Part shown: positions 1-64,000 of the stretch, piece after piece | How positions within the stretch are numbered: the first letter of the stretch is position 1 | Layout: each line of letters opens with the position of its first letter | Assembly (NCBI RefSeq): GCF_000265385.1 | Contig: NC_018013.1 | Span: forward strand, 2,445,001 to 2,509,000 | Length of the DNA: 64,000 nucleotides | Reading direction: 5' to 3' | From: Aequorivita sublithincola DSM 14238 | Lineage (GTDB): Bacteria > Bacteroidota > Bacteroidia > Flavobacteriales > Flavobacteriaceae | Position numbers and translations under genes: made by a program | Notes under the pieces: model-generated | What the model saw: only the letters and a program-made list of their open reading frames with translations | Databases searched by the model: none | What the model was told of the DNA's origin: nothing

Positions 1-477
1 ACTAACGCCGTGCTGAAGCATTGCATCCAGCTGATTTCCTTCTTCAGAAAATTGAAGAAAATCCTGCTTCAATTCACTTTTAAAAATTCCGATGGCATCC
101 ATTTTTATGTTGTCCAATTGTACGCCTTCAAGATATGCAATGTAAACTTCGCCACTTTTGATGTGTGGATGTTCGGATTGATTGTAAAGATAAGTTGCAA
201 TTTTGCGGCTCTCGTCGTGAATATTTTCCGGATTGTCAAATATTTTTGTAGTGCTATTGAACAGTTCATGAAACTCTAAATCTGCTTCGTGTGAAAATTT
301 AAAATAGTTTTCTTCTTTATCGCGAAAAGGTTTCAGAAAAAATTCTTTCAACAATGGCGTAAGCTCATCGTTAGTTTTATAAGGTTCCGCAGAAAGAAAA
401 ATCGCTTCATTTCTACTTTTGTTACCCACGCGGTGGATGGAAAGGGATTCGATGTGGGTACTAAAGAGGTTTATCAT
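1..477 (-). CDS. NdpA-like nucleoid-associated protein, N-terminal part (cut by window edge)
   Basis: The minus strand is open from an ATG at 475-477 to the left edge of the window, giving 159 codons without a stop. The protein starts MINLFSTHIESLSIHRVGNK and continues with KPYKT-like and FRDKEENYFKF segments. This matches my memory of the start of the 37-kDa nucleoid-associated protein family (NdpA/YejK) as found in Bacteroidota. Members bind DNA in the nucleoid; the precise role here is unknown. The C-terminal half lies outside the window. It is the first gene of a minus-strand run. I am fairly sure of the reading frame and moderately sure of the family. Confidence 0.75.
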   Translation of the reverse strand, partial: MINLFSTHIESLSIHRVGNKSRNEAIFLSAEPYKTNDELTPLLKEFFLKPFRDKEENYFKFSHEADLEFHELFNSTTKIFDNPENIHDESRKIATYLYNQSEHPHIKSGEVYIAYLEGVQLDNIKMDAIGIFKSELKQDFLQFSEEGNQLDAMLQHGVS

Positions 478-583
478 ATTTTTAAGTGCCTAAAGACTGT
501 AAAGTGTCTAAAGTTAAAAGTTAATTATTATTGAGTTAGAAAGTAGTGAGACTGCCCACTGATACTGAATACTGAAAACTTTT

Positions 584-1105
584 TTAATTCCAGTTTTCGT
601 CAAAATCTAGATTGTCGTAATCTTCTGGGTCTAGGTCGAATTCTTCGTCAAAATCGTCATCATCATCGCCATCAATTGGTTCTGAAGTGAATTCTTTTTC
701 AGGAGCTTCTTCGGGAATTTCTCCGTGGGAGTACATTAAATTTGGATAAATCTGACCGCTTTCAATTTCGGAAATATCGGCCAGTTCAACCATGAAAGTC
801 CACATATTTAGGAAATCGTACACATATAATAGTCGTGTGTCTTCTTTGTCAACCACATCTTCCAAATAGGTTTCGCCCATAATACGGACGCCACCTGGCT
901 CATCGCTTACGTCAAAAAGGGAAATTTCTTCGTCTTCTTCCCATAATTCGTTGGTGGTATAAAAAGAAGCCATTTCCTGCCCATCAAACCCAAAGGATTG
1001 CGTGATGGCATTATGAAAATCTTCCAAAGTGGCTGAAGATTCTATTTCGATGTCGCGGAAAACGTCTTCGTGAGTGTCGAGGATTATTCTGAAACGGTAA
1101 ATCAT
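584..1105 (-). CDS. PRiA4_ORF3-like (pRiA4b ORF-3) family protein
   Basis: The 173-aa protein starts MIYRFRIILD, followed by a domain with the pattern typical of plasmid pRiA4b ORF-3-like proteins (FRDIEIESSATLEDFHNAI, then LWEEDEEISLFDV and YVYDF.D.W). The C-terminal 45 residues are extremely acidic (runs of D and E). An upstream in-frame Met at 1129 exists, but a TAnnTTTG promoter box (1127-1134, minus strand) overlaps it, so I chose the start at 1105. The biochemical function of the family is not known to me. Single gene, flanked by short intergenic repeats. Confidence 0.8.
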   Translation of the reverse strand: MIYRFRIILDTHEDVFRDIEIESSATLEDFHNAITQSFGFDGQEMASFYTTNELWEEDEEISLFDVSDEPGGVRIMGETYLEDVVDKEDTRLLYVYDFLNMWTFMVELADISEIESGQIYPNLMYSHGEIPEEAPEKEFTSEPIDGDDDDDFDEEFDLDPEDYDNLDFDENWN

Positions 1106-1126
1106 TTTTCTAAAATTTTTGGTCTG

Positions 1127-1134
1127 CAAAGTTA
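1127..1134 (-). promoter_or_regulatory. TAnnTTTG -7 box ahead of the PRiA4-like gene
   Basis: The minus strand reads TAACTTTG, an exact match to the Bacteroidota -7 element TAnnTTTG, 21 nt before the ATG at 1105. No convincing -33 TTG was seen at the usual spacing. It helps decide the start codon of the downstream gene. Confidence 0.5.
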
Positions 1135-1182
1135 TTAAAAAGTGTTCATTATTCAGTTGCAGTTTTCAGTTTAGCTGTTGTT

Positions 1183-2202
1183 TTATTTTGAAAAACGGTG
1201 CAATACAAAAGTCATTGCAGCAAGCAAGAAAAACGCTGTTACTTGGTGCAAAACGCCTAAAATTACTGGTACATGGAGGATAAGGGTGAAAACTCCTAAA
1301 GTAAATTGCACTAAAACCAGAATCAATAATATATTTATTCCGTTTTTCTGCGGCAGGGTTAGTTGCAATTTTCGGGTTCTATACCAAATGAAAAATATCA
1401 TTGCGACTACTGCATAAGCCATATATCGGTGAAAAAATTGAACACCACTTCTGCCTTCAACAAAATTTCTCCAAAGAGGAACTTGTTCTGTGTAAACGGT
1501 TTCATGAATCCATTCGCCATCGTTCATCAATGGCCAATGGTTGTGAATTAGTCCAGCATCAAGTCCTGCAACAAAAGCGCCCCAGATAATCTGGATAAGT
1601 AGAATTGCTAATCCAAAACGAATTATATTTCGGATGTGTTTATTGATTTCTTTTTTCACAGGATACCACAAATCCATAGCCACCCAAAATGTATAGGCGA
1701 AAGTGATAAAAGCAGTAGTTAAATGCATGGCAAGTCGATAATGGCTTACATCCGGTCGGTCCACCAATCCACTTTTCACCATATACCAACCCAGAAATCC
1801 TTGGAATCCTCCCAAAAACATCAAAATTATGGCTTTTTTAATGGTGGGTTTGGTGAGTTGCTTTTTCAGAAGAAAATAGAAAAAGGGAATTATGAAAACC
1901 ACGCCCAAAAGTCTTCCAAGTACGCGATGCAGCCACTCCCAGAAATATATATCCTTAAAATCCTGCATACTGAAGTGATTGTTCAGCTTTTGATATTCGG
2001 GGAATTGTTTGTAATGGTCAAATTCCGCAATCCATTGCGCTTCATTTAATGGAGGAAGCGTGCCAGAAATAAGTTTATAACTAGAAATTGAAAGTCCAGA
2101 ATGTGTGAGGCGTGTTATTCCGCCCACAACTACCATTACAAAAATCAGGAAACATCCTGCTAGGAGCCAGTAGATTACTTTTTTGTTGTCTTTGTTTGCC
2201 AC
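1183..2202 (-). CDS. ctaA: Heme A synthase (COX15/CtaA)
   Basis: This 339-aa integral membrane protein oxidises heme O to heme A for cytochrome c oxidases. It begins with GTG (MANKDNKKV). It contains the family signature GGITRLTHSGLS at about residues 27-38, EWLHRVLGR at about 88-96, and later histidines (YRLAMHLT, HNHWPLM, FFHRYMAY, LHQVTAF) that fit the conserved heme ligands. About eight hydrophobic segments are visible and the length is right for the bacterial/mitochondrial COX15 type. It stands alone, separated from cca by a perfect hairpin at 2217-2259. Confidence 0.93.
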   Translation of the reverse strand: MANKDNKKVIYWLLAGCFLIFVMVVVGGITRLTHSGLSISSYKLISGTLPPLNEAQWIAEFDHYKQFPEYQKLNNHFSMQDFKDIYFWEWLHRVLGRLLGVVFIIPFFYFLLKKQLTKPTIKKAIILMFLGGFQGFLGWYMVKSGLVDRPDVSHYRLAMHLTTAFITFAYTFWVAMDLWYPVKKEINKHIRNIIRFGLAILLIQIIWGAFVAGLDAGLIHNHWPLMNDGEWIHETVYTEQVPLWRNFVEGRSGVQFFHRYMAYAVVAMIFFIWYRTRKLQLTLPQKNGINILLILVLVQFTLGVFTLILHVPVILGVLHQVTAFFLLAAMTFVLHRFSK

Positions 2203-2216
2203 TATATATGTTTTTT

Positions 2217-2259
2217 ATTCGTGAATTCGTGGTGGTTTTTTTACCACGAATTCACGAAT
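2217..2259. terminator. Perfect 17-bp inverted repeat between cca and ctaA
   Basis: The arms 2217-2233 (ATTCGTGAATTCGTGGT) and 2243-2259 are perfectly complementary around a 9-nt T-rich loop. It lies 3' of cca and 5' of ctaA, so a transcription terminator for cca is possible, though the T-run sits in the loop. Related ACCACGAATTCACGAA arms occur at 11405-11460 and near 35572-35612, so this is also a dispersed palindromic repeat. Confidence 0.5.
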
Positions 2260-3710
2260 TATTTTTTAGATCCAATCTTCATTTTCCCCTTTGGGGTTAG
2301 GGGGACTAACCCAATCTCTTTCCCTTTTTTCAACATAAACTCTCTTGCCGCTTCATATTCATTGGGAATATCACCTTCAAGAATTGCTTCTTTGATGGCA
2401 TCTTTTATAAGACCAATTTCGCGGGAAGGTTTTAGATTGAATGTTTCCATAATTTCTTCCCCAGAAACTGGCGGCTGAAAATTTCGAACTTGATCGCGTT
2501 CTTCTACTTCCACGATTTTATCACGTACCAACTGAAAGTTAGCGTGATATTTGTTAAACTTCTTAGGGTTTTTCGTCGTGATGTCTGCTTCGCAAAGCGT
2601 CATTAAATCTTCTACATATTCGCCTGCATCAAAAATCAAGCGGCGCACGGCACTATCAGTAACTTCACTTGCCAAAACGATAGGGCGGGAGCTCATTAAA
2701 ACCATTTTTTGGACGAACTTCATCTTATCGTTTAAAGGCATTTTTAAGCGTTTGAAAAGCTTATAAACCATTTTCGCACCCACAAATTCGTGAGTATGAA
2801 AGGTCCAACCTAGTTTTTTATCAAATCGTTTGGTTGGTGCTTTGCCTATATCGTGAAGCAATGCCGCCCAGCGAAGCCAAACGTCATCCGTGGCTTTTGA
2901 AATATTATCAACCACTTCCAGCGTATGCCAAAAGTTATCTTTATGCGTTTGTCCTTCTTTTTCATCAATGCCTTGCAATGCTACCAATTCTGGCAAAATA
3001 AAAGGTAGCAAGCCTGTTTTGTGCAAAAGCGCAAATCCTTTTGAAGGCACTTCTGAAAGCAGAATTTTGTTCAGTTCATCCACAACCCGTTCTTTGGAAA
3101 TAATTTTTATACGTTCCGCGTTTCGGATAATAGCATCCAACGAATCTTTTTCAATTATGAAATCCAATTGCGTTGCAAACCGAATGGCGCGAAGCATCCG
3201 CAATGGGTCGTCGCTATACGTTATGTCTGGATTTAAAGGCGTTCGGATTATTTTTTTCTGAAGATCTTCAACGCCGTTGAACGGATCTAACAATTCGCCA
3301 AAATTATCGTTGCTTAAACTTAATGCCAAAGCGTTTATGGTAAAATCCCTTCGGTTTTGATCGTCTTCCAAAGTGCCGTTTTCCACGGCTGGATTTCTAC
3401 TTTCTTCGGAATAGGATTCCTTTCGGGCACCAACAAATTCAAGTTCTACTCCGCCGCTTTTTAGCATTGCGGTGCCGTAGGTTTTGAAAACGGAGACTTT
3501 TGGTTTTCCAGGAAGGAGTTTTGAAACTTCTTCAGCTAAGTCAATTCCGCTTCCAACGGCAACTATATCAATATCTTTTGCCTCGCCACGTTTTAAAAGG
3601 AAATCGCGTACGTATCCGCCAATTACATAGCTTTCCAAATTTAAGTTCTGGGATGCTTTGGAGATGGTCTTAAATAATGGATTTTGAAGCGCTGTTGTGT
3701 AATGTGACAT
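2259..3710 (-). CDS. cca: CCA-adding tRNA nucleotidyltransferase with HD domain
   Basis: The 483-aa enzyme adds or repairs the 3'-CCA end of tRNAs. The nucleotidyltransferase head has [11 protein letters not shown] and the metal-binding D-I-D pair (KDIDIVAVG) at about residues 31-51. The [14 protein letters not shown] motif and RMLRAIRFA follow, then an HD domain ([13 protein letters not shown], about 287-299). The last ~15 residues are encoded by a CCCCTTTGGGG/GGGGGACTAACCCC repeat, suggesting a small repeat-derived tail. It follows tsaC with a 3-bp gap and is probably co-transcribed with tsaC and the GT4 gene. Confidence 0.93.
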
Positions 3711-3713
3711 TTT

Positions 3714-4277
3714 TTACTTCCGAATAACTTTCACAGAACCATCATTTTTCAACTTTATAATCGCCGATGGTTTTCCTGATTTTTTATCGTGGTGCAAATT
3801 TACAACATAGTCCACGCCTTCCAAAATTAAAGGGTCTATTTCGGCATAGCTTTGTGGAGTTTTTTCGCCAGAAAAATTTGCCGAGGTAGAAACGAGTGGT
3901 CTTCGAAATCGTTGTATTAGTTTTTTACAGAATTCATCCTTCGTTACGCGAATTGCAAGAGAATTATCTGCTGCAATAATATTTATTGCAACGCGGATTG
4001 GATCGTCGTATATGATTGTGGTTGGCTTTTTGGCGTATTTCAAAATATCATAAGCTACTTCTGGCACGTTTTCAACATATTCGTTGAGCATTCTAAAATC
4101 GTGCACCAAGCAGATTAACGATTTTTCGTCACTTCTTTTTTTCAACTTAAAAACTTTTTCCACCGCTTCTGGATTGGTGGCATCGCAACCTATTCCCCAA
4201 ACGGTGTCTGTAGGGTAGAGGATGAGACCGCCTCTTTTTAGGATGGTCAATATTTCTTCTATTTCTTCTTTCGTCAT
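3714..4277 (-). CDS. tsaC: L-threonylcarbamoyladenylate synthase (Sua5/YciO/YrdC family)
   Basis: The 187-aa enzyme makes threonylcarbamoyl-AMP from threonine, bicarbonate and ATP for t6A modification of tRNA. Visible motifs are LYPTDTVWGIGCDA (about 20-33), KLKKRSDEKSL (the K-x-R nucleotide site) and the C-terminal STSANFSGE. It is the short form, without the Sua5 C-terminal domain. Its ATG overlaps the stop of the upstream GT4 gene by 4 nt and cca follows 3 bp downstream, so two tRNA-maturation genes are coupled. Confidence 0.92.
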   Translation of the reverse strand: MTKEEIEEILTILKRGGLILYPTDTVWGIGCDATNPEAVEKVFKLKKRSDEKSLICLVHDFRMLNEYVENVPEVAYDILKYAKKPTTIIYDDPIRVAINIIAADNSLAIRVTKDEFCKKLIQRFRRPLVSTSANFSGEKTPQSYAEIDPLILEGVDYVVNLHHDKKSGKPSAIIKLKNDGSVKVIRK

Positions 4278-5260
4278 GATACTAATTTTACTTGATTCTT
4301 CTCTGATTGATAGGTAGGGTTTTGGGTGTGAAGTGGTTCTCCAGCAATAACTTTTTTATATAGTTTTATATATTTCAAAGTCATTTTTTCGGCGTTGAAA
4401 TGTTCCTTTGCGTAACTATTACAACGTTTTGGGTCATATTTAAAATTTCGAAGTGCTTCTGCCAATTTATTAGAATCATTGGATGCTAAACCAACTTCTG
4501 GAGTTAACAACTCAGGCAGCGAACCATTTGTAGAGCAAAACACGGCGCAACCTGCATAAAGGCTTTCAATAACTACCAAACCAAAAGGTTCGTGCCATTC
4601 CACAGGAAAAACTAAGGCTTTGGACTTTTCCATTACCTTCATTTTTTCAGCATCGTCTAACATTCCCAAAAAAGTGATATTTGGATTTAAAATATATTTG
4701 AAACCACGTGTAAAATTGCGAGAAGTCCAACGTTCGCCACCCATCACCATTAGTTTTCCTTTCGCTTTTAAAACAATTTTAGCAGCTCCGAATACGTTTT
4801 TTACTCTTACGGATACTTTTCCTAAGAAATGGAAATAGGTTCGCGGTTTATCTAAATCTGGCGTACCGTAATCTTTCCAATACAAGCCATTATAAACGAA
4901 AACGTCAGAATTATGACGTTCTGCTTGGTTTTTTGAAATAAAAACGGTGTTGGGGTCTATGTGTTCGTCTGGCTTCGGATTGCCGTGCATTGTTATAATG
5001 TAGGGCTTATTTATAGACTGTCTCGGTGGGTAATTGAAATGTACAATATCAACATTTTCCGGTATTTGATCGTTGAGACTTTTGGTATGGTCTAGTGCGA
5101 TGCTGTCGGCAAAATCGCCAGTAAAACCGTCTGGAACTAAGAAAGTTACTTTATGGCCAAGTTCGTTTAAACATTTCCCAAGCCCCCAAATAACACGTTC
5201 CGTTCCTCCGTATTTTAGCGCGGGAATTGGGCCAGACCAATCGACTATTAAAATGTGCAT
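4274..5260 (-). CDS. Glycosyltransferase family 4
   Basis: The 328-aa protein from the start MHILIVDWSGPIPALKYGGTE has a GT-B fold pattern: an N-terminal acceptor half with YGGTERVIWGLGKCL and a C-terminal nucleotide-sugar half with the GT4 signature EPFGLVVIESLYAGC. An 18-codon upstream extension exists but does not look like a GT4 N-terminus, so I used the ATG at 5260. It probably acts in surface polysaccharide synthesis like the neighbouring glycosyltransferases. Donor and acceptor cannot be read from the sequence. Confidence 0.85.
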   Translation of the reverse strand: MHILIVDWSGPIPALKYGGTERVIWGLGKCLNELGHKVTFLVPDGFTGDFADSIALDHTKSLNDQIPENVDIVHFNYPPRQSINKPYIITMHGNPKPDEHIDPNTVFISKNQAERHNSDVFVYNGLYWKDYGTPDLDKPRTYFHFLGKVSVRVKNVFGAAKIVLKAKGKLMVMGGERWTSRNFTRGFKYILNPNITFLGMLDDAEKMKVMEKSKALVFPVEWHEPFGLVVIESLYAGCAVFCSTNGSLPELLTPEVGLASNDSNKLAEALRNFKYDPKRCNSYAKEHFNAEKMTLKYIKLYKKVIAGEPLHTQNPTYQSEKNQVKLVS

Positions 5261-5378
5261 TGTAATTTCTTTGGTTGTTAATCTCGAAGTTCGTTTGATA
5301 GTTCTGAATTTCAAAATTAAGTTATTGCGAAGGTATTGATTTTGAATTTTGAAAACGAACGGTTGTTTTTATATTTCC

Positions 5379-5386
5379 TAGTTTTG
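5379..5386 (+). promoter_or_regulatory. TAnnTTTG -7 box ahead of the 5430 glycosyltransferase
   Basis: TAGTTTTG matches the Bacteroidota -7 consensus, 43 nt before the ATG at 5430. The -33 element is not clear. Confidence 0.4.
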
Positions 5387-5429
5387 TTGCCTTAAACCAA
5401 ACTAAACAATTTTTATTTTGTCCGAAACC

Positions 5430-6224
5430 ATGAATAAGCTACTAAGTGTCATTGTCCGAACAATGGGTAAGGATATGGAATTGCTTAAAAAAGCGATAGA
5501 TAGTATTTTCCGCAATACTTATCCGAATATTGAGTTAATCGTAGTGTTTCAAGGAACGGACGATGCGTTATTTCAAAAAATTGAAAGTGAAGTTTCAGCA
5601 GTTTGGGAATATAGAAAAATTCAATTTATTCAGAACAAAACCGATGAAGATGAACGTTCTAAAAACCTGAACTTGGGTCTTGAAGCTGCTAAAGGATTAT
5701 ATATCGCTTTTTTGGATGATGATGATTATGTTGCGGAGAATCATTATAAAAATTTAATTTTAGCTATTGAAAAAGAGAAAACCGATCTAGCGTTTTGTAT
5801 TGCAAATGTTGTTGATGAAAAAGGACAACCTAAACCAGGACTTTTTGAGGAAAGATATATAGACAAGTTGTCCTTTTATAAAGACAATTTTATTACAATT
5901 CATAGTTTTGTGGTTACAAGAGAAGTGATTGAACGTTTAGATTTAAAATTCGAGGAACGGCTTCAATTGGCGGAAGATTACCTTTTTTTGCTTCCAATTT
6001 ATATGAAGGAAACTGTTAGTTTTGTTGAAGAACGCAGCTGTTATTACAGAATCGTTTCCAAAGAATCCCAAAGTTTTACGGCTTATGAAGAAAGCGGAAA
6101 GCGCGACCAACAATACAAACTTCTCAAAACCTTGAGAAGACAATATAAACCATATTTTTTTCAAAAATGGTTTATGAAAACTAAAAGATTACTTGGATTG
6201 GTTTATCAGGTTGCGGAAGATTAA
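5430..6224 (+). CDS. Glycosyltransferase family 2
   Basis: The 264-aa cytosolic or membrane-associated glycosyltransferase has a GT-A fold: LLSVIVRTMGKDMELL at the N-terminus, IFRNTYPNIELIVVFQG, and the metal-binding acidic motif FLDDDDYV at about residues 92-99. The start is the ATG of MNKLLSV; an in-frame TTG lies 4 codons upstream. It converges with the next GT2 gene with a 14-bp gap. It belongs to the surface-glycan block; donor and acceptor are unknown. Confidence 0.85.
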   Translation: MNKLLSVIVRTMGKDMELLKKAIDSIFRNTYPNIELIVVFQGTDDALFQKIESEVSAVWEYRKIQFIQNKTDEDERSKNLNLGLEAAKGLYIAFLDDDDYVAENHYKNLILAIEKEKTDLAFCIANVVDEKGQPKPGLFEERYIDKLSFYKDNFITIHSFVVTREVIERLDLKFEERLQLAEDYLFLLPIYMKETVSFVEERSCYYRIVSKESQSFTAYEESGKRDQQYKLLKTLRRQYKPYFFQKWFMKTKRLLGLVYQVAED

Positions 6225-6238
6225 GTTACTTCGCTCTC

Positions 6239-7186
6239 TTAAATCTTATCAGTTTTCTCAAGCTGTTTTTGACTGTGCCTCAAAGAATGCGACAAACTTT
6301 CACCTCGAAAAAGCAGAAAATTCAGTAATACTCGATACTTCGGTTTAAAAGGTGCTTTGTAAAAATAGGTAAACAACAAGAAGTTTTTAATTGTCCAAAA
6401 TTTAAAATACCCAAGATTTTTTCGAACCACATATAAATAGGAAATCAAATGTTCTTTCTCTAGCAATCTGTTGCCAGCGCTTTTTCCTTCTAAATGAATA
6501 TAGCTTAGAATTGGCAAAAAGACAGTTTTGTAACCAAGATTTTTTAAACGATAACAAAGGTCGAATTCTTCGTAATATAGAAAAATATTAGGGTCGAAGC
6601 CTCCACATTCACGATAAGCATTTGCGTTGAAAAATAAAAAACTGCCAATCACGAAATCCACTTGGGTTGGAGCGTTTAGTTCAGCATTTATTTTAACGAT
6701 TTTTGAATCTGTTTTATATAAAAGTTTTCTTCCTAATATTTTGTAGCGAACCCCTTCAAAAGGACGATGCGAAATAGTTTTTTTACCTTCGCCATTAAGT
6801 ATTTGAATTCCGCAAAGGCCAACGTCTGTGCGGCTTTTCATAAATGAAATCATTTCAGAAAAACAGTTTTCTATAAAAAGTACGTCACTATTTATAAAGG
6901 CGAAATAATTTCCAGAGGCTTCTTGCGCTCCAAGCAAATTTCCAGCGCCAAAACCAAGGTTTATTTGGCTTCGCACTACTTTGCAATCGTTTGTATTTTG
7001 AAATGTATTTTCAAGTGAAACCCCTTCGTTGTTTGCGGATGCATTATCTACAATTATATATTCCACAGAAAAATCGTGAGGCGTATATTTTTTAATCGAA
7101 GCCACACAATCCAAGGTTAATTGAAAAGTATTATAATTAAGAATTATGACCGAAACAAGCGGTTTTGCGGAAGTTGTTTTTTCCAA
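6239..7186 (-). CDS. Glycosyltransferase family 2 (rhamnosyltransferase-like)
   Basis: The 315-aa protein starts at a TTG codon (MEKTTSAKPLVSVIILNYNT); no ATG precedes the conserved N-terminus. GT2 features are SVIILNYNTFQLTLDCVASI, EYIIVDNASAN and NLGFGAGN, with FAFINSDVLF as the D-x-D-like motif, followed by FLYYEEFDLCYRLKNLGYKT, which is typical of the rhamnosyltransferase/WcaA-like subgroup. It is divergent from the 7261 gene across about 75 bp. Likely a surface-glycan transferase; the sugar is not known. Confidence 0.85.
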   Translation of the reverse strand: MEKTTSAKPLVSVIILNYNTFQLTLDCVASIKKYTPHDFSVEYIIVDNASANNEGVSLENTFQNTNDCKVVRSQINLGFGAGNLLGAQEASGNYFAFINSDVLFIENCFSEMISFMKSRTDVGLCGIQILNGEGKKTISHRPFEGVRYKILGRKLLYKTDSKIVKINAELNAPTQVDFVIGSFLFFNANAYRECGGFDPNIFLYYEEFDLCYRLKNLGYKTVFLPILSYIHLEGKSAGNRLLEKEHLISYLYVVRKNLGYFKFWTIKNFLLFTYFYKAPFKPKYRVLLNFLLFRGESLSHSLRHSQKQLEKTDKI

Positions 7187-7227
7187 AATTTAATCAGTTT
7201 GGTTTGTCAAAGGCTTTAAAAATAGGC

Positions 7228-7235
7228 TATTTTTG
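7228..7235 (+). promoter_or_regulatory. Promoter: TTTG -33 region and TATTTTTG -7 box
   Basis: TATTTTTG at 7228-7235 is an exact TAnnTTTG match and is preceded by TTTG at 7203-7206 with 21 nt between. The ATG of the downstream gene is at 7261. It lies in the divergent region with the TTG-started gene on the other strand. Confidence 0.55.
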
Positions 7236-7260
7236 TGAAACATCTAACCATTGCAAAGGT

Positions 7261-8130
7261 ATGTCTAAAAAAATTCACGTTGGCTTTTTGCTTTCTTACG
7301 ATTATGAAAACCTAAAAAAATCTATTCCGCCAGTCTATAAAGAAGCTGATGCAATTTTTATAGCCGAAGACAAGGAATACAGAACCTGGTCTGGCGAAAA
7401 GTTTGAGGTTTCACCATCATTTTACGAGTGGTTGAAAGAGTTTGATACCGAAAATAAAATTCAGATTTACAAAGAGGATTTTTACATTCCTAAACTTTCA
7501 GCGATAGAAAACGATACGCGTGAACGCACATTACTTTCAGAAAAAATGGGCGTTGGTAACTGGTTGGTGCAAGTAGATGCGGATGAATATTTTATAGATT
7601 TTAAAGGATTTGTAAAAACACTTCGGAAGTATGATAGTTTTCTTAAAAATCCTGAGAAAACGCCAGTTCAGATTGCGGGTTTTCTGATAAATATGTACAA
7701 ATACACCGATGATGGTTTACTTTATGTAGATAATCCTACAAAGGTTTTGCTCGCCACCAACTATCCAAAATACACATTCGCGCGCCAAAACCGCAAGCGA
7801 ATAATTTATACAGATAATCTTTTGATGCACGAGTGTATTTCTAGAAGTGAGAAGGATTTAATGACCAAATTAACAAATTGGGGACATTCAAAAGATTTTG
7901 ATATTGAAAAATATGTTGAAAAATGGCGCTCGGTGAACAAAGATAATTATAAAGAAATGCAAGATTTTTTCTATCTGCAACCCGAAGGTTGGAAAACGCT
8001 GGATTATATTGGTTCAAAAGATATGGAGGAAATAAAGCAACGGTTGAACCAAAAACCAGAGTTGCATCCAACGTCATTCTTTTTGTTTAAAAAGAATATT
8101 GGACAATATTTTAAACATCTTTTTAAATGA
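7261..8130 (+). CDS. Glycosyltransferase-like protein (GT2-type fold)
   Basis: The 289-aa protein begins MSKKIHVGFLLSYDYENL; a longer frame upstream overlaps the divergent gene and its promoter, so it was trimmed. The segment WLVQVDADEYFIDFKGFV at about residues 100-117 resembles the D-x-D/E motif of GT-A enzymes, and HECISRSEKDL follows later. I recognise it as a glycosyltransferase-like protein rather than a named family. Position inside the GT cluster supports a role in surface glycan assembly. Confidence 0.65.
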   Translation: MSKKIHVGFLLSYDYENLKKSIPPVYKEADAIFIAEDKEYRTWSGEKFEVSPSFYEWLKEFDTENKIQIYKEDFYIPKLSAIENDTRERTLLSEKMGVGNWLVQVDADEYFIDFKGFVKTLRKYDSFLKNPEKTPVQIAGFLINMYKYTDDGLLYVDNPTKVLLATNYPKYTFARQNRKRIIYTDNLLMHECISRSEKDLMTKLTNWGHSKDFDIEKYVEKWRSVNKDNYKEMQDFFYLQPEGWKTLDYIGSKDMEEIKQRLNQKPELHPTSFFLFKKNIGQYFKHLFK

Positions 8131-8216
8131 AACATTCATTATAATATTTTTAATATACAGCAAAATAACTATTTGGATGTTCCATATGTCCTTTAAAAAA
8201 CAAATATTATAGACAG

Positions 8217-9002
8217 ATGAAAACTTCCTTATTAATTTCAACATACAACTGGCCAGAAGCATTGGAATTGGTGCTTTTGAGTTTGCATATTCAAACAGAA
8301 AAACCTGACGAAATTCTAATTGCAGATGACGGTTCTTCTGAAGAAACAAAACATTTAATTGAAGGTTTTCAAAAGAAATTAATCGTTCCAATCCATCATT
8401 TTTGGCACGAGGATAAAGGTTTTAGGAAAGCAATTATTTTGAACAAAGCCATCGCAGCTGCAAAAGGCGACTACATAATTCAAGTGGATGGCGATTGCAT
8501 AATGCATAAGGATTTTGTGCGCGACCACAAAGCCTTGGCGCACCCCAATGTGTATCTTTTTGGAAGTCGGGTGAATATTCAAGAGGAATTTCTTCCGAAG
8601 TTATTCGCTTCACAAAAGATAAAATTCAACTTTTTTGCTGAAGGCATTAAAAAGCGAACCCGAAATCTACGTGTTCCAGCGTTGAGCAACCTTTACAAAA
8701 ACACCGATGAAGTTTCAGACAAAATGCGTGGATGCAATGTTTCCTTTTGGAAGAAAGATGTGGTCGCGGTAAATGGTTATAACGAAGAATTTGAAGGCTG
8801 GGGGAGAGAGGATTCAGAATTAATCATACGGATGATGCACAATGGTGTTTTGGGTAGAAGACTGCGTTATCGCGGGATTGTTTACCATATTTGGCACAAA
8901 GTGAAAGACCAAAGTCGTTTTGAAATTAATGACACTTTGCAGGAGAAAGCACTTGTCGAAAAAAGTAAATGGTGTGAAAAGGGGATTGATAAATACTTGT
9001 AA
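8217..9002 (+). CDS. Glycosyltransferase family 2 with galactosyltransferase-like C-terminus
   Basis: The 261-aa protein has the GT2 start (SLLISTYNWPEALELVLLSL), DEILIADDGSSEETK, the catalytic metal site IQVDGDCIMHKDF, and a C-terminal NGYNEEFEGWGREDSELIIR segment typical of the galactosyltransferase/chondroitin-synthase-like C-terminal domain. It resembles each half of the double GT2 protein at 11533. A strong hairpin at 9017-9032 follows the stop. Confidence 0.87.
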   Translation: MKTSLLISTYNWPEALELVLLSLHIQTEKPDEILIADDGSSEETKHLIEGFQKKLIVPIHHFWHEDKGFRKAIILNKAIAAAKGDYIIQVDGDCIMHKDFVRDHKALAHPNVYLFGSRVNIQEEFLPKLFASQKIKFNFFAEGIKKRTRNLRVPALSNLYKNTDEVSDKMRGCNVSFWKKDVVAVNGYNEEFEGWGREDSELIIRMMHNGVLGRRLRYRGIVYHIWHKVKDQSRFEINDTLQEKALVEKSKWCEKGIDKYL

Positions 9003-9016
9003 ACATCTCTCTATAT

Positions 9017-9032
9017 CTCCCTTCAAAGGGAG
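9017..9032. terminator. Hairpin terminator, CTCCCTT/AAGGGAG
   Basis: CTCCCTTCAAAGGGAG folds into a 7-bp stem with a 2-nt loop and is followed by ACTTTTTT on the plus strand. It lies between two convergent glycosyltransferase genes and could serve both. Confidence 0.6.
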
Positions 9033-9038
9033 ACTTTT

Positions 9039-9800
9039 TTAATCAATCTTCCGATACAAAAGCCACAGATTCACATACCTTTTAAATACCGAGAAAGCAC
9101 TTACATACGCCAAAACAAAACCTTCCTTGCCATCTAAAATTCCCAATCTAAAAATAAACTGATTTAAAAATCTATAAAAGGGTCGGAACAGAAAATGGTA
9201 GTAGTTCGGTTTCTTTCCTTTTTTGTAAAGCATTTGTGCTTGCAATGCGCTATATCGGTGTGCTTTTGCTGTGTAATCGTCAAAAGATTTGTAGGTGTGG
9301 TGCGGCAAAGTGTTTTTCAAATTTTCACTTTTGCCTTCAACTTCTAAAGTTTCGTGCACCAAATTTGCGTTGTATTCGCAATGATTTCTATTGAAAAAAC
9401 GCACTACGTAATCATTCTGTAAACCGCTGTATTTAATGCGTTTCCCCATAAAATAGAAATCGCGCTTTACGAAATAAGCTATTGCTTTTGGGTTTTTGGA
9501 TGTTTCAATTATTTCGTTTGCTAGCTCGGGAGTTATCTCTTCATCCAAATCAAAAAAAGTAACCCAATCATTTTTAGCTTTTGAAATGGCGAAGTTTTTT
9601 TGAACAGAAAAGTTGTCGAAAACACGCTGATAAACTGTAACTTTCTCGTGTTTTGAAGCAATAGCAACAGTTTCATCACTACTGAAAGAATCTACAATAA
9701 CAATTTCATCCGCAAACCAAAGACTCTTTAAATAGGCCTCAATATTGTGCGCTTCGTTGAGCGTAATTGCGATTGCGGTAATTTTTACAGGGTTTTCCAA
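9039..9800 (-). CDS. Glycosyltransferase family 2, WaaE/KdtX-like
   Basis: The 253-aa protein starts at TTG (MENPVKITAIAITLNEAHN). It shows ITLNEAHNIEAYLKSLWFADEIVIVDSFSSD and FFDLDEEITPEL, typical of LPS-core beta-glucosyltransferases of the WaaE type, and a hydrophobic C-terminus (FHFLFRPFYRFLNQFIFR). It is a paralogue of the 10666 gene. It is divergent from the deacetylase with 59 bp between start codons. Likely a lipid A-core or glycan transferase at the inner membrane. Confidence 0.85.
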   Translation of the reverse strand: MENPVKITAIAITLNEAHNIEAYLKSLWFADEIVIVDSFSSDETVAIASKHEKVTVYQRVFDNFSVQKNFAISKAKNDWVTFFDLDEEITPELANEIIETSKNPKAIAYFVKRDFYFMGKRIKYSGLQNDYVVRFFNRNHCEYNANLVHETLEVEGKSENLKNTLPHHTYKSFDDYTAKAHRYSALQAQMLYKKGKKPNYYHFLFRPFYRFLNQFIFRLGILDGKEGFVLAYVSAFSVFKRYVNLWLLYRKID

Positions 9801-9859
9801 AAATGGGTTGTAGTTTGCGTAAAAGTAATAATTTTACAGGGATAAATTTGAAAACTGTT

Positions 9860-10564
9860 ATGGCGAAGCTACCTATTTTAATGTATCATCACATTACCAC
9901 TGAAAAAGGAAAAGGGCTGACCATTTCCGTTGAAAACCTTGAAAAGCAATTCAAACATTTAGCTGAAAACGGTTACAAAACCTTTCATTTAAAGGAAGTG
10001 TTTGAAATGAAGGAGCTGCCGAAGGGAAAAAATATAGTCATAACTTTTGATGATGGTTATGTTAGCCAGAAAGATTTGGCGCTTCCTTTGCTGAAAAAGT
10101 ACAAGCTAAAAGCCACGTTCTTCGTTCCACTTGATTTTCTTGGAAAAACAGATAGTTGGAATACTTCTTCTTTGGAAATAATGACTTTGGAGCAATTAAA
10201 ATCACTAGATTCAAAAATAGTGGAGCTTGGTTTTCATTCTTTTTATCATGAAAAATACACAGAGCTTTCTAATGCCGAAATAGAAGCGGACACTCGTCGA
10301 TGCGTAGAATTTGTTTTTGAAAATAAATTGAATTTTTCAGCTGCTTTGGCCTATCCGTATGGTAAATTTCCAAAGGAAAAAGCGGAACTTGAAATTTTCA
10401 AAAGAATACTTCAGCAAAATGGAATTCATTTTGGTTTGCGAATTGGTAACCGAATAAACAGTTTTCCGTTTAAAAAACCTTTCGAAATAGAACGAATTGA
10501 TGTGAAAGGTGAGTTTTCATTATTAAAGTTTCGGCAGAAAATCAGATTCGGGAAACTTTTCTAA
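9860..10564 (+). CDS. Polysaccharide deacetylase (NodB/CE4 family)
   Basis: The 234-aa protein from MAKLPILMYHHITTEKG shows the CE4 pattern: the MYHH start, ITFDDGYVSQKDLALPLL (catalytic and metal Asp pair), LGFHSFYHEKYTEL (metal-binding H-x4-H motif) and ALAYPYGKF. It would remove N-acetyl (or similar) groups from a glycan; there is no signal peptide, so a cytosolic or membrane-attached role in glycan modification is suggested. A longer upstream frame was trimmed because it overlaps the divergent gene's start region. Confidence 0.88.
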   Translation: MAKLPILMYHHITTEKGKGLTISVENLEKQFKHLAENGYKTFHLKEVFEMKELPKGKNIVITFDDGYVSQKDLALPLLKKYKLKATFFVPLDFLGKTDSWNTSSLEIMTLEQLKSLDSKIVELGFHSFYHEKYTELSNAEIEADTRRCVEFVFENKLNFSAALAYPYGKFPKEKAELEIFKRILQQNGIHFGLRIGNRINSFPFKKPFEIERIDVKGEFSLLKFRQKIRFGKLF

Positions 10565-10665
10565 TTCAACCCTTCGACTGCGCTCAGGGTGACAGATTTC
10601 AGATTCAAAAAATTTAGTCGAGATCCGTCATCCGTCATCCAGCATCCGTCATTTATCATTCAACT
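10565..10665. repeat. Intergenic palindrome and short tandem repeat
   Basis: The gap holds CCCTTCGACTGCGCTCAGGG, an imperfect hairpin of a type often seen between convergent genes in flavobacteria, followed by a tandem of CCGTCAT/CAGCATC heptamers. It may act as a bidirectional terminator. Similar ATCNGTCATC heptamers occur at 17456-17480 and near 32010-32036. Confidence 0.45.
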
Positions 10666-11403
10666 TCATCTCATCCCTTTTCGAAGCAACATTAGCTTCA
10701 CATATCTTTCAAAAACGCCGTAGGCATTTACAGCGGCAACGGTCATTCCTGGAACGCCATCGCGGAAACCACCTTTTAAAATGAAGGAGCGAAAAAAGCG
10801 GTAGCTTGGTTTAAAAAGTAAGTAAAACCAAGTTGCTTTTTTATCTTTATCAAATTGCTGTTGCGCCTGAAACCAAGCGTACGATTCTTTTTTTGAAATA
10901 TAGTTGTCCAAACCTTTGTAGGTAAAATGGAGCATTTTGTTTTTTAGTTTTCCTATGCTTCCCTCACATTGCAATTTCTCGTGAACAGAGCCAGAAAATG
11001 CGGCAACTTCCCGTTTTACTAATCGCAAAACATCATCGCTGTGATGATAGAGAAAACGGTTCATATAAAAATGTGGAAAGTTTATTTTATAACCACCGTG
11101 TTTTGGGTTTTGGATGGTTTCCTTAATTTCGGCTTCCAGAGAATGTGTCACGCGTTCGTCTGCATCCACAAAGAGAACCCAATCGCCAGTTGCTTCTTTT
11201 AAAGCGGAATTTTTCTGGTTTGAGAAATTATCGAATTTTCGTTGAAGGAACTTTGTTGCGTAATTGTTCGCGATTTCAGGTGTGTTGTCTGTGCTGAAAG
11301 AATCAATAACGATTATTTCATCGGCAAATGCTACTGAAAAAAGCGCATCTTCAAGATAGGCTTCTTCGTTGAAAGTTGGTATGATTACGGTTAATTTCGG
11401 CAT
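10666..11403 (-). CDS. Glycosyltransferase family 2, WaaE/KdtX-like
   Basis: The 245-aa protein (MPKLTVIIPTFNEEAYLEDALFSV) has DEIIVIDSFSTDNTPEIA and FVDADERVTHSLEAEI, the same WaaE-type pattern as the gene at 9039. The C-terminus (FYLLFKPSYRFFRSFIL, VNAYGVFERYVKLMLLRKG) is also shared with that paralogue. It likely transfers a glucose-like sugar onto an LPS or glycan core; the specificity is inferred only from similarity in pattern. Confidence 0.86.
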   Translation of the reverse strand: MPKLTVIIPTFNEEAYLEDALFSVAFADEIIVIDSFSTDNTPEIANNYATKFLQRKFDNFSNQKNSALKEATGDWVLFVDADERVTHSLEAEIKETIQNPKHGGYKINFPHFYMNRFLYHHSDDVLRLVKREVAAFSGSVHEKLQCEGSIGKLKNKMLHFTYKGLDNYISKKESYAWFQAQQQFDKDKKATWFYLLFKPSYRFFRSFILKGGFRDGVPGMTVAAVNAYGVFERYVKLMLLRKGMR

Positions 11404-11404
11404 T

Positions 11405-11460
11405 TAGATTTACCACGAATTCACGAATAGCATGTATAAAAACATTCGTGTATTCGTGGT
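11405..11460. repeat. Inverted repeat ACCACGAATTCACGAAT / ATTCGTGTATTCGTGGT
   Basis: The two arms flank about 20 nt and form an imperfect hairpin. It belongs to the same dispersed palindrome family as 2217-2259. It lies in the divergent region between the 10666 and 11533 genes, so it is not obviously a terminator there. Confidence 0.45.
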
Positions 11461-11519
11461 GCTTTGTTTTATTCGAAATTACAACTTTTTGTTTCCTAAG
11501 CCAACTTGATAAATAACTT

Positions 11520-11527
11520 TATCTTTG
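11520..11527 (+). promoter_or_regulatory. TATCTTTG -7 box, leaderless start likely
   Basis: TATCTTTG is an exact TAnnTTTG match that ends only 5 nt before the ATG at 11533. Transcription would start at or next to the start codon, so the mRNA of the double glycosyltransferase may be leaderless. Confidence 0.45.
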
Positions 11528-11532
11528 CACAG

Positions 11533-13218
11533 ATGAAGCAGCTTGACACTTCCATAATTATAAGTACATACAATTCCACCGACTGGTTGAAGAAAGTTTT
11601 GTATGGCTATAATAATCAAACATATAGGCAATTTGAAGTGGTAATTGCGGACGACGGTTCCAATGACGAAACGCGGCAATTGCTGAATAGGATGGAAGCG
11701 GAGGTTTTTTACCCAATCGTCCATGTTTGGCATGAAGACAACGGTTTTCAGAAATCGCAGATACTTAATAAAGCCATTCAGCAGTGCAATACGGAATATA
11801 TTATTATGAGCGATGGCGACTGCATTCCGCGGAAAGATTTTGTGGAACAGCACGTTAAGTATCGCGAGGAAGGCTATTTTCTTTCAGGCGGTTATTTTAT
11901 GTTGCCGATGAATATTTCTGAAGAAATTACCAAGGAAGACATTTATACAGAAAAATGTTTTGATGTTTCTTGGCTTAAGAAAAATGGATTGGCTTCTTCC
12001 TTTAAAAATAACAAATTACATTCCGGTCCGCTGAAGGCTTCGTTTTTAAACTCTTTAACGCCTACCAATGCCAGTTGGAACGGTCACAATGCTTCAGGTT
12101 GGAAGAAAGATATTTTGGCAATCAACGGCTTTGATGAACGGATGCAATACGGCGGCCAAGACCGTGAACTTGGAGAGCGTTTGATCAACTTGGGCATAAA
12201 AAGCAAGCAGATTCGCTACAACGCGGTGGTGCTTCATTTGGATCATCCGCGTGGTTATAAAAACGAAGAGTCCATTAAAAAGAATCTTGCTATTCGCAAA
12301 CTTACCCGCGACCAAAAAATTAAATGGACGCCTTACGGTATTGTGAAAGGTGCTTCCACAACTCCTTATGTTTCAGTGATTGTGAGCACTTACAATCAGC
12401 CGGAATGGCTTCAAAAGGCACTTTGGGGTTTTGAGCAGCAGCTTGAAAAAAATTTTGAAGTTGTGATTGCCGACGACGGTTCTTCGCAAGAAACCAAAAA
12501 TTTGATTGATTCCTTCAAAGAAAATTCTTCATTAAATATAACTCACGTTTGGCAGGAAGATCACGGTTTTCAGAAAACAAAAATTTTGAATAAGGCCATA
12601 ATTGCTTCAAACGGGGAATACTTGATTTTTACTGATGGCGACTGTATTCCTCGAAAAGATTTGGTTTCAACACATTTGGGGCTTAGTCGTCCAGGATGTT
12701 TTCTTTCGGCTGGATATTTTAAATTGTCGATGAAAATTTCGAAGCAAATCACTAAAAACGATATTGAAACTCATCGCTGTTTCAATGCGAAATGGCTTTT
12801 GAAGCACGGCTTAAAAAAGACTTTTAAAATAAATAAACTTACTTCCTACGGTTTGAAGGAAGATATTTTAAACACTTTCACCCCAACAAGCGCCACTTGG
12901 GATGGAAATAATGCTTCTGGTTGGCGTAAAGATGTGCTTGCAGTAAACGGTTTTGACGAACGTATGCAATACGGCGGCGAAGACCGTGAAATGGGTGAGC
13001 GTTTGATGAACTACGGAATTAAGCCGCAGCAAATTAGATATAGCACCGTAACGCTTCATTTGGATCACGAACGCGGTTATGTAACTAAGGAAATGTTTGT
13101 GAAAAATAAAGCAATCCGAAAAGTGACAAAGCAGGAAAAGCTAGTTTGGACAGAACACGGGATTAGTAAATCTGCAAACCCAGAAAGTCTTTCTAAGCAA
13201 GAAATTTTAAAGAATTAG
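11533..13218 (+). CDS. Tandem double-domain glycosyltransferase family 2
   Basis: The 561-aa protein consists of two homologous GT2 units, about residues 1-275 and 282-555. Each has an ISTYN-type start, FEVVIADDGS, the metal site DGDCIPRKD, and a C-terminal NGFDERMQYGG-EDRE segment of the galactosyltransferase-like C-domain. Both halves keep all visible catalytic motifs, so this looks like an internal duplication that could add two sugars or alternate in a polymerase, as in two-domain synthases. ATG at 11533 was chosen because of the promoter box just upstream. It converges with the GT9 gene with a 4-nt overlap. Confidence 0.88.
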   Translation: MKQLDTSIIISTYNSTDWLKKVLYGYNNQTYRQFEVVIADDGSNDETRQLLNRMEAEVFYPIVHVWHEDNGFQKSQILNKAIQQCNTEYIIMSDGDCIPRKDFVEQHVKYREEGYFLSGGYFMLPMNISEEITKEDIYTEKCFDVSWLKKNGLASSFKNNKLHSGPLKASFLNSLTPTNASWNGHNASGWKKDILAINGFDERMQYGGQDRELGERLINLGIKSKQIRYNAVVLHLDHPRGYKNEESIKKNLAIRKLTRDQKIKWTPYGIVKGASTTPYVSVIVSTYNQPEWLQKALWGFEQQLEKNFEVVIADDGSSQETKNLIDSFKENSSLNITHVWQEDHGFQKTKILNKAIIASNGEYLIFTDGDCIPRKDLVSTHLGLSRPGCFLSAGYFKLSMKISKQITKNDIETHRCFNAKWLLKHGLKKTFKINKLTSYGLKEDILNTFTPTSATWDGNNASGWRKDVLAVNGFDERMQYGGEDREMGERLMNYGIKPQQIRYSTVTLHLDHERGYVTKEMFVKNKAIRKVTKQEKLVWTEHGISKSANPESLSKQEILKN

Positions 13219-14288
13219 GAAGAAAACTTCGAAAGATGATGTTCTAGAAAAGGTTTCAGTTTTGAAAGAATCATTTCTGGAGTTAATTCTTTGTAAAGTG
13301 AGTGAGGATCTTCTTCAATATTGCGTCTTTCTTCTAAAGTAAAGCTGCTGAAAAGATCAGGCTTTTCTTCTAATAAGTGAATAGAATCGTGGTGATCTCC
13401 ATCTTCAAAACTGCACCAATGTTCTTTGTTTACATAAGGCGAATAAATCGTGAAAGTCGGTTTGTCAAGTGCTTTGGTGATGTGAACGCTTCCACCTTCG
13501 TTTGAAACTAAGAGATCACATTTGTTCATTAATGTTATAAATCCGCGGATAGAGTCTTCGTAAATGTCGAGGTTTATTTGGTATTTGTTTTCACACATTT
13601 CATAAACCTTCTGCGCTTCTTCTTTTTGGTTTGGTGCGTAGTTGAATAGAACCGTACCGTGATAATTTTCGGTTATATAATTGATTATTTCAACCATATA
13701 TTCATACGGCATGGATTTTTGGGGCGTGCTGCCCAAAATGCCTAGCATAATCACTGGTTTTTGGAGGGAATCAATTCGGTTGTATTGTTTTTCTTCTTCA
13801 GTTAGGAAAATTTTTGGAGCGTATTCTGGTTCTTTTAGTTCAAAAACCGAGGCTATCATATTGATTCTGTCTTCAATTGCTTTCCCGCAATTTTTGGAGC
13901 GATGTTCTAAATGACTTATTGGATGGGTGTAAAACGGAAGTTTTAATTCTTTGTGGGCGCGTTTCAGTCCGATTCTGTATTCGGCACCAGAAAAGAGACA
14001 GATTAACCTGCTTTGTAGTTTGGAATATGGATCAAAAATAATATCATAATCTTCTTTTTTTATTTTTGAAATAGTCTGAAAAAGCTTGGTATAACTCTTT
14101 AGTTCTTTTTCTTTTACGGCGATAATTCGGTCAATGTTTGGATTGTTTTCAAGAACGCCAGAAGTATATTCATAAACAAAATAGGTTACTTCGCTTTGCG
14201 GAAAAACCTTCTTTATATTATTGGCAATGACGGAGCTGATGAGCACGTCGCCAATTCTTTTGTTTTGTATTACGAGTATTTTCTTCAT
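13215..14288 (-). CDS. Glycosyltransferase family 9 (heptosyltransferase-like)
   Basis: The 357-aa protein begins MKKILVIQNKRIGDVLISSVI, the N-terminal GT9 signature. A GT-B second half contains PVIMLGILGSTPQKSMPYEYM and LLVSNEGGSVHITKALDKPTFTIY (the S-x-x-x-x-H-A/T nucleotide-sugar motif). The family adds heptose or related sugars to the LPS inner core at the cytoplasmic face of the inner membrane. The exact acceptor is unknown. A Kdo-kinase-like gene follows divergently. Confidence 0.88.
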   Translation of the reverse strand: MKKILVIQNKRIGDVLISSVIANNIKKVFPQSEVTYFVYEYTSGVLENNPNIDRIIAVKEKELKSYTKLFQTISKIKKEDYDIIFDPYSKLQSRLICLFSGAEYRIGLKRAHKELKLPFYTHPISHLEHRSKNCGKAIEDRINMIASVFELKEPEYAPKIFLTEEEKQYNRIDSLQKPVIMLGILGSTPQKSMPYEYMVEIINYITENYHGTVLFNYAPNQKEEAQKVYEMCENKYQINLDIYEDSIRGFITLMNKCDLLVSNEGGSVHITKALDKPTFTIYSPYVNKEHWCSFEDGDHHDSIHLLEEKPDLFSSFTLEERRNIEEDPHSLYKELTPEMILSKLKPFLEHHLSKFSS

Positions 14289-14299
14289 AAAACTTGCTT

Positions 14300-14420
14300 T
14301 CGCAAAACTTAGGATAACCCCCTGCCCCCTAAAGGGGGAAGATACCCTTGTTCCAAAGGGGGAATATTGCTGTCTTTAAAATTCCTCCCTTTAGGGTTGG
14401 GGCAAGAATTTTAATGGATT
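14300..14420. repeat. CCCCTAAAGGGG-type palindromes in a divergent intergenic region
   Basis: Several small inverted repeats occur between the GT9 and kinase genes (CCCCCTAAAGGGGG at about 14326-14339, CCAAAGGGGGAA, CCTCCCTTTAGGGTTGGGG). They look like the common short flavobacterial intergenic palindromes. The same kind of sequence forms the last codons of cca. Confidence 0.5.
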
Positions 14421-14461
14421 ACCTTCGCAAAATACCTTTTTAGAATATATCTTTTTTATAA

Positions 14462-15208
14462 ATGCACGAGAATTTTGTAATTCATCCAAATTATTCCCAC
14501 TTAGCAGCAAAGCTAACGGATGTGCTTCATAATTTTTCAAAAAAAGGGGAATATGTTACAAAAGGGGAACGCAATGTTATAAAAAAGGTACAGATTGAGG
14601 AAACTTTCTTCAATATTAAAAAATTTAAGACACCGAATGCATTTCAGTCTTTGGTGTATCAATTTCTTAGGAAAAGTAAAGCGAAACGGTCTTTTGAGTA
14701 TGCTTCAAAGTTGATTGATTTTGGAATAAAAACTCCTTTCCCCGTGGCATATTTAGAAGTCTTTTCAGGTGGTTTGAAAGAAAGTTTCTATGTAAGTGAA
14801 CACGTGAATTATGATTTTGATTTCCGGGAATTAATACACAATCCGAAGTTTGAAAATAGAAACGAAATCTTACGTCAGTTTACGCAATTCACTTTTAAAC
14901 TTCATGAAAATGGCGTGAATTTTTTAGATCATTCTCCAGGAAATACGCTGATCGTGGATCGCGGTAACGATACCTACGAATTCTATTTAATTGATTTAAA
15001 CCGAATGCGTTTTGAACCGATGGATTTTAATGCGCGGATGCACAATTTTAGAAGGTTATGGCTTTCAAAAACAATGATGAAAGTGATGGCGCAGGAATAT
15101 GCCGAACTTTATAACAAATCTGTTGATGGCACTTATGCGCTGATGTTGCACTATAGTAGGGAGTTTCAGAAGAAGGTTAATAGTAAGAAGTTGCGGAGGA
15201 GGCGGTAA
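14462..15208 (+). CDS. Lipopolysaccharide (Kdo) kinase-like protein
   Basis: The 248-aa protein has a protein-kinase-like fold pattern: an invariant-lysine region (YVTKGERNVIKKVQI), then HENGVNFLDHSPGNTLIVD at about residues 146-165, which matches the catalytic loop D-x-x-P-x-N of the Kdo/WaaP/InaA kinase group, and YLIDLNRMRF as the DFG-equivalent Asp. It probably phosphorylates Kdo or another LPS inner-core sugar. It closes the glycan block on this side, next to the GT9 heptosyltransferase. The abiH cassette follows 31 bp downstream. Confidence 0.82.
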   Translation: MHENFVIHPNYSHLAAKLTDVLHNFSKKGEYVTKGERNVIKKVQIEETFFNIKKFKTPNAFQSLVYQFLRKSKAKRSFEYASKLIDFGIKTPFPVAYLEVFSGGLKESFYVSEHVNYDFDFRELIHNPKFENRNEILRQFTQFTFKLHENGVNFLDHSPGNTLIVDRGNDTYEFYLIDLNRMRFEPMDFNARMHNFRRLWLSKTMMKVMAQEYAELYNKSVDGTYALMLHYSREFQKKVNSKKLRRRR

Positions 15209-15215
15209 CATTTAA

Positions 15216-15237
15216 ACTCGTGTTAGCAACAGGCTTT
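15216..15237. repeat. Left end box of the abiH unit (GTTAGCAACAGGCTTTT)
   Basis: GTTAGCAACAGGCTTTT has the same layout as the left ends of units in the large array (for example GTTGGCAACTGGCTTT and GTTACCTGCTGGCTTT). It is complementary to the box at the other end of the gene (AGCTTGTGGCTAA, 16521-16533). Confidence 0.6.
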
Positions 15238-15239
15238 TC

Positions 15240-16496
15240 TCAGTTTAGTGGTTCGCAATATGTTTTATTAACAACTCTGTCTCTCATCAAGGTTTTGTCA
15301 TTAAAATTGCGAGATATATTTTTTATTATTTCACTAAAATTATTTTTGCCCTCTCCTTTATCGTGATAGAAAACTTTTATAGATCCACAATTTTCGTTTT
15401 CAAATATCGTGTTTAAAAGAGTTCTGTCCGAGATTCCACAAGAATGTCCCATCATAAAAACTTGGTAATTACCACTATTTATAAATTCAAGTAGCTTTTT
15501 ATAATTGTCTGTATCTAAATATTTTATTGACTTAATGTTTTCTAAATAGTCGTTGTTATCTAGTCTTTCAATGCTTTTGTAATCTTCATCGAGCTCATCT
15601 CCAAATCCAAAAATTATAGGGTTGTTATCTTCTTTTCTATTACTTCCGTGAATGTGCAAATATTCAAAAGATTTTCCAAGCCATTTTTCATCTGATGCTG
15701 GAAGTTTATATAGTGTATCGGTAAAAGTGTAATTGAAGTTTAAAAACAGTGTATTATCTGGTAGTAAATCGAAAAACCGATTTGCATCTTTTGATAAAAT
15801 AAATTTTTTCAATTCTTCAATGGATGCGTTATATCTCAAGACTGTCATTAGAGAAGAATTCTTTTCTGATAAATCGTTATGGGTAATGTTTTTTTCTATT
15901 AAATTTTTGGAGATGACTTTATAATTTTCATATTCTATATCCAATTTATGTTTTATCGAACTTTCAGAAAAATCTCTTAAATTAAAAATCGAATTTATTA
16001 TTTCCTGAATTCTATTCCTTGTTCTAAAAACATTTGCTGAAATGTTTTTATCAAAATCAAGTTCCACTTTCAATAAATAAGCTCCTAACAAATCTTTGAC
16101 TTTTGAAAAATCCGTATTTAATTCTTTTATAGAATAATTATTATTAATTGTATCACTAAAACAGTTTTTTAATAATTGATAGTATTCATTTTCAATATCA
16201 ACCCAGTTTTGGATATAACTTTTCTCGGAAATTTTGTCTAAAAATATATTTTTAAACTCTATACTAGTATTCCCACCTTGAATACTTCTTTTAAAATCAT
16301 TATATTTAAAGCCGGGTATCCATACAGAGGGAACATTTTTGATAGAAATAAAATCATCTTCATAAATTTCTTTACCTTCAAATTTCTGTACATTCTTAAC
16401 GGTTTGTGTCCAAAAATCTTCAAGAAAATTATTGTATGAAGTCGGTAAACCGTGAGCTAAATCAAAACCATTACCAATTAGTATTATTCTATTCAT
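15240..16496 (-). CDS. AbiH-family abortive infection protein
   Basis: The 418-aa protein starts MNRIILIGNGFDLAHGLPTSYNNF, the signature start of the bacteriophage abortive infection AbiH family, and has LFLNFNYTFTDTLYKL, YLHIHGS and FMMGHSCGISDRTLLN, all expected in that family. Members protect against phage, in several cases by cell death or arrest; the mechanism is not clear. The gene is AT-richer than its housekeeping neighbours and is bounded by complementary boxes like those of the cassette array 20 kb away, so it was probably acquired by the same route. Confidence 0.87.
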   Translation of the reverse strand: MNRIILIGNGFDLAHGLPTSYNNFLEDFWTQTVKNVQKFEGKEIYEDDFISIKNVPSVWIPGFKYNDFKRSIQGGNTSIEFKNIFLDKISEKSYIQNWVDIENEYYQLLKNCFSDTINNNYSIKELNTDFSKVKDLLGAYLLKVELDFDKNISANVFRTRNRIQEIINSIFNLRDFSESSIKHKLDIEYENYKVISKNLIEKNITHNDLSEKNSSLMTVLRYNASIEELKKFILSKDANRFFDLLPDNTLFLNFNYTFTDTLYKLPASDEKWLGKSFEYLHIHGSNRKEDNNPIIFGFGDELDEDYKSIERLDNNDYLENIKSIKYLDTDNYKKLLEFINSGNYQVFMMGHSCGISDRTLLNTIFENENCGSIKVFYHDKGEGKNNFSEIIKNISRNFNDKTLMRDRVVNKTYCEPLN

Positions 16497-16518
16497 TATT
16501 TTTCATTGTAATTTTTTT

Positions 16519-16550
16519 TCAGCTTGTGGCTAAAATGTGGATATACGCAA
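16519..16550. repeat. Right end box of the abiH unit and GGATATACGCAA
   Basis: The sequence CAGCTTGTGGCTAA matches the right ends of array units (such as CAGCTTGCAGGTAAC) and pairs with 15219-15232. Just beyond, GATATACGCAA (16540-16550) is identical to 62635-62645, the sequence next to the outermost cassette at the recombinase end of the array. Confidence 0.55.
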
Positions 16551-16610
16551 CAGTTTCATTTATTCCCATTATATAAAGCTATATTATTTTAACTTTATAA
16601 AATGCAGTCT

Positions 16611-17426
16611 TTAAACCGCAACCCCATACTCCCGAAGCGCATCATTCAAAGAAGTCTTTAAATTAGTACTCTCCTTCCGCACCCCAATAATCAACGCACA
16701 CGGCACTTGGTAATCGCCAGCAGGAAATTTTTTGGTATAGCTTCCAGGTATAACAACGGAACGTTCGGGAACATATCCTTTTACTTCTATAGGTTTTTCA
16801 CCAGTAACATCAATAATTTTTGTGGAAGCAGTAAGGACCACGTTAGCACCCAAAACAGCTTCTTTACCTACGCGAACGCCTTCAACAACTATACAGCGCG
16901 AACCTATAAAAGCGCCATCTTCAATAATAACGGGTGCGGCTTGTAGCGGTTCCAAAACGCCGCCAATACCTACGCCACCACTCAGGTGTACGTTTTTACC
17001 AATCTGTGCGCAACTACCCACAGTGGCCCAAGTATCTACCATAGTACCTTCATCTACATAAGCGCCAATGTTTACGTAGCTTGGCATTAAGATTACACCT
17101 TTAGAAATGTAGGCACCATGACGTGCAACAGCGTTCGGAACTACGCGAATTCCTTTAGCTTCATAACCAGATTTTAGCGGAATTTTATCGTGATACTCAA
17201 AAATACCAGCTTCCAAAGTCTTCATTTTTTGAATAGGGAAGTAGAGCACGATTGCTTTTTTAACCCATTCGTTTACTTGCCAACCGTCTGCAACAGGCTC
17301 TGCGCAGCGCAGTTTGCCCTCATCACAAAGGTTTACTACTTCGCGTATGGCGACGATGGTTTCTGGTTCGGAAAGAAGGGAACGGTCTTCCCAAGCTTTT
17401 TCTATGGTTTGTTGAAGTTCTGTCAT
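16611..17426 (-). CDS. dapD: 2,3,4,5-tetrahydropyridine-2,6-dicarboxylate N-succinyltransferase
   Basis: The 271-aa cytosolic enzyme of the succinylase branch of lysine/diaminopimelate synthesis is well conserved (RVVPNAVARHGAYI, VNIGAYVDEGTMVDTWATVGSCAQIGKNVHLSGGVGIGG). The hexapeptide-repeat left-handed beta helix spans about residues 95-230. I used MTELQQTIEKAWEDRS as start, which gives the usual family length; an upstream in-frame ATG would add 15 residues made of a CAGATGACAG-type repeat. Single gene, divergent from ruvX. Confidence 0.95.
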   Translation of the reverse strand: MTELQQTIEKAWEDRSLLSEPETIVAIREVVNLCDEGKLRCAEPVADGWQVNEWVKKAIVLYFPIQKMKTLEAGIFEYHDKIPLKSGYEAKGIRVVPNAVARHGAYISKGVILMPSYVNIGAYVDEGTMVDTWATVGSCAQIGKNVHLSGGVGIGGVLEPLQAAPVIIEDGAFIGSRCIVVEGVRVGKEAVLGANVVLTASTKIIDVTGEKPIEVKGYVPERSVVIPGSYTKKFPAGDYQVPCALIIGVRKESTNLKTSLNDALREYGVAV

Positions 17427-17567
17427 CTGTTGTCGGTTATCTGTTATAGGTTGGGCTTTTGTATCTGTCATCAGTCACCTAGCATCCAACTCGGGCATCT
17501 TTTCAACAAATATAAGCTTCATAATTCAAAATTGCGGTTCATAATAGTATAGTAATTCACAAACCCT

Positions 17568-17575
17568 TATTTTTG
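17568..17575 (+). promoter_or_regulatory. TATTTTTG -7 box of ruvX
   Basis: This exact TAnnTTTG match ends 8 nt before the ATG of ruvX, so a leaderless or nearly leaderless mRNA is likely. No clear -33 element was seen. Confidence 0.5.
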
Positions 17576-17583
17576 CAACCAAT

Positions 17584-17994
17584 ATGGGACGGATTTTAGC
17601 ATTGGATTACGGAAGCAAGCGAACAGGTATCGCTATTACGGACGAATTGAAGTTAATAGCTTCTGGTCTTACAACGGTTTCTACTTCTGAATTGATGGAT
17701 TTTTTGAAGAAATATATCGCGTCAGAAAAAGTAGAATTAGTTTTAGTAGGTGAACCAAAGCAAAAAGATGGAACCCATTCCAGTATTGAAGAAGAAATTC
17801 AGAAGTTTTTGAAGAAATTTTTCAACATTTTTCCAAACTTAGAAGTGAAACGCGTTGATGAGCGTTACACCAGTAAAATGGCGTTCCAAACGATGATTGA
17901 CAGCGGATTGAAAAAGAAGCAACGACAGAATAAAGCATTGGTTGACGAAATTAGTGCGACGATAATTCTTCAGGAATATCTTTATAATAAATAG
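17584..17994 (+). CDS. ruvX: Putative pre-16S rRNA nuclease / Holliday junction resolvase YqgF
   Basis: The 136-aa RNase H-like protein starts MGRILALDYGSKRTGIAITDE, the classic YqgF start with its catalytic Asp. VELVLVGEPKQKDGTHSS carries the second acidic segment and KRVDERYTSKMA the third. The family processes pre-16S rRNA ends and is also annotated as a Holliday junction resolvase. It is followed by def on the same strand with a 117-bp gap. Confidence 0.93.
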   Translation: MGRILALDYGSKRTGIAITDELKLIASGLTTVSTSELMDFLKKYIASEKVELVLVGEPKQKDGTHSSIEEEIQKFLKKFFNIFPNLEVKRVDERYTSKMAFQTMIDSGLKKKQRQNKALVDEISATIILQEYLYNK

Positions 17995-18111
17995 AATTGA
18001 AAAAGTTTGCAGTCTCAGTTTTCAGTAGGCTCGCGATTTATCGCGCGCACGTGATTTAAAATATTTGAACCGATAATTAATCATTATACATTCAACAATA
18101 AACATTAAAAA

Positions 18112-18702
18112 ATGATTTTACCAATAATAGCCTACGGCGACCCAGTTTTACGAAAGGAAACCGAAATAATAACCAAAGACCATCCAAACTTGGAGGCTGT
18201 GCTTGAAAATATGTTCGAAACGATGTATGAAGCACGCGGTATTGGTCTTGCGGCACCTCAGGTAAATTTACCCATCCGTCTGTTTATAGTGGATGCCACG
18301 CCGTTTGAGGATGATGAAGATCTTTCAGAAGAAGAACAAAAGTTTCTTTCCACCTTCAAAAAGGTATTTATCAACGCTCGAATTGTTAAGGAATCTGGCG
18401 ATGAATGGGCATTTAATGAGGGATGTTTAAGCATTCCAGATGTGCGTGAGGATGTTTTCCGTCAGCCAGATATAGTTATTGAATATGAAGATGAAAATTT
18501 CAAAAAACACAAAGAAACATTCAGCGGGATAGTAGCGCGAATTATTCAACATGAATATGATCATATTGAAGGTATTCTCTTTACTGACAAGCTTTCGTCG
18601 TTAAAGAAAAGATTGATAAAAAGTAAGTTGACGAACATTTCAAAAGGGAATATTAGTACGGATTACCGCATGAAATTTCCAAATGCAAAAAAGAAACGTT
18701 AA
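18112..18702 (+). CDS. def: Peptide deformylase
   Basis: The 196-aa metalloenzyme removes the formyl group from nascent N-terminal Met. All three motifs are present: GIGLAAPQVN (about residues 43-52), EGCLSIPDVRE (about 103-113) and the HEYDH metal site in IIQHEYDHIEGILF (about 144-157). An acidic insertion (EDDEDLSEEEQ) lies between motifs I and II, as is common in Bacteroidota. DUF5606 follows on the same strand. Confidence 0.95.
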   Translation: MILPIIAYGDPVLRKETEIITKDHPNLEAVLENMFETMYEARGIGLAAPQVNLPIRLFIVDATPFEDDEDLSEEEQKFLSTFKKVFINARIVKESGDEWAFNEGCLSIPDVREDVFRQPDIVIEYEDENFKKHKETFSGIVARIIQHEYDHIEGILFTDKLSSLKKRLIKSKLTNISKGNISTDYRMKFPNAKKKR

Positions 18703-18767
18703 CTCGCTTGTATATATTAATCAAACCAAAGATATTTGTATCCGTTAAAAAAATTTAAAAGTATTCT

Positions 18768-19313
18768 ATGAGCTTAGAAAAAGTGCTTTCCATTGCCGGT
18801 AAACCCGGTTTGTACAAACTGAAATCCCAAACCCGCGCAGGTTTTCTTGCGGAATCATTACTAGACGGGAAAACCATTAATGTAGGTGGTCGCCAGAACG
18901 TGAGTTTACTTTCTGAAATCGCTATCTATACGCTTACTGAAGAAGTGCCGTTGCGTAAAGTATTCGAAAAAATTTCTAAAAAAGAAGATGGAAAAGAGGC
19001 AATTAGCCACAAGGTAGCTAAGGAAGAGTTGGAAGAATATTTCTTCTCCGTTATGCCAGATTATGATGAAGACAGAGTTTACGCTAGTGACATCAAAAAA
19101 GTTGTGCAGTGGTATAATTTGCTCGTAAAAAACGGACTTACTGATTTTTCTGAAGCAAAAAAAGAAGACATTGAAGAGGATAAAGAAGCGATAACTACAA
19201 AATCGACTAAAGTTACTTCTCCAAAAGCAGCAGCTCCAAAGTCCAATACGCCAAAAGCTTCCTCTAGTAAAAAAGGAGGTGCTACTAAGAGTGCAGCTTC
19301 TCGTAAAACCTAA
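18768..19313 (+). CDS. DUF5606 family protein with basic Ala/Ser/Lys tail
   Basis: The 181-aa protein has the DUF5606 N-terminal domain (MSLEKVLSIAGKPGLYKLKS, GRQNVSLLSEIAIYT, PLRKVFEKI), known only from Bacteroidota and of unknown function. The last 40 residues are low complexity and basic (KAAAPKSNTPKASSSKKGG), reminiscent of nucleic-acid-binding tails. It lies between def and mazG, and a strong terminator follows. Confidence 0.85.
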   Translation: MSLEKVLSIAGKPGLYKLKSQTRAGFLAESLLDGKTINVGGRQNVSLLSEIAIYTLTEEVPLRKVFEKISKKEDGKEAISHKVAKEELEEYFFSVMPDYDEDRVYASDIKKVVQWYNLLVKNGLTDFSEAKKEDIEEDKEAITTKSTKVTSPKAAAPKSNTPKASSSKKGGATKSAASRKT

Positions 19314-19340
19314 ATAATAAATTTCGATTCAATAATATAA

Positions 19341-19374
19341 ATCCCGAAAGTTTCAATACTTGCGGGATTTTTTT
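19341..19374 (+). terminator. Rho-independent terminator after the DUF5606 gene
   Basis: ATCCCG (19341-19346) pairs with CGGGAT (19363-19368), extended inside by AAGT/ACTT, and is followed by seven Ts. It separates DUF5606 from the heptamer repeat and mazG. Confidence 0.8.
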
Positions 19375-19398
19375 GTTACTTTTTACTTAAATTCAAAA

Positions 19399-19573
19399 CA
19401 AGAAACAAGAAACAAGAAACAAGAAACAAGAAACAAGAAACAAGAAACAAGAAACAAGAAACAAGAAACAAGAAACAAGAAACAAGAAACAAGAAACAAG
19501 AAACAAGAAACAAGAAACAAGAAACAAGAAACAAGAAACAAGAAACAAGAAACAAGAAACAAGAAACAAGAAA
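19399..19573. repeat. CAAGAAA x 25 perfect 7-bp tandem repeat
   Basis: Twenty-five exact copies of CAAGAAA fill 175 bp, ending 5 nt before the mazG start codon. A 7-bp unit cycles through all frames, and the repeat is open in every plus frame (KKQETRN peptide). The purity suggests a fast-mutating array that changes in length by slippage. Confidence 0.95.
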
Positions 19574-19578
19574 CAAAA

Positions 19579-20358
19579 ATGAACTCCCGAAAAGATCAAC
19601 TTCAAGCCTTCGATAGATTATTAACCATTATGGATGAACTGCGTGCACAATGCCCGTGGGACCAAAAGCAAACGATGCAAACGCTGCGTCATTTAACTAT
19701 TGAAGAGACTTACGAGTTGGGCGATGCAATCTTAGAAAATGATCTAGATGAAGTAAAGAAAGAATTAGGAGATGTTTTGCTACATATCGTTTTTTATGCG
19801 AAAATAGGCAGCGAAACCAGCGATTTTGACATTGCTGATGTTTGTAACGAGATTTCGGAAAAACTAATTTTCAGACATCCACATATTTATGGCGACGTAG
19901 AAGTTGCGGACGAAGAAGAAGTGAAAAGAAATTGGGAAAATTTAAAGCTGAAAGAAGGCAAAAAAAGTGTTTTGGAAGGTGTTCCAAAATCGTTGCCGGC
20001 ATTGGTGAAAGCCAGTAGAATTCAGGAGAAAGTTGCTGGCGTTGGGTTTGACTGGGAAGAGCCACAGCAAGTTTTTGAAAAATTGCAAGAAGAACTTGGC
20101 GAGCTGCAACACGAAATAAACGAAAACAATCTAGAAAAAATTGAAGCCGAATTTGGCGATGTGCTTTTCTCAATGATAAACTACGCTCGCTTCCTAAAAG
20201 TGAATCCAGAAAATGCGCTAGAGCGCACCAATAAAAAATTCATAAAACGCTTTCAATATTTGGAAGGCAAAGCCAAGGAAATAGATAAATCTTTAAAAGA
20301 TATGACTTTGGAAGAGATGGACATTTTTTGGAACGAAGCTAAAACTTCAATCGGATAA
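19579..20358 (+). CDS. mazG: Nucleoside triphosphate pyrophosphohydrolase MazG
   Basis: The 259-aa enzyme hydrolyses (d)NTPs to NMP and PPi and contains two MazG domains. The first has CPWDQKQTMQTLRHLTIEETYELGDAI and LGDVLLHIVFYAKI, the second has ELGELQHEI and FGDVLFSMINYARF, with the expected E-x-x-E-L-x-D acidic sites. The start MNSRKDQLQAF is right behind the CAAGAAA array; a longer frame through the array would encode only repeat peptide and was rejected. Expression may depend on the array length because it occupies the leader and probable promoter region. Confidence 0.92.
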   Translation: MNSRKDQLQAFDRLLTIMDELRAQCPWDQKQTMQTLRHLTIEETYELGDAILENDLDEVKKELGDVLLHIVFYAKIGSETSDFDIADVCNEISEKLIFRHPHIYGDVEVADEEEVKRNWENLKLKEGKKSVLEGVPKSLPALVKASRIQEKVAGVGFDWEEPQQVFEKLQEELGELQHEINENNLEKIEAEFGDVLFSMINYARFLKVNPENALERTNKKFIKRFQYLEGKAKEIDKSLKDMTLEEMDIFWNEAKTSIG

Positions 20359-20367
20359 AGCGTAAAG

Positions 20368-20382
20368 GCGCACGGACGTGCG
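20368..20382. terminator. Hairpin GCGCACGGACGTGCG
   Basis: A small inverted repeat just after the mazG stop, related to the longer palindrome at 20432-20455. Confidence 0.45.
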
Positions 20383-20431
20383 TCTCACACGATCAAACCA
20401 CTTTAAATAAAAAGGCGCACTGCAAATAAAA

Positions 20432-20455
20432 AGAGACGCACGAACGTGCGTCTCT
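20432..20455. terminator. Palindromic hairpin between convergent mazG and the DUF349 gene
   Basis: The arms AGAGACGCACG and CGTGCGTCTCT are perfectly complementary over 11 bp with a 2-nt AA loop. It lies between two convergent genes and is probably a bidirectional terminator. A related GGCGCAC element is at 20368-20382. Confidence 0.6.
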
Positions 20456-20471
20456 ACGTTGTGTTATGATA

Positions 20472-22604
20472 TTATTCCCGAACCTCTTTAATCTTCGAAA
20501 GCTTCGCTTTCCAAACTTCAAGTTGTTCTTTGTGACGTTCAATGTTATTATGAACTTCCTTCACCATTGGATTATCGTCTGGAACGTGACGGAAAAAGCC
20601 TAGATTGTTCTCCAATTGTCTTATTTCATCACGAGTTTCATCAATTTTCTTCGAAATAAAGAAATGCTCGTTTTGTAATTTACGATCGTCGTCTCGGTTT
20701 ACAAGCGTATTTAATTTATTGTCAAACTTGATAAGTTCAGTTTCCTTTTTGCCCAAATCGAGTTTAGAGAAAAGGCCATCCAACGTTTTGTTGAATTTTT
20801 GTTCAATGTTGCGTTTGTTATAAGGTACGCGACCAAGTTCCTTCCAAGCTGAAATATTTTCCTTTATAGTTTTTAAATCGGCTTTGTGGTCGCCGCTTAG
20901 TTTAAAAGAGGAAAGCTTTTCGAGCATTTCCTGCTTGGCTTCATAATGAACAACTTCTTCTTTATTGGCTTCATTTTTCTGAGCATGAAGTCTGTCAAAA
21001 TAATGATTACAGGTCTTTTTGAAGCGTTTCCACAACTTGTCACTGTCCTTTCGCGGCACGTGACCAATGGTTTTCCAATCGCCTTGAATTTTTTTCATCA
21101 ACGCAGTTGTAACGTCAAAATCCTCACTGTCTTTGTTGTCTTCAGCAATTTTTATGAGCTCACGTTTCTTTTCAAGATTGGCGTACTGTTCCTTTTTCTG
21201 GTTTTTATAAAAACTGTTTTTTTCGTGGTTGAAATTTCCAGTTGCGTCCTTAAATAACTTCCAAATTTCTTTGTTGTTATTTCTTGGAACACGCCCAGTA
21301 TTGAAAAAAGCATCCCGAAGTTCTTGCACTTTTTTAATAGCATTCTGCCAACCTTGGTGACTCGGTTTGGCTTCTTCGGTGGTTTTTATTAACTCTTCAA
21401 CAAGTTGCTTTTTCTTTTCGTAGTTGGTTTCAAAGTCTTTCTCCATCTCAGCCAATTGTTCTTGGCGTTTGTCGTGGATAATTTTTGTAGCGTCGCTAAA
21501 CTTGTCCCAAACTTCATCGCGATATTCCTGCGCCACGGGTCCAATTTCTTCTTTCCACATTTTGTGGAGCATTTGAAGTTCACGGAAAGCCTTATTAACA
21601 TTTTCTTCTTGTCCAAGCTCTTCAGCGCGCGTAATAAGTTTCAGTTTTGCGTCTAGGTTGTGTTTAAAATCTAAGTCGCGGAACTCACGGTTTAGATGAA
21701 GAAAATCGTAGAAATTCTCAACATGATGATGATAGGTATTCCAAACGGTGTTGTATTTGTCCCTTGGAATTGCCCCAGCAACATGCCATTTTTCCTGAAT
21801 ATCTTTAAAATGTTTGTAGGTTGTATTTATATTTTCTTCGGCGCTCAAAAGACTTTTTAATTCTTCTATAAGTTCCCAGCGCTTGTCCATATTGGCCTGA
21901 AGATCTTTTTTAAGATTTTTATAATGGCCGTTACGCTTTTCTTTATAGTCGAAATAAAGCGTATTAAATTCTTTTCTTAAGGGTGTAGTGTAGTGGAAGT
22001 CAATTATATTTCCGCCCTCGGCAAGAAATTCTTCTTTTTTCTGCTCTAATTCTTCATTGAATTGATTGTTGAATTCTGAACGAATTTCCTCAACATCGTG
22101 CTTTAATTCCTGAATTTTTTTGGTTTTCAGTAATTTATCAAGCTCGGCAATCAATTCTTTTTTGGAAAGTGTGCTGTAATCTTTTTGCTCTGTTTCTTCA
22201 TTTTCTTCCTCTTCGTCATCTTCAGATGAAGCCACTTCTTCTTCCTCGTCTTCATCCTCAGAATCTTGGTCTTCAGCCGATGCTTCTTCTTTGTGAGTCG
22301 TAGTCGAGGCTTCATTTGCAGACTCTTCAGTATTAGAATCTTCAGGGTTTGCTTCAGAAATAATTTCGCTTAATTGAGTGGCTTCAACTTCTTCTTTAAC
22401 AGTAGTTTCGGCTTCAGAAGTTTCTTCGGTTTTGTTTTCTTCAGAATTGTTTTCTGGAATATTTGCTACCGTTTCCGTTCCTTCAACTTTGTTTTCAGCA
22501 TCAACTTTCGTTTCTACTAAGGTTTCGGTAGTTGGAATTTCTTTTGAATTTTCTTCCGTGTTTGGAGTTTGAAGTTCTTCTTTCGGCAATTTTTCGTCAG
22601 ACAT
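20472..22604 (-). CDS. DUF349 repeat protein with long acidic N-terminus
   Basis: The 710-aa protein (start MSDEKLPKEELQTPN) has about 165 N-terminal residues that are very rich in Glu, Asp, Ser and Thr and probably disordered. Several DUF349 repeats follow (KWHVAGAIPRDKYNTVWNTY, MWKEEIGPVAQEYRDEVWDK, DWKTIGHVPRKDSDKLWKRF, AWKELGRVPYNKRNIEQKF), each with a W-x5-VPR-like core. The DUF349 function is unknown to me; such long helical proteins may act as scaffolds. The 13-codon upstream extension was not used. Confidence 0.85.
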   Translation of the reverse strand: MSDEKLPKEELQTPNTEENSKEIPTTETLVETKVDAENKVEGTETVANIPENNSEENKTEETSEAETTVKEEVEATQLSEIISEANPEDSNTEESANEASTTTHKEEASAEDQDSEDEDEEEEVASSEDDEEEENEETEQKDYSTLSKKELIAELDKLLKTKKIQELKHDVEEIRSEFNNQFNEELEQKKEEFLAEGGNIIDFHYTTPLRKEFNTLYFDYKEKRNGHYKNLKKDLQANMDKRWELIEELKSLLSAEENINTTYKHFKDIQEKWHVAGAIPRDKYNTVWNTYHHHVENFYDFLHLNREFRDLDFKHNLDAKLKLITRAEELGQEENVNKAFRELQMLHKMWKEEIGPVAQEYRDEVWDKFSDATKIIHDKRQEQLAEMEKDFETNYEKKKQLVEELIKTTEEAKPSHQGWQNAIKKVQELRDAFFNTGRVPRNNNKEIWKLFKDATGNFNHEKNSFYKNQKKEQYANLEKKRELIKIAEDNKDSEDFDVTTALMKKIQGDWKTIGHVPRKDSDKLWKRFKKTCNHYFDRLHAQKNEANKEEVVHYEAKQEMLEKLSSFKLSGDHKADLKTIKENISAWKELGRVPYNKRNIEQKFNKTLDGLFSKLDLGKKETELIKFDNKLNTLVNRDDDRKLQNEHFFISKKIDETRDEIRQLENNLGFFRHVPDDNPMVKEVHNNIERHKEQLEVWKAKLSKIKEVRE

Positions 22605-22706
22605 TTGTTTCAATGTTAAGGTTCGTTTTTCTTGGAGGGTCAAGATACTAACAACTGCGCAACTGGCAAAGCACAGGGCGTTTTTTTGAGGTTTTTTTTG
22701 TAAATT

Positions 22707-23438
22707 TTATGAATTCCAAATTTCCCAAGCTTTCTCAGCTTGCAATTCTAGCATTTTCAGTCCGTTGCTTGTTTTTGCACCTTGAAGCTTTCCGCGTTTT
22801 AAAAATTCAGTTTCCGCTGGATTATAAATCAAATCGAAAAGTAAATGGTTTTTTGTTAGAAATTGATAGGGAATGGGCGGACAATCTGTAATATTTGGAA
22901 AAGTTCCCAAAGGCGTGCAGTTAATTATTAATAAATGATTGTCGAGAATTGATTTGTTTAAATCTTCATAATTCAAAGTGTTCATTACTTTGCTTCTACT
23001 TACAAATTTGAAACTAAATCCAAGCTTTTCAAGCGCGTAAGCCACAGCTTTTGAAGCTCCACCAGTTCCTAAAATTAAAGCTGTTTTCTGTTGAAGCGGT
23101 AAAAGAGCTTCCAACGATTTTTGAAAACCAAAATGATCTGTGTTGTAACCTTTTAACTTGTTGTCTTTTAAAATTTTAATAGTGTTTACAGCGCCAATTT
23201 TTTCGGCTTCTTTGTCTAAACTATGCAAATATGAAATCACTTCCTGCTTATAAGGAATAGTGACGTTCAGTCCTTTTAAATCAGGCGTTTCTGAAATAAT
23301 CTTTGGAAAAAATTCTATGGAAGAAATATCAAAATTTTCGTATGAATGTGGAAGATCTTCGCTTTCAAATTTTTCAGAAAAGAACGTTTTCGAAAATGAA
23401 TAGCTTATGTTTTTTCCTGCTAATCCAAATTTAGACAT
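22707..23438 (-). CDS. aroE: Shikimate dehydrogenase
   Basis: The 243-aa enzyme reduces 3-dehydroshikimate with NADPH in aromatic amino acid synthesis. It shows SYSFSKTFFSEKF (substrate serines), LNVTIPYKQEVISYL (catalytic Lys), NTDHFGFQKSLE (catalytic Asp) and the nucleotide loop LGTGGASKAVAYALEKLG. The length is slightly short, as in many Bacteroidota. It overlaps the upstream DUF368 gene by 8 nt, so the two are translationally coupled. Confidence 0.92.
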   Translation of the reverse strand: MSKFGLAGKNISYSFSKTFFSEKFESEDLPHSYENFDISSIEFFPKIISETPDLKGLNVTIPYKQEVISYLHSLDKEAEKIGAVNTIKILKDNKLKGYNTDHFGFQKSLEALLPLQQKTALILGTGGASKAVAYALEKLGFSFKFVSRSKVMNTLNYEDLNKSILDNHLLIINCTPLGTFPNITDCPPIPYQFLTKNHLLFDLIYNPAETEFLKRGKLQGAKTSNGLKMLELQAEKAWEIWNS

Positions 23439-24453
23439 GTTGTTTCTTTTTGTAGTTGTCGTACCAATCTAGGCTTAAAACAATTAGCGCTCCAATAATC
23501 ATAAAAATGATTGCTAGAAGAACTTCTTGATTAAATTCAGAAGGAAAATATCTGGTATAACCGCTAATTATTTCTCTGCCGTTAGCATCAAGTTTGATAT
23601 TGTCCAAACTGTCTAAAACATAAATTTCATCCTTCCAAGGCCAAACTACGCCCAGTGAACCTGCAATAAATCCAATAATAACAGCGTAAGTGGCTTTTTT
23701 GTATCTTTTTAAAACGTAACCCAAAAGGTGTGAAAGTGAAACAAGACCGACCAAAGAACCTAATGAAAATACGACCAGAACTTTTAGAAGTTGAATTCTT
23801 TCTGGATCATAAATCCAACCGAAATCCAGCTGAATAATATTCGCAAACGTATCGAAAAGGGCGTTTACGGCATCTACCAAGAGCAACACATAATTCCCCA
23901 ATAATATTAAGATGAAAGAGCCAGAAAGTCCGGGCAGCGTCATTCCTGAAACACTTATAATTCCGCAGAAAAACACGAAGAATAGGTTGCTGTTTTCCTT
24001 GGCAGGTTCCAGAAAACTTATCGCCACACCACCAATAACGCCACATAAAAGATATGCCGCATATTTTCGATTCCAATCTCCAAAATCTTTTGCTATAAAG
24101 TAAATGGAACCGATAATCATTCCGAAGAAAGCACTCCAAACATAAAGTTCGTAATGAACTATTAAATAGTCAAGAAGCTTGGAAATGCTGAAATAGCTGA
24201 TAACCATTCCCAAAATAAGCAAGCTCAGAAATTGACCGTTTGTATAGCGGTATAAACTTTTAAAACGTCCGCCAATTAAAAGTTTAAATGCTTTTTTATT
24301 AATTTTTTGAAGCGAATAAATAAACTCCTCATAAAAACCTGCTACGAAAGCCACAACACCACCTGAAATGCCCGGAACTTTATTTGCTGCGCCCATCCCT
24401 AGTCCTTTTAAGACCAACCAAGTTTTATCGGAGAAGGAGCGGTTTTCGTACAT
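23431..24453 (-). CDS. DUF368 family membrane protein, copy 2 (undecaprenyl-phosphate translocase-like)
   Basis: The 340-aa multi-spanning membrane protein has the family start KGLGMGAANKVPGISGGVVAFVAGFYEE and the internal repeat PGLSGSFILILLGNYVLLL. DUF368 proteins (PopT type) were shown in other bacteria to recycle undecaprenyl phosphate across the cytoplasmic membrane; function here is inferred. It is about one family distance from the neighbour at 24525 and probably arose by old tandem duplication. It shares an operon with aroE. Confidence 0.85.
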   Translation of the reverse strand: MYENRSFSDKTWLVLKGLGMGAANKVPGISGGVVAFVAGFYEEFIYSLQKINKKAFKLLIGGRFKSLYRYTNGQFLSLLILGMVISYFSISKLLDYLIVHYELYVWSAFFGMIIGSIYFIAKDFGDWNRKYAAYLLCGVIGGVAISFLEPAKENSNLFFVFFCGIISVSGMTLPGLSGSFILILLGNYVLLLVDAVNALFDTFANIIQLDFGWIYDPERIQLLKVLVVFSLGSLVGLVSLSHLLGYVLKRYKKATYAVIIGFIAGSLGVVWPWKDEIYVLDSLDNIKLDANGREIISGYTRYFPSEFNQEVLLAIIFMIIGALIVLSLDWYDNYKKKQHV

Positions 24454-24459
24454 TTTAAT

Positions 24460-24515
24460 TATTCAGTATTCAGTGTTCAGTATTCTGTGTTCAGTATTGT
24501 TTGTTCAGTAGGATA
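24460..24515. repeat. Degenerate TTCAGTATTCAGTGTTCAG tandem in the inter-DUF368 gap
   Basis: Short CAGTATTCAGTGTTCAGTATTC repeats fill the gap between the two DUF368 genes. The same motif occurs near 545-575, 1147-1170 and 18006-18028, always between genes, so it is a dispersed low-complexity filler in this genome. Confidence 0.6.
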
Positions 24516-24524
24516 AAATCAGTA

Positions 24525-25517
24525 TTAAGATTGCTTAATGTCACTGCTTACTGCGACTTTCTTCACAGCAACCATTTCCAAGAGGAAAATAGTTAAAAAG
24601 CCAATTATTGCGAATAGAACCGCGTATAAAATTTGTGGACTACCATCATAATTTTGAGGAAGTATGCTTCTTTCAATGAAAGGAATATTTTCTCCCGCAT
24701 GATTCATTCTGTATTGTAAAACTTCTTTCCATGGCCATATTTTGTTGAGAGCGCCAATCATAAAACCTGTGAGCACGGCAAGGATTAAATTTTTGTGATG
24801 TTTGAACATCCAATTCAATACTCTTGAAAACATTTTCAGCCCTAAAATTGCCCCGACTCCAAATATTAAAAGTTTACCGAACGCGCTAAAAAAGAGTGAG
24901 CTGTTTAGGGTCGTGATTCCTTCACTTAATTGGGTTACAATCCCAATAACCGCTGTGTAAGCGCCCAAGAGCAAAAGGATAAATGCGCCAGAGATTCCTG
25001 GAAGTATCATCGCGATTATAGCTATAAAACCAGCTAAAAACAGAAACCAAGTGCTTTCAGGAGAACCTATTGGGGCTGCAATTGTTATTAAGTAAGATAG
25101 GATGGAAGCTATAATAAGTGCTCCGATTACGGCAAATCTCCAATTGGTTATTTGTTTGCCAACGTAAACAATACTGGCAATTACCAACCCAAAGAAAAAG
25201 GACCAAACCATAATTGGGTAAGCCTCCAAAAGCCAAGTAATCAGTTTTGCGAGTGAAATAATACTTATGAAAACTCCTGAAAAAAGTGCCAGTAAAAAAG
25301 ATAGGTTATAATGTTTCCAAGCCTTTAAAAAACCTTCCTTTTTCCAAATTTTGAAAAATTCAAGATCCACATTGTGAATGGTTTCTATAAGTTCCTCATA
25401 GATGCCTGAAATAAAAGCGATTGTTCCTCCGGAAACACCTGGAACTACGTCTGCAGCGCCCATTGCGAGCCCCTTTGCGGTTACTGTTAAATATTGGAGA
25501 AAAGTTCTTTGAGGCAT
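24525..25517 (-). CDS. DUF368 family membrane protein, copy 1 (undecaprenyl-phosphate translocase-like)
   Basis: The 330-aa protein has the same signature as its neighbour: KGLAMGAADVVPGVSGGTIAFISGIYEE and ILPGISGAFILLLLGAYTAVI, with about eight to ten membrane segments. Here the first motif reads AADVVPGVSGG, the more usual form, while copy 2 has AANKVPGISGG. Likely a polyprenyl-phosphate carrier recycling protein for cell-wall and glycan synthesis. Confidence 0.87.
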   Translation of the reverse strand: MPQRTFLQYLTVTAKGLAMGAADVVPGVSGGTIAFISGIYEELIETIHNVDLEFFKIWKKEGFLKAWKHYNLSFLLALFSGVFISIISLAKLITWLLEAYPIMVWSFFFGLVIASIVYVGKQITNWRFAVIGALIIASILSYLITIAAPIGSPESTWFLFLAGFIAIIAMILPGISGAFILLLLGAYTAVIGIVTQLSEGITTLNSSLFFSAFGKLLIFGVGAILGLKMFSRVLNWMFKHHKNLILAVLTGFMIGALNKIWPWKEVLQYRMNHAGENIPFIERSILPQNYDGSPQILYAVLFAIIGFLTIFLLEMVAVKKVAVSSDIKQS

Positions 25518-25552
25518 AGATTTATTTTGCTAGAACCTCAAAAATACACAAA

Positions 25553-26953
25553 TTATAGAGAAGGATTTTTGTGTTGTTTAATTATTTCAACAACCTTTTT
25601 CATTTGATAAACAATCGGAAATAATTCCTCTATAATCATCAAAAATTCAGGTTCAGATTTCAGCGCGTTCTTTAGGTGGAATGCACCATTGTCGTTTTCT
25701 TTCAGCGAATAATAGAGTCCCGAGAGACGATATTCCACTTCGGCGTTTTCTGGATAAAATTCCAACGCTTGATTAAAGTTGTTTACAGCTGCTTCATATT
25801 CGCCCAAATTGATTAAAATATCTCCGCGAGTTAACCACGATTCTATTTCGTAATTACCTAATTCCAAGGCTTTTCTATAACCAACTTCGGCTTCCTCAAA
25901 AAGGTTTAATTTATTATTGATTTTAGCGTATCGCTTCCAGTAAGACACATTTTCAGCATCAATATTTATAGCTTTTTCTATATAATAAAGTGCTTTTTGG
26001 TGTTGTTTACTTTTAATGTAAAAATCGGTAATTGCAATCCAACCTTTGTCTAGCAAGGAATCTTCTTCCACACATTTGGTGTAAAATTGAAGCGCCATTT
26101 CTGCATTGCCAAGTTTTTCATAGCATTTCCCCATTCGCAGTAAGGCGTATGAAGTTGGATCGTCCAGCCCTAAAGTAAGTGAGTAGCTTTCAATGGCTTC
26201 TGTGGGTTGATTTAATTTCTCTAAAACTCTTCCTTTTTCAAGATATGCACCAATAAAACGGTCGTCGCTAATTATGGCAAAATCAAAAGCTGCTAGTGCT
26301 TTTTTGTAATCTTTTAGCTCGTAATACTGCTTGCCAACTTGATGCCAAGCGACTTCGCAATACGGGTTTTTGTTGAGAAAATCATTTAGATAATCTATCG
26401 CTGCTTCATATTCATCAAGATATTCGAAGCAGTAAATAATATTATACAACGCGGAATAATCTTCTTCATCTTCTTCCAAACACTTCATAAAACAGTCTTT
26501 GGCATTTATATAATCTTCCAAGAAAAGATATTCCATTCCTAGCAATGATAGTACATCAGCTTCATCATCAGTAATTTCTAAAGCTTGTTCTAGTAGAAGG
26601 ATTGCTTCCTTGTGCTTATCGCGTCGTGAAAAAATATTTGCTTTTTGAATGTAGATTTCTTCGTTGCTCTGTTCTAAAAGATACAGTTCGTCCAAAAGTT
26701 CGTCGGCGACGTCCAGTTGGTTTTCAAAAATGTACATTTCTATTTGGAAAAGCTTCAGGTTCGTAGATGTAGGATGTTGTTCCAAACCTAATTTGGTAGC
26801 TTTCTTGGCTAGTGCAATTTTACCATTTTCTAGGTAATGATGCACTATTTCTTCAAATTCGTCTGAATCGAAAAAGAGAACGTTGTTGGTTTTCAACATA
26901 GATTCGAATCTTTCCAGCGAGAAGTTATTTTGCTCGTTTGAACTTAATTGCAT
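25553..26953 (-). CDS. Tetratricopeptide repeat protein
   Basis: The 466-aa protein consists of about eleven TPR units from residue 60 on (for example EEDEEDYSALYNIIYCFEYLDEYEAAIDYLNDF, YLEKGRVLEKLNQPTEAIESY). There is no signal peptide, so it is probably cytosolic. TPR arrays mediate protein contacts; no partner can be named. I used MQLSSNEQ as start, two codons inside the longest frame. Single gene. Confidence 0.85.
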   Translation of the reverse strand: MQLSSNEQNNFSLERFESMLKTNNVLFFDSDEFEEIVHHYLENGKIALAKKATKLGLEQHPTSTNLKLFQIEMYIFENQLDVADELLDELYLLEQSNEEIYIQKANIFSRRDKHKEAILLLEQALEITDDEADVLSLLGMEYLFLEDYINAKDCFMKCLEEDEEDYSALYNIIYCFEYLDEYEAAIDYLNDFLNKNPYCEVAWHQVGKQYYELKDYKKALAAFDFAIISDDRFIGAYLEKGRVLEKLNQPTEAIESYSLTLGLDDPTSYALLRMGKCYEKLGNAEMALQFYTKCVEEDSLLDKGWIAITDFYIKSKQHQKALYYIEKAINIDAENVSYWKRYAKINNKLNLFEEAEVGYRKALELGNYEIESWLTRGDILINLGEYEAAVNNFNQALEFYPENAEVEYRLSGLYYSLKENDNGAFHLKNALKSEPEFLMIIEELFPIVYQMKKVVEIIKQHKNPSL

Positions 26954-27094
26954 ACGCACGGTTTAACGGTTTCTTCTATTTTAAAGATACTAATGTAAAA
27001 ACAAGTTCAATAGTTATGCCGCCTTTCTTGTTAACGGACTTATCAACATAAAGGTAGGCTGTAAAGAGTTAAAAACAAAGGTTTTGAAGTGATT

Positions 27095-28279
27095 TTATTG
27101 CTTTTGAATGCTATTTAAAACATCTGTCAGTATTTTGCAACCTTCTTCAATTTCGTCATTACTAATGGTTAATGGCGGTGTAATACGAATAGCGCGACCT
27201 TCAAAAAGAAGCCAAAAAAGTATCAATCCTCGGTCTTTACAGGCGAGAATTACTTCGGAAGTAATCTCTGGATTTTCCATCATTGCAGCCAGCATCAAGC
27301 CTCTGCCGCGAACTTCTTTTATTAATGGATGCCTTAGAAGTCTTCTGAAAAGTTTTTCCTTTTGAAGTGTTTGTGCAATAATGTCAGTCTCTGTTAATTC
27401 CTGAAGCGTTGCCAAAGCCGCTGCTGCAATCACTGGATTTCCACCGAAAGTAGTGATATGTCCCAGTTTTGGATTATCCTGAAGCAAGGCCATAACTTCG
27501 TGTGAAGCTGTGAAAGCACCAATTGGCAGACCGCCGCCCATTCCTTTGCCCACTACTAAAATATCTGGAAGGATTCCGAAATGTTCAAAGGCGAAAAGTT
27601 TTCCAGTACGCCCAAAACCTGGCTGAATTTCATCTAAAATTAAAAGCGTTCCAGTTTCATCGCAGCGCTGACGCACTTTTTTTAAATAATCATTTTCAGG
27701 CTGAATAAAGCCTGCGCCACCTTGAATGGTTTCCAAAATAATCGCAGCCGTTTCTGAAGTTATTTTTTGAAGATCTTCTTCACTATTAAAGTTTAAAGGG
27801 AAACAATCAGGAACCAAAGGCTTGAAGGCATTTTTTCTTTCTTCGTTACCCATAACGCTCATGGAACCCATTGTGTTTCCGTGGTAAGCGTGGTTTGCGT
27901 AGAGAATTCTGCTGCGTCCCGTTGCGCGACGAGCCAATTTTAAAGCGCCTTCAATGGCTTCTGTACCACTGTTTACGAGATAAGTTGTGTTTAAGTTCTT
28001 CGGAAGATTTTCAGCAATTAATTTTGCAAGTGCTACAGGTTGATCCTGAATATATTCGCCATAAACCATGACGTGTAAATACTTTTCCGCTTGATTTTTT
28101 ATAGCTGAAACCACTCGCGGATGGCAATGCCCAAGTGTGCAAGCAGAAACTCCTGCAACAAAATCGAGATGTTTTTTTCCTGAAGTGTCGTAAATATAGC
28201 TTCCGCTGGCGTGTGAAATTTCTAAAGCCAATGGGTGCGGCGTTGTTTGTGCTTGATATTTGAAGAAATCCTCAGTCAT
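27095..28279 (-). CDS. Class III aminotransferase, acetylornithine aminotransferase-like
   Basis: The 394-aa PLP enzyme has the class III pattern: YIYDTSGKKHLDFVAGVSACTLGH, NSGTEAIEGALKLARRATGR, LILDEIQPGFGRTGKLFAFEH and the Schiff-base lysine in VGKGMGGGLPIGAF. It resembles acetylornithine/succinyldiaminopimelate aminotransferases, but it stands outside an arg cluster, so another omega-amino substrate is possible. Its ATG overlaps the stop codon of the OstA-like gene by one base. Confidence 0.88.
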   Translation of the reverse strand: MTEDFFKYQAQTTPHPLALEISHASGSYIYDTSGKKHLDFVAGVSACTLGHCHPRVVSAIKNQAEKYLHVMVYGEYIQDQPVALAKLIAENLPKNLNTTYLVNSGTEAIEGALKLARRATGRSRILYANHAYHGNTMGSMSVMGNEERKNAFKPLVPDCFPLNFNSEEDLQKITSETAAIILETIQGGAGFIQPENDYLKKVRQRCDETGTLLILDEIQPGFGRTGKLFAFEHFGILPDILVVGKGMGGGLPIGAFTASHEVMALLQDNPKLGHITTFGGNPVIAAAALATLQELTETDIIAQTLQKEKLFRRLLRHPLIKEVRGRGLMLAAMMENPEITSEVILACKDRGLILFWLLFEGRAIRITPPLTISNDEIEEGCKILTDVLNSIQKQ

Positions 28280-30030
28280 TAGTTTCCAGTTTGAATGGAA
28301 TCATTCATTTTCTGCTGAATGGAATCCTGCTTCGCCTCACTCTCCAAAGTTTCCGGTTTTGGGTCGTCCGGTCGGTTTTGTAAATCTTTCGGACTTAGTT
28401 TGGATTCCTTCGGTAGCTGAACTTTATCTTCAGGAATATCTTCAAAAAATTCGCCTTCGTCTTTTGGCAGAGGAATTCCTGTTATTTTTGGAAGTACTGG
28501 CGCGGGTTTTCCTTTAAATAAATCTTCAACTGAATACAATCGTTCCTCACCACGCCATTGAAATCCTGGAAGAATCCGTGCGTTTTCAGGTAACATTGAA
28601 GGAGGATATACTTTTCCATCAGCCTTTTTTATAAAACGAATTCCTGTGATTTGCTGTTCTTCCAAATACATTTGGATGGAACTGGAAACTGTATTGTTTA
28701 TGCCGACCAACTCATCCTTATCATTTCGAGAATAATAAATTACTTGGGCGTTTTTATTGATGTTTACGGTGTCCAATTCATTATTGGTGAAAAGTCCAAT
28801 GAGCCGTTCGCCCTTTACTTGGTTGAAACCTATACTATCTTTTTGGACCAAAAAAGCGTTGTTGAAAACCTTTAAAGTATCGAGTTTGTCTGTGATTGTG
28901 TCTGAAAGAAGATGAATGGTATCGCCAATCATTTGGCTTTCACCGCTCCAAAGTACAGGATTTCGTATGAGTTTTGTGATGCCTCGTTTTTGATTTATAT
29001 ATATTGAGTCACATTTTCCGCTTGTTGGTTCATCACCCACTTTTCCTGGTTTGAAGAGTCTTGCTCGATAAAATCCTTTTACAATTCTGTTTTCCGGTTT
29101 TCCGGTTACTCTGAGCGTATCGGCGTGAACGTAAATAGAATCGCCATCGCGAACGGTAATGGCAACGGCTCGTTTCGTAATAAAAACAGAATCTTTTGCA
29201 CGGTAAACTTCAGCATAATGACCACGAATTACACTTTTATTAATAGTGTCCAAAACCCGAATATTGTTGGTGGCAGAGGCGAAGCTTTTGTTTCTATCAA
29301 AATAAATACTGTCGCCGTAAAGCGTTCGATTTTCGTAATCTACTTTTGAATTTTTCACGAAATAACCAGTATCGCCACGCGTATCGTAATAGCCTCGTTC
29401 GCAGTAAACCGTGCTGGTTTCGCTTACAATAGTTGAAGGGCCATAAAGATATGCCGCGCCAGTATCTGAATAAAAATCTAGTTGGTTGCTGTTGACAGTA
29501 TATTTTGGATTGACGATTTTTACGTCTGAAAGAAACTGATATTTTTTACTTTCGACGAAATATCTGCCCGAACGACTGGTCAAAACACTCGCCGTGTCGC
29601 GAACGGTGCCGCCAGTTCTGTAATAAGCTTGCTGTTTTATTCTGTCGAAGTAGAGGGTGTCTGTTTGAAGCGTGGTTTTTGGTTCAGTTAAAACTACGTC
29701 GCCACTGGCAAAGGCGAATTGAGTGTTACCATTATATTCAGCGTATTTGCTGTTCATAGTCATGGTATCGCCTTGAGAAATCTTCACCATACCGTAAGCC
29801 TTGACAAAGTTACTTTTCAAGTAAACAAAAGCTTGGTCGCACCACATTTCCACACCTTCGTGAACAATGTAAACCTGCCCTGTATCGTCTTTAGTATAAA
29901 TTGCTGCATCGGGAAATTCGGGACGCAATTCAAGATAACCAGATTGAATATCAACCTTTTGTTTTTCCTGTGCGGAAAGATTTATTCCGAAGAAAAGAAA
30001 AAGTAGAATATATGCTGATATTGCTTTCAA
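28279..30030 (-). CDS. OstA-like protein (LPS transport-related)
   Basis: The 583-aa protein starts with a signal peptide (MKAISAYILLFLFFGINLSAQEK) and continues with the OstA/LptA-like N-terminal beta-jellyroll repeats (VYIVHEGVEMWCDQAFVYLKSNFVKAYGMVKISQGDTM). Long Tyr/Asp-rich repeats fit the extended OstA-like_N family found in Bacteroidota. It probably acts in the periplasm in LPS transport. The C-terminus is Pro/Glu-rich and likely disordered. It is translationally coupled to the aminotransferase. Confidence 0.85.
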   Translation of the reverse strand: MKAISAYILLFLFFGINLSAQEKQKVDIQSGYLELRPEFPDAAIYTKDDTGQVYIVHEGVEMWCDQAFVYLKSNFVKAYGMVKISQGDTMTMNSKYAEYNGNTQFAFASGDVVLTEPKTTLQTDTLYFDRIKQQAYYRTGGTVRDTASVLTSRSGRYFVESKKYQFLSDVKIVNPKYTVNSNQLDFYSDTGAAYLYGPSTIVSETSTVYCERGYYDTRGDTGYFVKNSKVDYENRTLYGDSIYFDRNKSFASATNNIRVLDTINKSVIRGHYAEVYRAKDSVFITKRAVAITVRDGDSIYVHADTLRVTGKPENRIVKGFYRARLFKPGKVGDEPTSGKCDSIYINQKRGITKLIRNPVLWSGESQMIGDTIHLLSDTITDKLDTLKVFNNAFLVQKDSIGFNQVKGERLIGLFTNNELDTVNINKNAQVIYYSRNDKDELVGINNTVSSSIQMYLEEQQITGIRFIKKADGKVYPPSMLPENARILPGFQWRGEERLYSVEDLFKGKPAPVLPKITGIPLPKDEGEFFEDIPEDKVQLPKESKLSPKDLQNRPDDPKPETLESEAKQDSIQQKMNDSIQTGN

Positions 30031-30148
30031 ATGCTAAATTAACTTTTATTAATCTTCAAGATGTTTTCAAATAGCTACGAGTTCTTTTCCATTGGAGAAC
30101 CAGCGAAAATCTGGCATGACCCTAATCCAAATTCCTATTGTCTAATCC

Positions 30149-31423
30149 CTATTTTCTGTGAATAGTCTGCTTTCTATCTGGTCCTACAGAAACAATTTTG
30201 ATTGGCACATCAAGTTCTTTTTCAAGATACTCAATGTAATCATTCAGTGCTTGTGGCAGTTGAGAAGCTTCGCTCATTTTGGTTAAATCTGCTTTCCAGC
30301 CTTTCATTTCGGTGTAGATTGGTGTTACGTTTTCAGCTTCAATGTTGTAAGGAAAATGTTGAATTGTATCACCCTTGTAATTGTAAGCGGTGCAAATTTT
30401 TAGCTTTTCAAAACCGCTCAAAACATCGGCTTTCATCATAATAAGTTGTGTAACTCCGTTTACTTGAACGGCATAGCGCAAAGCTACTAAATCCAACCAA
30501 CCGCAACGTCTTGGACGACCTGTAACGGCGCCAAATTCGTTACCTATTCTCGCCATGTTTTCGCCTACTTCATCAAAAAGTTCGGTAGGGAAGGGGCCAC
30601 TTCCAACTCGGGTTGTGTATGCTTTGAAAATTCCGAAGACATCTTTAACCTTGTTTGGCGGAACACCTAAACCTGTGCAAGCTCCTGCTGCTGTTGTGTT
30701 TGACGATGTTACAAAAGGATAAGTTCCAAAATCAATATCTAGTAAGGAACCTTGTGCGCCTTCAGCTAAAATGGTTTTTCCTTCCTTTTGAGCTTGGTGC
30801 AAATATTCTTCGCTATCAATAAAAGTTAGGGTTTTCAATGTTTCAACTGCTGCGAAAAATTCAGCTTCAAGATCTGCTAAATCATATTGAACATCTACAT
30901 TATAAAAAGATATCATCGCTTCGTGCTTGTCTGCCAAAGCCCGATATTTATCTTGCCAATTTTCCAGTTCTAAATCGCCGATACGAATTCCGTTACGACC
31001 AGTCTTGTCCATATACGTTGGTCCAATCCCTTTTAGAGTAGAACCAATTTTCGCTTTTCCTTTAGAAGCTTCTGAGGCTGCATCCAGCAAACGGTGCGTT
31101 GGTAAAATAACGTGTGCTTTTCTGGAAACGATTAGATTTTTCTTGAAATCAATATTGAATTTTTCCAAGGCTTCCAATTCTTTTACGAAGACAACTGGGT
31201 CAATAACAACGCCGTTTCCGATGACATTCACAGAATTTTTGTGAAAAATCCCAGATGGTATGGTACGCAAAACGTGTTTTATTCCGTCAAATTCCAAAGT
31301 GTGACCAGCGTTTGGCCCGCCTTGAAAACGTGCAATTATATCATAGTTTTTTGTAAGGACGTCAACGATTTTTCCTTTGCCTTCGTCGCCCCATTGTAGT
31401 CCAAGTAGTAAGTCTACTGCCAT
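30149..31423 (-). CDS. purA: Adenylosuccinate synthetase
   Basis: The 424-aa GTP-dependent enzyme joins IMP and aspartate in AMP synthesis. The signatures LGLQWGDEGKGKIVD (residues 7-21), FQGGPNAGHTLEFDG, and SVGPDRKQTIHRK at the C-terminus are present. It follows fur with a 6-bp gap, so purA is probably co-transcribed with the regulator, a common Bacteroidota arrangement. Confidence 0.96.
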   Translation of the reverse strand: MAVDLLLGLQWGDEGKGKIVDVLTKNYDIIARFQGGPNAGHTLEFDGIKHVLRTIPSGIFHKNSVNVIGNGVVIDPVVFVKELEALEKFNIDFKKNLIVSRKAHVILPTHRLLDAASEASKGKAKIGSTLKGIGPTYMDKTGRNGIRIGDLELENWQDKYRALADKHEAMISFYNVDVQYDLADLEAEFFAAVETLKTLTFIDSEEYLHQAQKEGKTILAEGAQGSLLDIDFGTYPFVTSSNTTAAGACTGLGVPPNKVKDVFGIFKAYTTRVGSGPFPTELFDEVGENMARIGNEFGAVTGRPRRCGWLDLVALRYAVQVNGVTQLIMMKADVLSGFEKLKICTAYNYKGDTIQHFPYNIEAENVTPIYTEMKGWKADLTKMSEASQLPQALNDYIEYLEKELDVPIKIVSVGPDRKQTIHRK

Positions 31424-31429
31424 AATTTG

Positions 31430-31900
31430 TTAGGAATTGTCCGCATCAGATTTTGCGGAGGTTTTTTTATTTCCGTAGAAATAAAGTGAATGATTGGTTA
31501 TTTCAATATCGAAAACTTCTTCGATTGTTTTTTTTATGCTTTGAATTCGCGGATCGCAAAACTCAATCACTTCACCGTCTGCAAGGATTACGTGATCGTG
31601 GTTGCGGTCAAAATATGACTTTTCGTAATGCGCTTGGTTTTGGCCAAATTGATGTTTGCGCACTAAGCCACATTCCAAGAGTAGTTCAATAGTATTGTAG
31701 AGCGTTGCACGGCTAACGCGATAGTTTTTATTCTTCATATTTATGTACAACGATTCAATATCAAAATGATCGTCGTGGTCATAAATTTCTTGAAGAATAG
31801 CAAAGCGTTCCGGCGTTTTACGGTGTCCTTTTTCCTCAAGAAAACCGGTAAAAACGTTCTTTACAATTGCCTGATTATTTAAATCTGTTTTTGAACTCAT
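31430..31900 (-). CDS. Fur/PerR-family transcriptional regulator
   Basis: The 156-aa protein has a Fur winged helix ([52 protein letters not shown]) and the metal site segment [23 protein letters not shown]. Only one Cys of the usual structural Cys4 site is visible, as in Fur proteins lacking the Zn-Cys4 site. It senses metal or peroxide; which one cannot be told here. An exact TAnnTTTG box (31911-31918) lies 10 nt before the start codon. Confidence 0.9.
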
Positions 31901-31910
31901 AATAAGTTTG

Positions 31911-31918
31911 CAAAGTTA
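31911..31918 (-). promoter_or_regulatory. TAACTTTG -7 box of the fur-purA operon
   Basis: The minus strand reads TAACTTTG, an exact TAnnTTTG match ending 10 nt before the fur ATG. A leaderless or very short leader is implied. Confidence 0.5.
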
Positions 31919-32037
31919 CTCAAATTTTGGAGGTGGCATTGGGGAAAGTCTACAAAATGAACCTTTCCAGATTAGCATTGAAACAAAAGGTCTTAAACTT
32001 TGGCGCTTACATCATCTGTCCTCAGTCATCCGTCTAT

Positions 32038-34242
32038 TTAAACCCGTGTTACCTTATCAATTCCATTAATTTTCTTAATATTCTCCATCAAATTGGTTAA
32101 GATGGCTTTGTTTTTAACTACCACAACTATTTTTCCAGTGAAAACCCCGTCATTACTATCAAAGTGAACGCTTTTCATATCTATATGAAGGTTGCTGGAG
32201 ATTACTTTGGTCACTTCATTTACCAAGCCGATGGTGTCTATTCCGCTAATGGTTAAATCTGCCTTAAACTCTCGTTGTGTACTGTCAATCCATTTTGCGG
32301 GCATAATCCGATAGCTGTAATTTGCTTGAAGTTGTACGGCATTCGGGCAGTTTGATTTATGAACTTTTATACCTTCAGTTACGGTTACAAAGCCGAAAAC
32401 ATCGTCGCCCGGAATAGGATTGCAGCAGTTCGCCATTTTGTAATCCAGCTTGTCTTCGTTTTTACCGAAAACGAGTTGGTCAAATTTTTCAGTTATTTCT
32501 TCTTTGTGAACATCTTCCGGTTTATCTGGTTTTCTAATTCTGTTTTTGAAGAAGCTAATAAAGGCATTGCTTCGCGAAGAGGCGAATTCCTTGAGTTTTT
32601 GGTTATCTATAATTCCTGCGCCAACGCGATAATACAAATCTAAACTCGTTTTTACTTTGAAGAAAACAACCAATTGATTGATGGTGTTTTCGTCTAAGTT
32701 TAATTTTAATGATTTTAATTTTCGCTGCAGAATTTCTTTTCCTTCTTCCGCAAGTTGTTTCTTTTCGTCTTTTAATGACGATTTAATTTTGGAGCGAGCG
32801 CGTCCTGTTGTTGCGTAATTAAGCCAGTTTGCTGTAGGTTTAGCGTTTTCTGAAGTAATTATTTCTACTTGATCTCCACTTTTTATCTCGTGGCTCAATG
32901 GAACAAGTTTTCCGTTTACTTTAGTTCCACGAGTGTGCATCCCGATTTCGGTATGAACGTGAAAGGCGAAATCTAAAGCCGTTGCGCCTTTTGGGAGTGA
33001 ATATAAATCTCCTTTTGGAGTGAAAACGAAGATTTCCTTGGCGTAAAGATTCAGTTTGAATTCTTCCACAAAATCTACAGCACTTATTTCTGAATTTTCC
33101 AGCGTGTCTTGTAGTTTGTCCAACCAATTTTCGAGTCCGCCGTCGTCTTTTTCTTTGTTTTTGTATTTGTAATGAGCAGCGAAACCTTTTTCAGCAATTT
33201 CGTTCATCCGTTCGCTACGGATTTGTACTTCCACCCAGCGTCCTTTCGGTCCCATAACTGTAATGTGCAAGGCTTCGTAACCTGTGGATTTTGGTGAAGA
33301 AATCCAGTCGCGTAACCTGATTGGGTTTGGACGAAAATGATCTGTTACAATGGAATAAATTTTCCAAGCGAAGAATTTTTCGTTTTCTGGTGGGCTTTTA
33401 TAAATAATCCGAACGGCGAATTTGTCATAAACTTCCTCAAAGCCTACGTTTTGCGCCAACATTTTTCTTCGGATGGAAAAAATAGATTTTGGTCGACCTT
33501 TTATTTCGTATTGCAATTCTTCAGAGTCTAAGGAATCTTTTATAACTTTTGTGAAAGCGTCTATATAAGCATCTTGTTCTTCTTTACTTTCTTTAATTCG
33601 GCTTAAAATATCTGCGTAAACTTCTGGTTCGGTAAATTTTAAACCTAAATCCTCAAGTTCAGATTTTATGTTGTAAAGCCCAATGCGGTGGGCGAGGGGA
33701 GCGTAAATATAAAGCGTTTCCGAAGCTATTTTCCGCTGTTTGTCTGGCGGCATGCTGTCCATGGTTTGCATGTTGTGAAGACGATCTGCAATTTTTATGA
33801 TGATAACGCGAATGTCTTCATTTAGCGTAAGCAGCATTTTCCGAAAGTTTTCGGCTTGCATAGAAACATCTTCAGACATGGAAATGTGTGCAATCTTTGT
33901 AAGGCCGTCCACAATGCGCATTACGGCGGTGCCGAACATGCGTTCAATATCATCTAAAGAATAGGTTGTGTCTTCCACAACATCGTGCAAAAGTGCGGCG
34001 GCGATGCTGGTGGCGTCTAAACCGATTTCGGCAGCGACAATTTTTGCAACCGCAATTGGGTGAAAAATATAGGCCTCGCCACTTTTGCGGCGCTGGTCTT
34101 TATGAGCATCCACGGCAAGGTCAAAAGCGCTGCGAATCAGTTTTTTATCTTCTTTAGAAAGAGTTCTGTAACTAATCTTTAGCAACTGTTTGTACTGCTT
34201 AGCGAGCTCCTTTTTTTCTTCTTCTATCGCGGCTTCTGTCAT
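32038..34242 (-). CDS. Bifunctional (p)ppGpp synthetase/hydrolase, RelA/SpoT family
   Basis: The 734-aa protein (start MTEAAIEEEKKELAKQYKQL) has the intact HD hydrolase domain (HPIAVAKIVAAEIGLDATSIAAALLHDVVEDT), the synthetase domain (GRPKSIFSIRRKMLAQNV, DKFAVRIIY, KSTGYEALHITVMGPKGRWVEVQIR), TGS (FVFTPKGDLYSLPKGATALDFAFHVHTEIG) and a C-terminal ACT domain. An intact HD site suggests the bifunctional SpoT/Rel type, balancing the alarmone. It controls the stringent response in the cytosol. Confidence 0.94.
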   Translation of the reverse strand: MTEAAIEEEKKELAKQYKQLLKISYRTLSKEDKKLIRSAFDLAVDAHKDQRRKSGEAYIFHPIAVAKIVAAEIGLDATSIAAALLHDVVEDTTYSLDDIERMFGTAVMRIVDGLTKIAHISMSEDVSMQAENFRKMLLTLNEDIRVIIIKIADRLHNMQTMDSMPPDKQRKIASETLYIYAPLAHRIGLYNIKSELEDLGLKFTEPEVYADILSRIKESKEEQDAYIDAFTKVIKDSLDSEELQYEIKGRPKSIFSIRRKMLAQNVGFEEVYDKFAVRIIYKSPPENEKFFAWKIYSIVTDHFRPNPIRLRDWISSPKSTGYEALHITVMGPKGRWVEVQIRSERMNEIAEKGFAAHYKYKNKEKDDGGLENWLDKLQDTLENSEISAVDFVEEFKLNLYAKEIFVFTPKGDLYSLPKGATALDFAFHVHTEIGMHTRGTKVNGKLVPLSHEIKSGDQVEIITSENAKPTANWLNYATTGRARSKIKSSLKDEKKQLAEEGKEILQRKLKSLKLNLDENTINQLVVFFKVKTSLDLYYRVGAGIIDNQKLKEFASSRSNAFISFFKNRIRKPDKPEDVHKEEITEKFDQLVFGKNEDKLDYKMANCCNPIPGDDVFGFVTVTEGIKVHKSNCPNAVQLQANYSYRIMPAKWIDSTQREFKADLTISGIDTIGLVNEVTKVISSNLHIDMKSVHFDSNDGVFTGKIVVVVKNKAILTNLMENIKKINGIDKVTRV

Positions 34243-34278
34243 AAACCTAAAAGTACTTATAAGTAATTTAATTGGCAA

Positions 34279-34604
34279 GAAAAATAAGTGTGGAGGCTTA
34301 GGTTCGGATTGGTGTATTTTGTAAAAAACAAATTGGCTTAGTAGATTTATTCGCCAAGAAAGCTATGGGTTATGTTTTCTAAAGAAGTTGCTTGATTTTT
34401 AAAATCATTCTTAATCTTGAATCGAGTTTTTCTAATGGATTAAATTGTTCAATTACCATTCTCTTTAATTATTTCAATTTATCGATTTTCATCTTTATCA
34501 ATAGAGATTTCATTCTCGCTTTATTCTTCAAATCGTATGTCTCCGCATTATTGGTAGTTTCAAACTTGTAAAACTAAATATTATAAAGTATTGGTCAGTA
34601 TTTA
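34279..34604. other. Intergenic region, nothing recognised
   Basis: This AT-rich stretch of about 325 bp lies between the relA/spoT gene and the first exported protein gene. I see no open frame of note, no array-type palindrome and no clear terminator. It may be the chromosomal border of the array or simply the 3' region of the next gene. Confidence 0.4.
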
Positions 34605-35555
34605 TTACTTTTTAATGATTTTGTAAGTCTTAGTGTTATCTAAAACAAGGATATAAATTCCAGAAGCCAAATTAGAAATATTTAGCGTAGTATCTCCTAA
34701 GGTATTTATATCATATTCCATTAATGTTTTTCCCGCTACAGAAACAATTTTAATTAATTGAGGTCTCCATGCTTCGTTCCATTTAATAGTAATGTTACCA
34801 TTGGTTGGATTAGGATATAGAGTGGTATTTGAGTAATTATTATTTTCAACCCCTACTACATCTTCAAACTGCCAAATATTTAAAGTTAAATCGTATCCTG
34901 TAGGGTCATATACATCTAGCTCGTCGCGGATAAATGGAAAAAAATCATTCTCACCTAGAAAAGCCTCCGTTATTTCAGCAAAGTATTCTTTTTCATTTGT
35001 GGCGGCATAGGCTTCTCTATAATAGTAAACTCCATTGCCAGCGTTATAGAGAACAGAATTATACAAACCATTTTGCTTTGCACTTTGGAATGCTTGAATA
35101 ATGGGCGCATACGAAAAGCCTAAAACCCTATCGTGATAAGCATGTGCAAATTCGTGCATTACCATAAAAGGTTGGTTTAATGCACTCCAATTTATGAAAT
35201 TATTGATGTTGGAAATTTCAATAGACTTCCATTTTTCAATATTATATCCATTGTCAATTAGCCATTGTAAATAAGGATGATAGGCAGATGCGCCGTTTGT
35301 GGTGTTCCAATCCACGAATATTTTTACTAATTTTAATTCATCTACAATGTCTTTTTTTAATTCAAGGTTAATAATCTCAGTTAATTTTGAGGTTAACAGC
35401 ACAATAGCTTCATTTGTTTTTTGCGGATGGTTATTTAATGCGTCCTGCTCTATATAAACCTCAAAACCTTCAATACTCCGATACTCATACCCGTTAATTT
35501 GTGCAAAAATTAAACTAGGAATGATCAGTTGTAAAAAAAATAATATTTTTTTCAT
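34605..35555 (-). CDS. Exported zincin-like metallopeptidase with T9SS sorting domain
   Basis: The 316-aa protein has a signal peptide (MKKILFFLQLIIPSLIFAQ), a metalloprotease core with HEFAH (in MVMHEFAHAYHDRVLGF, about residues 137-153) and EKEYFAEITEAFLG about 45 residues later, giving a plausible third Glu ligand. A type IX sorting domain (YPNPTNGNITIKW ... LNISNLASGIYILVLDNTKTYKIIKK) closes it. It is likely secreted or surface-attached. It sits outermost at the left edge of the array; whether it is a cassette is unclear because no palindrome is seen at its 3' side. Confidence 0.8.
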   Translation of the reverse strand: MKKILFFLQLIIPSLIFAQINGYEYRSIEGFEVYIEQDALNNHPQKTNEAIVLLTSKLTEIINLELKKDIVDELKLVKIFVDWNTTNGASAYHPYLQWLIDNGYNIEKWKSIEISNINNFINWSALNQPFMVMHEFAHAYHDRVLGFSYAPIIQAFQSAKQNGLYNSVLYNAGNGVYYYREAYAATNEKEYFAEITEAFLGENDFFPFIRDELDVYDPTGYDLTLNIWQFEDVVGVENNNYSNTTLYPNPTNGNITIKWNEAWRPQLIKIVSVAGKTLMEYDINTLGDTTLNISNLASGIYILVLDNTKTYKIIKK

Positions 35556-35631
35556 TTTATATTTTTTATGATACCACGATTTTCACGAATTTGTAAAAGA
35601 TCGTGGTTTTATATTAAAAGTGATTTTTTAC

Positions 35632-36048
35632 GTAACGGTTAGTATTAGAAACGTAGCGCGTTAAAAGACGTTACTTTTCGGTTAAATACTGAGCCAAATT
35701 TTTATATTTTTCTAATTATTTTTTCTTTTCCCGATTAGCCCACCGAAGGAATACAACCACCAAAATATAAAATAAAAACGCAGTGGTAAATTTAAAAATT
35801 TGGCGACCTTGAAAAAATGCCCGAACCTTCGTGTTAGCAACAACTCGCACTATGTTTTATATACATGAAAAGTAGCGCTGAAAATAAGCGATAACTTTTC
35901 GGATGAAACACAAGCCGAATTTCTAAATTTTACTAATTATTTTATTTTTGGGAATTTATCAAATTTAAAAATTTGGCGACTTCCCAAAAATGCCCGAACC
36001 TTTGTGTTAGCAATGACTTGCGCTATTTTTTATATATTTTTGGCAAAT
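35632..36048. repeat. Two fused attC-like palindromes (A1 and A2), no gene between
   Basis: A1 (about 35632-35866) runs from GTAACGGTTAGTATTAG to TTTTATATACA. A2 (about 35861-36048) runs from GAAAAGTAGCGCTG to GCGCTATTTTTTATATA-TTTTTGGCAAATG. Both contain AAATTTAAAAATTTGGCGAC and TGCCCGAACCTT-GTGTTAGCAA. They are joined directly, which suggests a cassette lost by deletion. A2 belongs to the 608-aa gene unit; its GTTGGC box is degenerate (TTTGGC). Confidence 0.75.
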
Positions 36049-36053
36049 GTTAT

Positions 36054-37880
36054 TTACAATTCTTTTCCGTATTTGGCTCCATATTCCTTAAGATCTTCTT
36101 TTATTAGTTCAAATTTACTAATAGCTGAGCTCATAAACTGCCCAGTATATTCATTATTGTTTAATAAACATTCGATAAAATCAAGTATTGTCTCTTTTTT
36201 TCCTTTAATAATATCATAGTCATTCCAATGATATTCAGTTCCTTCATAATATATCATTGCATCGATTAAATCCCAATATCTATTTGCTAATAAAACTTTA
36301 AGAATGTCTCTATTTGGCTGTACTCCATCACAATATGAGGTTTTTGGTTCTATACGACCTCTTAAAACTTCACGATTTTCTTTAAAAAATTTGAGAAGGA
36401 TTTCAGAAGTCGTTTCTCTATCAGAATCTTTATCTTCGCCATAGTAATTCAGAATATTTTCAATTAAATATTTACTTGAAAACTCTGAATAACCTATCCA
36501 TTTTTTAAATAATGAAGGTAATTCTTCTTCGTTTGTGGTTTTATATCCAGCATCTTTTTCTAAAGAAATTGGGTTTATGTTTTTATCAATGAAATATCTT
36601 TTACCTTTAAATTGGACTACTGAATATTTATCAGACCTAAAAGAATATGCTTTTTCAAAAAATATAGGACTTAGATATTCACCAGATCTATTAATATAAG
36701 ATTCTTTACCACCAACTTCAACGACTGCATTAAAATCATTCGAATTAAATTTTTGCGCTTCGTCGAATTTTAAATCTGTTATAATATTTCCTTTTTTATC
36801 AACATAACCAAATTTAGTTTTTTTATAATCTTCACGTTTTGCAATGACCCCTAATTCATCATCTTCTATATAGTTCGCTACAATTTTATAGTCATTTATA
36901 AACCACTCATAATTCCCTTTTAAATCTATAAGACCATAATTTTTGCCACTACTATGATGTTCCCTTTTAATTGAAGCTATTCCATCTTTTGTGAATTCCC
37001 CTATAGTAATATCTTTTAAGCCTAATTTTTGAAAATTTAAAATTTCGTTTCCATTTTTATCTAAAACTCCTTTTACTTTTAAATAGGCATAAACTTGCTC
37101 TACCACATTCTTGTCAAATATAAGGTCTCCGTAGGCTGTATATCCATTATGATAACCCTTTATCATTTTACCTCCTTTGTAATCATAAACAACTTCTCCC
37201 TTTGTATTGATTGCAATTGGAAAAGAAGCTTTTGTTGTTGCTCCAGGTAAGGAATATAGTTTGTAAAAAACCACAATATCGTTATCAAATTTTCTTGGAG
37301 AACTTTTGGCTAAATCATATTCAGATTGATAAATTATTTTACCATCAGTATTAATGATAATAAATTCAAAATGGTCTGTTCCTATAAAAGCAAATCCATT
37401 ATTAAATTCCGGTAAGATTACATGCTTAGATGTTGTTTTATATATAACAGAATTTTGACTGTTTAAATATGCGGTCAAACCATCTTGATATTTTATTCGT
37501 CTTATAGTTTCAGAATTACTCAATAACTCTACTTTTTCACCATTTAACTGTAAATGGACGGGATCTTTAATTATTATTGGTTTTCTAGCTTCTATTATTG
37601 ATTCGAAATATGAATTAACTTTGTTTTTTGATGATTGATTTGCATTGGAGTTCAAAAATTCTATTTTCAAAGATTCAGCATCTTTTGTTTTTCCAAGACA
37701 ATTTAAAATTTTCATTTTCAAAAAAGCGTCATCAGAATTGAGATTGGAACTTAGGTTTAATACATCCAATGCTTTTTCAAATTCGAAGCCTCTATAGAGA
37801 TTATAGGCTTTAGTTGATTGAGCATTTAAGTTCAAACCAAATAAAATTAAAATTATATTTAATAGTACAGTTTTTTTCAT
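36054..37880 (-). CDS. WG-repeat protein, exported
   Basis: The 608-aa protein has a signal peptide (MKKTVLLNIILILFGLNLNAQ) and a central WG-like repeat region (KYGLID-type units: NYGLIDLKGNYEW, KFGYVDKKGNIITDLKFDEAQKF, SYINRSGEYLSPIFFEKAYSF). The C-terminal 90 residues (KVLLANRYWDLIDAMIYYEG, KKETILDFIECLLNNNE) resemble the C-terminus of the neighbouring 176-aa protein. Function unknown. Cassette gene of the array, read away from the recombinase. Confidence 0.7.
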   Translation of the reverse strand: MKKTVLLNIILILFGLNLNAQSTKAYNLYRGFEFEKALDVLNLSSNLNSDDAFLKMKILNCLGKTKDAESLKIEFLNSNANQSSKNKVNSYFESIIEARKPIIIKDPVHLQLNGEKVELLSNSETIRRIKYQDGLTAYLNSQNSVIYKTTSKHVILPEFNNGFAFIGTDHFEFIIINTDGKIIYQSEYDLAKSSPRKFDNDIVVFYKLYSLPGATTKASFPIAINTKGEVVYDYKGGKMIKGYHNGYTAYGDLIFDKNVVEQVYAYLKVKGVLDKNGNEILNFQKLGLKDITIGEFTKDGIASIKREHHSSGKNYGLIDLKGNYEWFINDYKIVANYIEDDELGVIAKREDYKKTKFGYVDKKGNIITDLKFDEAQKFNSNDFNAVVEVGGKESYINRSGEYLSPIFFEKAYSFRSDKYSVVQFKGKRYFIDKNINPISLEKDAGYKTTNEEELPSLFKKWIGYSEFSSKYLIENILNYYGEDKDSDRETTSEILLKFFKENREVLRGRIEPKTSYCDGVQPNRDILKVLLANRYWDLIDAMIYYEGTEYHWNDYDIIKGKKETILDFIECLLNNNEYTGQFMSSAISKFELIKEDLKEYGAKYGKEL

Positions 37881-37892
37881 GAGTTATGTTTA

Positions 37893-38077
37893 ATGTTCGT
37901 TAAGGCACATAGTTTACAAAGTTAAAGGGACATGCTTTACACTAGATTCTGACTTAGTCTAATTGATACTTGTTTATCTCTGATTTTATTTTCATTAAAG
38001 TAGCCTAAAAATACATCTCTGGAAAATTTCCAAGAATTTTCCAGATGAGCACAGACCCAGCAATGGTTTATACACGG
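37893..38077. repeat. Degenerate attC-like palindrome, right arm cut by an IS110-family element
   Basis: The right half keeps CAAGAATTTTCCAGATGAGCACAGACCCAG... TTTATACACGG, which matches D-type palindromes (TTTTCCAAGTGAGGACAGACCAAG ... TTATATACGG). The closing GTTG box is found on the far side of the IS element (39303-39313, TGTTGTGCAAC). The left arm has decayed. It belongs to the 176-aa gene unit. Confidence 0.6.
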
Positions 38078-38129
38078 CTTAAGTTTGATGTTTATTAAAA
38101 ACACTAAATTAAGGCATATTAATCAGAAA

Positions 38130-38260
38130 GAACAAAAGAGCGGAATAAGGTTATTATATACGCAGAAGCATAGACTTCGTCAACATTGAAAATCCCCGCT
38201 CTTTTCTACACAGATTTCGTACAGTTCTATGAGGCTTCAGACCTCGATTTTAAGTCGTTG
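38130..38260 (+). ncRNA. Probable IS110 bridge RNA region
   Basis: IS110-group elements encode a structured bridge RNA in the non-coding end upstream of the transposase. Here AAAAGAGCGG (38134-38143) pairs perfectly with CCGCTCTTTT (38196-38205), enclosing a smaller GAAG/CTTC hairpin, and GAGG-CTTCAGA-CCTC (38231-38245) forms a second hairpin. That layout fits a bridge RNA with internal loops, but loop-to-target pairing was not established. Confidence 0.55.
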
Positions 38261-38298
38261 AAACTCGCGTAGGGTGTCCTTTCAAAAAACATTTTCTT

Positions 38299-39270
38299 AT
38301 GAATAAAGATATAAAATATTTTGGGATCGACATCAGCCACTTGGTTTTCGATGTTACGGACTCCGAGGGCAATTACAATCAATTTAAAAACAATCCATCT
38401 GGCTTTAAGAAGTTTGCCAAACTCTTAGACCAAGAGAGCCATTGTGTGATGGAAGCTACGGGCTATTATCATTATCAGCTGGCATATTTTTTACTTGAAT
38501 CCGGTATTAAAGTATCGGTAGAAAATCCATTGGCGGTAAAACGTTTTATACAGATGAAGCTGACCAAGAACAAGACCGACAAGAGCGACTCTAAACTTAT
38601 ATGTGACTATGCAGAGCAGGTAGCATTAAAACTCTGGCAAGGCAACTCCAAGCATCAAATTGAATGTCTGCAAATGACCAGACTCCTTGCTGTATATACA
38701 AAACAGAGCACGATGCTAAAAAATAAATTGCACGGGGAGAGTGTTTTAGGCAACCCTAGCAAAGCTGTTGTGAGTTCTTTAAAACGAAGTTTAAAACACG
38801 TTAAAAAAGAGCTGGAAGCCATAGAGACAAAATTATTGCTATTGGTAAAACAAGTGCATCAAGATGTTTTAACTCGTATAAAAAGCATCCCTGGGATCGG
38901 TGACAAAACAGCTATAATGTTAGTGGTTTTAACTGATGGATTTGATCGTTTTACAAGTGGAAGTGAATTATGCAGTTATGCAGGTCTGACCCCAATAATT
39001 CGGCAAAGCGGTAGCAGTTTAAAAGGACGTCCCCGCATCAGTAAGATTGGCAATCAAAAGCTCCGTAACCTATTATTTATGTGCAGTTTTAATGCCTGTA
39101 AATACAACAAGGCCTGTAGGGAGATTTATGAGCGCATAGTGGCCAAGGGAAAGAGTAAAAAATTAGCACTGATCGCAGTCTGTAATAAGCTGCTAAAACA
39201 AGCTTTTGCAATCGCAAAATCCGGATTAATATATGATGATACTTACAGAAGTACTTTAGTGAAAAATTAA
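38299..39270 (+). CDS. IS110-family transposase (DEDD)
   Basis: The 323-aa protein begins KYFGIDISHLVFDV with the first Asp of the RuvC-like DEDD site, then CVMEATGYYHYQLAYFL (Glu) and KNKTDKSDSKLICDYA (Asp pair). The C-terminal Tnp_20-type domain shows IPGIGDKTAIMLVVLTDGFDRFTSGSELCSYAGLTPIIRQSGSS, with the catalytic-serine segment of the family. It is the only gene of the element and appears intact. Confidence 0.93.
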   Translation: MNKDIKYFGIDISHLVFDVTDSEGNYNQFKNNPSGFKKFAKLLDQESHCVMEATGYYHYQLAYFLLESGIKVSVENPLAVKRFIQMKLTKNKTDKSDSKLICDYAEQVALKLWQGNSKHQIECLQMTRLLAVYTKQSTMLKNKLHGESVLGNPSKAVVSSLKRSLKHVKKELEAIETKLLLLVKQVHQDVLTRIKSIPGIGDKTAIMLVVLTDGFDRFTSGSELCSYAGLTPIIRQSGSSLKGRPRISKIGNQKLRNLLFMCSFNACKYNKACREIYERIVAKGKSKKLALIAVCNKLLKQAFAIAKSGLIYDDTYRSTLVKN

Positions 39271-39353
39271 TGCATTTTTACTTGTTTTTTACCACAGTAC
39301 TTTGTTGTGCAACGTTTTTATTCTATAATCAATTTTTTTTTAATCGAACACCA

Positions 39354-39884
39354 TTAAAGGTCTTTTCCTCTTTTTCCACCTCTTTTTTCTATACTATCTG
39401 CTAAAGCTTCAAGCTCAATAATATCATAATCTTCAGCTAAATTCTCGTCATTAATTATTAAATATATAAAATCTAAAAGGGTTTCTTTTTTGCTATTAAT
39501 AATTTCATATTTATTAAAGTCAACTGAATATTCTTTATCTATTGCTAATTGTTGTAAATATCCATATAGTCCACTTGATACAGAACGTTTAAGTAATTGT
39601 TCTCTTTCACGCAAACCTTCAATTCCGTCATCTACACAGATTAGTATATTACTATGTTTATTTAAATAATCTGACACTATTTTCTTTCTATTTGGGTCGT
39701 TTAAATCGGTTCCAATTTTTTTTAAAATTCCTCTATCAAACTCATCAGTTGGCGCAGTATTGCCCCAAGTTCTGTAACCAAGCATACAAATTTGTGAAGC
39801 TAATTCTTCATTGTCAGAGTTTTGAGCATTAATTGTATTAATTCCAATAAAAAACAGGATGACTATAAGGTTTATTATTTTCAT
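39354..39884 (-). CDS. Exported protein of unknown function, related to the C-terminus of the 608-aa protein
   Basis: The 176-aa protein has a signal peptide (MKIINLIVILFFIGINTINAQ). I do not recognise a family. The C-terminal part (NSKKETLLDFIYLIINDENL ... SIEKRGGKRGKDL) is similar to that of the 608-aa neighbour (GKKETILDFIECLLNNNEYT ... KEYGAKYGKEL), so both may carry the same small helical domain. It is a cassette gene; the IS110-family element separates it from its sibling. Confidence 0.65.
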   Translation of the reverse strand: MKIINLIVILFFIGINTINAQNSDNEELASQICMLGYRTWGNTAPTDEFDRGILKKIGTDLNDPNRKKIVSDYLNKHSNILICVDDGIEGLREREQLLKRSVSSGLYGYLQQLAIDKEYSVDFNKYEIINSKKETLLDFIYLIINDENLAEDYDIIELEALADSIEKRGGKRGKDL

Positions 39885-39901
39885 ATTGTTATTTTTAAAT
39901 G

Positions 39902-40418
39902 TTTGCCAACGTTAAGCGGATATGATCCGTACCGTCTCAAGACCTTTTATAAAGATACTATAATTCGGAAAATTGGAATAGCTTTAAATGATATGCCGAA
40001 AAAAGGTATGGGTTATATCCGCCTGTTGTGTTTAGGTTTTTTGGGCCCACCCATGGATCTTTTGGCAACAACAAAACCGGAGTTTTGGCGACCCGGCATA
40101 CAGCTGCTGCGCAAGAGTGCCTGGGCGATTTTTTGATATGCGGTTTATCCTTTGGATAAACAGCCGTCTCAAAAAGTAATTTTAAGCCCGCAATGCGCTA
40201 AAAATCAGGGCACAAAAGGCAGCGAACCCTTGACATCGTGATTTTTTTTCGCTACCTTGACCAAGTCTTCTTACGTTGACAACGTTTGGAAATGCCAATT
40301 TCCACGATGCAATCGACAAGACTTGGACGCACAAGTGCGTTTTCTGTCCAGATTTTCCCCGCTAAAAAACCAATTTAAAATTCGGCCAGAACAATAGGTC
40401 GGTAAAATTAAATGCAAC
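39902..40418. repeat. 511-bp non-coding cassette, copy 1
   Basis: A unit of exactly 511 bp between AAC boxes (39908-40418) is almost identical to 48700-49210 and 58924-59434. Its left 125 bp is an attC-like palindrome (GCGGATAT ... ATATCCGCC then GTTGTGTTTAGG). The remaining 385 bp has no convincing gene; it holds hairpins (CCAAGTCTT/AAGACTTGG, GGAAAT/ATTTCC, CGCAC-AA-GTGCG). Small plus-strand frames run through the palindrome and are not credible. Confidence 0.8.
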
Positions 40419-40544
40419 GTTTGGTATAACCGCAGTTACGGCTAAATATACGAGGTTTTTCGGTTAAGCACGGAAGTTAGCAATTACGCGTGGATTCGGA
40501 CGCAGTCGAATCCGCCGTAATTGCGGTTATACAGTGTTGCAAAC
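40414..40544. repeat. attC-like palindrome, C type (copy 1)
   Basis: The arms GTATAACCGCAGTTACGG and CCGTAATTGCGGTTATAC close a 118-bp imperfect hairpin between AACG and GTGTTGCAAAC. It belongs to the beta-barrel gene unit; the box GTTGCAAAC pairs with GTTTGCAAC at 41192-41200 on the other side of that gene. A near-copy lies at 43180-43315. Confidence 0.8.
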
Positions 40545-40553
40545 AGTTTTTCC

Positions 40554-41171
40554 TCACAGTTTATAACTAAGGCCGAATTGTAAAACAGAACTTTTATTAT
40601 TATCACGTTCAGTAATTCCATAATTATATCGAAGTCCAATTCGATAATTTTCTGCGAAGGTAAATCCTGCTCCAACATTCAGCGCAACTTCAAATTTATC
40701 ATAATCATCATTTCCAAAATTGAAATCATCATTATTATCAGTTACATCTTGATTGATTACATATCCGAATTGTGGTCCCAATTCTAAATCGAAACTATCA
40801 CTGAAATAATAATCAGCCATAATTGGAAGTAAAATCAAATTCTGCTTAATATCTGCTTTAAATCTATTGCCGAAAACAGGGTCATTAGGGTCACCCATAT
40901 TTATGTTTTCTGAAAATTCAATTTCTGCATTTTGTGTTGAAAACAGCAATTCAGGTTTTATTCTAAAATTGTCAGTTAATTTAAAACTTAAAAATCCTCC
41001 AAGATGAAATCCAATTTTGGCATTTGTTTCTGCAGGAATGTTGTCATCAATAATTAGGTTGGAATAATTTAGACCTGCTTTTAATCCAAATTCGATTGGT
41101 TCATTTTGAGCTAAAACACTAAAGTTTATTAGCAGAGTAGTTATTCCGATTATCAATGTAGTCTTTTTCAT
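40554..41171 (-). CDS. Outer membrane beta-barrel protein (PorT-like)
   Basis: The 205-aa protein from MKKTTLIIGITTLLINFSVLAQ has a signal peptide and an outer-membrane beta-barrel pattern (IEFGLKAGLNYSNLIID, IGFHLGGFLSFKLTDNFRIKPELLFSTQNAEI, NVGAGFTFAENYRIGLRYNYGI) ending with an aromatic-rich strand and FGLSYKL. A longer frame upstream only reads through the D-type palindrome and was trimmed. Cassette gene; role in the outer membrane otherwise unknown. Confidence 0.82.
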   Translation of the reverse strand: MKKTTLIIGITTLLINFSVLAQNEPIEFGLKAGLNYSNLIIDDNIPAETNAKIGFHLGGFLSFKLTDNFRIKPELLFSTQNAEIEFSENINMGDPNDPVFGNRFKADIKQNLILLPIMADYYFSDSFDLELGPQFGYVINQDVTDNNDDFNFGNDDYDKFEVALNVGAGFTFAENYRIGLRYNYGITERDNNKSSVLQFGLSYKL

Positions 41172-41191
41172 TTCTGATTTTGTTTTAAATT

Positions 41192-41329
41192 GTTTGCAAC
41201 GGTTTTGTATATGAGCTGTGGCGTGTTTTGGCACGAACCTCTCCAAATATAAACTAACTTTGGGAAATCCGCAGGATTTTCCAAGTGAGGACAGACCAAG
41301 CCATAGCTTATATACGGTGTTGTAAAACG
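41192..41329. repeat. attC-like palindrome, D type (copy 1)
   Basis: The arms GTATATGAGCTGTGGC and GCCATAGCTTATATAC (14 of 16 pair) enclose a conserved core with GGGAAATCCGCAGGATTTTCC. The element closes with GTGTTGTAAAACG. It is identical beside all three copies of the 207-aa gene (also 52960-53096 and 58076-58213), showing that the palindrome moves with the gene to its right. Confidence 0.88.
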
Positions 41330-41337
41330 TTTTTTCC

Positions 41338-41961
41338 TCACTCAATTTCCATATAGATTAAAAAGAATTGTGGTATTTTATATTTCTCATACCAATTTTC
41401 AATGTCTATTCCACCTTGCGAAACTTCACAATAACCTAAATTTCCTTTACTTGGGTCTCTATTTGGTGGCGTTATCAATGCGATTTGAAAAGGTTTATGC
41501 AGTTCAAATTCAAGACCGTCTGTTGTAATATTAATTTTTCTTAAACTAAAGTCGCCATCTTTAAACTCGCTTTTTGTGTCGAAGATTTTTTTGTTCAGAA
41601 ATCTTGGGAAAAAGAAACCTATTTTTTCATAATTCAGAATATTTTGCGTGATTAAACTAAATTGAAAGGTTGTGTCTATTTTAGGTAATCTTTCTTTTTC
41701 TGTGTTTAAAACTACCAACTCATTAAATAATTTTCCGTTTTGGTATTCTTTAATGATTAATTTATAGTTTTTTCCGTTCAGGGATTTTTTGTCATTCTCG
41801 TTTAGTGAGAATTTTAATTTTTCAATCCCTTGAAAATAATTCATTTGTAGGTCATTATTTTCTTTTGGAAAATCATAATCGGCTTTCAGTTCAAATTTTT
41901 CTTGAGCTTGTGATATTAATGAGCCGAAAATCAAGGTCAATACTAAAATCAGTCTTTTCAT
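41338..41961 (-). CDS. Exported 207-aa protein of unknown function, copy 1 of 3
   Basis: The 207-aa protein has a clear signal peptide (MKRLILVLTLIFGSLISQAQEK) and a soluble, beta-rich looking remainder; I do not recognise a family. It is identical at the protein level to the copies at 53106 and 58223, and the DNA of the unit appears identical as well, including the D-type palindrome. The boxes GTTGTAAAAC (left) and GTTTTACAAC (right) are specific for this unit. Probably periplasmic or surface-exposed. Confidence 0.8.
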   Translation of the reverse strand: MKRLILVLTLIFGSLISQAQEKFELKADYDFPKENNDLQMNYFQGIEKLKFSLNENDKKSLNGKNYKLIIKEYQNGKLFNELVVLNTEKERLPKIDTTFQFSLITQNILNYEKIGFFFPRFLNKKIFDTKSEFKDGDFSLRKINITTDGLEFELHKPFQIALITPPNRDPSKGNLGYCEVSQGGIDIENWYEKYKIPQFFLIYMEIE

Positions 41962-42031
41962 TTTATTGTTATTTTGTTAATATTTTAAAGACGAAAAAAA
42001 TTTTGTTGTGGTGCTAAATTTTTTTCTAAAT

Positions 42032-42234
42032 GTTTTACAACGTTTAGTATAAAAGAAGTAGGGCTGAAAGTAAGTAATTACTTTTCGGATTATCACCAAG
42101 CCAAATCTTTTGCATTTTGTTATATATTATTTTTCTAAAAGCCAAATCAAAAGATTTGGCGACCTTGCAAATATGCCTGAAACATTGGGTTTAGCACAGA
42201 CTTGCCCTATTTTTTTTATACATTGTTGCCCACA
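42032..42234. repeat. attC-like palindrome, E type (copy 1)
   Basis: It opens GTTTTACAACGTTTAGTATAA and closes TATACATTGTTGCCCACA. Outer arms (AGTATAAAAGAAGTAGGGC / GCCCTATTTTTTTTATAC) and inner arms (GCCAAATCTTTTG / CAAAAGATTTGGC) pair. It belongs to the 294-aa thioredoxin unit. Confidence 0.82.
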
Positions 42235-42271
42235 GTTATTTTTACCACACTTGATTTCCAATGATTTTTTT

Positions 42272-43156
42272 CTACATTAAATCAACTAATTTTTCTTTAA
42301 TAGAATTTATATTTTTTAAACCACTTCCTTTCCATTTGCCTATTATCACACCATCTTTATCAATCAAAACTCTATGTGGAATGCCCCAAACAAAATATTC
42401 ATTTTCAATGTCACTTTTATTTTCGACTGTTGAAATATTAATCCAATCCATATTATCTTTCAAAATTGCTTTTTTCCAGGAATCTAAATTTTCATCTCTG
42501 GAAATACCTATTATCTGCAATCCTTTATTTTTAAAATTTCTATTTATTTCGTCAAGATACGGACTATCTTCTCTGCAAGGCCCGCACCAGCTTGCCCAAA
42601 AATCTAGTAATACATATTTATTATTTTGAAAATCAGAAAGTTTTATTATATCACCATTTATATCTTTTAGAGAAAAAAGGGGTGCTTTACTATCAACTTT
42701 ACTGTTTTTAAACTTTTCTAATGCAAGTTTCAGCTTTTTTCCTTTTTCAGAGTTCTGAATTTCCTTAGGAAAAAGTTTATATGTTTTTAAAAATTCATCA
42801 TATAAATTCATTGCAGCTTGTGAACTAACCCACATAGCTATCAAATTTAAAGAATATTGGTGTTCTGAATTTTGTTGGGCAAACTTTAAATTATTCTGGA
42901 GTATTTTAACTAAATTATTGTCATACATTTCCCATAATTCTGTAATCTCATTTTGTTTCTCTTTAAGAATAAGACTGTCTGTAATTGTGATGATGAATTT
43001 ATTTAAGTTTTCAATTTCAGATCTTAAAACAGTGTTTTGTTTGTTTAAATTTTCATTAATGCCTTTGATTTCAGTTGTAAGTTTTTCCTCTATAGAATTT
43101 TGTGCATTGCTAAAAGTTGTTGTAAAAATGAATAAAATCAATAGAATGTTTTTCAT
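42272..43156 (-). CDS. TlpA-like thiol-disulfide oxidoreductase, exported
   Basis: The 294-aa protein has a signal peptide ([20 protein letters not shown]), a helical N-terminal part, and a TlpA/AhpC-TSA thioredoxin domain from about residue 155 with [19 protein letters not shown] (active site CGPC) and [20 protein letters not shown] (cis-Pro loop). It likely acts in periplasmic disulfide chemistry. Cassette gene with end boxes GTTGCCCACA and GTGGGCAAC. Confidence 0.87.
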
Positions 43157-43179
43157 TGTGATTTAGGTTTTTTTTAATT

Positions 43180-43315
43180 GTGGGCAACGTTTAGTATAAC
43201 CGCAGTTACGGATAAATATACGAGGTTTTTCGGATAAGCACCGACGGTAGCAATTACGCGTGGATTCGGACGCAGTCGAATCCGCCGTAATTGCGGTTAT
43301 ACATTGTTGCCCACA
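43180..43315. repeat. attC-like palindrome, C type (copy 2)
   Basis: Nearly identical to 40414-40544 (same CGCAGTTACGG and CCGTAATTGCGG arms), opening GTGGGCAACGTTTAGTATAAC and closing TATACATTGTTGCCCACA. It belongs to the 21-bp repeat unit. The same palindrome type serves two unrelated units. Confidence 0.82.
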
Positions 43316-43394
43316 GGCTTTCCAGCGTTTTGTTTTTCCGATTATCGGACCGTATGGATGTTTTTTCTCGGTAGTAGCTCTAATTCTCTTGTCA

Positions 43395-43835
43395 GTTGCT
43401 CTAATTGTTAATTCACTCGCTATATTTGTTAATGCGGTCGCTCTAATTGTTAATGCACTTGCTGTATTTATTAATGCGGTCGCTCTAATTGTTAATGGAG
43501 TCGCTCTAATTGTTAATGCACTCGCTATATTTGTTAATGCGGTCGCTCTATTTGTTAATGCAGTCGCTCTAATTGTTAAAGAAGTCGCTTTATTTGTTAA
43601 TGCAGTTCCGATATTTCTTTTTGCAGTTGCTCTATTTCTTAATGCAGTTCTGATATTTCTTTTTACAGTTGCTCTATTTCTTGAAGCAGTTCCGACATTT
43701 CTTAAAGCAGTTCCAATATTTCTTTAAACAGTAACTATAATCCTTTATGCAGTTCCGATATTACTAAAGACTGTTTTGTTATTTCTTTTAGCAGTCATTA
43801 TAATTTTTTATTCAGTTCCAATATTTCAAAATTCT
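43395..43835. repeat. 21-bp minisatellite, about 21 units, filling a cassette with no intact gene
   Basis: The minus-strand consensus is GAAATATCGGAACTGCATTA plus A, strictly 21-periodic over about 440 bp. Read in one minus frame it gives heptads of the form E-I-S-E-L-H/L-K/Q/stop, a coiled-coil pattern broken by TAA codons, so it may be a decayed coiled-coil gene. The plus strand is open as a hydrophobic VNAVALI repeat, which starts inside the palindrome and is unlikely to be a gene. Confidence 0.75.
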
Positions 43836-43874
43836 GTTCGATGTTTTAATAAATAGCTGAAATTTTTTCTAGCT

Positions 43875-44076
43875 TGTGGGCAACGGTTTTGTATAAGAAT
43901 AGTAGGGCGGAAAAAAGGCGACTACCATTCGGTTAAACACAAGCCGAATTTTTAAATTTTTCTTATTATCTTTTTTGTTCAATAAGCCAAATTTAAAAAT
44001 TTGGCGACCTTGCAAAAGTGCCTGAAACATTGAATTAAGCGACAATTGCCCTATTATTTTTATACGTTGTTGGCAA
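43875..44076. repeat. attC-like palindrome, G type (copy 1)
   Basis: It opens GTGGGCAACGGTTTTGTATAA and closes TTTATACGTTGTTGGCAAC, with arms GTATAAGAATAGTAGGGC / GCCCTATTATTTTTATAC and inner arms AAATTTTT...AAAAATTTGGCGACC. It belongs to the 416-aa gene unit. A second copy is at 54843-55043. Confidence 0.82.
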
Positions 44077-44105
44077 CTGGCTTTCTGCGTTCAGATTGGT
44101 TTTTA

Positions 44106-45356
44106 TTATAACTTTTCGTAAATATTAAACTCAATATCTTTTTTAGTTTTCTCTACAGATATTCCGTAAGAAAGCAAGTCTTTTTGCGCTTGTTCAAAAT
44201 CGTTTTTATCAATGAGAAACTCATATTTACCGTCTAAATTAGTTTCGTCAACTAAAATTATATTATAGAATTGAGCTATGTTCTTCATCAATAAATTAAT
44301 ATCAACATTGGAAAAAGTTAAATATTTATCGTTATCGCCGGTATGTGACATAACTTCGCCACTTCCATTTTCTAATTTTGATTTGTCCCGAACTTTAAGA
44401 ATATAAACAACCGCATTTTGAGTTTCAATTTTTTCTTGCAGGTCTAAAGCGGTCAAGATTTTCTCTTTGATTATTGTTAACTGTTCCATAAAAATTTCCA
44501 TATCAAAATGTTCTTTTTTAAGGTTTGTGTTTAAGTAAAGAAGGTTAAAGTTTTTTTCTTCCAAATCGGTTGGAATTATTATCTCTGAAACTGGCTTTCT
44601 CGTAACCTTTGAAAGTATATTTTTTAGACCAGTATTTAAATCGATGTATTTTCCCGATGGCAATGAAAAGCTACTTGATTTTGGGTCGGATTTATCGGCA
44701 AAAGTTAGATTAAAAGAATAAATATTAGATTTCAATTCACTAAATTCTGTCAAAGTTTTTGATATGCTCGTTTTTATATATTTTTCGGATAATTTTTCAT
44801 CTGTCTTTAAAGGTTTGGGTTTATTTTCTGGTTGCCAATTTGGGTCGCTAATTATTTTGTTTATGGTTTCTTTGTCTAATTCTTCTGGAATACCTATCCA
44901 CCTAACCAAGTTGTTTTTATCAATTATTACGGTAGTAGGCAAAGAACTTATTTTATAATTTTTTTGAGTTTCTTTGCTTTGGTCACTTGCAACTATAGTC
45001 TCAAAATTAATTTTATTCATAATTCGTTTTGCTATTTTGGGTGTTTCATCTGTTAATGAAACGAAAGCAATATTTGAATTATCTTTAAATTCATTTTGTA
45101 ATTGATTAAAATGTGGTACAGATTTTAAACAAGGTGCACACCAAGTTGCCCAAAAGTCAATAACTAAAAATTTATCTTTAAGCTCTTTATATTTTGGAAT
45201 ATTACTAATAAAATCCGTAATTTTTATATCCTCGACTTTTTCGCCAAGTACCAAATAATTTTCATTCAGTTTTGGTTCGGTTTTCTCTTTCTTTTTTTCT
45301 TTTTCTTGACAAGAAATCAACGTGAAAATTATCAGAAAGATTGTTAAATACTTCAT
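44106..45356 (-). CDS. Lipoprotein TlpA-like thioredoxin with C-terminal DUF3738-like region
   Basis: The 416-aa protein has a lipoprotein signal (MKYLTIFLIIFTLISCQEK, lipobox Cys at about 16), a thioredoxin domain with FWATWCAPCLKSVPHFNQL (active site CAPC) and SSLPTTVIIDKNNLVRWIG. The second half (LLYLNTNLKKEHFDMEIFMEQLTIIKEKI, VVYILKVRDKSKL) resembles the TIGR03435/DUF3738 region seen fused to TlpA in Bacteroidota. Probably anchored in the envelope. Cassette gene. Confidence 0.82.
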   Translation of the reverse strand: MKYLTIFLIIFTLISCQEKEKKKEKTEPKLNENYLVLGEKVEDIKITDFISNIPKYKELKDKFLVIDFWATWCAPCLKSVPHFNQLQNEFKDNSNIAFVSLTDETPKIAKRIMNKINFETIVASDQSKETQKNYKISSLPTTVIIDKNNLVRWIGIPEELDKETINKIISDPNWQPENKPKPLKTDEKLSEKYIKTSISKTLTEFSELKSNIYSFNLTFADKSDPKSSSFSLPSGKYIDLNTGLKNILSKVTRKPVSEIIIPTDLEEKNFNLLYLNTNLKKEHFDMEIFMEQLTIIKEKILTALDLQEKIETQNAVVYILKVRDKSKLENGSGEVMSHTGDNDKYLTFSNVDINLLMKNIAQFYNIILVDETNLDGKYEFLIDKNDFEQAQKDLLSYGISVEKTKKDIEFNIYEKL

Positions 45357-45375
45357 ATTTTGTTTTTTTTAGCTT

Positions 45376-45576
45376 GTTGCCAACGGTTAGTATAAAAGAA
45401 GTAGGGCTGTAAATAAGCAATAAATTTTCGGATTAACCACAAGCCAAATCTTTTGCATTTTGTTTTATATTATTGTTCTAAAAGCCAAATCAAAAGATTT
45501 GGCGACCTCATAAATATGCCTTAACCATTGGGTTTAGCACTTACTTGCCCTATTTTTTTTATACATTGTTGGCAAC
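45376..45576. repeat. attC-like palindrome, E type (copy 2, identical to 61254-61454 inside)
   Basis: It opens GTTGCCAACGGTTAGTATAA and closes TATACATTGTTGGCAAC. The body is identical to that next to the second Cas4-like gene, whereas the sequences before the opening AACG differ between the two sites. It belongs to the Cas4-like unit. Confidence 0.88.
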
Positions 45577-45586
45577 AGTGCTTCTT

Positions 45587-46711
45587 TTATTCACTATCCT
45601 TATTCTTTCTTTTCAGATGACTTGGAAAAATTACATATTTTAAATTTAAATCCATTTTATTATATGGCATTTGAAGTGTTTCAGAAGTACCAGTTTTATG
45701 AGCGCAATATTTGTTTACAATGCAAGCTCCACACTTTTCGCTATTAGCAATGAATTGAAAATTTTGTATTTTATTAATAACCAAATCTCTAACATTTGTA
45801 TGTATGTTTTTTAAAGCCACTAAATTTTCGTCCGATTTAATTACTTTTACTGATACATTATGAATATATGGTTTCTCAAATTCATAATCATAAAACCAAT
45901 ATATTAAAATCCCATAATCAATTTTATAATCTAATATGTATTTTATGTACGATGAAAGTTGTATTAAATGATTAGAATAGAATGAATTTAGAGAAAAATT
46001 TTGTTCATTAAGTTTTCGTTCATAATATGGTGATTCTTTATCTAAATCTTTTTTTAAAAATTTAAATTTTTCTTCGACAACAAAATATTTATCATTTGGG
46101 TCTTTAAAAATATAATCAGGTTGACCAATGTAATTTTCTTGAGTATTAATAAAGTATTTGTTTTCTTTATCGTGACCAGAAAAGATTAATTTACAACTCT
46201 TAATTTTTCTTATAGTATTATTATTTAAAACACTATCTTCAAAATAGTCTGAAAATGATTCTTTTTCTAAATTTAACTTATTAATTAATCTTAATTTTTC
46301 GTGGAAATATTTCCCGACATTTCTTTTCTGTTTACCTGTTGGAAATTCTATTTCAAATGATTTGGATATCGAAAAACTTGCTGGGCAATAATCATAATTA
46401 GCTAAATCAGTTGCTGTTATAAAATCCTTTTCATTAAATGATTTTAATTTTATCTGTGATAAATCCTTTTTTATTTCAACTTCTTTCAATAATTCTTCTA
46501 TAACTCCAGAATTGCTATATTTCCAAATCCATTTATCTACTGTAAAACCGTTTGGATAAGTGTCGACTCTTAATTCTTGATAATATCTTCCATAAATATC
46601 CTCAAGTTTATTTTTATAGCCGTTTATAAAATCTTGATTTGAAAAGCCAATTTTTTCAAATAAATAATCTAAAAAAATTCGCTGTTTTTCGCTAAATGGC
46701 TTCCAAATCAT
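45587..46711 (-). CDS. Cas4/RecB-like PD-(D/E)XK nuclease with Cys cluster, copy 1 of 2
   Basis: The 374-aa protein carries a RecB/Cas4-like nuclease core: an N-terminal Cys in ATDLANYDYCPASFSIS (about residue 111), KYFHEKLRLI (His motif), GQPDYIFKDPNDKYFVVEEKFKF (the D-x(n)-E-x-K site, about 216-238), and C-terminal Cys residues in KCGACIVNKYC that could complete a 4Fe-4S cluster. No CRISPR array or cas1 is nearby, so it is a solo Cas4-like nuclease. The protein is identical to the copy at 61465. Cassette gene, plausible defence or DNA-processing role. Confidence 0.8.
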   Translation of the reverse strand: MIWKPFSEKQRIFLDYLFEKIGFSNQDFINGYKNKLEDIYGRYYQELRVDTYPNGFTVDKWIWKYSNSGVIEELLKEVEIKKDLSQIKLKSFNEKDFITATDLANYDYCPASFSISKSFEIEFPTGKQKRNVGKYFHEKLRLINKLNLEKESFSDYFEDSVLNNNTIRKIKSCKLIFSGHDKENKYFINTQENYIGQPDYIFKDPNDKYFVVEEKFKFLKKDLDKESPYYERKLNEQNFSLNSFYSNHLIQLSSYIKYILDYKIDYGILIYWFYDYEFEKPYIHNVSVKVIKSDENLVALKNIHTNVRDLVINKIQNFQFIANSEKCGACIVNKYCAHKTGTSETLQMPYNKMDLNLKYVIFPSHLKRKNKDSE

Positions 46712-46741
46712 ATTAGCTAAATTTAATTATTTTTTTGCATT

Positions 46742-46876
46742 GTTGCCAACGTTGATGTATATGAGATGTGGCGTGATTTAGCACGAACCTCTCCAAATAT
46801 AAACTAACTTTGGGAAATCCAAAGATTTTCCAAAGTAGCACTTACCAAGCCATAGCTTATATACGGTGTTGGCAAC
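46742..46876. repeat. attC-like palindrome, D type (copy 2)
   Basis: It opens GTTGCCAACGTTGATGTATAT and closes TTATATACGGTGTTGGCAAC with D-type arms (GTATATGAGATGTGGC). It belongs to the type II restriction-modification unit and differs by several bases from the D palindrome of the 207-aa unit. Confidence 0.82.
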
Positions 46877-46881
46877 TGGCT

Positions 46882-47634
46882 TTATTTCCGTTCTATTGTA
46901 ACCCAAGATTTATCAAATCCGATTGCATCGAGTATTTTTTCCTTGTCCAATCTTTCGGGTTGTTTTATTGTTAAAATCAAGGTGTGTTCAGGAATTTCCT
47001 CGTGAATTGTAAATTGTGAACCGTGTGGTTGCCAAGTAAATCGTTTAGTTGTAGTTCCTTTTATAAAACCCTCCAAATTTCCTCGTGGATTCCAGATAAA
47101 ATTGAAAAGTTCTGGGTCATATCGTATTGTGTCAAATTCAAATACTGCGACTTGTGAAAGGTCGTTTGATTTTACAAGTACAACAGTCCTTAAATTCTTG
47201 AATTTTTCCCGAACCGATGAAACTCGTTCATTCCAAATTTCCAGAACCTGTTCGCCAACTTCATTTGGGTCGGCAGTTATGTCAATTGTTCCGCCATAAG
47301 AGTAAACAGGCGAATTACGTCCAGAAATTAAGCGGACTTGTTTTAGATTTTTAAAATCTTTTACATTTGACTTTACGGTTTTTGCTCCGCAAGCTGTGTT
47401 TCCCATTACAACATCGTCAAGTCCGACATTTGAAGGTTTCCAATCCGCTCCGATGCAGATTGCAAAGATTTGTTCCCATTCCGAACCTTCAAGGTCGCCA
47501 CGACCTTTGCTTGCTAAAAGATAAACGATTTCTTGTCCGAGCAAGTAGGGGAAATCTGAATTGAATTGGTTTAGTGGAAAAGCAGCAACCGATTTATTGA
47601 CTGTTCTTAATTTTGGTGAGTTGCGTTTTGCCAT
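46882..47634 (-). CDS. Putative type II restriction endonuclease
   Basis: The 250-aa protein directly follows the cytosine methyltransferase on the same strand (one-base overlap). I do not recognise the exact family, but LEGSEWEQIFAICIGA ... GLDDVVMGNTACGAKTVKSN (about residues 49-92) has the order E, D, then G-x-K expected for a PD-(D/E)XK restriction nuclease, and the size fits. Pairing with the methyltransferase is the main argument. The recognition site cannot be read from the sequence. Confidence 0.7.
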   Translation of the reverse strand: MAKRNSPKLRTVNKSVAAFPLNQFNSDFPYLLGQEIVYLLASKGRGDLEGSEWEQIFAICIGADWKPSNVGLDDVVMGNTACGAKTVKSNVKDFKNLKQVRLISGRNSPVYSYGGTIDITADPNEVGEQVLEIWNERVSSVREKFKNLRTVVLVKSNDLSQVAVFEFDTIRYDPELFNFIWNPRGNLEGFIKGTTTKRFTWQPHGSQFTIHEEIPEHTLILTIKQPERLDKEKILDAIGFDKSWVTIERK

Positions 47635-48614
47635 TAACTTGGATTGTATTTTAAATCATATTCTCTCAAAACGCTTGCTGGTTCGAGCGTGCTTGCAACA
47701 TAAGGAAGTAATTTTTGAACAACTGCCTTAATCATATTTACAGGTACTGCATTTCCTGCTTGTTTTTTTGCCTGCGCATCGCTAACAATGATTTTATACC
47801 AATCTGGAAAGCCTTGCAGTCTGAACATTTCTCTTGGCGTTAAACGTCTTTCTCCATTTACTAAAAGGTAATTATGCGAAGCTCCTGAACGAAGTGCGCA
47901 AGAATAAGGGTATGAACAAATATTACCCGATTTATTTTCGTGCCAAATTGATGGGTAATATGATGATTTATGCTTTTCTTTTCTTTTTTCTTGAATAAAA
48001 TCGGACGCAAAATATTTTTCTTCCACTTTGGTTTCTAAAATTTCATTTAAAGATTTGTATGGTTTTTCGGGATTTGGAAACGTGAACATTATCGGTTCTC
48101 GGTGACCAACTATTACAACTCTTTCACGCTTTTGTGGTAATCCATAGTCTAAAGCGTTCAGGACGCTATATTGAACGTGATAACCTAAATCTTTTAGGGA
48201 TTGAACAATAACTTTTAGAGTTTTTCCTTGGTCGTGTCCAACAAGTTGTTTTACATTTTCGAGAATAAATGCTTTTGGCCTTTTAGCTTCTATTATTCTT
48301 GCTATATCAAAAAAAAGTGTTCCTCTTGTGTCATTCAAACCTTTCATTTGTCCAATGATACTGAAAGGCTGGCAGGGAAATCCGCCAAAAAGAATGTCGT
48401 GGTCAGGAATATCTTTTTCATTGATTTTGGTAATATCTCCAAAAGGTTTTTCTCCAAAATTTGCTTCGTAACTTTCTTGAGCATATTTGTCAATGTCTGA
48501 AGAAAACACACAATCGGGCTGAATGTCGTTTTCTTCGCAAGCCTCCTCAAAGGCTACTCTAAAACCTCCAATTCCACAAAAGAGGTCAATAAATTTTAGT
48601 TTTTCTCTATACAT
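47634..48614 (-). CDS. DNA (cytosine-5-)-methyltransferase
   Basis: The 326-aa enzyme has the C5-methyltransferase motifs in order: I FIDLFCGIGGFRVAFEEA (about 8-25), IV GGFPCQPFSIIG with the catalytic Cys (about 75-86), VI FILENVKQL, VIII LPQKRERVVIVG, and X AKKQAGNAVPVNMI. It protects host DNA from the partner nuclease that overlaps its stop codon. The whole R-M pair is one cassette, bounded by GTTGGCAAC (46868) and GTTGCCAAC (48694). Confidence 0.95.
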   Translation of the reverse strand: MYREKLKFIDLFCGIGGFRVAFEEACEENDIQPDCVFSSDIDKYAQESYEANFGEKPFGDITKINEKDIPDHDILFGGFPCQPFSIIGQMKGLNDTRGTLFFDIARIIEAKRPKAFILENVKQLVGHDQGKTLKVIVQSLKDLGYHVQYSVLNALDYGLPQKRERVVIVGHREPIMFTFPNPEKPYKSLNEILETKVEEKYFASDFIQEKRKEKHKSSYYPSIWHENKSGNICSYPYSCALRSGASHNYLLVNGERRLTPREMFRLQGFPDWYKIIVSDAQAKKQAGNAVPVNMIKAVVQKLLPYVASTLEPASVLREYDLKYNPS

Positions 48615-48693
48615 ATTGTAAAGATAATTATCTATTTAATTGATTTAGCTTAATTCCGAAATTTTAATTAACAGCCGAGCTTTTCTTTAGCTT

Positions 48694-49210
48694 GTTGCCA
48701 ACGTTAAGCGGATATGATCCGTACCGTCTCAAGACCTTTTATAAAGATACTATAATTCGGAAAATTGGAATAGCTTTAAATGATATGCCGAAAAAAGGTA
48801 TGGGTTATATCCGCCTGTTGTGTTTAGGTTTTTTGGGCCCACCCATGGATCTTTTGGCAACAACAAAACCGGAGTTTTGGCGACCCGGCATACAGCTGCT
48901 GCGCAAGAGTGCCTGGGCGATTTTTTGATATGCGGTTTATCCTTTGGATAAACAGCCGTCTCAAAAAGTAATTTTAAGCCCGCAATGCGCTAAAAATCAG
49001 GGCACAAAAGGCAGCGAACCCTTGACATTGTGATTTTTTTTCGCTACCTTGACCAAGTCTTCTTACGTTGACAACGTTTGGAAATGCCAATTTCCACGAT
49101 GCAATCGACAAGACTTGGACGCACAAGTGCGTTTTCTGTCCAGATTTTCCCCGCTAAAAAACCAATTTAAAATTCGGCCAGAACAATAGGTCGGTAAAAT
49201 TAGATGCAAC
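48694..49210. repeat. 511-bp non-coding cassette, copy 2
   Basis: AAC-to-AAC length is 511 bp (48700-49210), the same as the other two copies, with only a few base differences (for example GACATTGTG against GACATCGTG in copy 1). It lies between the type II R-M unit and the R-M-S unit. It contains a possible promoter (TTGACA ... 20 nt ... TACCTTGA) pointing to the right, against the array direction. Confidence 0.8.
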
Positions 49211-49336
49211 GGTTAGTATATGAAAAGTAGGCGATTTCGAAGCACGAAACTTTCGGTTAAGCACAAAGTTTGATACGAGCCAAAAGCCTTGATTCTACTA
49301 CTATTTCGCCTATTTTTTATATACATTGTTACCTGC
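49206..49336. repeat. attC-like palindrome, F type (copy 1)
   Basis: It opens GCAACGGTTAGTATATG and closes TTATATACATTGTTACCTGC, with arms GTATATGAAAAGTAGGCG / CGCCTATTTTTTATATAC. It belongs to the R-M-S unit, whose boxes are GTTACCTGC (49328-49336) and GCAGGTAAC (52960-52968). Confidence 0.82.
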
Positions 49337-49437
49337 TGGCTTTATTTTTTCGTCCGTCTGTTAGCGTTGGCAAGACATACTCTTTTGCAATTTTGGGCTT
49401 TAGCGTTGGCTGGTGCGAATTGCAAATGTGTATGGCT

Positions 49438-50565
49438 TTAAGCGTTGGCATTTTTAGTCATTTTATTTAATTCTTTCTTTTTTCTTTCTACATACAAAAC
49501 AACGTCTTTAATTACCAATTTATGAATGGCAGAAATAACAGTTTCCATTTTTTCATAGTCTGGCTTATTGTCTTTTACTGGAAGTGAAATATTTAAAACA
49601 TCAGCATCTTTTGCATAAAAATTTCTTCCATAATTAAATTGTCCGTTGTAAGATGATTTGTGAATTGCAGAAGTAACAAAGATTGATGCAAGCTTGGTCA
49701 AATTGTCAGTATGAACAACCGCAATATGGTCGTCTCCGCCATATTTGAAATTCCTGTATTTAGCTGAACCAAACATATCAATTGTTGTGGTGTTTTCTGA
49801 AAATAACTTTACGTTATTTCCAATAAATGCAGAAACGCCTTCGTCTGTTTCGCCTGCGGTTATAAAAGGTAAAGTGCCTTTTATTCTGTCTGCACTTTTA
49901 AGACGTTTTCCACGTGTAGATTTTCCAAAAAGATTTTCAAGATTAAAAACATCCCAATTTAATTTATCTAAATTACGTAGAGTATTTTTTTCGTTTTCAG
50001 ATAAATGGTAATTACTTAATCCATTTTCTCTTAAAAATATATCTAGTTTATCAATACGGTCAATTTCTATTCTCGCTAAAGTGTTTTGAATAAAATCGAA
50101 ATCTATACTTCCATTTTTTATAGGTAGTTGAATTTTTGTTTTATTCATAGCTACACGGTTAAATTTATTCCCGTAATCATACTTTTTAGAAGTTGAAATT
50201 ATACTTGCAGAAATTATGGCACTTGCTATTGATTTATTGAATGGTTTAAATTTTGGAACTAAATGTTGAATATGAGAATACCCAATAAAATCTTTTTCTT
50301 GGTAAAACATAGTTTCTGCACCTAAAGTAGTGTCAGAACACGTAATAGAATTACCTATATTATTTGCTTCTAAATTAGAAAAACCCATTACACCATTGTC
50401 AATTGATGAGTTAGATACTAATGGAACTTTGCCATTTTCATTGATTATTTCTTCATTCTGTAATCGATAATATTTTGTTGGATTAATTTCAAATAAGTCA
50501 CCTAATTTAAATTCACCCCACTCAACATTTTTCAGTTTTTCGTTAAGTGGGGATTCTACTTTCCC
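49438..50565 (-). CDS. Restriction specificity (S) subunit, probably made as a -1 frameshift extension of the RM protein
   Basis: From the first ATG (50388) this frame gives 316 aa, but it is open further upstream to 50568 and there encodes [20 protein letters not shown], the conserved start of an S-subunit target recognition domain. No ATG, GTG or TTG exists in that stretch. The second domain ([19 protein letters not shown] ... [13 protein letters not shown]) is present, so S has two recognition domains. The frame begins exactly at the slippery site where the RM frame ends. Fusion would give about 1,048 aa. A frameshift mutation is the alternative. Confidence 0.75.
50516..50565 (-). promoter_or_regulatory. 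-1 ribosomal frameshift signal (slippery heptamer plus stem-loop)
   Basis: On the minus strand the heptamer GGGAAAG (50565-50559, read G GGA AAG in the RM frame) is followed at once by the RM stop codon TAG. After a 6-nt spacer an 11-bp stem forms between CCCCACTTAAC (50552-50542) and GTTGAGTGGGG (50526-50516) with one G-U wobble and a 15-nt loop. A shift of -1 continues into the S frame. Confidence 0.7.
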
Positions 50566-52583
50566 AAGCTATCACCTTTTTGTTTTAAAATAGTTCCTAC
50601 TTCCCAAGTTAAATAATCACTTACTGTTTTTTTGAAATCTTTTATAGTAGGTTTGGTGTATATTGATGCGGATTGATTCCAATCCGCCCCATTATTTGGG
50701 TCTATTGTACCTTCGTAATATTCTTTTTCTGTAAAAATTATAAGTTTGCTTTTGCCAAAACGAACTAGGTTTACTACTTCTTCATAACGTTCTTTTGCTT
50801 TGTCTGTATCTTTTAAATTGTTACTTGCCTTTCTACGGTTGCTTCTTGTGTATCCATCATTTGAAAAATCAATAAATTTCACCATTTCATCTTTGTGGTG
50901 TTTTTCATTTACTTTAAAAACATAGATATTGGTGTTAACACTTGATTTACCAATAAAAATATCCACTGGCATTTTGATACTTGCTAAAAGCGTGTGTTTT
51001 GCCAAAATTCGTTTATTGTAGTCAATGGCTTTACCTGAACCTGACGAGTTTTGAATAATGATTGCACCATAACCTTTGTTCATCATTCCTAAAGCTTTTT
51101 CCACGAAGTTCATTCCGTTCCCCAAAGCGGAATAAGGCGGATTTAAGATAAAAGCATCAGCAGGGAATTTACTGTCTATTTTACCAAAACCATATTTTCC
51201 GTCAAAATCTTTTATTGAGTCAATGTTCAAGATATTAGAACTACCATCACCCATAAGTATCATATTCAAAATCGCTAACATATATATATCAGGAAGCAAT
51301 TCTAAACCAAGTAATTGTTCTGCTTTAATTTTTATTTCTTTATGTGTGAGTTCTTCAGGCGATTTTACATTGTTTTTTGCATCATTAAGCATTTCATTCA
51401 TTGCAGCAACCAATAAACCTGCTGAACCTGTCGCAAAATCCCATACATAAGAATCTTTGTTTACTCTTGTTAGTTTTACCAAAAGTGAGGCAACATAATT
51501 GGGTGTAAGCACAACATCATTTAGCTTATCTTGGGAAAATCCAAGCCAACCGTACATTTCATTAAAAAGCTTTCCTGTAAAGTCTGTCGTTAAGCCTATT
51601 TTGTAATAAATACCTAAATCATCTACAATTTTGGTAAACACTCTTTTAAGTTGACTTTCTCCATTTTCAACTTTGTTAATATTCTCCGTTGTTAATGTAT
51701 TGTCTAAAGCTCTTGTAACAAATTGTTTCTTCTCGTTAGGTATATCTTTAATGTCTAAAAATGCTTTTATTTTTCGTAAAATAATATCACCATCTCTATT
51801 ACCCTTTTCAACAGAAGATTTTAAATCAGATTTATCTAATGCAGTAACTTTATTAGGCACTCCGATTGTAGCCATAATTGATGCAGCAACTAAATAAACA
51901 CGGTCTTTTTCACTGATTCCTTTTTCGTTGTCAAAAATATGTTGATTAAGTTTAGTAAGAGTTTGGTCAATTTCTCTTTCGCGTTGCTCTTTTAGTTTTT
52001 CAAGTTCTTCTCGTGAGAGTTGTAGCGTTTTTACTTTTCCAATAAATGCATCAAAGTTTTTTGGTGCTAAAAATGAAAAGTCCGAATATTCGTCAACTTT
52101 CTGTCCTGCACCCAAATTGCTTTTTGAAACATAATAAACGCCAATTTCTTGATGAATTTTCCCTGCTTCACTTTTGTAGCCTGTCATTCCGATAGCGATA
52201 ATATCGGTATAACTAGTATGATGAAGCAAAGCGTTTGCATAATGAACCGCACCATTTACAGCAAACGAGTTGATGTTTTTAAAATTAGGTTCGTTTTTAG
52301 CTGTTCTATTTTCAACTTGTCCGTCTTTGTCAAGTTTTACGAGTTTGTCTTTATATCCCTTGTATTCAATAAGAATTGGGAAGAAGTCTAAATTTTTATC
52401 TTGCAGTAATATTTTAGCATCTGGTCGATTTGCACCTGCACCACCATTTTTCGTGAAATAGTCTGATAATGCTTTGTCAATTTCGGCATTTACAGATTCT
52501 TGCTCTAATTTATAAGGTAGCTTATATGATTTTAGCCATCCGTTTGCTAAATCCGCAATATTTGGTTCTATTGATTGTGCCAT
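50556..52583 (-). CDS. Type IIB/IIG-like restriction-methylation (RM) subunit
   Basis: The 675-aa protein joins an N-terminal nuclease-like region ([32 protein letters not shown], about residues 49-80, with D-x(n)-E-x-K) to an N6-adenine methyltransferase domain ([17 protein letters not shown] motif I at about 377-393; [12 protein letters not shown] motif IV NPPY). This is the layout of BcgI-like enzymes, which need an S subunit; the S frame follows in the -1 frame. Its ATG overlaps the stop of the HTH gene (TAATG). Confidence 0.87.
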
Positions 52584-52777
52584 TATTTTTTTCTTTCAAT
52601 TAGTAATTCTTTGACTTCCACATTTAAGATTTCCGCAATTATGTATAAATCTTCCAAACTCGGTTGTCTAACGTTACGAGCATATTCGTTAATCGTATTG
52701 TAACTTTTTCCTGTTTGTTTAGAAAGCCAAGTCTGTGAAATTCCTTTGTCTTTTAAGACTTCTTTAATTCGGTTCAT
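52583..52777 (-). CDS. Small Xre-family HTH regulator of the R-M cassette (C-protein-like)
   Basis: The 64-aa protein (MNRIKEVLKDKGISQTWLSKQTGKSYNTINEYARNVRQPSLEDLY) is a bare Cro/C1-type helix-turn-helix. It stands first in the operon with the RM gene (one-base overlap). Small controller proteins of this kind time the expression of restriction genes; here this is inferred from position. No operator was identified upstream. Confidence 0.82.
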   Translation of the reverse strand: MNRIKEVLKDKGISQTWLSKQTGKSYNTINEYARNVRQPSLEDLYIIAEILNVEVKELLIERKK

Positions 52778-52959
52778 TTGAAACCTAATTTTGTTTATTC
52801 GGGGTAAATATAGTAAAAGTTCCCTATTATACAGTGTAGATATTCATTGTATTGTCGTGGGTTGGAAAAGGGCAAGCTCTTTTAGTTTTTCAGCGTTGGC
52901 TTTTAGCGTTGGCAAAAAATAAATGTGCTTGACCGTGCGGTGGGCTTTTTTTTCAGCTT

Positions 52960-53096
52960 GCAGGTAACGGTTTTGTATATGAGCTGTGGCGTGTTTTGGC
53001 ACGAACCTCTCCAAATATAAACTAACTTTGGGAAATCCGCAGGATTTTCCAAGTGAGGACAGACCAAGCCATAGCTTATATACGGTGTTGTAAAAC
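52960..53096. repeat. attC-like palindrome, D type (copy 3)
   Basis: It opens GCAGGTAACGGTTTTGTATAT and closes TATACGGTGTTGTAAAAC. Body identical to 41194-41329 and 58079-58213. It belongs to the second copy of the 207-aa unit. The 180 bp to its left (52778-52959) are the upstream region of the HTH gene and contain two TTAGCGTTGG/TTGGC repeats, nothing else recognised. Confidence 0.88.
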
Positions 53097-53105
53097 GTTT
53101 TTTCC

Positions 53106-53729
53106 TCACTCAATTTCCATATAGATTAAAAAGAATTGTGGTATTTTATATTTCTCATACCAATTTTCAATGTCTATTCCACCTTGCGAAACTTCACAAT
53201 AACCTAAATTTCCTTTACTTGGGTCTCTATTTGGTGGCGTTATCAATGCGATTTGAAAAGGTTTATGCAGTTCAAATTCAAGACCGTCTGTTGTAATATT
53301 AATTTTTCTTAAACTAAAGTCGCCATCTTTAAACTCGCTTTTTGTGTCGAAGATTTTTTTGTTCAGAAATCTTGGGAAAAAGAAACCTATTTTTTCATAA
53401 TTCAGAATATTTTGCGTGATTAAACTAAATTGAAAGGTTGTGTCTATTTTAGGTAATCTTTCTTTTTCTGTGTTTAAAACTACCAACTCATTAAATAATT
53501 TTCCGTTTTGGTATTCTTTAATGATTAATTTATAGTTTTTTCCGTTCAGGGATTTTTTGTCATTCTCGTTTAGTGAGAATTTTAATTTTTCAATCCCTTG
53601 AAAATAATTCATTTGTAGGTCATTATTTTCTTTTGGAAAATCATAATCGGCTTTCAGTTCAAATTTTTCTTGAGCTTGTGATATTAATGAGCCGAAAATC
53701 AAGGTCAATACTAAAATCAGTCTTTTCAT
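53106..53729 (-). CDS. Exported 207-aa protein of unknown function, copy 2 of 3
   Basis: Identical protein to the genes at 41338 and 58223, with the same signal peptide and the same D-type palindrome at its 3' side. The sequence on its 5' side is identical up to GTTTTACAAC (53800-53809) and then diverges into another D-type palindrome, which marks the unit border. Confidence 0.8.
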   Translation of the reverse strand: MKRLILVLTLIFGSLISQAQEKFELKADYDFPKENNDLQMNYFQGIEKLKFSLNENDKKSLNGKNYKLIIKEYQNGKLFNELVVLNTEKERLPKIDTTFQFSLITQNILNYEKIGFFFPRFLNKKIFDTKSEFKDGDFSLRKINITTDGLEFELHKPFQIALITPPNRDPSKGNLGYCEVSQGGIDIENWYEKYKIPQFFLIYMEIE

Positions 53730-53799
53730 TTTATTGTTATTTTGTTAATATTTTAAAGACGAAAAAAATTTTGTTGTGGTGCTAAATTTTTTTCTAAAT

Positions 53800-53935
53800 G
53801 TTTTACAACGTGTTTGTATATGAGCTGTGGCGTGTTTTGGCACGAACCTCTCCAAATATAAACTAACTTTGGGAAATCCAAAGATTTTCCAAATGGGCAC
53901 AGACCAAGCCATAGCTTATATACGGTGTTGGCAAC
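53800..53935. repeat. attC-like palindrome, D type (copy 4)
   Basis: It opens GTTTTACAACGTGTTTGTATAT and closes TATACGGTGTTGGCAAC. The core reads AAATCCAAAGATTTTCC instead of the CCGCAGG form next to the 207-aa gene. It belongs to the 282-aa gene unit. Confidence 0.82.
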
Positions 53936-53949
53936 TGGCGCTCTCGCAC

Positions 53950-54798
53950 TCATTGCTCATAGGTTAATTCCATTGAAGACGAAATTCCGCCATATTTTTC
54001 CCACGAATTTTGACTTCCAAATTTATAATAATGTGTCGAACCGAAAGAAGGAATTATGATGGGTAAATTCAATTTGTTTCCGTTCGCAGAATGTTCAATC
54101 CATTCTACTGCTACAATTATATCTTCCTTGACAATAATATTGAAAGGTGTTAAATCAACCTCAATCCAACCAGTATAACTTTTAGATGCAGACGTGAAAA
54201 TATTCGGGATATTCAATTTATTTTCTGGTCGATTATCATTATTTAAAGTGTAAATATTGATTCTAAATTTGACTGAGTCAAAATTGTTGTCTTTTATAAA
54301 AAACTTGAATTTCGTTAATTGACTTGGGTCATCATCGCCTAATTTAAATTTTCGGCCGATTTCTGTACCCAAATTAATATTTGGTAAATCTGGATTAGCG
54401 AAAATTGTTTGTTGTTTAGTGTTTGTTCTTGACTTACCGTCTGTGTAAGTTTTCATTTTCTTTGAGGTTAGAAATACCTCATTTAATGGCTCAGCAAAAG
54501 TTTTTAGTTTAATGTTTAGTGTGTTTTCTGTATCTAATTTTGATATAATAAATTCCTCACTTTTAAAACCAAGGCTTGAGAATTTTAGTGTATCGCTTTT
54601 CCTTTCACAGTTTAAAATCAGTTTAAATTCCCCATTTGAGTTTGAAACTGTTCCCAAAGATTTATTTAAAACTCCAATACTTGCATATTCAATCGGATTA
54701 TTAATGCTGTCCGTAATTATACCGCTAATTTCAAATTCTTGACCAAGACTTGAAAAAATGCTGAATTGTAAAAGCAATATTGAGATAAGATATTTCAT
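53950..54798 (-). CDS. Carboxypeptidase-regulatory-like domain protein, exported
   Basis: The 282-aa protein has a signal peptide (MKYLISILLLQFSIFSSLGQ) and an N-terminal carboxypeptidase-D-regulatory-like domain (ISGIITDSINNPIEYASIGVLNKSLGTVSNSNGEFKLIL), the same as in SusC/TonB-related proteins, but no TonB barrel. The C-terminal 150 residues (GTEIGRKFKLGDDDPSQLTKFKFFIKDNNFDSVKFRINIYTL) resemble a beta-sandwich; function unknown. Cassette gene. Confidence 0.78.
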   Translation of the reverse strand: MKYLISILLLQFSIFSSLGQEFEISGIITDSINNPIEYASIGVLNKSLGTVSNSNGEFKLILNCERKSDTLKFSSLGFKSEEFIISKLDTENTLNIKLKTFAEPLNEVFLTSKKMKTYTDGKSRTNTKQQTIFANPDLPNINLGTEIGRKFKLGDDDPSQLTKFKFFIKDNNFDSVKFRINIYTLNNDNRPENKLNIPNIFTSASKSYTGWIEVDLTPFNIIVKEDIIVAVEWIEHSANGNKLNLPIIIPSFGSTHYYKFGSQNSWEKYGGISSSMELTYEQ

Positions 54799-54842
54799 AA
54801 ATTTATTAGTGTTTTAATTATAGCAGTATTTTTTTTTCGCTT

Positions 54843-55043
54843 GTTGCCAACGGATTTGTATAAGAATAGTAGGGCGGAAAAAGGCGACTACCATTCGGTT
54901 GAACACAAGCCGAATTTTTAAATTTTTCTTATAATTTTTTTTCTTCAATAAGCCAAATTTAAAAATTTGGCGACCTTGCAAAAGATCACTTACCATTGGG
55001 TTAAGCACTCATTGCCCTATTATTTTTATACGTTGTTGGCAAT
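54843..55043. repeat. attC-like palindrome, G type (copy 2)
   Basis: It opens GTTGCCAACGGATTTGTATAA and closes TTTATACGTTGTTGGCAAT; the arms match 43875-44076 (GTATAAGAATAGTAGGGC). It belongs to the 369-aa gene unit. Confidence 0.82.
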
Positions 55044-55077
55044 AGTTATTCTTCACGAAACCATTTTTATCTAAAAT

Positions 55078-56187
55078 TTAGATTTCTGAAATACCAAAAT
55101 CAATAGAAATTCCATTATCAGCATCTTGGTTTATTTCAATAAAAAGAAAATCATTAGAATTATTGTTATCAACGTAATATATACTGTAATTTTTATTTTC
55201 TGTAATAAAATAATAAGGCGTTCCTCCGTCTTCGTATGGAAGTTGATAAACTTTAGTGAAATCAATTATTATATCCTTATAATTTTTGTTTTTAATAGTT
55301 AATCGACCTCCCTTATCTTTGTCTGAAGCTATTGATATGTAATGAGGATTATTTATATTCGGTTCTATCATTTTTTCTTTTTCTTCGATTCCGTTTTTCT
55401 TATTTCTAATTGAAACTGTATAAGAACGCATATTTTTGTTAAAGGCAATTATGGGATAACCCATCAAATCAAAAATGTTTTTATCCTCTTTTTCGCTTAT
55501 TTGCGTGTTGCTTTTAGAATCTACATTTTCATTATCATTTGGAAAAACAGTATTGTATTTTTCGGATATTCTTTCTTTGGAATAGCTGTCATCGGTACAA
55601 ATCTCGCATATTTTATAATTGCTTTTTTTTGCTGACCTTATATCAGTTTTAGAAATTTCTGACTTACAATTTGCAAGACCCGAGCATTTTAAGTTCGTAT
55701 GAAAAGCATACGAATTATCGCTTTTGCAAACAAAAACAGTTGTTAAGTCAGAGTTTTCATCAATAAAATTATTTAATTCAGATGGGAATTCAAGCGAAAT
55801 ACGCATTTCACTAAAATTAAATCTTATTTTATTTCCGACGTAAGTTTCATAGTTATAAACTATGCTTTCATTCTTGTCAGTACAGAATTGGAACCTAAAT
55901 TCTGCATTGTTTTGAATATCGTGAACTATGGATAAATATTCGCTGTCAGTTTTGAAATCGAAAATTACCGTAACTCCAGTTGACTTATAAAACTTTATAT
56001 TTTTACTATCTTCTTTACCCTGAAAATATGGTAAATCTGCATTTCCACTCGAAATATAATCTCCACTATTTAGCAAATATCTTTTTAAATTCTCTGCTGT
56101 TGAACTGAAATGGTTAAATGTAATTTTTTGTCCGAATACTATACTCGAAATTAGAAATGCTAAAATTAATGTAAAATTTTTCTTCAT
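55078..56187 (-). CDS. Exported protein of unknown function with a Cys-rich segment
   Basis: The 369-aa protein (start MKKNFTLILAFLISSIVFGQ; four upstream codons ignored) has a signal peptide. I do not recognise a family. In the middle, HTNLKCSGLANC ... YKICEIC has four Cys and one His in a spacing that could bind zinc or form disulfides, and similar short C-x-x-C motifs occur in Bacteroidota exported proteins. The rest is beta-rich. Cassette gene with boxes GTTGGCAATA and TATTGCCAAC. Confidence 0.65.
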   Translation of the reverse strand: MKKNFTLILAFLISSIVFGQKITFNHFSSTAENLKRYLLNSGDYISSGNADLPYFQGKEDSKNIKFYKSTGVTVIFDFKTDSEYLSIVHDIQNNAEFRFQFCTDKNESIVYNYETYVGNKIRFNFSEMRISLEFPSELNNFIDENSDLTTVFVCKSDNSYAFHTNLKCSGLANCKSEISKTDIRSAKKSNYKICEICTDDSYSKERISEKYNTVFPNDNENVDSKSNTQISEKEDKNIFDLMGYPIIAFNKNMRSYTVSIRNKKNGIEEKEKMIEPNINNPHYISIASDKDKGGRLTIKNKNYKDIIIDFTKVYQLPYEDGGTPYYFITENKNYSIYYVDNNNSNDFLFIEINQDADNGISIDFGISEI

Positions 56188-56191
56188 AATT

Positions 56192-56327
56192 ATTGCCAAC
56201 GTTTGGGTATATGAAAAGTAGCGGCTTAAAATGTAATAACTTTCGGCTAAAAACTAAATTTCGTAAACAGCGAAAATCTTCGATTTAGCAATGAACCCGC
56301 TATTTTTTATATACTGTGTTGGCGGTA
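56192..56327. repeat. attC-like palindrome, K type
   Basis: It opens ATTGCCAACGTTTGGGTATATG and closes TTATATACTGTGTTGGCGGTA with arms GTATATGAAAAGTAGCGG / CCGCTATTTTTTATATAC. It belongs to the AIPR unit (box GTTGGCGGTA pairs with TACTGCCAAC at 58076-58085, one mismatch). Confidence 0.8.
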
Positions 56328-56333
56328 GTGCTT

Positions 56334-58043
56334 TCACTTCTTTGCGTAATCTATTAAAATCTTTGTTTTTTGTAAAACTTTTAAATTTTGTCTATCTGAT
56401 TTGTCAAAACCTGAATTTTCTATAATATCAGTACATTTCTTGAAGGCTTTCAATGCTTTGGTTTCATCATTTAATATAAGCAATAATTCCGAGCAAAACT
56501 TTTCCATTTTTTTGTGATTGTTTAATGGTGGTTGATTTTCTTTTTCGCTTATTATTCTAAAAAGCATTAAAATGTGAAATCTCACTTTTTTAAACGAACT
56601 GTCTATGCTACCCTTTCTAAAAAATGATTCTAATTTATAGAAAGCAAAAGCACTTGTATAATAAGGGGCATATGAATGGTCATTATTGAAAATTTGTGCT
56701 TTACCTTCATTAAGTCTTTTAACAATTGTTCCAAAGAAACTTGTTACATTATGAGGTTCATCTAAAAACATCGCTGCAAAAGACTTTATTTGATATGGTA
56801 CAGTAATGACTTTTGATTTTAGAACATTATTGTCAGAATTGTATTGCTTTGCTCTCCTTTCATAATATATTTTTGCATCGCCTGTGTATGAATTATAATA
56901 TTGTTCTAAACTTCTTTGAAATTGTGTTAAAGCGGCTAATTGCTCTTTTTTAATCGGTGTTTGATTATTAGTTGCAAGTGTAATTCTGGTTTTGATTTCA
57001 TCATCATTAGTTGCAATTAATTTAATTGGTATTCCAACTTTACCAATGTTACCACTTTTTCTATTATTATATAAAACGTTACTTGTTTGACAGCCATTTA
57101 CAATTTGATAATCTGAAATTGTAAATTGGTCTCCAGTTGGTGAAATTGAGCTTGCAACAATTGTCACTCCATTATTTAGTACACTAAATATTTCCGAATC
57201 CTCGTTGTTTAAAGTAAGAGCAATTCCGCCGTTTACATCGTTGTTATCTCCTTGGAAATCTCTAACGTTATCTTCAAATACATTTAGAATATTATCTTCA
57301 CTATCTGACACAATTTTTAAAAATTCAGAGAATGGCAAAAGTCCTATATATGCTTGAGATACTCCATTTATTTTTGGTAATGTAATTCTATTATTAAAAT
57401 TTATTGTTGTACTTATTGTTTCCTTTGTTTTTCTGTAAGCTGTTGCCAATTCTCTTGCACCAAATGGATGAAAAGTAACTTTTTCGAAAAGGTTAGTTTG
57501 TTCAAGATTTACAGTACCATTTTCTATTACCCCTTTTAAATTAGCATCATCCATCCATTTTCCCGTAGTAATGTAAAATAATTTGATTGAAGGATTTTCT
57601 CTAAATCTCGGTGCTTTATTAATTATATAATTGGAAACTTCCGCAAATTTTTTGATATCTTCATTCCGAACTAATTTGGGATTAGTTGCGAAAAAGTCAA
57701 GAACACCAAATAAAAATGTACCTATGTCAGCACCCTCGAAACTTGGTGAAGTTTTGGATTGCACAAACAAGTATTCAATTTCCAATGAATTATTTTTCTC
57801 TAATAAATCATCCACTTCATCAGTGCTTTCTACAAGTTGTCCATTAACAATAATGGCTATACCATCAATTCCTGTATCATTGCCATCTCCAACGGTCAAA
57901 GTCTCAATATCAAATGTCTTATTGTATTCGTTTGAGACAACTGTGTAGTTTGCCAACTTTTCAAAATCTTTTGATTCGTCTTCAGAGTTTATTTCTAAAT
58001 TTGATAATAATTCTGTAATTAAACTTTCTGTTATTCTATCCAT
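56334..58043 (-). CDS. AIPR family protein (abortive infection/phage resistance)
   Basis: The 569-aa protein has the AIPR pattern: TVGDGNDTGIDGIAIIVNG and LEIEYLFVQSKTSPSFEGADIGTFLFGVLDFF near the N-terminus (a nuclease-like D...Q-x-K core), then FSVLNNGVTIVASSIS and QIVNGCQTSNVLYNNRK (about 285-335), which are highly typical of the family. AIPR proteins are linked to phage resistance and often to R-M loci. Cassette gene with no partner, so it may act alone. Confidence 0.88.
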   Translation of the reverse strand: MDRITESLITELLSNLEINSEDESKDFEKLANYTVVSNEYNKTFDIETLTVGDGNDTGIDGIAIIVNGQLVESTDEVDDLLEKNNSLEIEYLFVQSKTSPSFEGADIGTFLFGVLDFFATNPKLVRNEDIKKFAEVSNYIINKAPRFRENPSIKLFYITTGKWMDDANLKGVIENGTVNLEQTNLFEKVTFHPFGARELATAYRKTKETISTTINFNNRITLPKINGVSQAYIGLLPFSEFLKIVSDSEDNILNVFEDNVRDFQGDNNDVNGGIALTLNNEDSEIFSVLNNGVTIVASSISPTGDQFTISDYQIVNGCQTSNVLYNNRKSGNIGKVGIPIKLIATNDDEIKTRITLATNNQTPIKKEQLAALTQFQRSLEQYYNSYTGDAKIYYERRAKQYNSDNNVLKSKVITVPYQIKSFAAMFLDEPHNVTSFFGTIVKRLNEGKAQIFNNDHSYAPYYTSAFAFYKLESFFRKGSIDSSFKKVRFHILMLFRIISEKENQPPLNNHKKMEKFCSELLLILNDETKALKAFKKCTDIIENSGFDKSDRQNLKVLQKTKILIDYAKK

Positions 58044-58075
58044 ATTTTCAATTTATTACGAGTGTTTTTTTGCAT

Positions 58076-58213
58076 TACTGCCAACGGTTTTGTATATGAG
58101 CTGTGGCGTGTTTTGGCACGAACCTCTCCAAATATAAACTAACTTTGGGAAATCCGCAGGATTTTCCAAGTGAGGACAGACCAAGCCATAGCTTATATAC
58201 GGTGTTGTAAAAC
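58076..58213. repeat. attC-like palindrome, D type (copy 5)
   Basis: It opens TACTGCCAACGGTTTTGTATA and closes TATACGGTGTTGTAAAAC. Body identical to the D copies next to the other two 207-aa genes. It belongs to the third 207-aa unit. Confidence 0.88.
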
Positions 58214-58222
58214 GTTTTTTCC

Positions 58223-58846
58223 TCACTCAATTTCCATATAGATTAAAAAGAATTGTGGTATTTTATATTTCTCATACCAATTTTCAATGTCTATTCCACC
58301 TTGCGAAACTTCACAATAACCTAAATTTCCTTTACTTGGGTCTCTATTTGGTGGCGTTATCAATGCGATTTGAAAAGGTTTATGCAGTTCAAATTCAAGA
58401 CCGTCTGTTGTAATATTAATTTTTCTTAAACTAAAGTCGCCATCTTTAAACTCGCTTTTTGTGTCGAAGATTTTTTTGTTCAGAAATCTTGGGAAAAAGA
58501 AACCTATTTTTTCATAATTCAGAATATTTTGCGTGATTAAACTAAATTGAAAGGTTGTGTCTATTTTAGGTAATCTTTCTTTTTCTGTGTTTAAAACTAC
58601 CAACTCATTAAATAATTTTCCGTTTTGGTATTCTTTAATGATTAATTTATAGTTTTTTCCGTTCAGGGATTTTTTGTCATTCTCGTTTAGTGAGAATTTT
58701 AATTTTTCAATCCCTTGAAAATAATTCATTTGTAGGTCATTATTTTCTTTTGGAAAATCATAATCGGCTTTCAGTTCAAATTTTTCTTGAGCTTGTGATA
58801 TTAATGAGCCGAAAATCAAGGTCAATACTAAAATCAGTCTTTTCAT
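58223..58846 (-). CDS. Exported 207-aa protein of unknown function, copy 3 of 3
   Basis: Identical protein to 41338 and 53106, with an apparently identical 5' region up to GTTTTACAAC (58917-58926). Next to it here is the 511-bp unit. Three error-free copies in one array indicate recent spread of this unit. Confidence 0.8.
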   Translation of the reverse strand: MKRLILVLTLIFGSLISQAQEKFELKADYDFPKENNDLQMNYFQGIEKLKFSLNENDKKSLNGKNYKLIIKEYQNGKLFNELVVLNTEKERLPKIDTTFQFSLITQNILNYEKIGFFFPRFLNKKIFDTKSEFKDGDFSLRKINITTDGLEFELHKPFQIALITPPNRDPSKGNLGYCEVSQGGIDIENWYEKYKIPQFFLIYMEIE

Positions 58847-58916
58847 TTTATTGTTATTTTGTTAATATTTTAAAGACGAAAAAAATTTTGTTGTGGTGCT
58901 AAATTTTTTTCTAAAT

Positions 58917-59434
58917 GTTTTACAACGTTAAGCGGATATGATCCGTACCGTCTCAAGACCTTTTATAAAGATACTATAATTCGGAAAATTGGAATAGCTT
59001 TAAATGATATGCCGAAAAAAGGTATGGGTTATATCCGCCTGTTGTGTTTAGGTTTTTTGGGCCCACCCATGGATCTTTTGGCAACAACAAAACCGGAGTT
59101 TTGGCGACCCGGCATACAGCTGCTGCGCAAGAGTGCCTGGGCGATTTTTTGATATGCGGTTTATTCTTTGGATAAACAGCCGTCTCAAAAAGTAATTTTA
59201 AGCCCGCAATGCGCTAAAAATCAGGGCACAAAAGGCAGCGAACCCTTGACATTGTGATTTTTTTTCGCTACCTTGACCAAGTCTTCTTACGTTGACAACG
59301 TTTGGAAATGCCAATTTCCACGATGCAATCGACAAGACTTGGACGCACAAGTGCGTTTTCTGTCCAGATTTTCCCCGCTAAAAAACCAATTTAAAATTCG
59401 GCCAGAACAATAGGTCGGTAAAATTAAATGCAAC
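58917..59434. repeat. 511-bp non-coding cassette, copy 3
   Basis: AAC-to-AAC 58924-59434, 511 bp, almost identical to copies 1 and 2 (for example TTTATTCTTTGG against TTTATCCTTTGG). The left neighbour differs in all three copies (176-aa unit, R-M unit, 207-aa unit), so the borders are exact. Confidence 0.8.
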
Positions 59435-59560
59435 GGTTAGTATATGAAAAGTAGGCGATTTCGAAGCACGAATCTTTCGGTTAAGGACAAACTTTGATAC
59501 GAGCCACAAGCTTTGAATTTAGCATTATTTCGCCTATTTTTTATATACATTGTTACCTGC
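59430..59560. repeat. attC-like palindrome, F type (copy 2)
   Basis: Same type as 49206-49336 (GTATATGAAAAGTAGGCG arms), with several substitutions, closing TTATATACATTGTTACCTGC. It belongs to the T9SS-protein unit (right box GCAGGTAAC, 61254-61262). Confidence 0.82.
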
Positions 59561-60024
59561 TGGCTTTTTGCGTATTGTTTATTTCAGATTTCAATTCAAA
59601 TTCGACTTTATTTTAGTCGTCAGTCGCAACCATAAAACAATACCCTTTCACAATTTTCCAAGAACGATATTATAAATCTTACCATTTACTTCAATTTCCG
59701 ATTCCGTCAAATCTGTGAATTTCATATAGGTTTATTAGAACTATAAGAAAATTTCACTTCTATGGATTTCAATAGTTTTATTCCAGTCAAAATTAGAAAT
59801 ATTTTAAATGGATTTCGTTTTCCATTTCTAATTAATTGAAATGTACTATTTGTCAAAGATTGCTTTTATTTTGAGTGTTTTTAATTTTTTCTCCATATAA
59901 ATAAATTACGATTCCAATAAATTACATAAATAAATGAATTTTTCTATTATTTATGTGTTGTATATAGCAACGAAAAAGCCCTAAATAAATTCAAGGCTTT
60001 AAAATTTGATTACTGAAATAAAGA
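59561..60024. other. Non-coding part of the T9SS-protein cassette
   Basis: About 460 bp between the palindrome and the stop codon of the 60025 gene. AT-rich, with no gene recognised; the only clear structure is the terminator at 59972-60001. Confidence 0.5.
59972..60001 (-). terminator. Rho-independent terminator of the T9SS-protein gene
   Basis: On the minus strand AAAGCC (60000-59995) pairs with GGCTTT (59980-59975) around a 14-nt loop, followed by TTTTCG. It lies 24 bp after the stop codon, so this cassette carries its own terminator. Confidence 0.6.
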
Positions 60025-60990
60025 TTATTGCTTTAAAATTTTTTGAGTGAGTGTACCTGCAGAAGTATTTAAAGTTAAAATATAAAAACCGCTAGATAGA
60101 GATGATGTATCTATCGAACCATTAACCAATCTAAGACCCGTATTTGCGCCTAAAATATTTATTAAATTTGCATTGTTTACATTTACGCTAGCAGGCACTT
60201 TTACGTTTAAGATGTCTGTTGTTGGATTTGGGAATACTACAACTAAGTTTTCAATGTTCTCACCAACACCTAATAACGGTTCACCTTCAACAGTGAAACC
60301 CATACTGATCACTGGTAAAGAATAGACTGAAAATGGAGTCCAATTTGTTGCACCTATATTTAAGAGATTCGCTGGATCAATAAAATGTGCTTGGTTTATA
60401 CCAGCACTTCCGTAAGTAGTAAACACCTTCCAAGACGCAAAATCCCCTACGTCAAAAATATCAAGTCTAGGAGCCGCAACGACCCAATAGTTGCCAGCAG
60501 GCAAAATAAGCTCTTCACCTCCATTGGCAAGTGTAATATCTAACTCGAATGCATAAAAATTTCCGTCAGTATTTATAATGTTAAGTGCATCACCTAAAGG
60601 ATCATAATTTACTATTTCCAAAAGACCAGAACCTGGAATTACTGGATTTCCGTTAGGGCTATTATCAACCGAATTGCCATAAATATATAAATCAAGACCC
60701 TCTAAAATATCAAGAAAGTTGTCACCATTCTCATATCCAAAAACAGTAATTTTATCAATTCGGGATGATTGCGTAAGTTCGAAATCATCAGCACTAACAA
60801 TCATATTCCCTGATTGATTAGTTATTGAAGAATAACTTCCCCAAGGAGCAAAAGATGTTTGATCCCATAACAGAGATTGTGAACTGTGTGTGTAATTTGG
60901 AAATGATCCTATTGAGTTAACAGGAAACGACTGTGAGTTAGCCGCAAAAGAGAAAATAACCGCAGCGATTAATAACGTAGTTTTTTTCAT
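60025..60990 (-). CDS. Secreted protein with T9SS C-terminal sorting domain
   Basis: The 321-aa protein has a signal peptide (MKKTTLLIAAVIFSFAANSQ), a beta-rich central part (SLLWDQTSFAPWGSYSSITNQSGNMIVSADDFEL...) and a type IX sorting domain (VVVFPNPTTDILNVKVPAS ... IDTSSLSSGFYILTLNTSAGTLTQKILKQ). It is exported across the outer membrane by T9SS. The function of the central domain is unknown. Cassette gene, second from the recombinase. Confidence 0.82.
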   Translation of the reverse strand: MKKTTLLIAAVIFSFAANSQSFPVNSIGSFPNYTHSSQSLLWDQTSFAPWGSYSSITNQSGNMIVSADDFELTQSSRIDKITVFGYENGDNFLDILEGLDLYIYGNSVDNSPNGNPVIPGSGLLEIVNYDPLGDALNIINTDGNFYAFELDITLANGGEELILPAGNYWVVAAPRLDIFDVGDFASWKVFTTYGSAGINQAHFIDPANLLNIGATNWTPFSVYSLPVISMGFTVEGEPLLGVGENIENLVVVFPNPTTDILNVKVPASVNVNNANLINILGANTGLRLVNGSIDTSSLSSGFYILTLNTSAGTLTQKILKQ

Positions 60991-61253
60991 AGTAATAAGT
61001 TTTATTTTTCAAATAACATAAATTTAAATTTTTTCCCTCAAGAATTGAAAAAAAATATGTTAAATTTATTTTATTCCCAATACTGAATGCAATTCGCTTT
61101 TATAACTTTTGCCAATACGAAAATATTTTCCGCGGACTTCAAATCCGAAATCATTGTATAAATCGAGAAAATTCCGATTGCAAGCGCTAAAATTGATAAT
61201 TGAGAATTTCTTATCATCAATGTTTATTGGTCAGCACGATTTTTTTCCAGCTT
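60991..61253. other. Upstream region of the T9SS-protein cassette
   Basis: About 260 AT-rich bp with no gene. A weak promoter-like pair on the minus strand (TTG then TATGTTAT about 18 nt later) lies before the gene start. The rest shows nothing recognisable. Confidence 0.35.
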
Positions 61254-61454
61254 GCAGGTAACGGTTAGTATAAAAGAAGTAGGGCTGTAAATAAGCAATA
61301 AATTTTCGGATTAACCACAAGCCAAATCTTTTGCATTTTGTTTTATATTATTGTTCTAAAAGCCAAATCAAAAGATTTGGCGACCTCATAAATATGCCTT
61401 AACCATTGGGTTTAGCACTTACTTGCCCTATTTTTTTTATACATTGTTGGCAAC
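61254..61454. repeat. attC-like palindrome, E type (copy 3)
   Basis: It opens GCAGGTAACGGTTAGTATAA and closes TATACATTGTTGGCAAC. From AACGGTTAG on it is identical to 45376-45576. It belongs to the second Cas4-like unit. Confidence 0.88.
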
Positions 61455-61464
61455 AGTGCTTCTT

Positions 61465-62589
61465 TTATTCACTATCCTTATTCTTTCTTTTCAGATGACT
61501 TGGAAAAATTACATATTTTAAATTTAAATCCATTTTATTATATGGCATTTGAAGTGTTTCAGAAGTACCAGTTTTATGAGCGCAATATTTGTTTACAATG
61601 CAAGCTCCACACTTTTCGCTATTAGCAATGAATTGAAAATTTTGTATTTTATTAATAACCAAATCTCTAACATTTGTATGTATGTTTTTTAAAGCCACTA
61701 AATTTTCGTCCGATTTAATTACTTTTACTGATACATTATGAATATATGGTTTCTCAAATTCATAATCATAAAACCAATATATTAAAATCCCATAATCAAT
61801 TTTATAATCTAATATGTATTTTATGTACGATGAAAGTTGTATTAAATGATTAGAATAGAATGAATTTAGAGAAAAATTTTGTTCATTAAGTTTTCGTTCA
61901 TAATATGGTGATTCTTTATCTAAATCTTTTTTTAAAAATTTAAATTTTTCTTCGACAACAAAATATTTATCATTTGGGTCTTTAAAAATATAATCAGGTT
62001 GACCAATGTAATTTTCTTGAGTATTAATAAAGTATTTGTTTTCTTTATCGTGACCAGAAAAGATTAATTTACAACTCTTAATTTTTCTTATAGTATTATT
62101 ATTTAAAACACTATCTTCAAAATAGTCTGAAAATGATTCTTTTTCTAAATTTAACTTATTAATTAATCTTAATTTTTCGTGGAAATATTTCCCGACATTT
62201 CTTTTCTGTTTACCTGTTGGAAATTCTATTTCAAATGATTTGGATATCGAAAAACTTGCTGGGCAATAATCATAATTAGCTAAATCAGTTGCTGTTATAA
62301 AATCCTTTTCATTAAATGATTTTAATTTTATCTGTGATAAATCCTTTTTTATTTCAACTTCTTTCAATAATTCTTCTATAACTCCAGAATTGCTATATTT
62401 CCAAATCCATTTATCTACTGTAAAACCGTTTGGATAAGTGTCGACTCTTAATTCTTGATAATATCTTCCATAAATATCCTCAAGTTTATTTTTATAGCCG
62501 TTTATAAAATCTTGATTTGAAAAGCCAATTTTTTCAAATAAATAATCTAAAAAAATTCGCTGTTTTTCGCTAAATGGCTTCCAAATCAT
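61465..62589 (-). CDS. Cas4/RecB-like PD-(D/E)XK nuclease with Cys cluster, copy 2 of 2
   Basis: Identical in protein sequence to the gene at 45587, with the same palindrome at its 3' side. It is the unit next to the recombinase, the place where integrons insert new cassettes, so this copy may be the most recent arrival, or the copy at 45587 an earlier insertion. Same domain reading: GQPDYIFKD ... VVEEKFKF nuclease site and C-terminal CGACIVNKYC. Confidence 0.82.
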   Translation of the reverse strand: MIWKPFSEKQRIFLDYLFEKIGFSNQDFINGYKNKLEDIYGRYYQELRVDTYPNGFTVDKWIWKYSNSGVIEELLKEVEIKKDLSQIKLKSFNEKDFITATDLANYDYCPASFSISKSFEIEFPTGKQKRNVGKYFHEKLRLINKLNLEKESFSDYFEDSVLNNNTIRKIKSCKLIFSGHDKENKYFINTQENYIGQPDYIFKDPNDKYFVVEEKFKFLKKDLDKESPYYERKLNEQNFSLNSFYSNHLIQLSSYIKYILDYKIDYGILIYWFYDYEFEKPYIHNVSVKVIKSDENLVALKNIHTNVRDLVINKIQNFQFIANSEKCGACIVNKYCAHKTGTSETLQMPYNKMDLNLKYVIFPSHLKRKNKDSE

Positions 62590-62616
62590 ATTAGCTAAAT
62601 TTAATTATTTTTTTTG

Positions 62617-62741
62617 CATTGTTGCCAACTATTAGATATACGCAATTTAACAAAAAAGTGCTTATATACAACCTAATTAGTACGGTTATAAGTAACTTTT
62701 GTTGTATTTTCACATACACAACCCTTTAGTTGTATATACGC
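62617..62741. promoter_or_regulatory. Candidate primary attachment (attI-like) site and recombinase promoter region
   Basis: The outermost cassette ends with GTTGCCAAC (62621-62629); beyond it comes TATTAGATATACGCAA and no further palindrome, then the recombinase gene reading away. The region has a dif-like inverted repeat (ACATACACAAC, 6-nt spacer, GTTGTATATAC; 62712-62739) and TATACAAC at 62665-62672. A near-consensus TAAC-TTTTG lies at about 62692-62700. Confidence 0.55.
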
Positions 62742-63566
62742 ATGTTTACCGAGTTTGAAATATTACTCAAAATTAAAAGATATAGCCCCAACACTATCAG
62801 TACATATGTGGGGCTTCTCCAGTCTTTTAGTGACTATATAGGCGAATTTCAGGAAATTTATCGATTGGATGCTAAACACCTGCTTCAAAAAATAAGGGAG
62901 ATTATTATAGATAAGAGTTACGCATATACAACCCAAAAGCAATTGTTGAGTGCCTTGCAATTGTATTTAAAAGAAATGCACGGTCGCGAAACAGATTTTA
63001 GCACTTTGCGTCCCAGAAGTCCCCAAAAAGTACTTCCCGATATTTTAGCTTTAACGGAAGTAAAATTGATTTTGGACAGAACCGAAAATATAAAACACAA
63101 AGCCATGCTCACTACTATTTATGCCTTAGGCTTGCGCAGTGGCGAGCTCATAGATCTGGAAATTGTGCATCTGGATGGTAGTCGCAATACGGTGTTTATT
63201 AAACAAGCAAAGGGCAAAAAGGACCGTATGCTTCCTTTTCCTGAAAAACTAAAGGAGCTGCTTAGAGCATATTATAAAACCCACAAACCCAAACGGTTTC
63301 TTTTTGAGGGGCAAGATGGCGGGCCTTATACTGCGGGCAGCTTAAGAGCTGTTTTTAAGCAAGCTACAAAACGTGCTTCTATTAAAAAGAACGTTACTTT
63401 GCACAGTCTTCGGCATGCTTTTGCCACACATCTGTTGGAATCCGGGACAGATCTTAGAGTGATTCAGGAACTATTGGGGCACAATACTATAAAGACCACG
63501 ATGCTCTATACGCACGTGACCTATGCACATCTATTAAAGGTGAAAAGTCCGCTGGAATTACTATAA
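62742..63566 (+). CDS. Tyrosine recombinase (XerC/D- or integron-integrase-like), array recombinase
   Basis: The 274-aa enzyme has a SAM-like N-terminal core-binding domain (MFTEFEILLKIKRYSPNTISTYVGLL) and a catalytic domain with Arg132 (GLRSGEL), Lys157 (QAKGKKDR), His221-x-x-Arg224 (HSLRHAFATHLLESG), His247 (LLGHNTIKTTM) and nucleophile Tyr256 (LYTHV). It ends KVKSPLELL, as many integron and phage-type integrases do. The roughly 40-residue insertion that marks IntI between the Lys and His motifs is missing. A TTG four codons upstream is possible; I chose the ATG. It is divergent from the cassette genes. Confidence 0.9.
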   Translation: MFTEFEILLKIKRYSPNTISTYVGLLQSFSDYIGEFQEIYRLDAKHLLQKIREIIIDKSYAYTTQKQLLSALQLYLKEMHGRETDFSTLRPRSPQKVLPDILALTEVKLILDRTENIKHKAMLTTIYALGLRSGELIDLEIVHLDGSRNTVFIKQAKGKKDRMLPFPEKLKELLRAYYKTHKPKRFLFEGQDGGPYTAGSLRAVFKQATKRASIKKNVTLHSLRHAFATHLLESGTDLRVIQELLGHNTIKTTMLYTHVTYAHLLKVKSPLELL

Positions 63567-63569
63567 CCT

Positions 63570-63935
63570 TCAGCCTTTCCGCAGTACCGCCATCAAGGTT
63601 TCCAACTTAGCATTCAGCAGTTTGTTCTGCTCCTCCAGCTCGGCAAGGCGTTCTTGGAGGGGCAAGGTAGGGTCTGGGGCTTTGGTGGTAAAGTCTTGTG
63701 GCAGCTGGGCGGCGAGATCTGCAAAAAAGTTGTGGTTTAGCCCAAGGGAAAGCTCCCAAAGGATACTGCATGAAAAATTGTTCTGCCTTTGGTAGCGCAT
63801 CACGCTATTGCTGCTCTTGCCCATTACTTTTGCCAAAGAGCCTTTCCGTGTTCGGTTTTGTTTAAAGTATGCTTTTAGCATGGCCCCAAGAGGGGGCATA
63901 GGCACTTCTTGGATGGTATTTTTTTTATAAGTCAT
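63570..63935 (-). CDS. HTH protein with C-terminal coiled coil, next to the recombinase
   Basis: The 121-aa protein (MTYKKNTIQEVPMPPLGAMLKAYFKQNRTRKGSLAKVMGKSSNSVMRYQRQ) looks like a Cro/C1-type helix-turn-helix in the first 70 residues and ends with a leucine-rich coil (LQERLAELEEQNKLLNAKLETLMAVL). It converges with the recombinase with 3 bp between stops. It may regulate the recombinase or act as a directionality factor; this is inference. Direct repeats just upstream look like its operators. Confidence 0.72.
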   Translation of the reverse strand: MTYKKNTIQEVPMPPLGAMLKAYFKQNRTRKGSLAKVMGKSSNSVMRYQRQNNFSCSILWELSLGLNHNFFADLAAQLPQDFTTKAPDPTLPLQERLAELEEQNKLLNAKLETLMAVLRKG

Positions 63936-63952
63936 AAATACTTGGAATTTAG

Positions 63953-63988
63953 TTAGATAAAGTATGGTATTTATTAGATAAAGTATGG
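63953..63988. promoter_or_regulatory. Two direct repeats TTAGATAAAGTATGG, 21 bp apart
   Basis: Exact 15-bp copies at 63953-63967 and 63974-63988, spaced by two helical turns, lie 18 bp upstream of the HTH gene; a weaker third match (TATGATAGAT) is at the window edge. The spacing fits an operator for a dimeric or tandem-bound regulator, probably the HTH protein itself. Confidence 0.55.
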
Positions 63989-64000
63989 AATATGATAGAT

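Follow-up and report, generated by a model that had tools for sequence, protein, structure and literature searches.

Integrons are platforms that capture genes and are known for their part in the spread of antibiotic resistance, and the tyrosine recombinases XerA, XerC and XerD are known for chromosome-dimer resolution at dif. PMC7790495 states that I2, the insertion of the integron integrase IntI, confers single-strand recombination, that no other protein has been found to carry it, and that intermediate forms are missing. PMC8138268 calls the insertion essential to the function of integrons while noting incomplete conservation within its subgroup, and according to the survey in PMC9024848, Bacteroidetes proper yielded one complete integron.

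Here we describe a cassette array in Aequorivita sublithincola DSM 14238, contained in a stretch of 64,000 nucleotides (the window; NC_018013.1, positions 2,445,001 to 2,509,000), whose recombinase has no I2. From the sequence, we read this array as what may be a second, I2-free kind of integron, in which recombination would proceed through single strands. Among the paper titles listed by literature searches, subscription papers and preprint servers aside, there was no account of such a cassette system.

Layout of the array and point of exchange

The array occupies 39.9-62.6 kb of the window as 18 delimited cassettes, running from 62629 down to 39911 on the minus strand, with imperfect palindromes, mostly of ~125 or 190 nt, between units. 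A tyrosine recombinase gene (62730-63566, plus strand) lies at one end, and cassettes and recombinase point in opposite directions. The initial annotation had claimed tandem minus-strand units, palindromes and an outward-reading recombinase, all of which were found where it placed them. Its estimate of ~20 units is corrected to 18; the remainder (39.9-35.6 kb) is the decayed distal end of the array, carrying an insertion at 38299-39270 (+) that we take to be of IS110 type.

62730..63566, +, I2-less tyrosine recombinase, 278 aa from TTG (Pfam PF00589, 7e-39; model pLDDT 84)
62600..62665, -, putative attI-like site, crossover G at 62629, TATATCTAATA^GTTGGCAAC on the minus strand (copy comparison)
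61263..62629, -, cassette 1, 374-aa gene, copy 1/2, weakly Cas4-like (PADLOC Cas4d match of the other copy)
59435..61262, -, cassette 2, T9SS-tail protein, 321 aa
58927..59434, -, cassette 3, no clear gene, copy 1/3 in the window
58086..58926, -, cassette 4, 207-aa gene, copy 1/3
56201..58085, -, cassette 5, AIPR/AbiU-like protein, 569 aa
54852..56200, -, cassette 6, 373-aa protein
53810..54851, -, cassette 7, CarboxypepD_reg-like protein
52969..53809, -, cassette 8, 207-aa gene, copy 2/3
49211..52968, -, cassette 9, HTH, type IIG restriction-methylation and specificity genes
48703..49210, -, cassette 10, no clear gene, copy 2/3
46751..48702, -, cassette 11, C5 DNA methylase and 250-aa gene
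45385..46750, -, cassette 12, 374-aa gene, copy 2/2 (PADLOC Cas4d, 6.5e-7)
43885..45384, -, cassette 13, thioredoxin-like, 416 aa
43189..43884, -, cassette 14, 21-bp tandem repeat
42042..43188, -, cassette 15, thioredoxin-like, 294 aa
41201..42041, -, cassette 16, 207-aa gene, copy 3/3
40419..41200, -, cassette 17, outer-membrane beta-barrel protein; mismatch-free copy in the 1.64-Mb cluster
39911..40418, -, cassette 18, no clear gene, copy 3/3
35636..39910, -, decayed distal end: 176-aa gene, presumed IS110-type insertion, WG-repeat protein
~35.8-36.04 kb, degenerate site copies in the decayed end
39902..61454, + (= bottom strand), 18 recombination sites (covariance model R1), starting at 39902, 40410, 41192, 42033, 43180, 43876, 45376, 46742, 48694, 49202, 52960, 53801, 54843, 56192, 58077, 58918, 59426 and 61254

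R1 is a covariance model built from 70 sites of such arrays, among them four of the window (52960, 53801, 56192 and 58077). Rfam returned a single weak match, to a snoRNA family, which fell short of the gathering score.

Over ~14 nt, the start of each cassette is reverse-complementary to the 3' site of that same cassette and not to the site of its neighbour. Among 13 distinct cassettes the own R' and R'' ends agreed at 121/143 positions, compared with a mean of 65.9 and a maximum of 101 when pairings were permuted, and 0 of 100000 permutations matched the own-end pairing. The fixed site ends claimed initially did not hold: GTTGGCAAC opens only 5/18 cassettes, and others start with GTTGTAAAAC, GTTACCTGC, GTTGCATTT and further variants. 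What stays constant across cassettes is the GTT/AAC part of that claim, together with the inner L arms and the start-to-end match.

In the two copies of the 374-aa cassette (cassettes 1 and 12), common sequence begins only at the G of GTT. The borders of cassette copies fall at GTT throughout, including those of 788- and 1407-bp units that are shared, with zero mismatches, by site clusters 0.8 and 1.6 Mb apart. This indicates that cassettes move one by one, at the integron crossover. The exchange is placed at GTT by sequence, with the exact bond assigned by analogy to known integrons. A candidate attI-like core lies beside the recombinase gene, where cassette 1 begins (62629), and a TATA-N-GTT core was seen by eye at the recombinase-proximal end of relatives' loci too.

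The genome carries three site clusters, the two besides the array holding 6 sites each and lying away from its four Phage_integrase genes; one lone site also exists. R1 scoring, applied to 150 of the 3578 candidates from a first look, gave 30 matches, of which 29 fell within the three clusters. Identical cassettes in different arrays of this genome have different neighbours. Copies of the gene-free cassette in different clusters showed a few mismatches.

Folding of the sites and a proposed route of recombination

We analyzed 136 sites from 34 arrays of the I2-less recombinase family (hereafter FLA), orienting them by the direction of cassette ORFs (154 vs 7), which replaced a noisy orientation by spacer asymmetry. 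In computed folding the non-coding (bottom) strand was more stable at 116/136 sites, and the mean advantage favored it in 31/34 loci, leaving 20 sites and 3 loci with no bottom-strand advantage. A bottom-strand hairpin with an unpaired central spacer, an integron trait, was present in these computed folds. The same test gave 5 vs 2, without clear strand bias, in a small classical comparison set (8 sites from 3/20 loci). Stem mismatches on the coding strand were A.C rather than G.T at 235:40 (composition-corrected p 1.6e-17), and one G.U pair was retained in 69/70 sites. The covariation score over 70 sites was 0.449 vs 0.143 for shuffled and at most 0.187 for slid alignments, with the structure drawn from the same sites tested. 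One of five covariation measures did not exceed the shuffles (double-sided pair changes, 14 vs 13.0; 148/500 as high).

In computed folds, 6/102 foldable FLA sites (0/6 in the window) and 5/7 classical sites had an extrahelical base on the L'' arm, after short stems had removed 34/136 and 1/8, respectively; some asymmetric loop occurred in 39/102. The scarcity of extrahelical bases fits the missing I2 segment. The R boxes read RYYYAAC in 10/136 and GTTRRRY in 5/136 FLA sites, compared with 1/8 and 3/8 in the classical controls. Site lengths were confined, for 122/136, to four narrow classes near 60, 125, 158 and 188 nt, with 88 sites of 123-126 nt.

We consider it likely, at a probability of roughly 0.8, that the locus represents a Bacteroidota cassette platform of integron type, operated by an IntI-related recombinase without I2 through a single-strand hairpin route. 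Cassettes would leave the array as single circles, each bearing a hairpin site in which the R'' arm is paired to the R' end of the same cassette. The recombinase would act on the non-coding strand folded as a hairpin, exchanging strands at GTT, and insertion would follow at the attI-like core beside its gene or at another site. The strand may be chosen by the asymmetric central spacer and by G.T wobble pairs in place of extrahelical bases, which would suit a recombinase lacking the segment that reads such bases. The evidence for this reading comes from the array, its proximal core, the exact copies in distant arrays, the own-end pairing, strand-biased folding, covariation and the link to the recombinase family, which together point to such a platform.

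Alternatively, the same recombinase could work on double-stranded DNA in the ordinary Xer-like manner, with TATAC-N5-GTT, the L'-R' core, as its target; the symmetry of the hairpin would then reflect no more than two binding sites that face each other. The protein does lack the insertion that PMC7790495 ties to single-strand recombination, its predicted structure has XerA as best PDB match with XerH also matched, and the attI-like site has a simple core. We nevertheless regard this route as unlikely, because the stem mismatches above favor pairing of the non-coding strand and the inner stems covary, which double-stranded recognition would not need.

Distribution and phylogeny of the recombinase

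A fixed GTATA/TATAC pattern, tried as an array detector, missed arrays found later, and we therefore wrote a detector independent of the L sequence. With it, chains of at least three linked cassettes were detected at 29/101 recombinase loci (a count that takes in the window, and in which L037 and L116 represent one genome twice), and in 0/202 shuffled copies and 0/21 control stretches. R1 was applied to 30 of the 72 loci in which no chain of three had been detected, and 7/30 gave no match; one of 20 random stretches matched (L209, three matches), and 11 of 20 IntI loci were covered in the R1 runs. Recombinase homologues with arrays occur across Bacteroidota in many genera. The family was present in 94/296 sampled Bacteroidota genomes by hand count, and the contig scan for homologues took in the best 80 of 581. 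Elsewhere in the genus, homologues reached E <= 1e-40 in 22/27 genomes but with identities of only 36-44%, so that this locus has no close relative there. Few cassette proteins recurred at different loci: 173 cassettes gave 3 matches.

Among 120 Flavobacteriaceae, sites were present in 80/83 recombinase-bearing genomes (3/83 had none) vs 23/37 without a detected recombinase (Fisher p 3e-6). Those 23 genomes would make sense if the palindromes were repeats spread by other means, cassette copies arose by homologous recombination between them, and the recombinase were incidental, and so would the ~70-91% likeness of sites between genera, the lone site and the clusters away from the four recombinases of our genome. 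We find this highly improbable, given that copy borders fall at GTT and not anywhere in the repeat, that the two ends of each cassette match each other, and that sites adjoin FLA genes in many genera on a side set by the protein form: genes of the short form have them 5', those of the long form 3', apart from two cases, namely a two-link chain in L177 and one site in L188. The palindromes are not scattered without a tie to such recombinases: in this genome 29 of 30 matches are clustered, elsewhere sites lie beside related recombinases, and the initial suggestion of a separate cassette-capture system in Bacteroidota is supported.

The absence of the IntI insertion, also claimed initially, was borne out by an alignment that included 30 same-phylum classical IntI loci (9 IntI rows displayed) and by the NCBIfam integron-integrase model, which scored 165 bits against a cut-off of 265, split over two stretches. 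The best NCBIfam match was XerA, below its cut-off, and the classical integron-integrase model had no match in the genome at E <= 1e-50. A first careful tree comprised 66 rows: 17 FLA from genome-search loci and 15 from the 80 named loci, 15/30 IntI, 9 XerD, 8 XerC and 2 XerA, with XerC and XerD labels given by best match to the own-genome genes L001 and L003. An earlier tree had left out L084 automatically, and L116 was dropped from further counts as a duplicate of L037. A second tree added IS91-associated rows and thinned out 11 of the 66. In both, IntI was supported at 100/100 with FLA outside it, and the recombinase did not group with XerC, XerD or XerA; FLA, IntI and the IS91-associated recombinases formed one clade. 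FLA support was lower than before, at 87/63, once the IS91-associated recombinases joined, and an AU test did not reject an FLA+IntI grouping (p 0.276). The SPLD C-terminus, which FLA and IntI share along with a KDR motif, was dropped as a mark of these two alone: it occurs in IS91-associated recombinases too, and we therefore gave up the claim of a unique FLA-IntI sister relation. The FLA lineage sits at the level of IntI, not remote from it, with the IS91-associated recombinases in the same clade. That the locus is a classical integron whose integrase lost its insertion secondarily would account for the geometry, crossover triplet, cassette logic, KDR motif and SPLD C-terminus, but is hardly credible with FLA outside a fully supported IntI and with the IS91-associated relatives, XerA, XerC and XerD also without the insertion.

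Significance and comparison with known systems

Leaning in its favor, with less assurance than for the platform itself, we suggest a second mode of integron recombination, in which I2-less recombinases would exchange one-strand hairpins without extrahelical bases, chosen via G.T wobbles and spacer asymmetry. If so, cassette systems can do without I2, and FLA could resemble a stage before IntI gained it. A widespread I2-less cassette system with few extrahelical bases makes the origin and minimal requirement of single-strand cassette recombination testable. It also points to a large mobile-cassette pool in Bacteroidota, here with restriction-modification and AbiU-like genes.

The IS91-associated recombinases (Bradyrhizobium, Rhizobium and Chryseobacterium plasmids) share with FLA a KDR-like motif, SPLD, the lack of the insertion and the clade. 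They differ in that an IS91 transposase is annotated alongside in 3/5 rows (L246, L247 and L249; L250 and L251 were labelled by similarity). Linked cassettes were not found in L247 and L250, and in the plasmid-borne L246 chains did not exceed one link; inspection by eye there suggested one cassette, carrying a VOC-family gene. XerA, XerC and XerD resemble FLA as simple tyrosine recombinases without the insertion but fall outside the IntI-FLA-IS91 clade.

With the chromosomal integron the locus shares a tandem array whose cassettes point away from the integrase, an attI-like point of insertion and GTT exchange as judged from sequence, R''-L''-L'-R' sites with a predicted bottom-strand fold and unpaired central spacer, and site clusters away from the integrase (CALIN-like). 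It differs in that FLA lacks the IntI insertion and forms a separate lineage, in the own-end pairing of ~14 nt, in the rarity of extrahelical bases and the four narrow length classes of its sites, and in that the long protein form has its array on the 3' side.

The array and its recombinase

The window (positions 2445001-2509000 of a 3.52-Mb chromosome in a single contig) has 18 units on its minus strand, running from 62629 to 39911, as delimited from open reading frames and intergenic sequences. The initial annotation had proposed about 20 units spanning 35632..63566; these 18 stand, and the distal stretch to about 35.64 kb proved to be the decayed end of the array, containing an element at 38299-39270 that we take to be an IS110-type insertion. 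As also proposed, the array adjoins a recombinase transcribed outward:

62730-63566, plus strand, tyrosine recombinase, transcribed away from the array

Its closest named homologue is from Aequorivita nionensis (89% identity), which makes an Aequorivita-like host (Flavobacteriaceae) most likely. The insertion I2, which defines the classical integron integrase IntI, was tested for and is absent, in agreement with the initial reading; we call the family of this recombinase FLA. A small gene (121 aa, 63570-63935) is convergent with the recombinase and had no Pfam match at E 0.001. Cassette 14, counted from the recombinase, carries about 15 copies of a 21-bp repeat (43332-43772), with a 155-aa open frame on the opposite strand.

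Cassette ends, borders and distant copies

Each recombination site has the arms R''-L''-L'-R'. We compared the first 14 nt of each unit (R') with the reverse complement of the same unit's R'' arm, scoring positions 4-14. Own ends agreed at 121/143 positions in 13 distinct cassettes, and none of 100000 permuted pairings reached this score (mean 65.9, maximum 101). Against the unit next to it in the linear array, agreement was only 81/187 positions (all 18 units). This pattern is what one would see if each unit were, or had once been, a circle joined at these ends.

Three units are repeated within the window, each copy beside different neighbours: a 374-aa gene occurs twice, and a 207-aa gene and a unit without a clear gene occur three times each. 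Identity between copies stops at the crossover triplet GTT (0-3 nt before its G and 3-8 nt from it). The exception is the gene-free unit, where identity in one 5' comparison continues 38 nt further because like sites stand before both copies.

R1, a covariance model built from 70 sites of FLA arrays, matched 17 sites in the window and the following elsewhere on the chromosome:

about 82.9-90.3 kb, site cluster L259, 6 R1 matches
about 1643.9-1648.6 kb, site cluster L260, 6 R1 matches
1891.9 kb, one lone site

The OMP cassette of the window recurs in L260 over 788 bp with zero mismatches and a border at GTT, and L259 and L260 have in common an identical 1407-bp cassette (TPR-like gene), again bordered at GTT. 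Such mismatch-free copies in distant clusters show that individual cassettes recently reached distant arrays. Both clusters are distant from the genome's four Phage_integrase genes. A 98% identical copy of the IS110-type insertion, its frame split in two, lies near the 1.64-Mb cluster (L260 4002-5280). The most repeated unit is the 508-bp cassette without a clear gene (58927-59434, 48703-49210 and 39911-40418, with more copies in L259 and L260); its cargo could be a promoter or a small RNA.

Sites and the recombinase family

A detector using AAC...GTT, complementary inner arms and the own-end match, and nothing else, found chains of at least three linked cassettes in 29/101 recombinase loci versus 0/202 shuffles and 0/21 control stretches; for chains of at least two, the counts were 35/101 versus 3/202 and 4/21. 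The initial annotation had called for a covariance model of the palindromes to be run on Bacteroidota, and R1 did place sites beside related recombinases, in 23 of the 30 loci searched that had no chain of three. No R1 site turned up in the 11 IntI loci searched (out of 20); among 20 random stretches, one contained three sites.

Of 581 confirmed stretches in named genomes, the best 80 come from many Bacteroidota lineages. Short FLA forms (open frame about 275-290 aa) have the array on the 5' side of the gene and long forms (about 290-580 aa) on the 3' side, with two exceptions, L177 (a two-link chain) and L188 (one site). The contig edge fell <2 kb past the gene's 3' end in 33/80 loci and <2 kb before the gene in 5/80; 4 kb or more of sequence lay 3' of the gene in 40 loci, and 18 of these had chains of at least three.

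Among 120 genomes of the window's family, 83 had an FLA-type recombinase (88 matches minus 5 judged XerD only) and 103 had R1 sites (E <= 1e-6). By hand count, 80 had both, 3 the recombinase alone, 23 sites alone and 14 neither (Fisher p 3e-6, related genomes not being independent). The palindromes are not scattered free of any tie to these recombinases, as the initial reading required. Across 296 genomes of the phylum, FLA-type recombinases occurred in 94 (E <= 1e-60, hand count), classical IntI above cut-off in 84 and both in 25; 86 genomes had an IntI match, and none of them belongs to the window's family.

A Chryseobacterium plasmid (L246 17853-19526) holds a long-form relative and, by eye, an apparent single cassette with a VOC-family gene, which suggests that plasmids may carry the system too. 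At L251 616-760, a sequence resembling a site (87% like one in the window) lies upstream of the gene for a recombinase related to IS91-associated ones, with several copies in that genome; elements of this type may insert at cassette sites.

Site structure and relation to classical integrons

With arrays oriented by cassette ORF direction (154 vs 7), the non-coding strand was the better folder at 116/136 sites, and the locus mean was negative in 31/34 loci. Stem mismatches took the form of A.C on the coding strand, or G.T on its complement, in 235 cases vs 40, where composition predicts a 0.62 share (p 1.6e-17). We aligned 70 sites of 122-127 nt, taking no more than 4 per locus. Outer stems were paired in 85.2% of cells, against 65.6 when shuffled and 31.7-48.7 when slid, and covariation was 0.449 against 0.143 when shuffled; pairs changed on both sides showed no excess (14 vs 13.0 in shuffles). 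One G.U pair was conserved in 69/70 sites. In folded bottom strands the spacer stayed unpaired and usually measured 9 or 8 by 6 or 4 nt, with the unpaired AAC and GTT ends included.

Site lengths (n=136, 34 arrays) comprised 12 at 58-61, 95 at 122-127, 6 at 156-159 and 9 at 186-190 nt; 122/136 thus lie in narrow classes near 60, 124, 158 and 188 nt, a step of about 32 nt. GTTRRRY fitted R' in 5/136 FLA sites, a motif that the classical control itself fits poorly (3/8). In computed folds, short-stem sites excluded (34/136 FLA, 1/8 classical), an extrahelical base on L'' occurred in 6/102 FLA sites (0/6 in the window) versus 5/7 in nearby classical arrays, and some asymmetric loop in 39/102 versus 7/7.

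Sequence comparison establishes the cassettes, their own-end pairing and GTT borders, the strand-biased covarying hairpins and the tie to the recombinase family. The cassettes would exist as circles, exchanged by the window recombinase through a single strand and inserted at a putative attI-like core, TATA-N-GTT, present by eye beside the gene in 11/11 short-form and about 12/18 long-form loci printed. The absent insertion and the rarity of extrahelical bases form a coherent pair because, in the excerpted sources, extrahelical bases direct strand choice (PMC2727003) and I2 confers single-strand recombination (PMC7790495). Strand choice in FLA would then have to depend on the asymmetric spacer and G.T pairs.

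As excerpted, one large survey lists, for Bacteroidetes proper, a single complete integron, that of Salinibacter (PMC9024848), and an integrase survey retained only proteins having the additional domain or patch (PMC2426708). An integron-like subgroup whose insertion is described, in the text available, as 'not fully conserved' (PMC8138268) may already include FLA-like proteins, without their arrays. Among the open-access matches listed, no title describes an I2-less cassette system. The window array works like an integron, but its recombinase lacks the insertion, a defining feature of IntI-based integrons, and extrahelical bases are rare in FLA sites.
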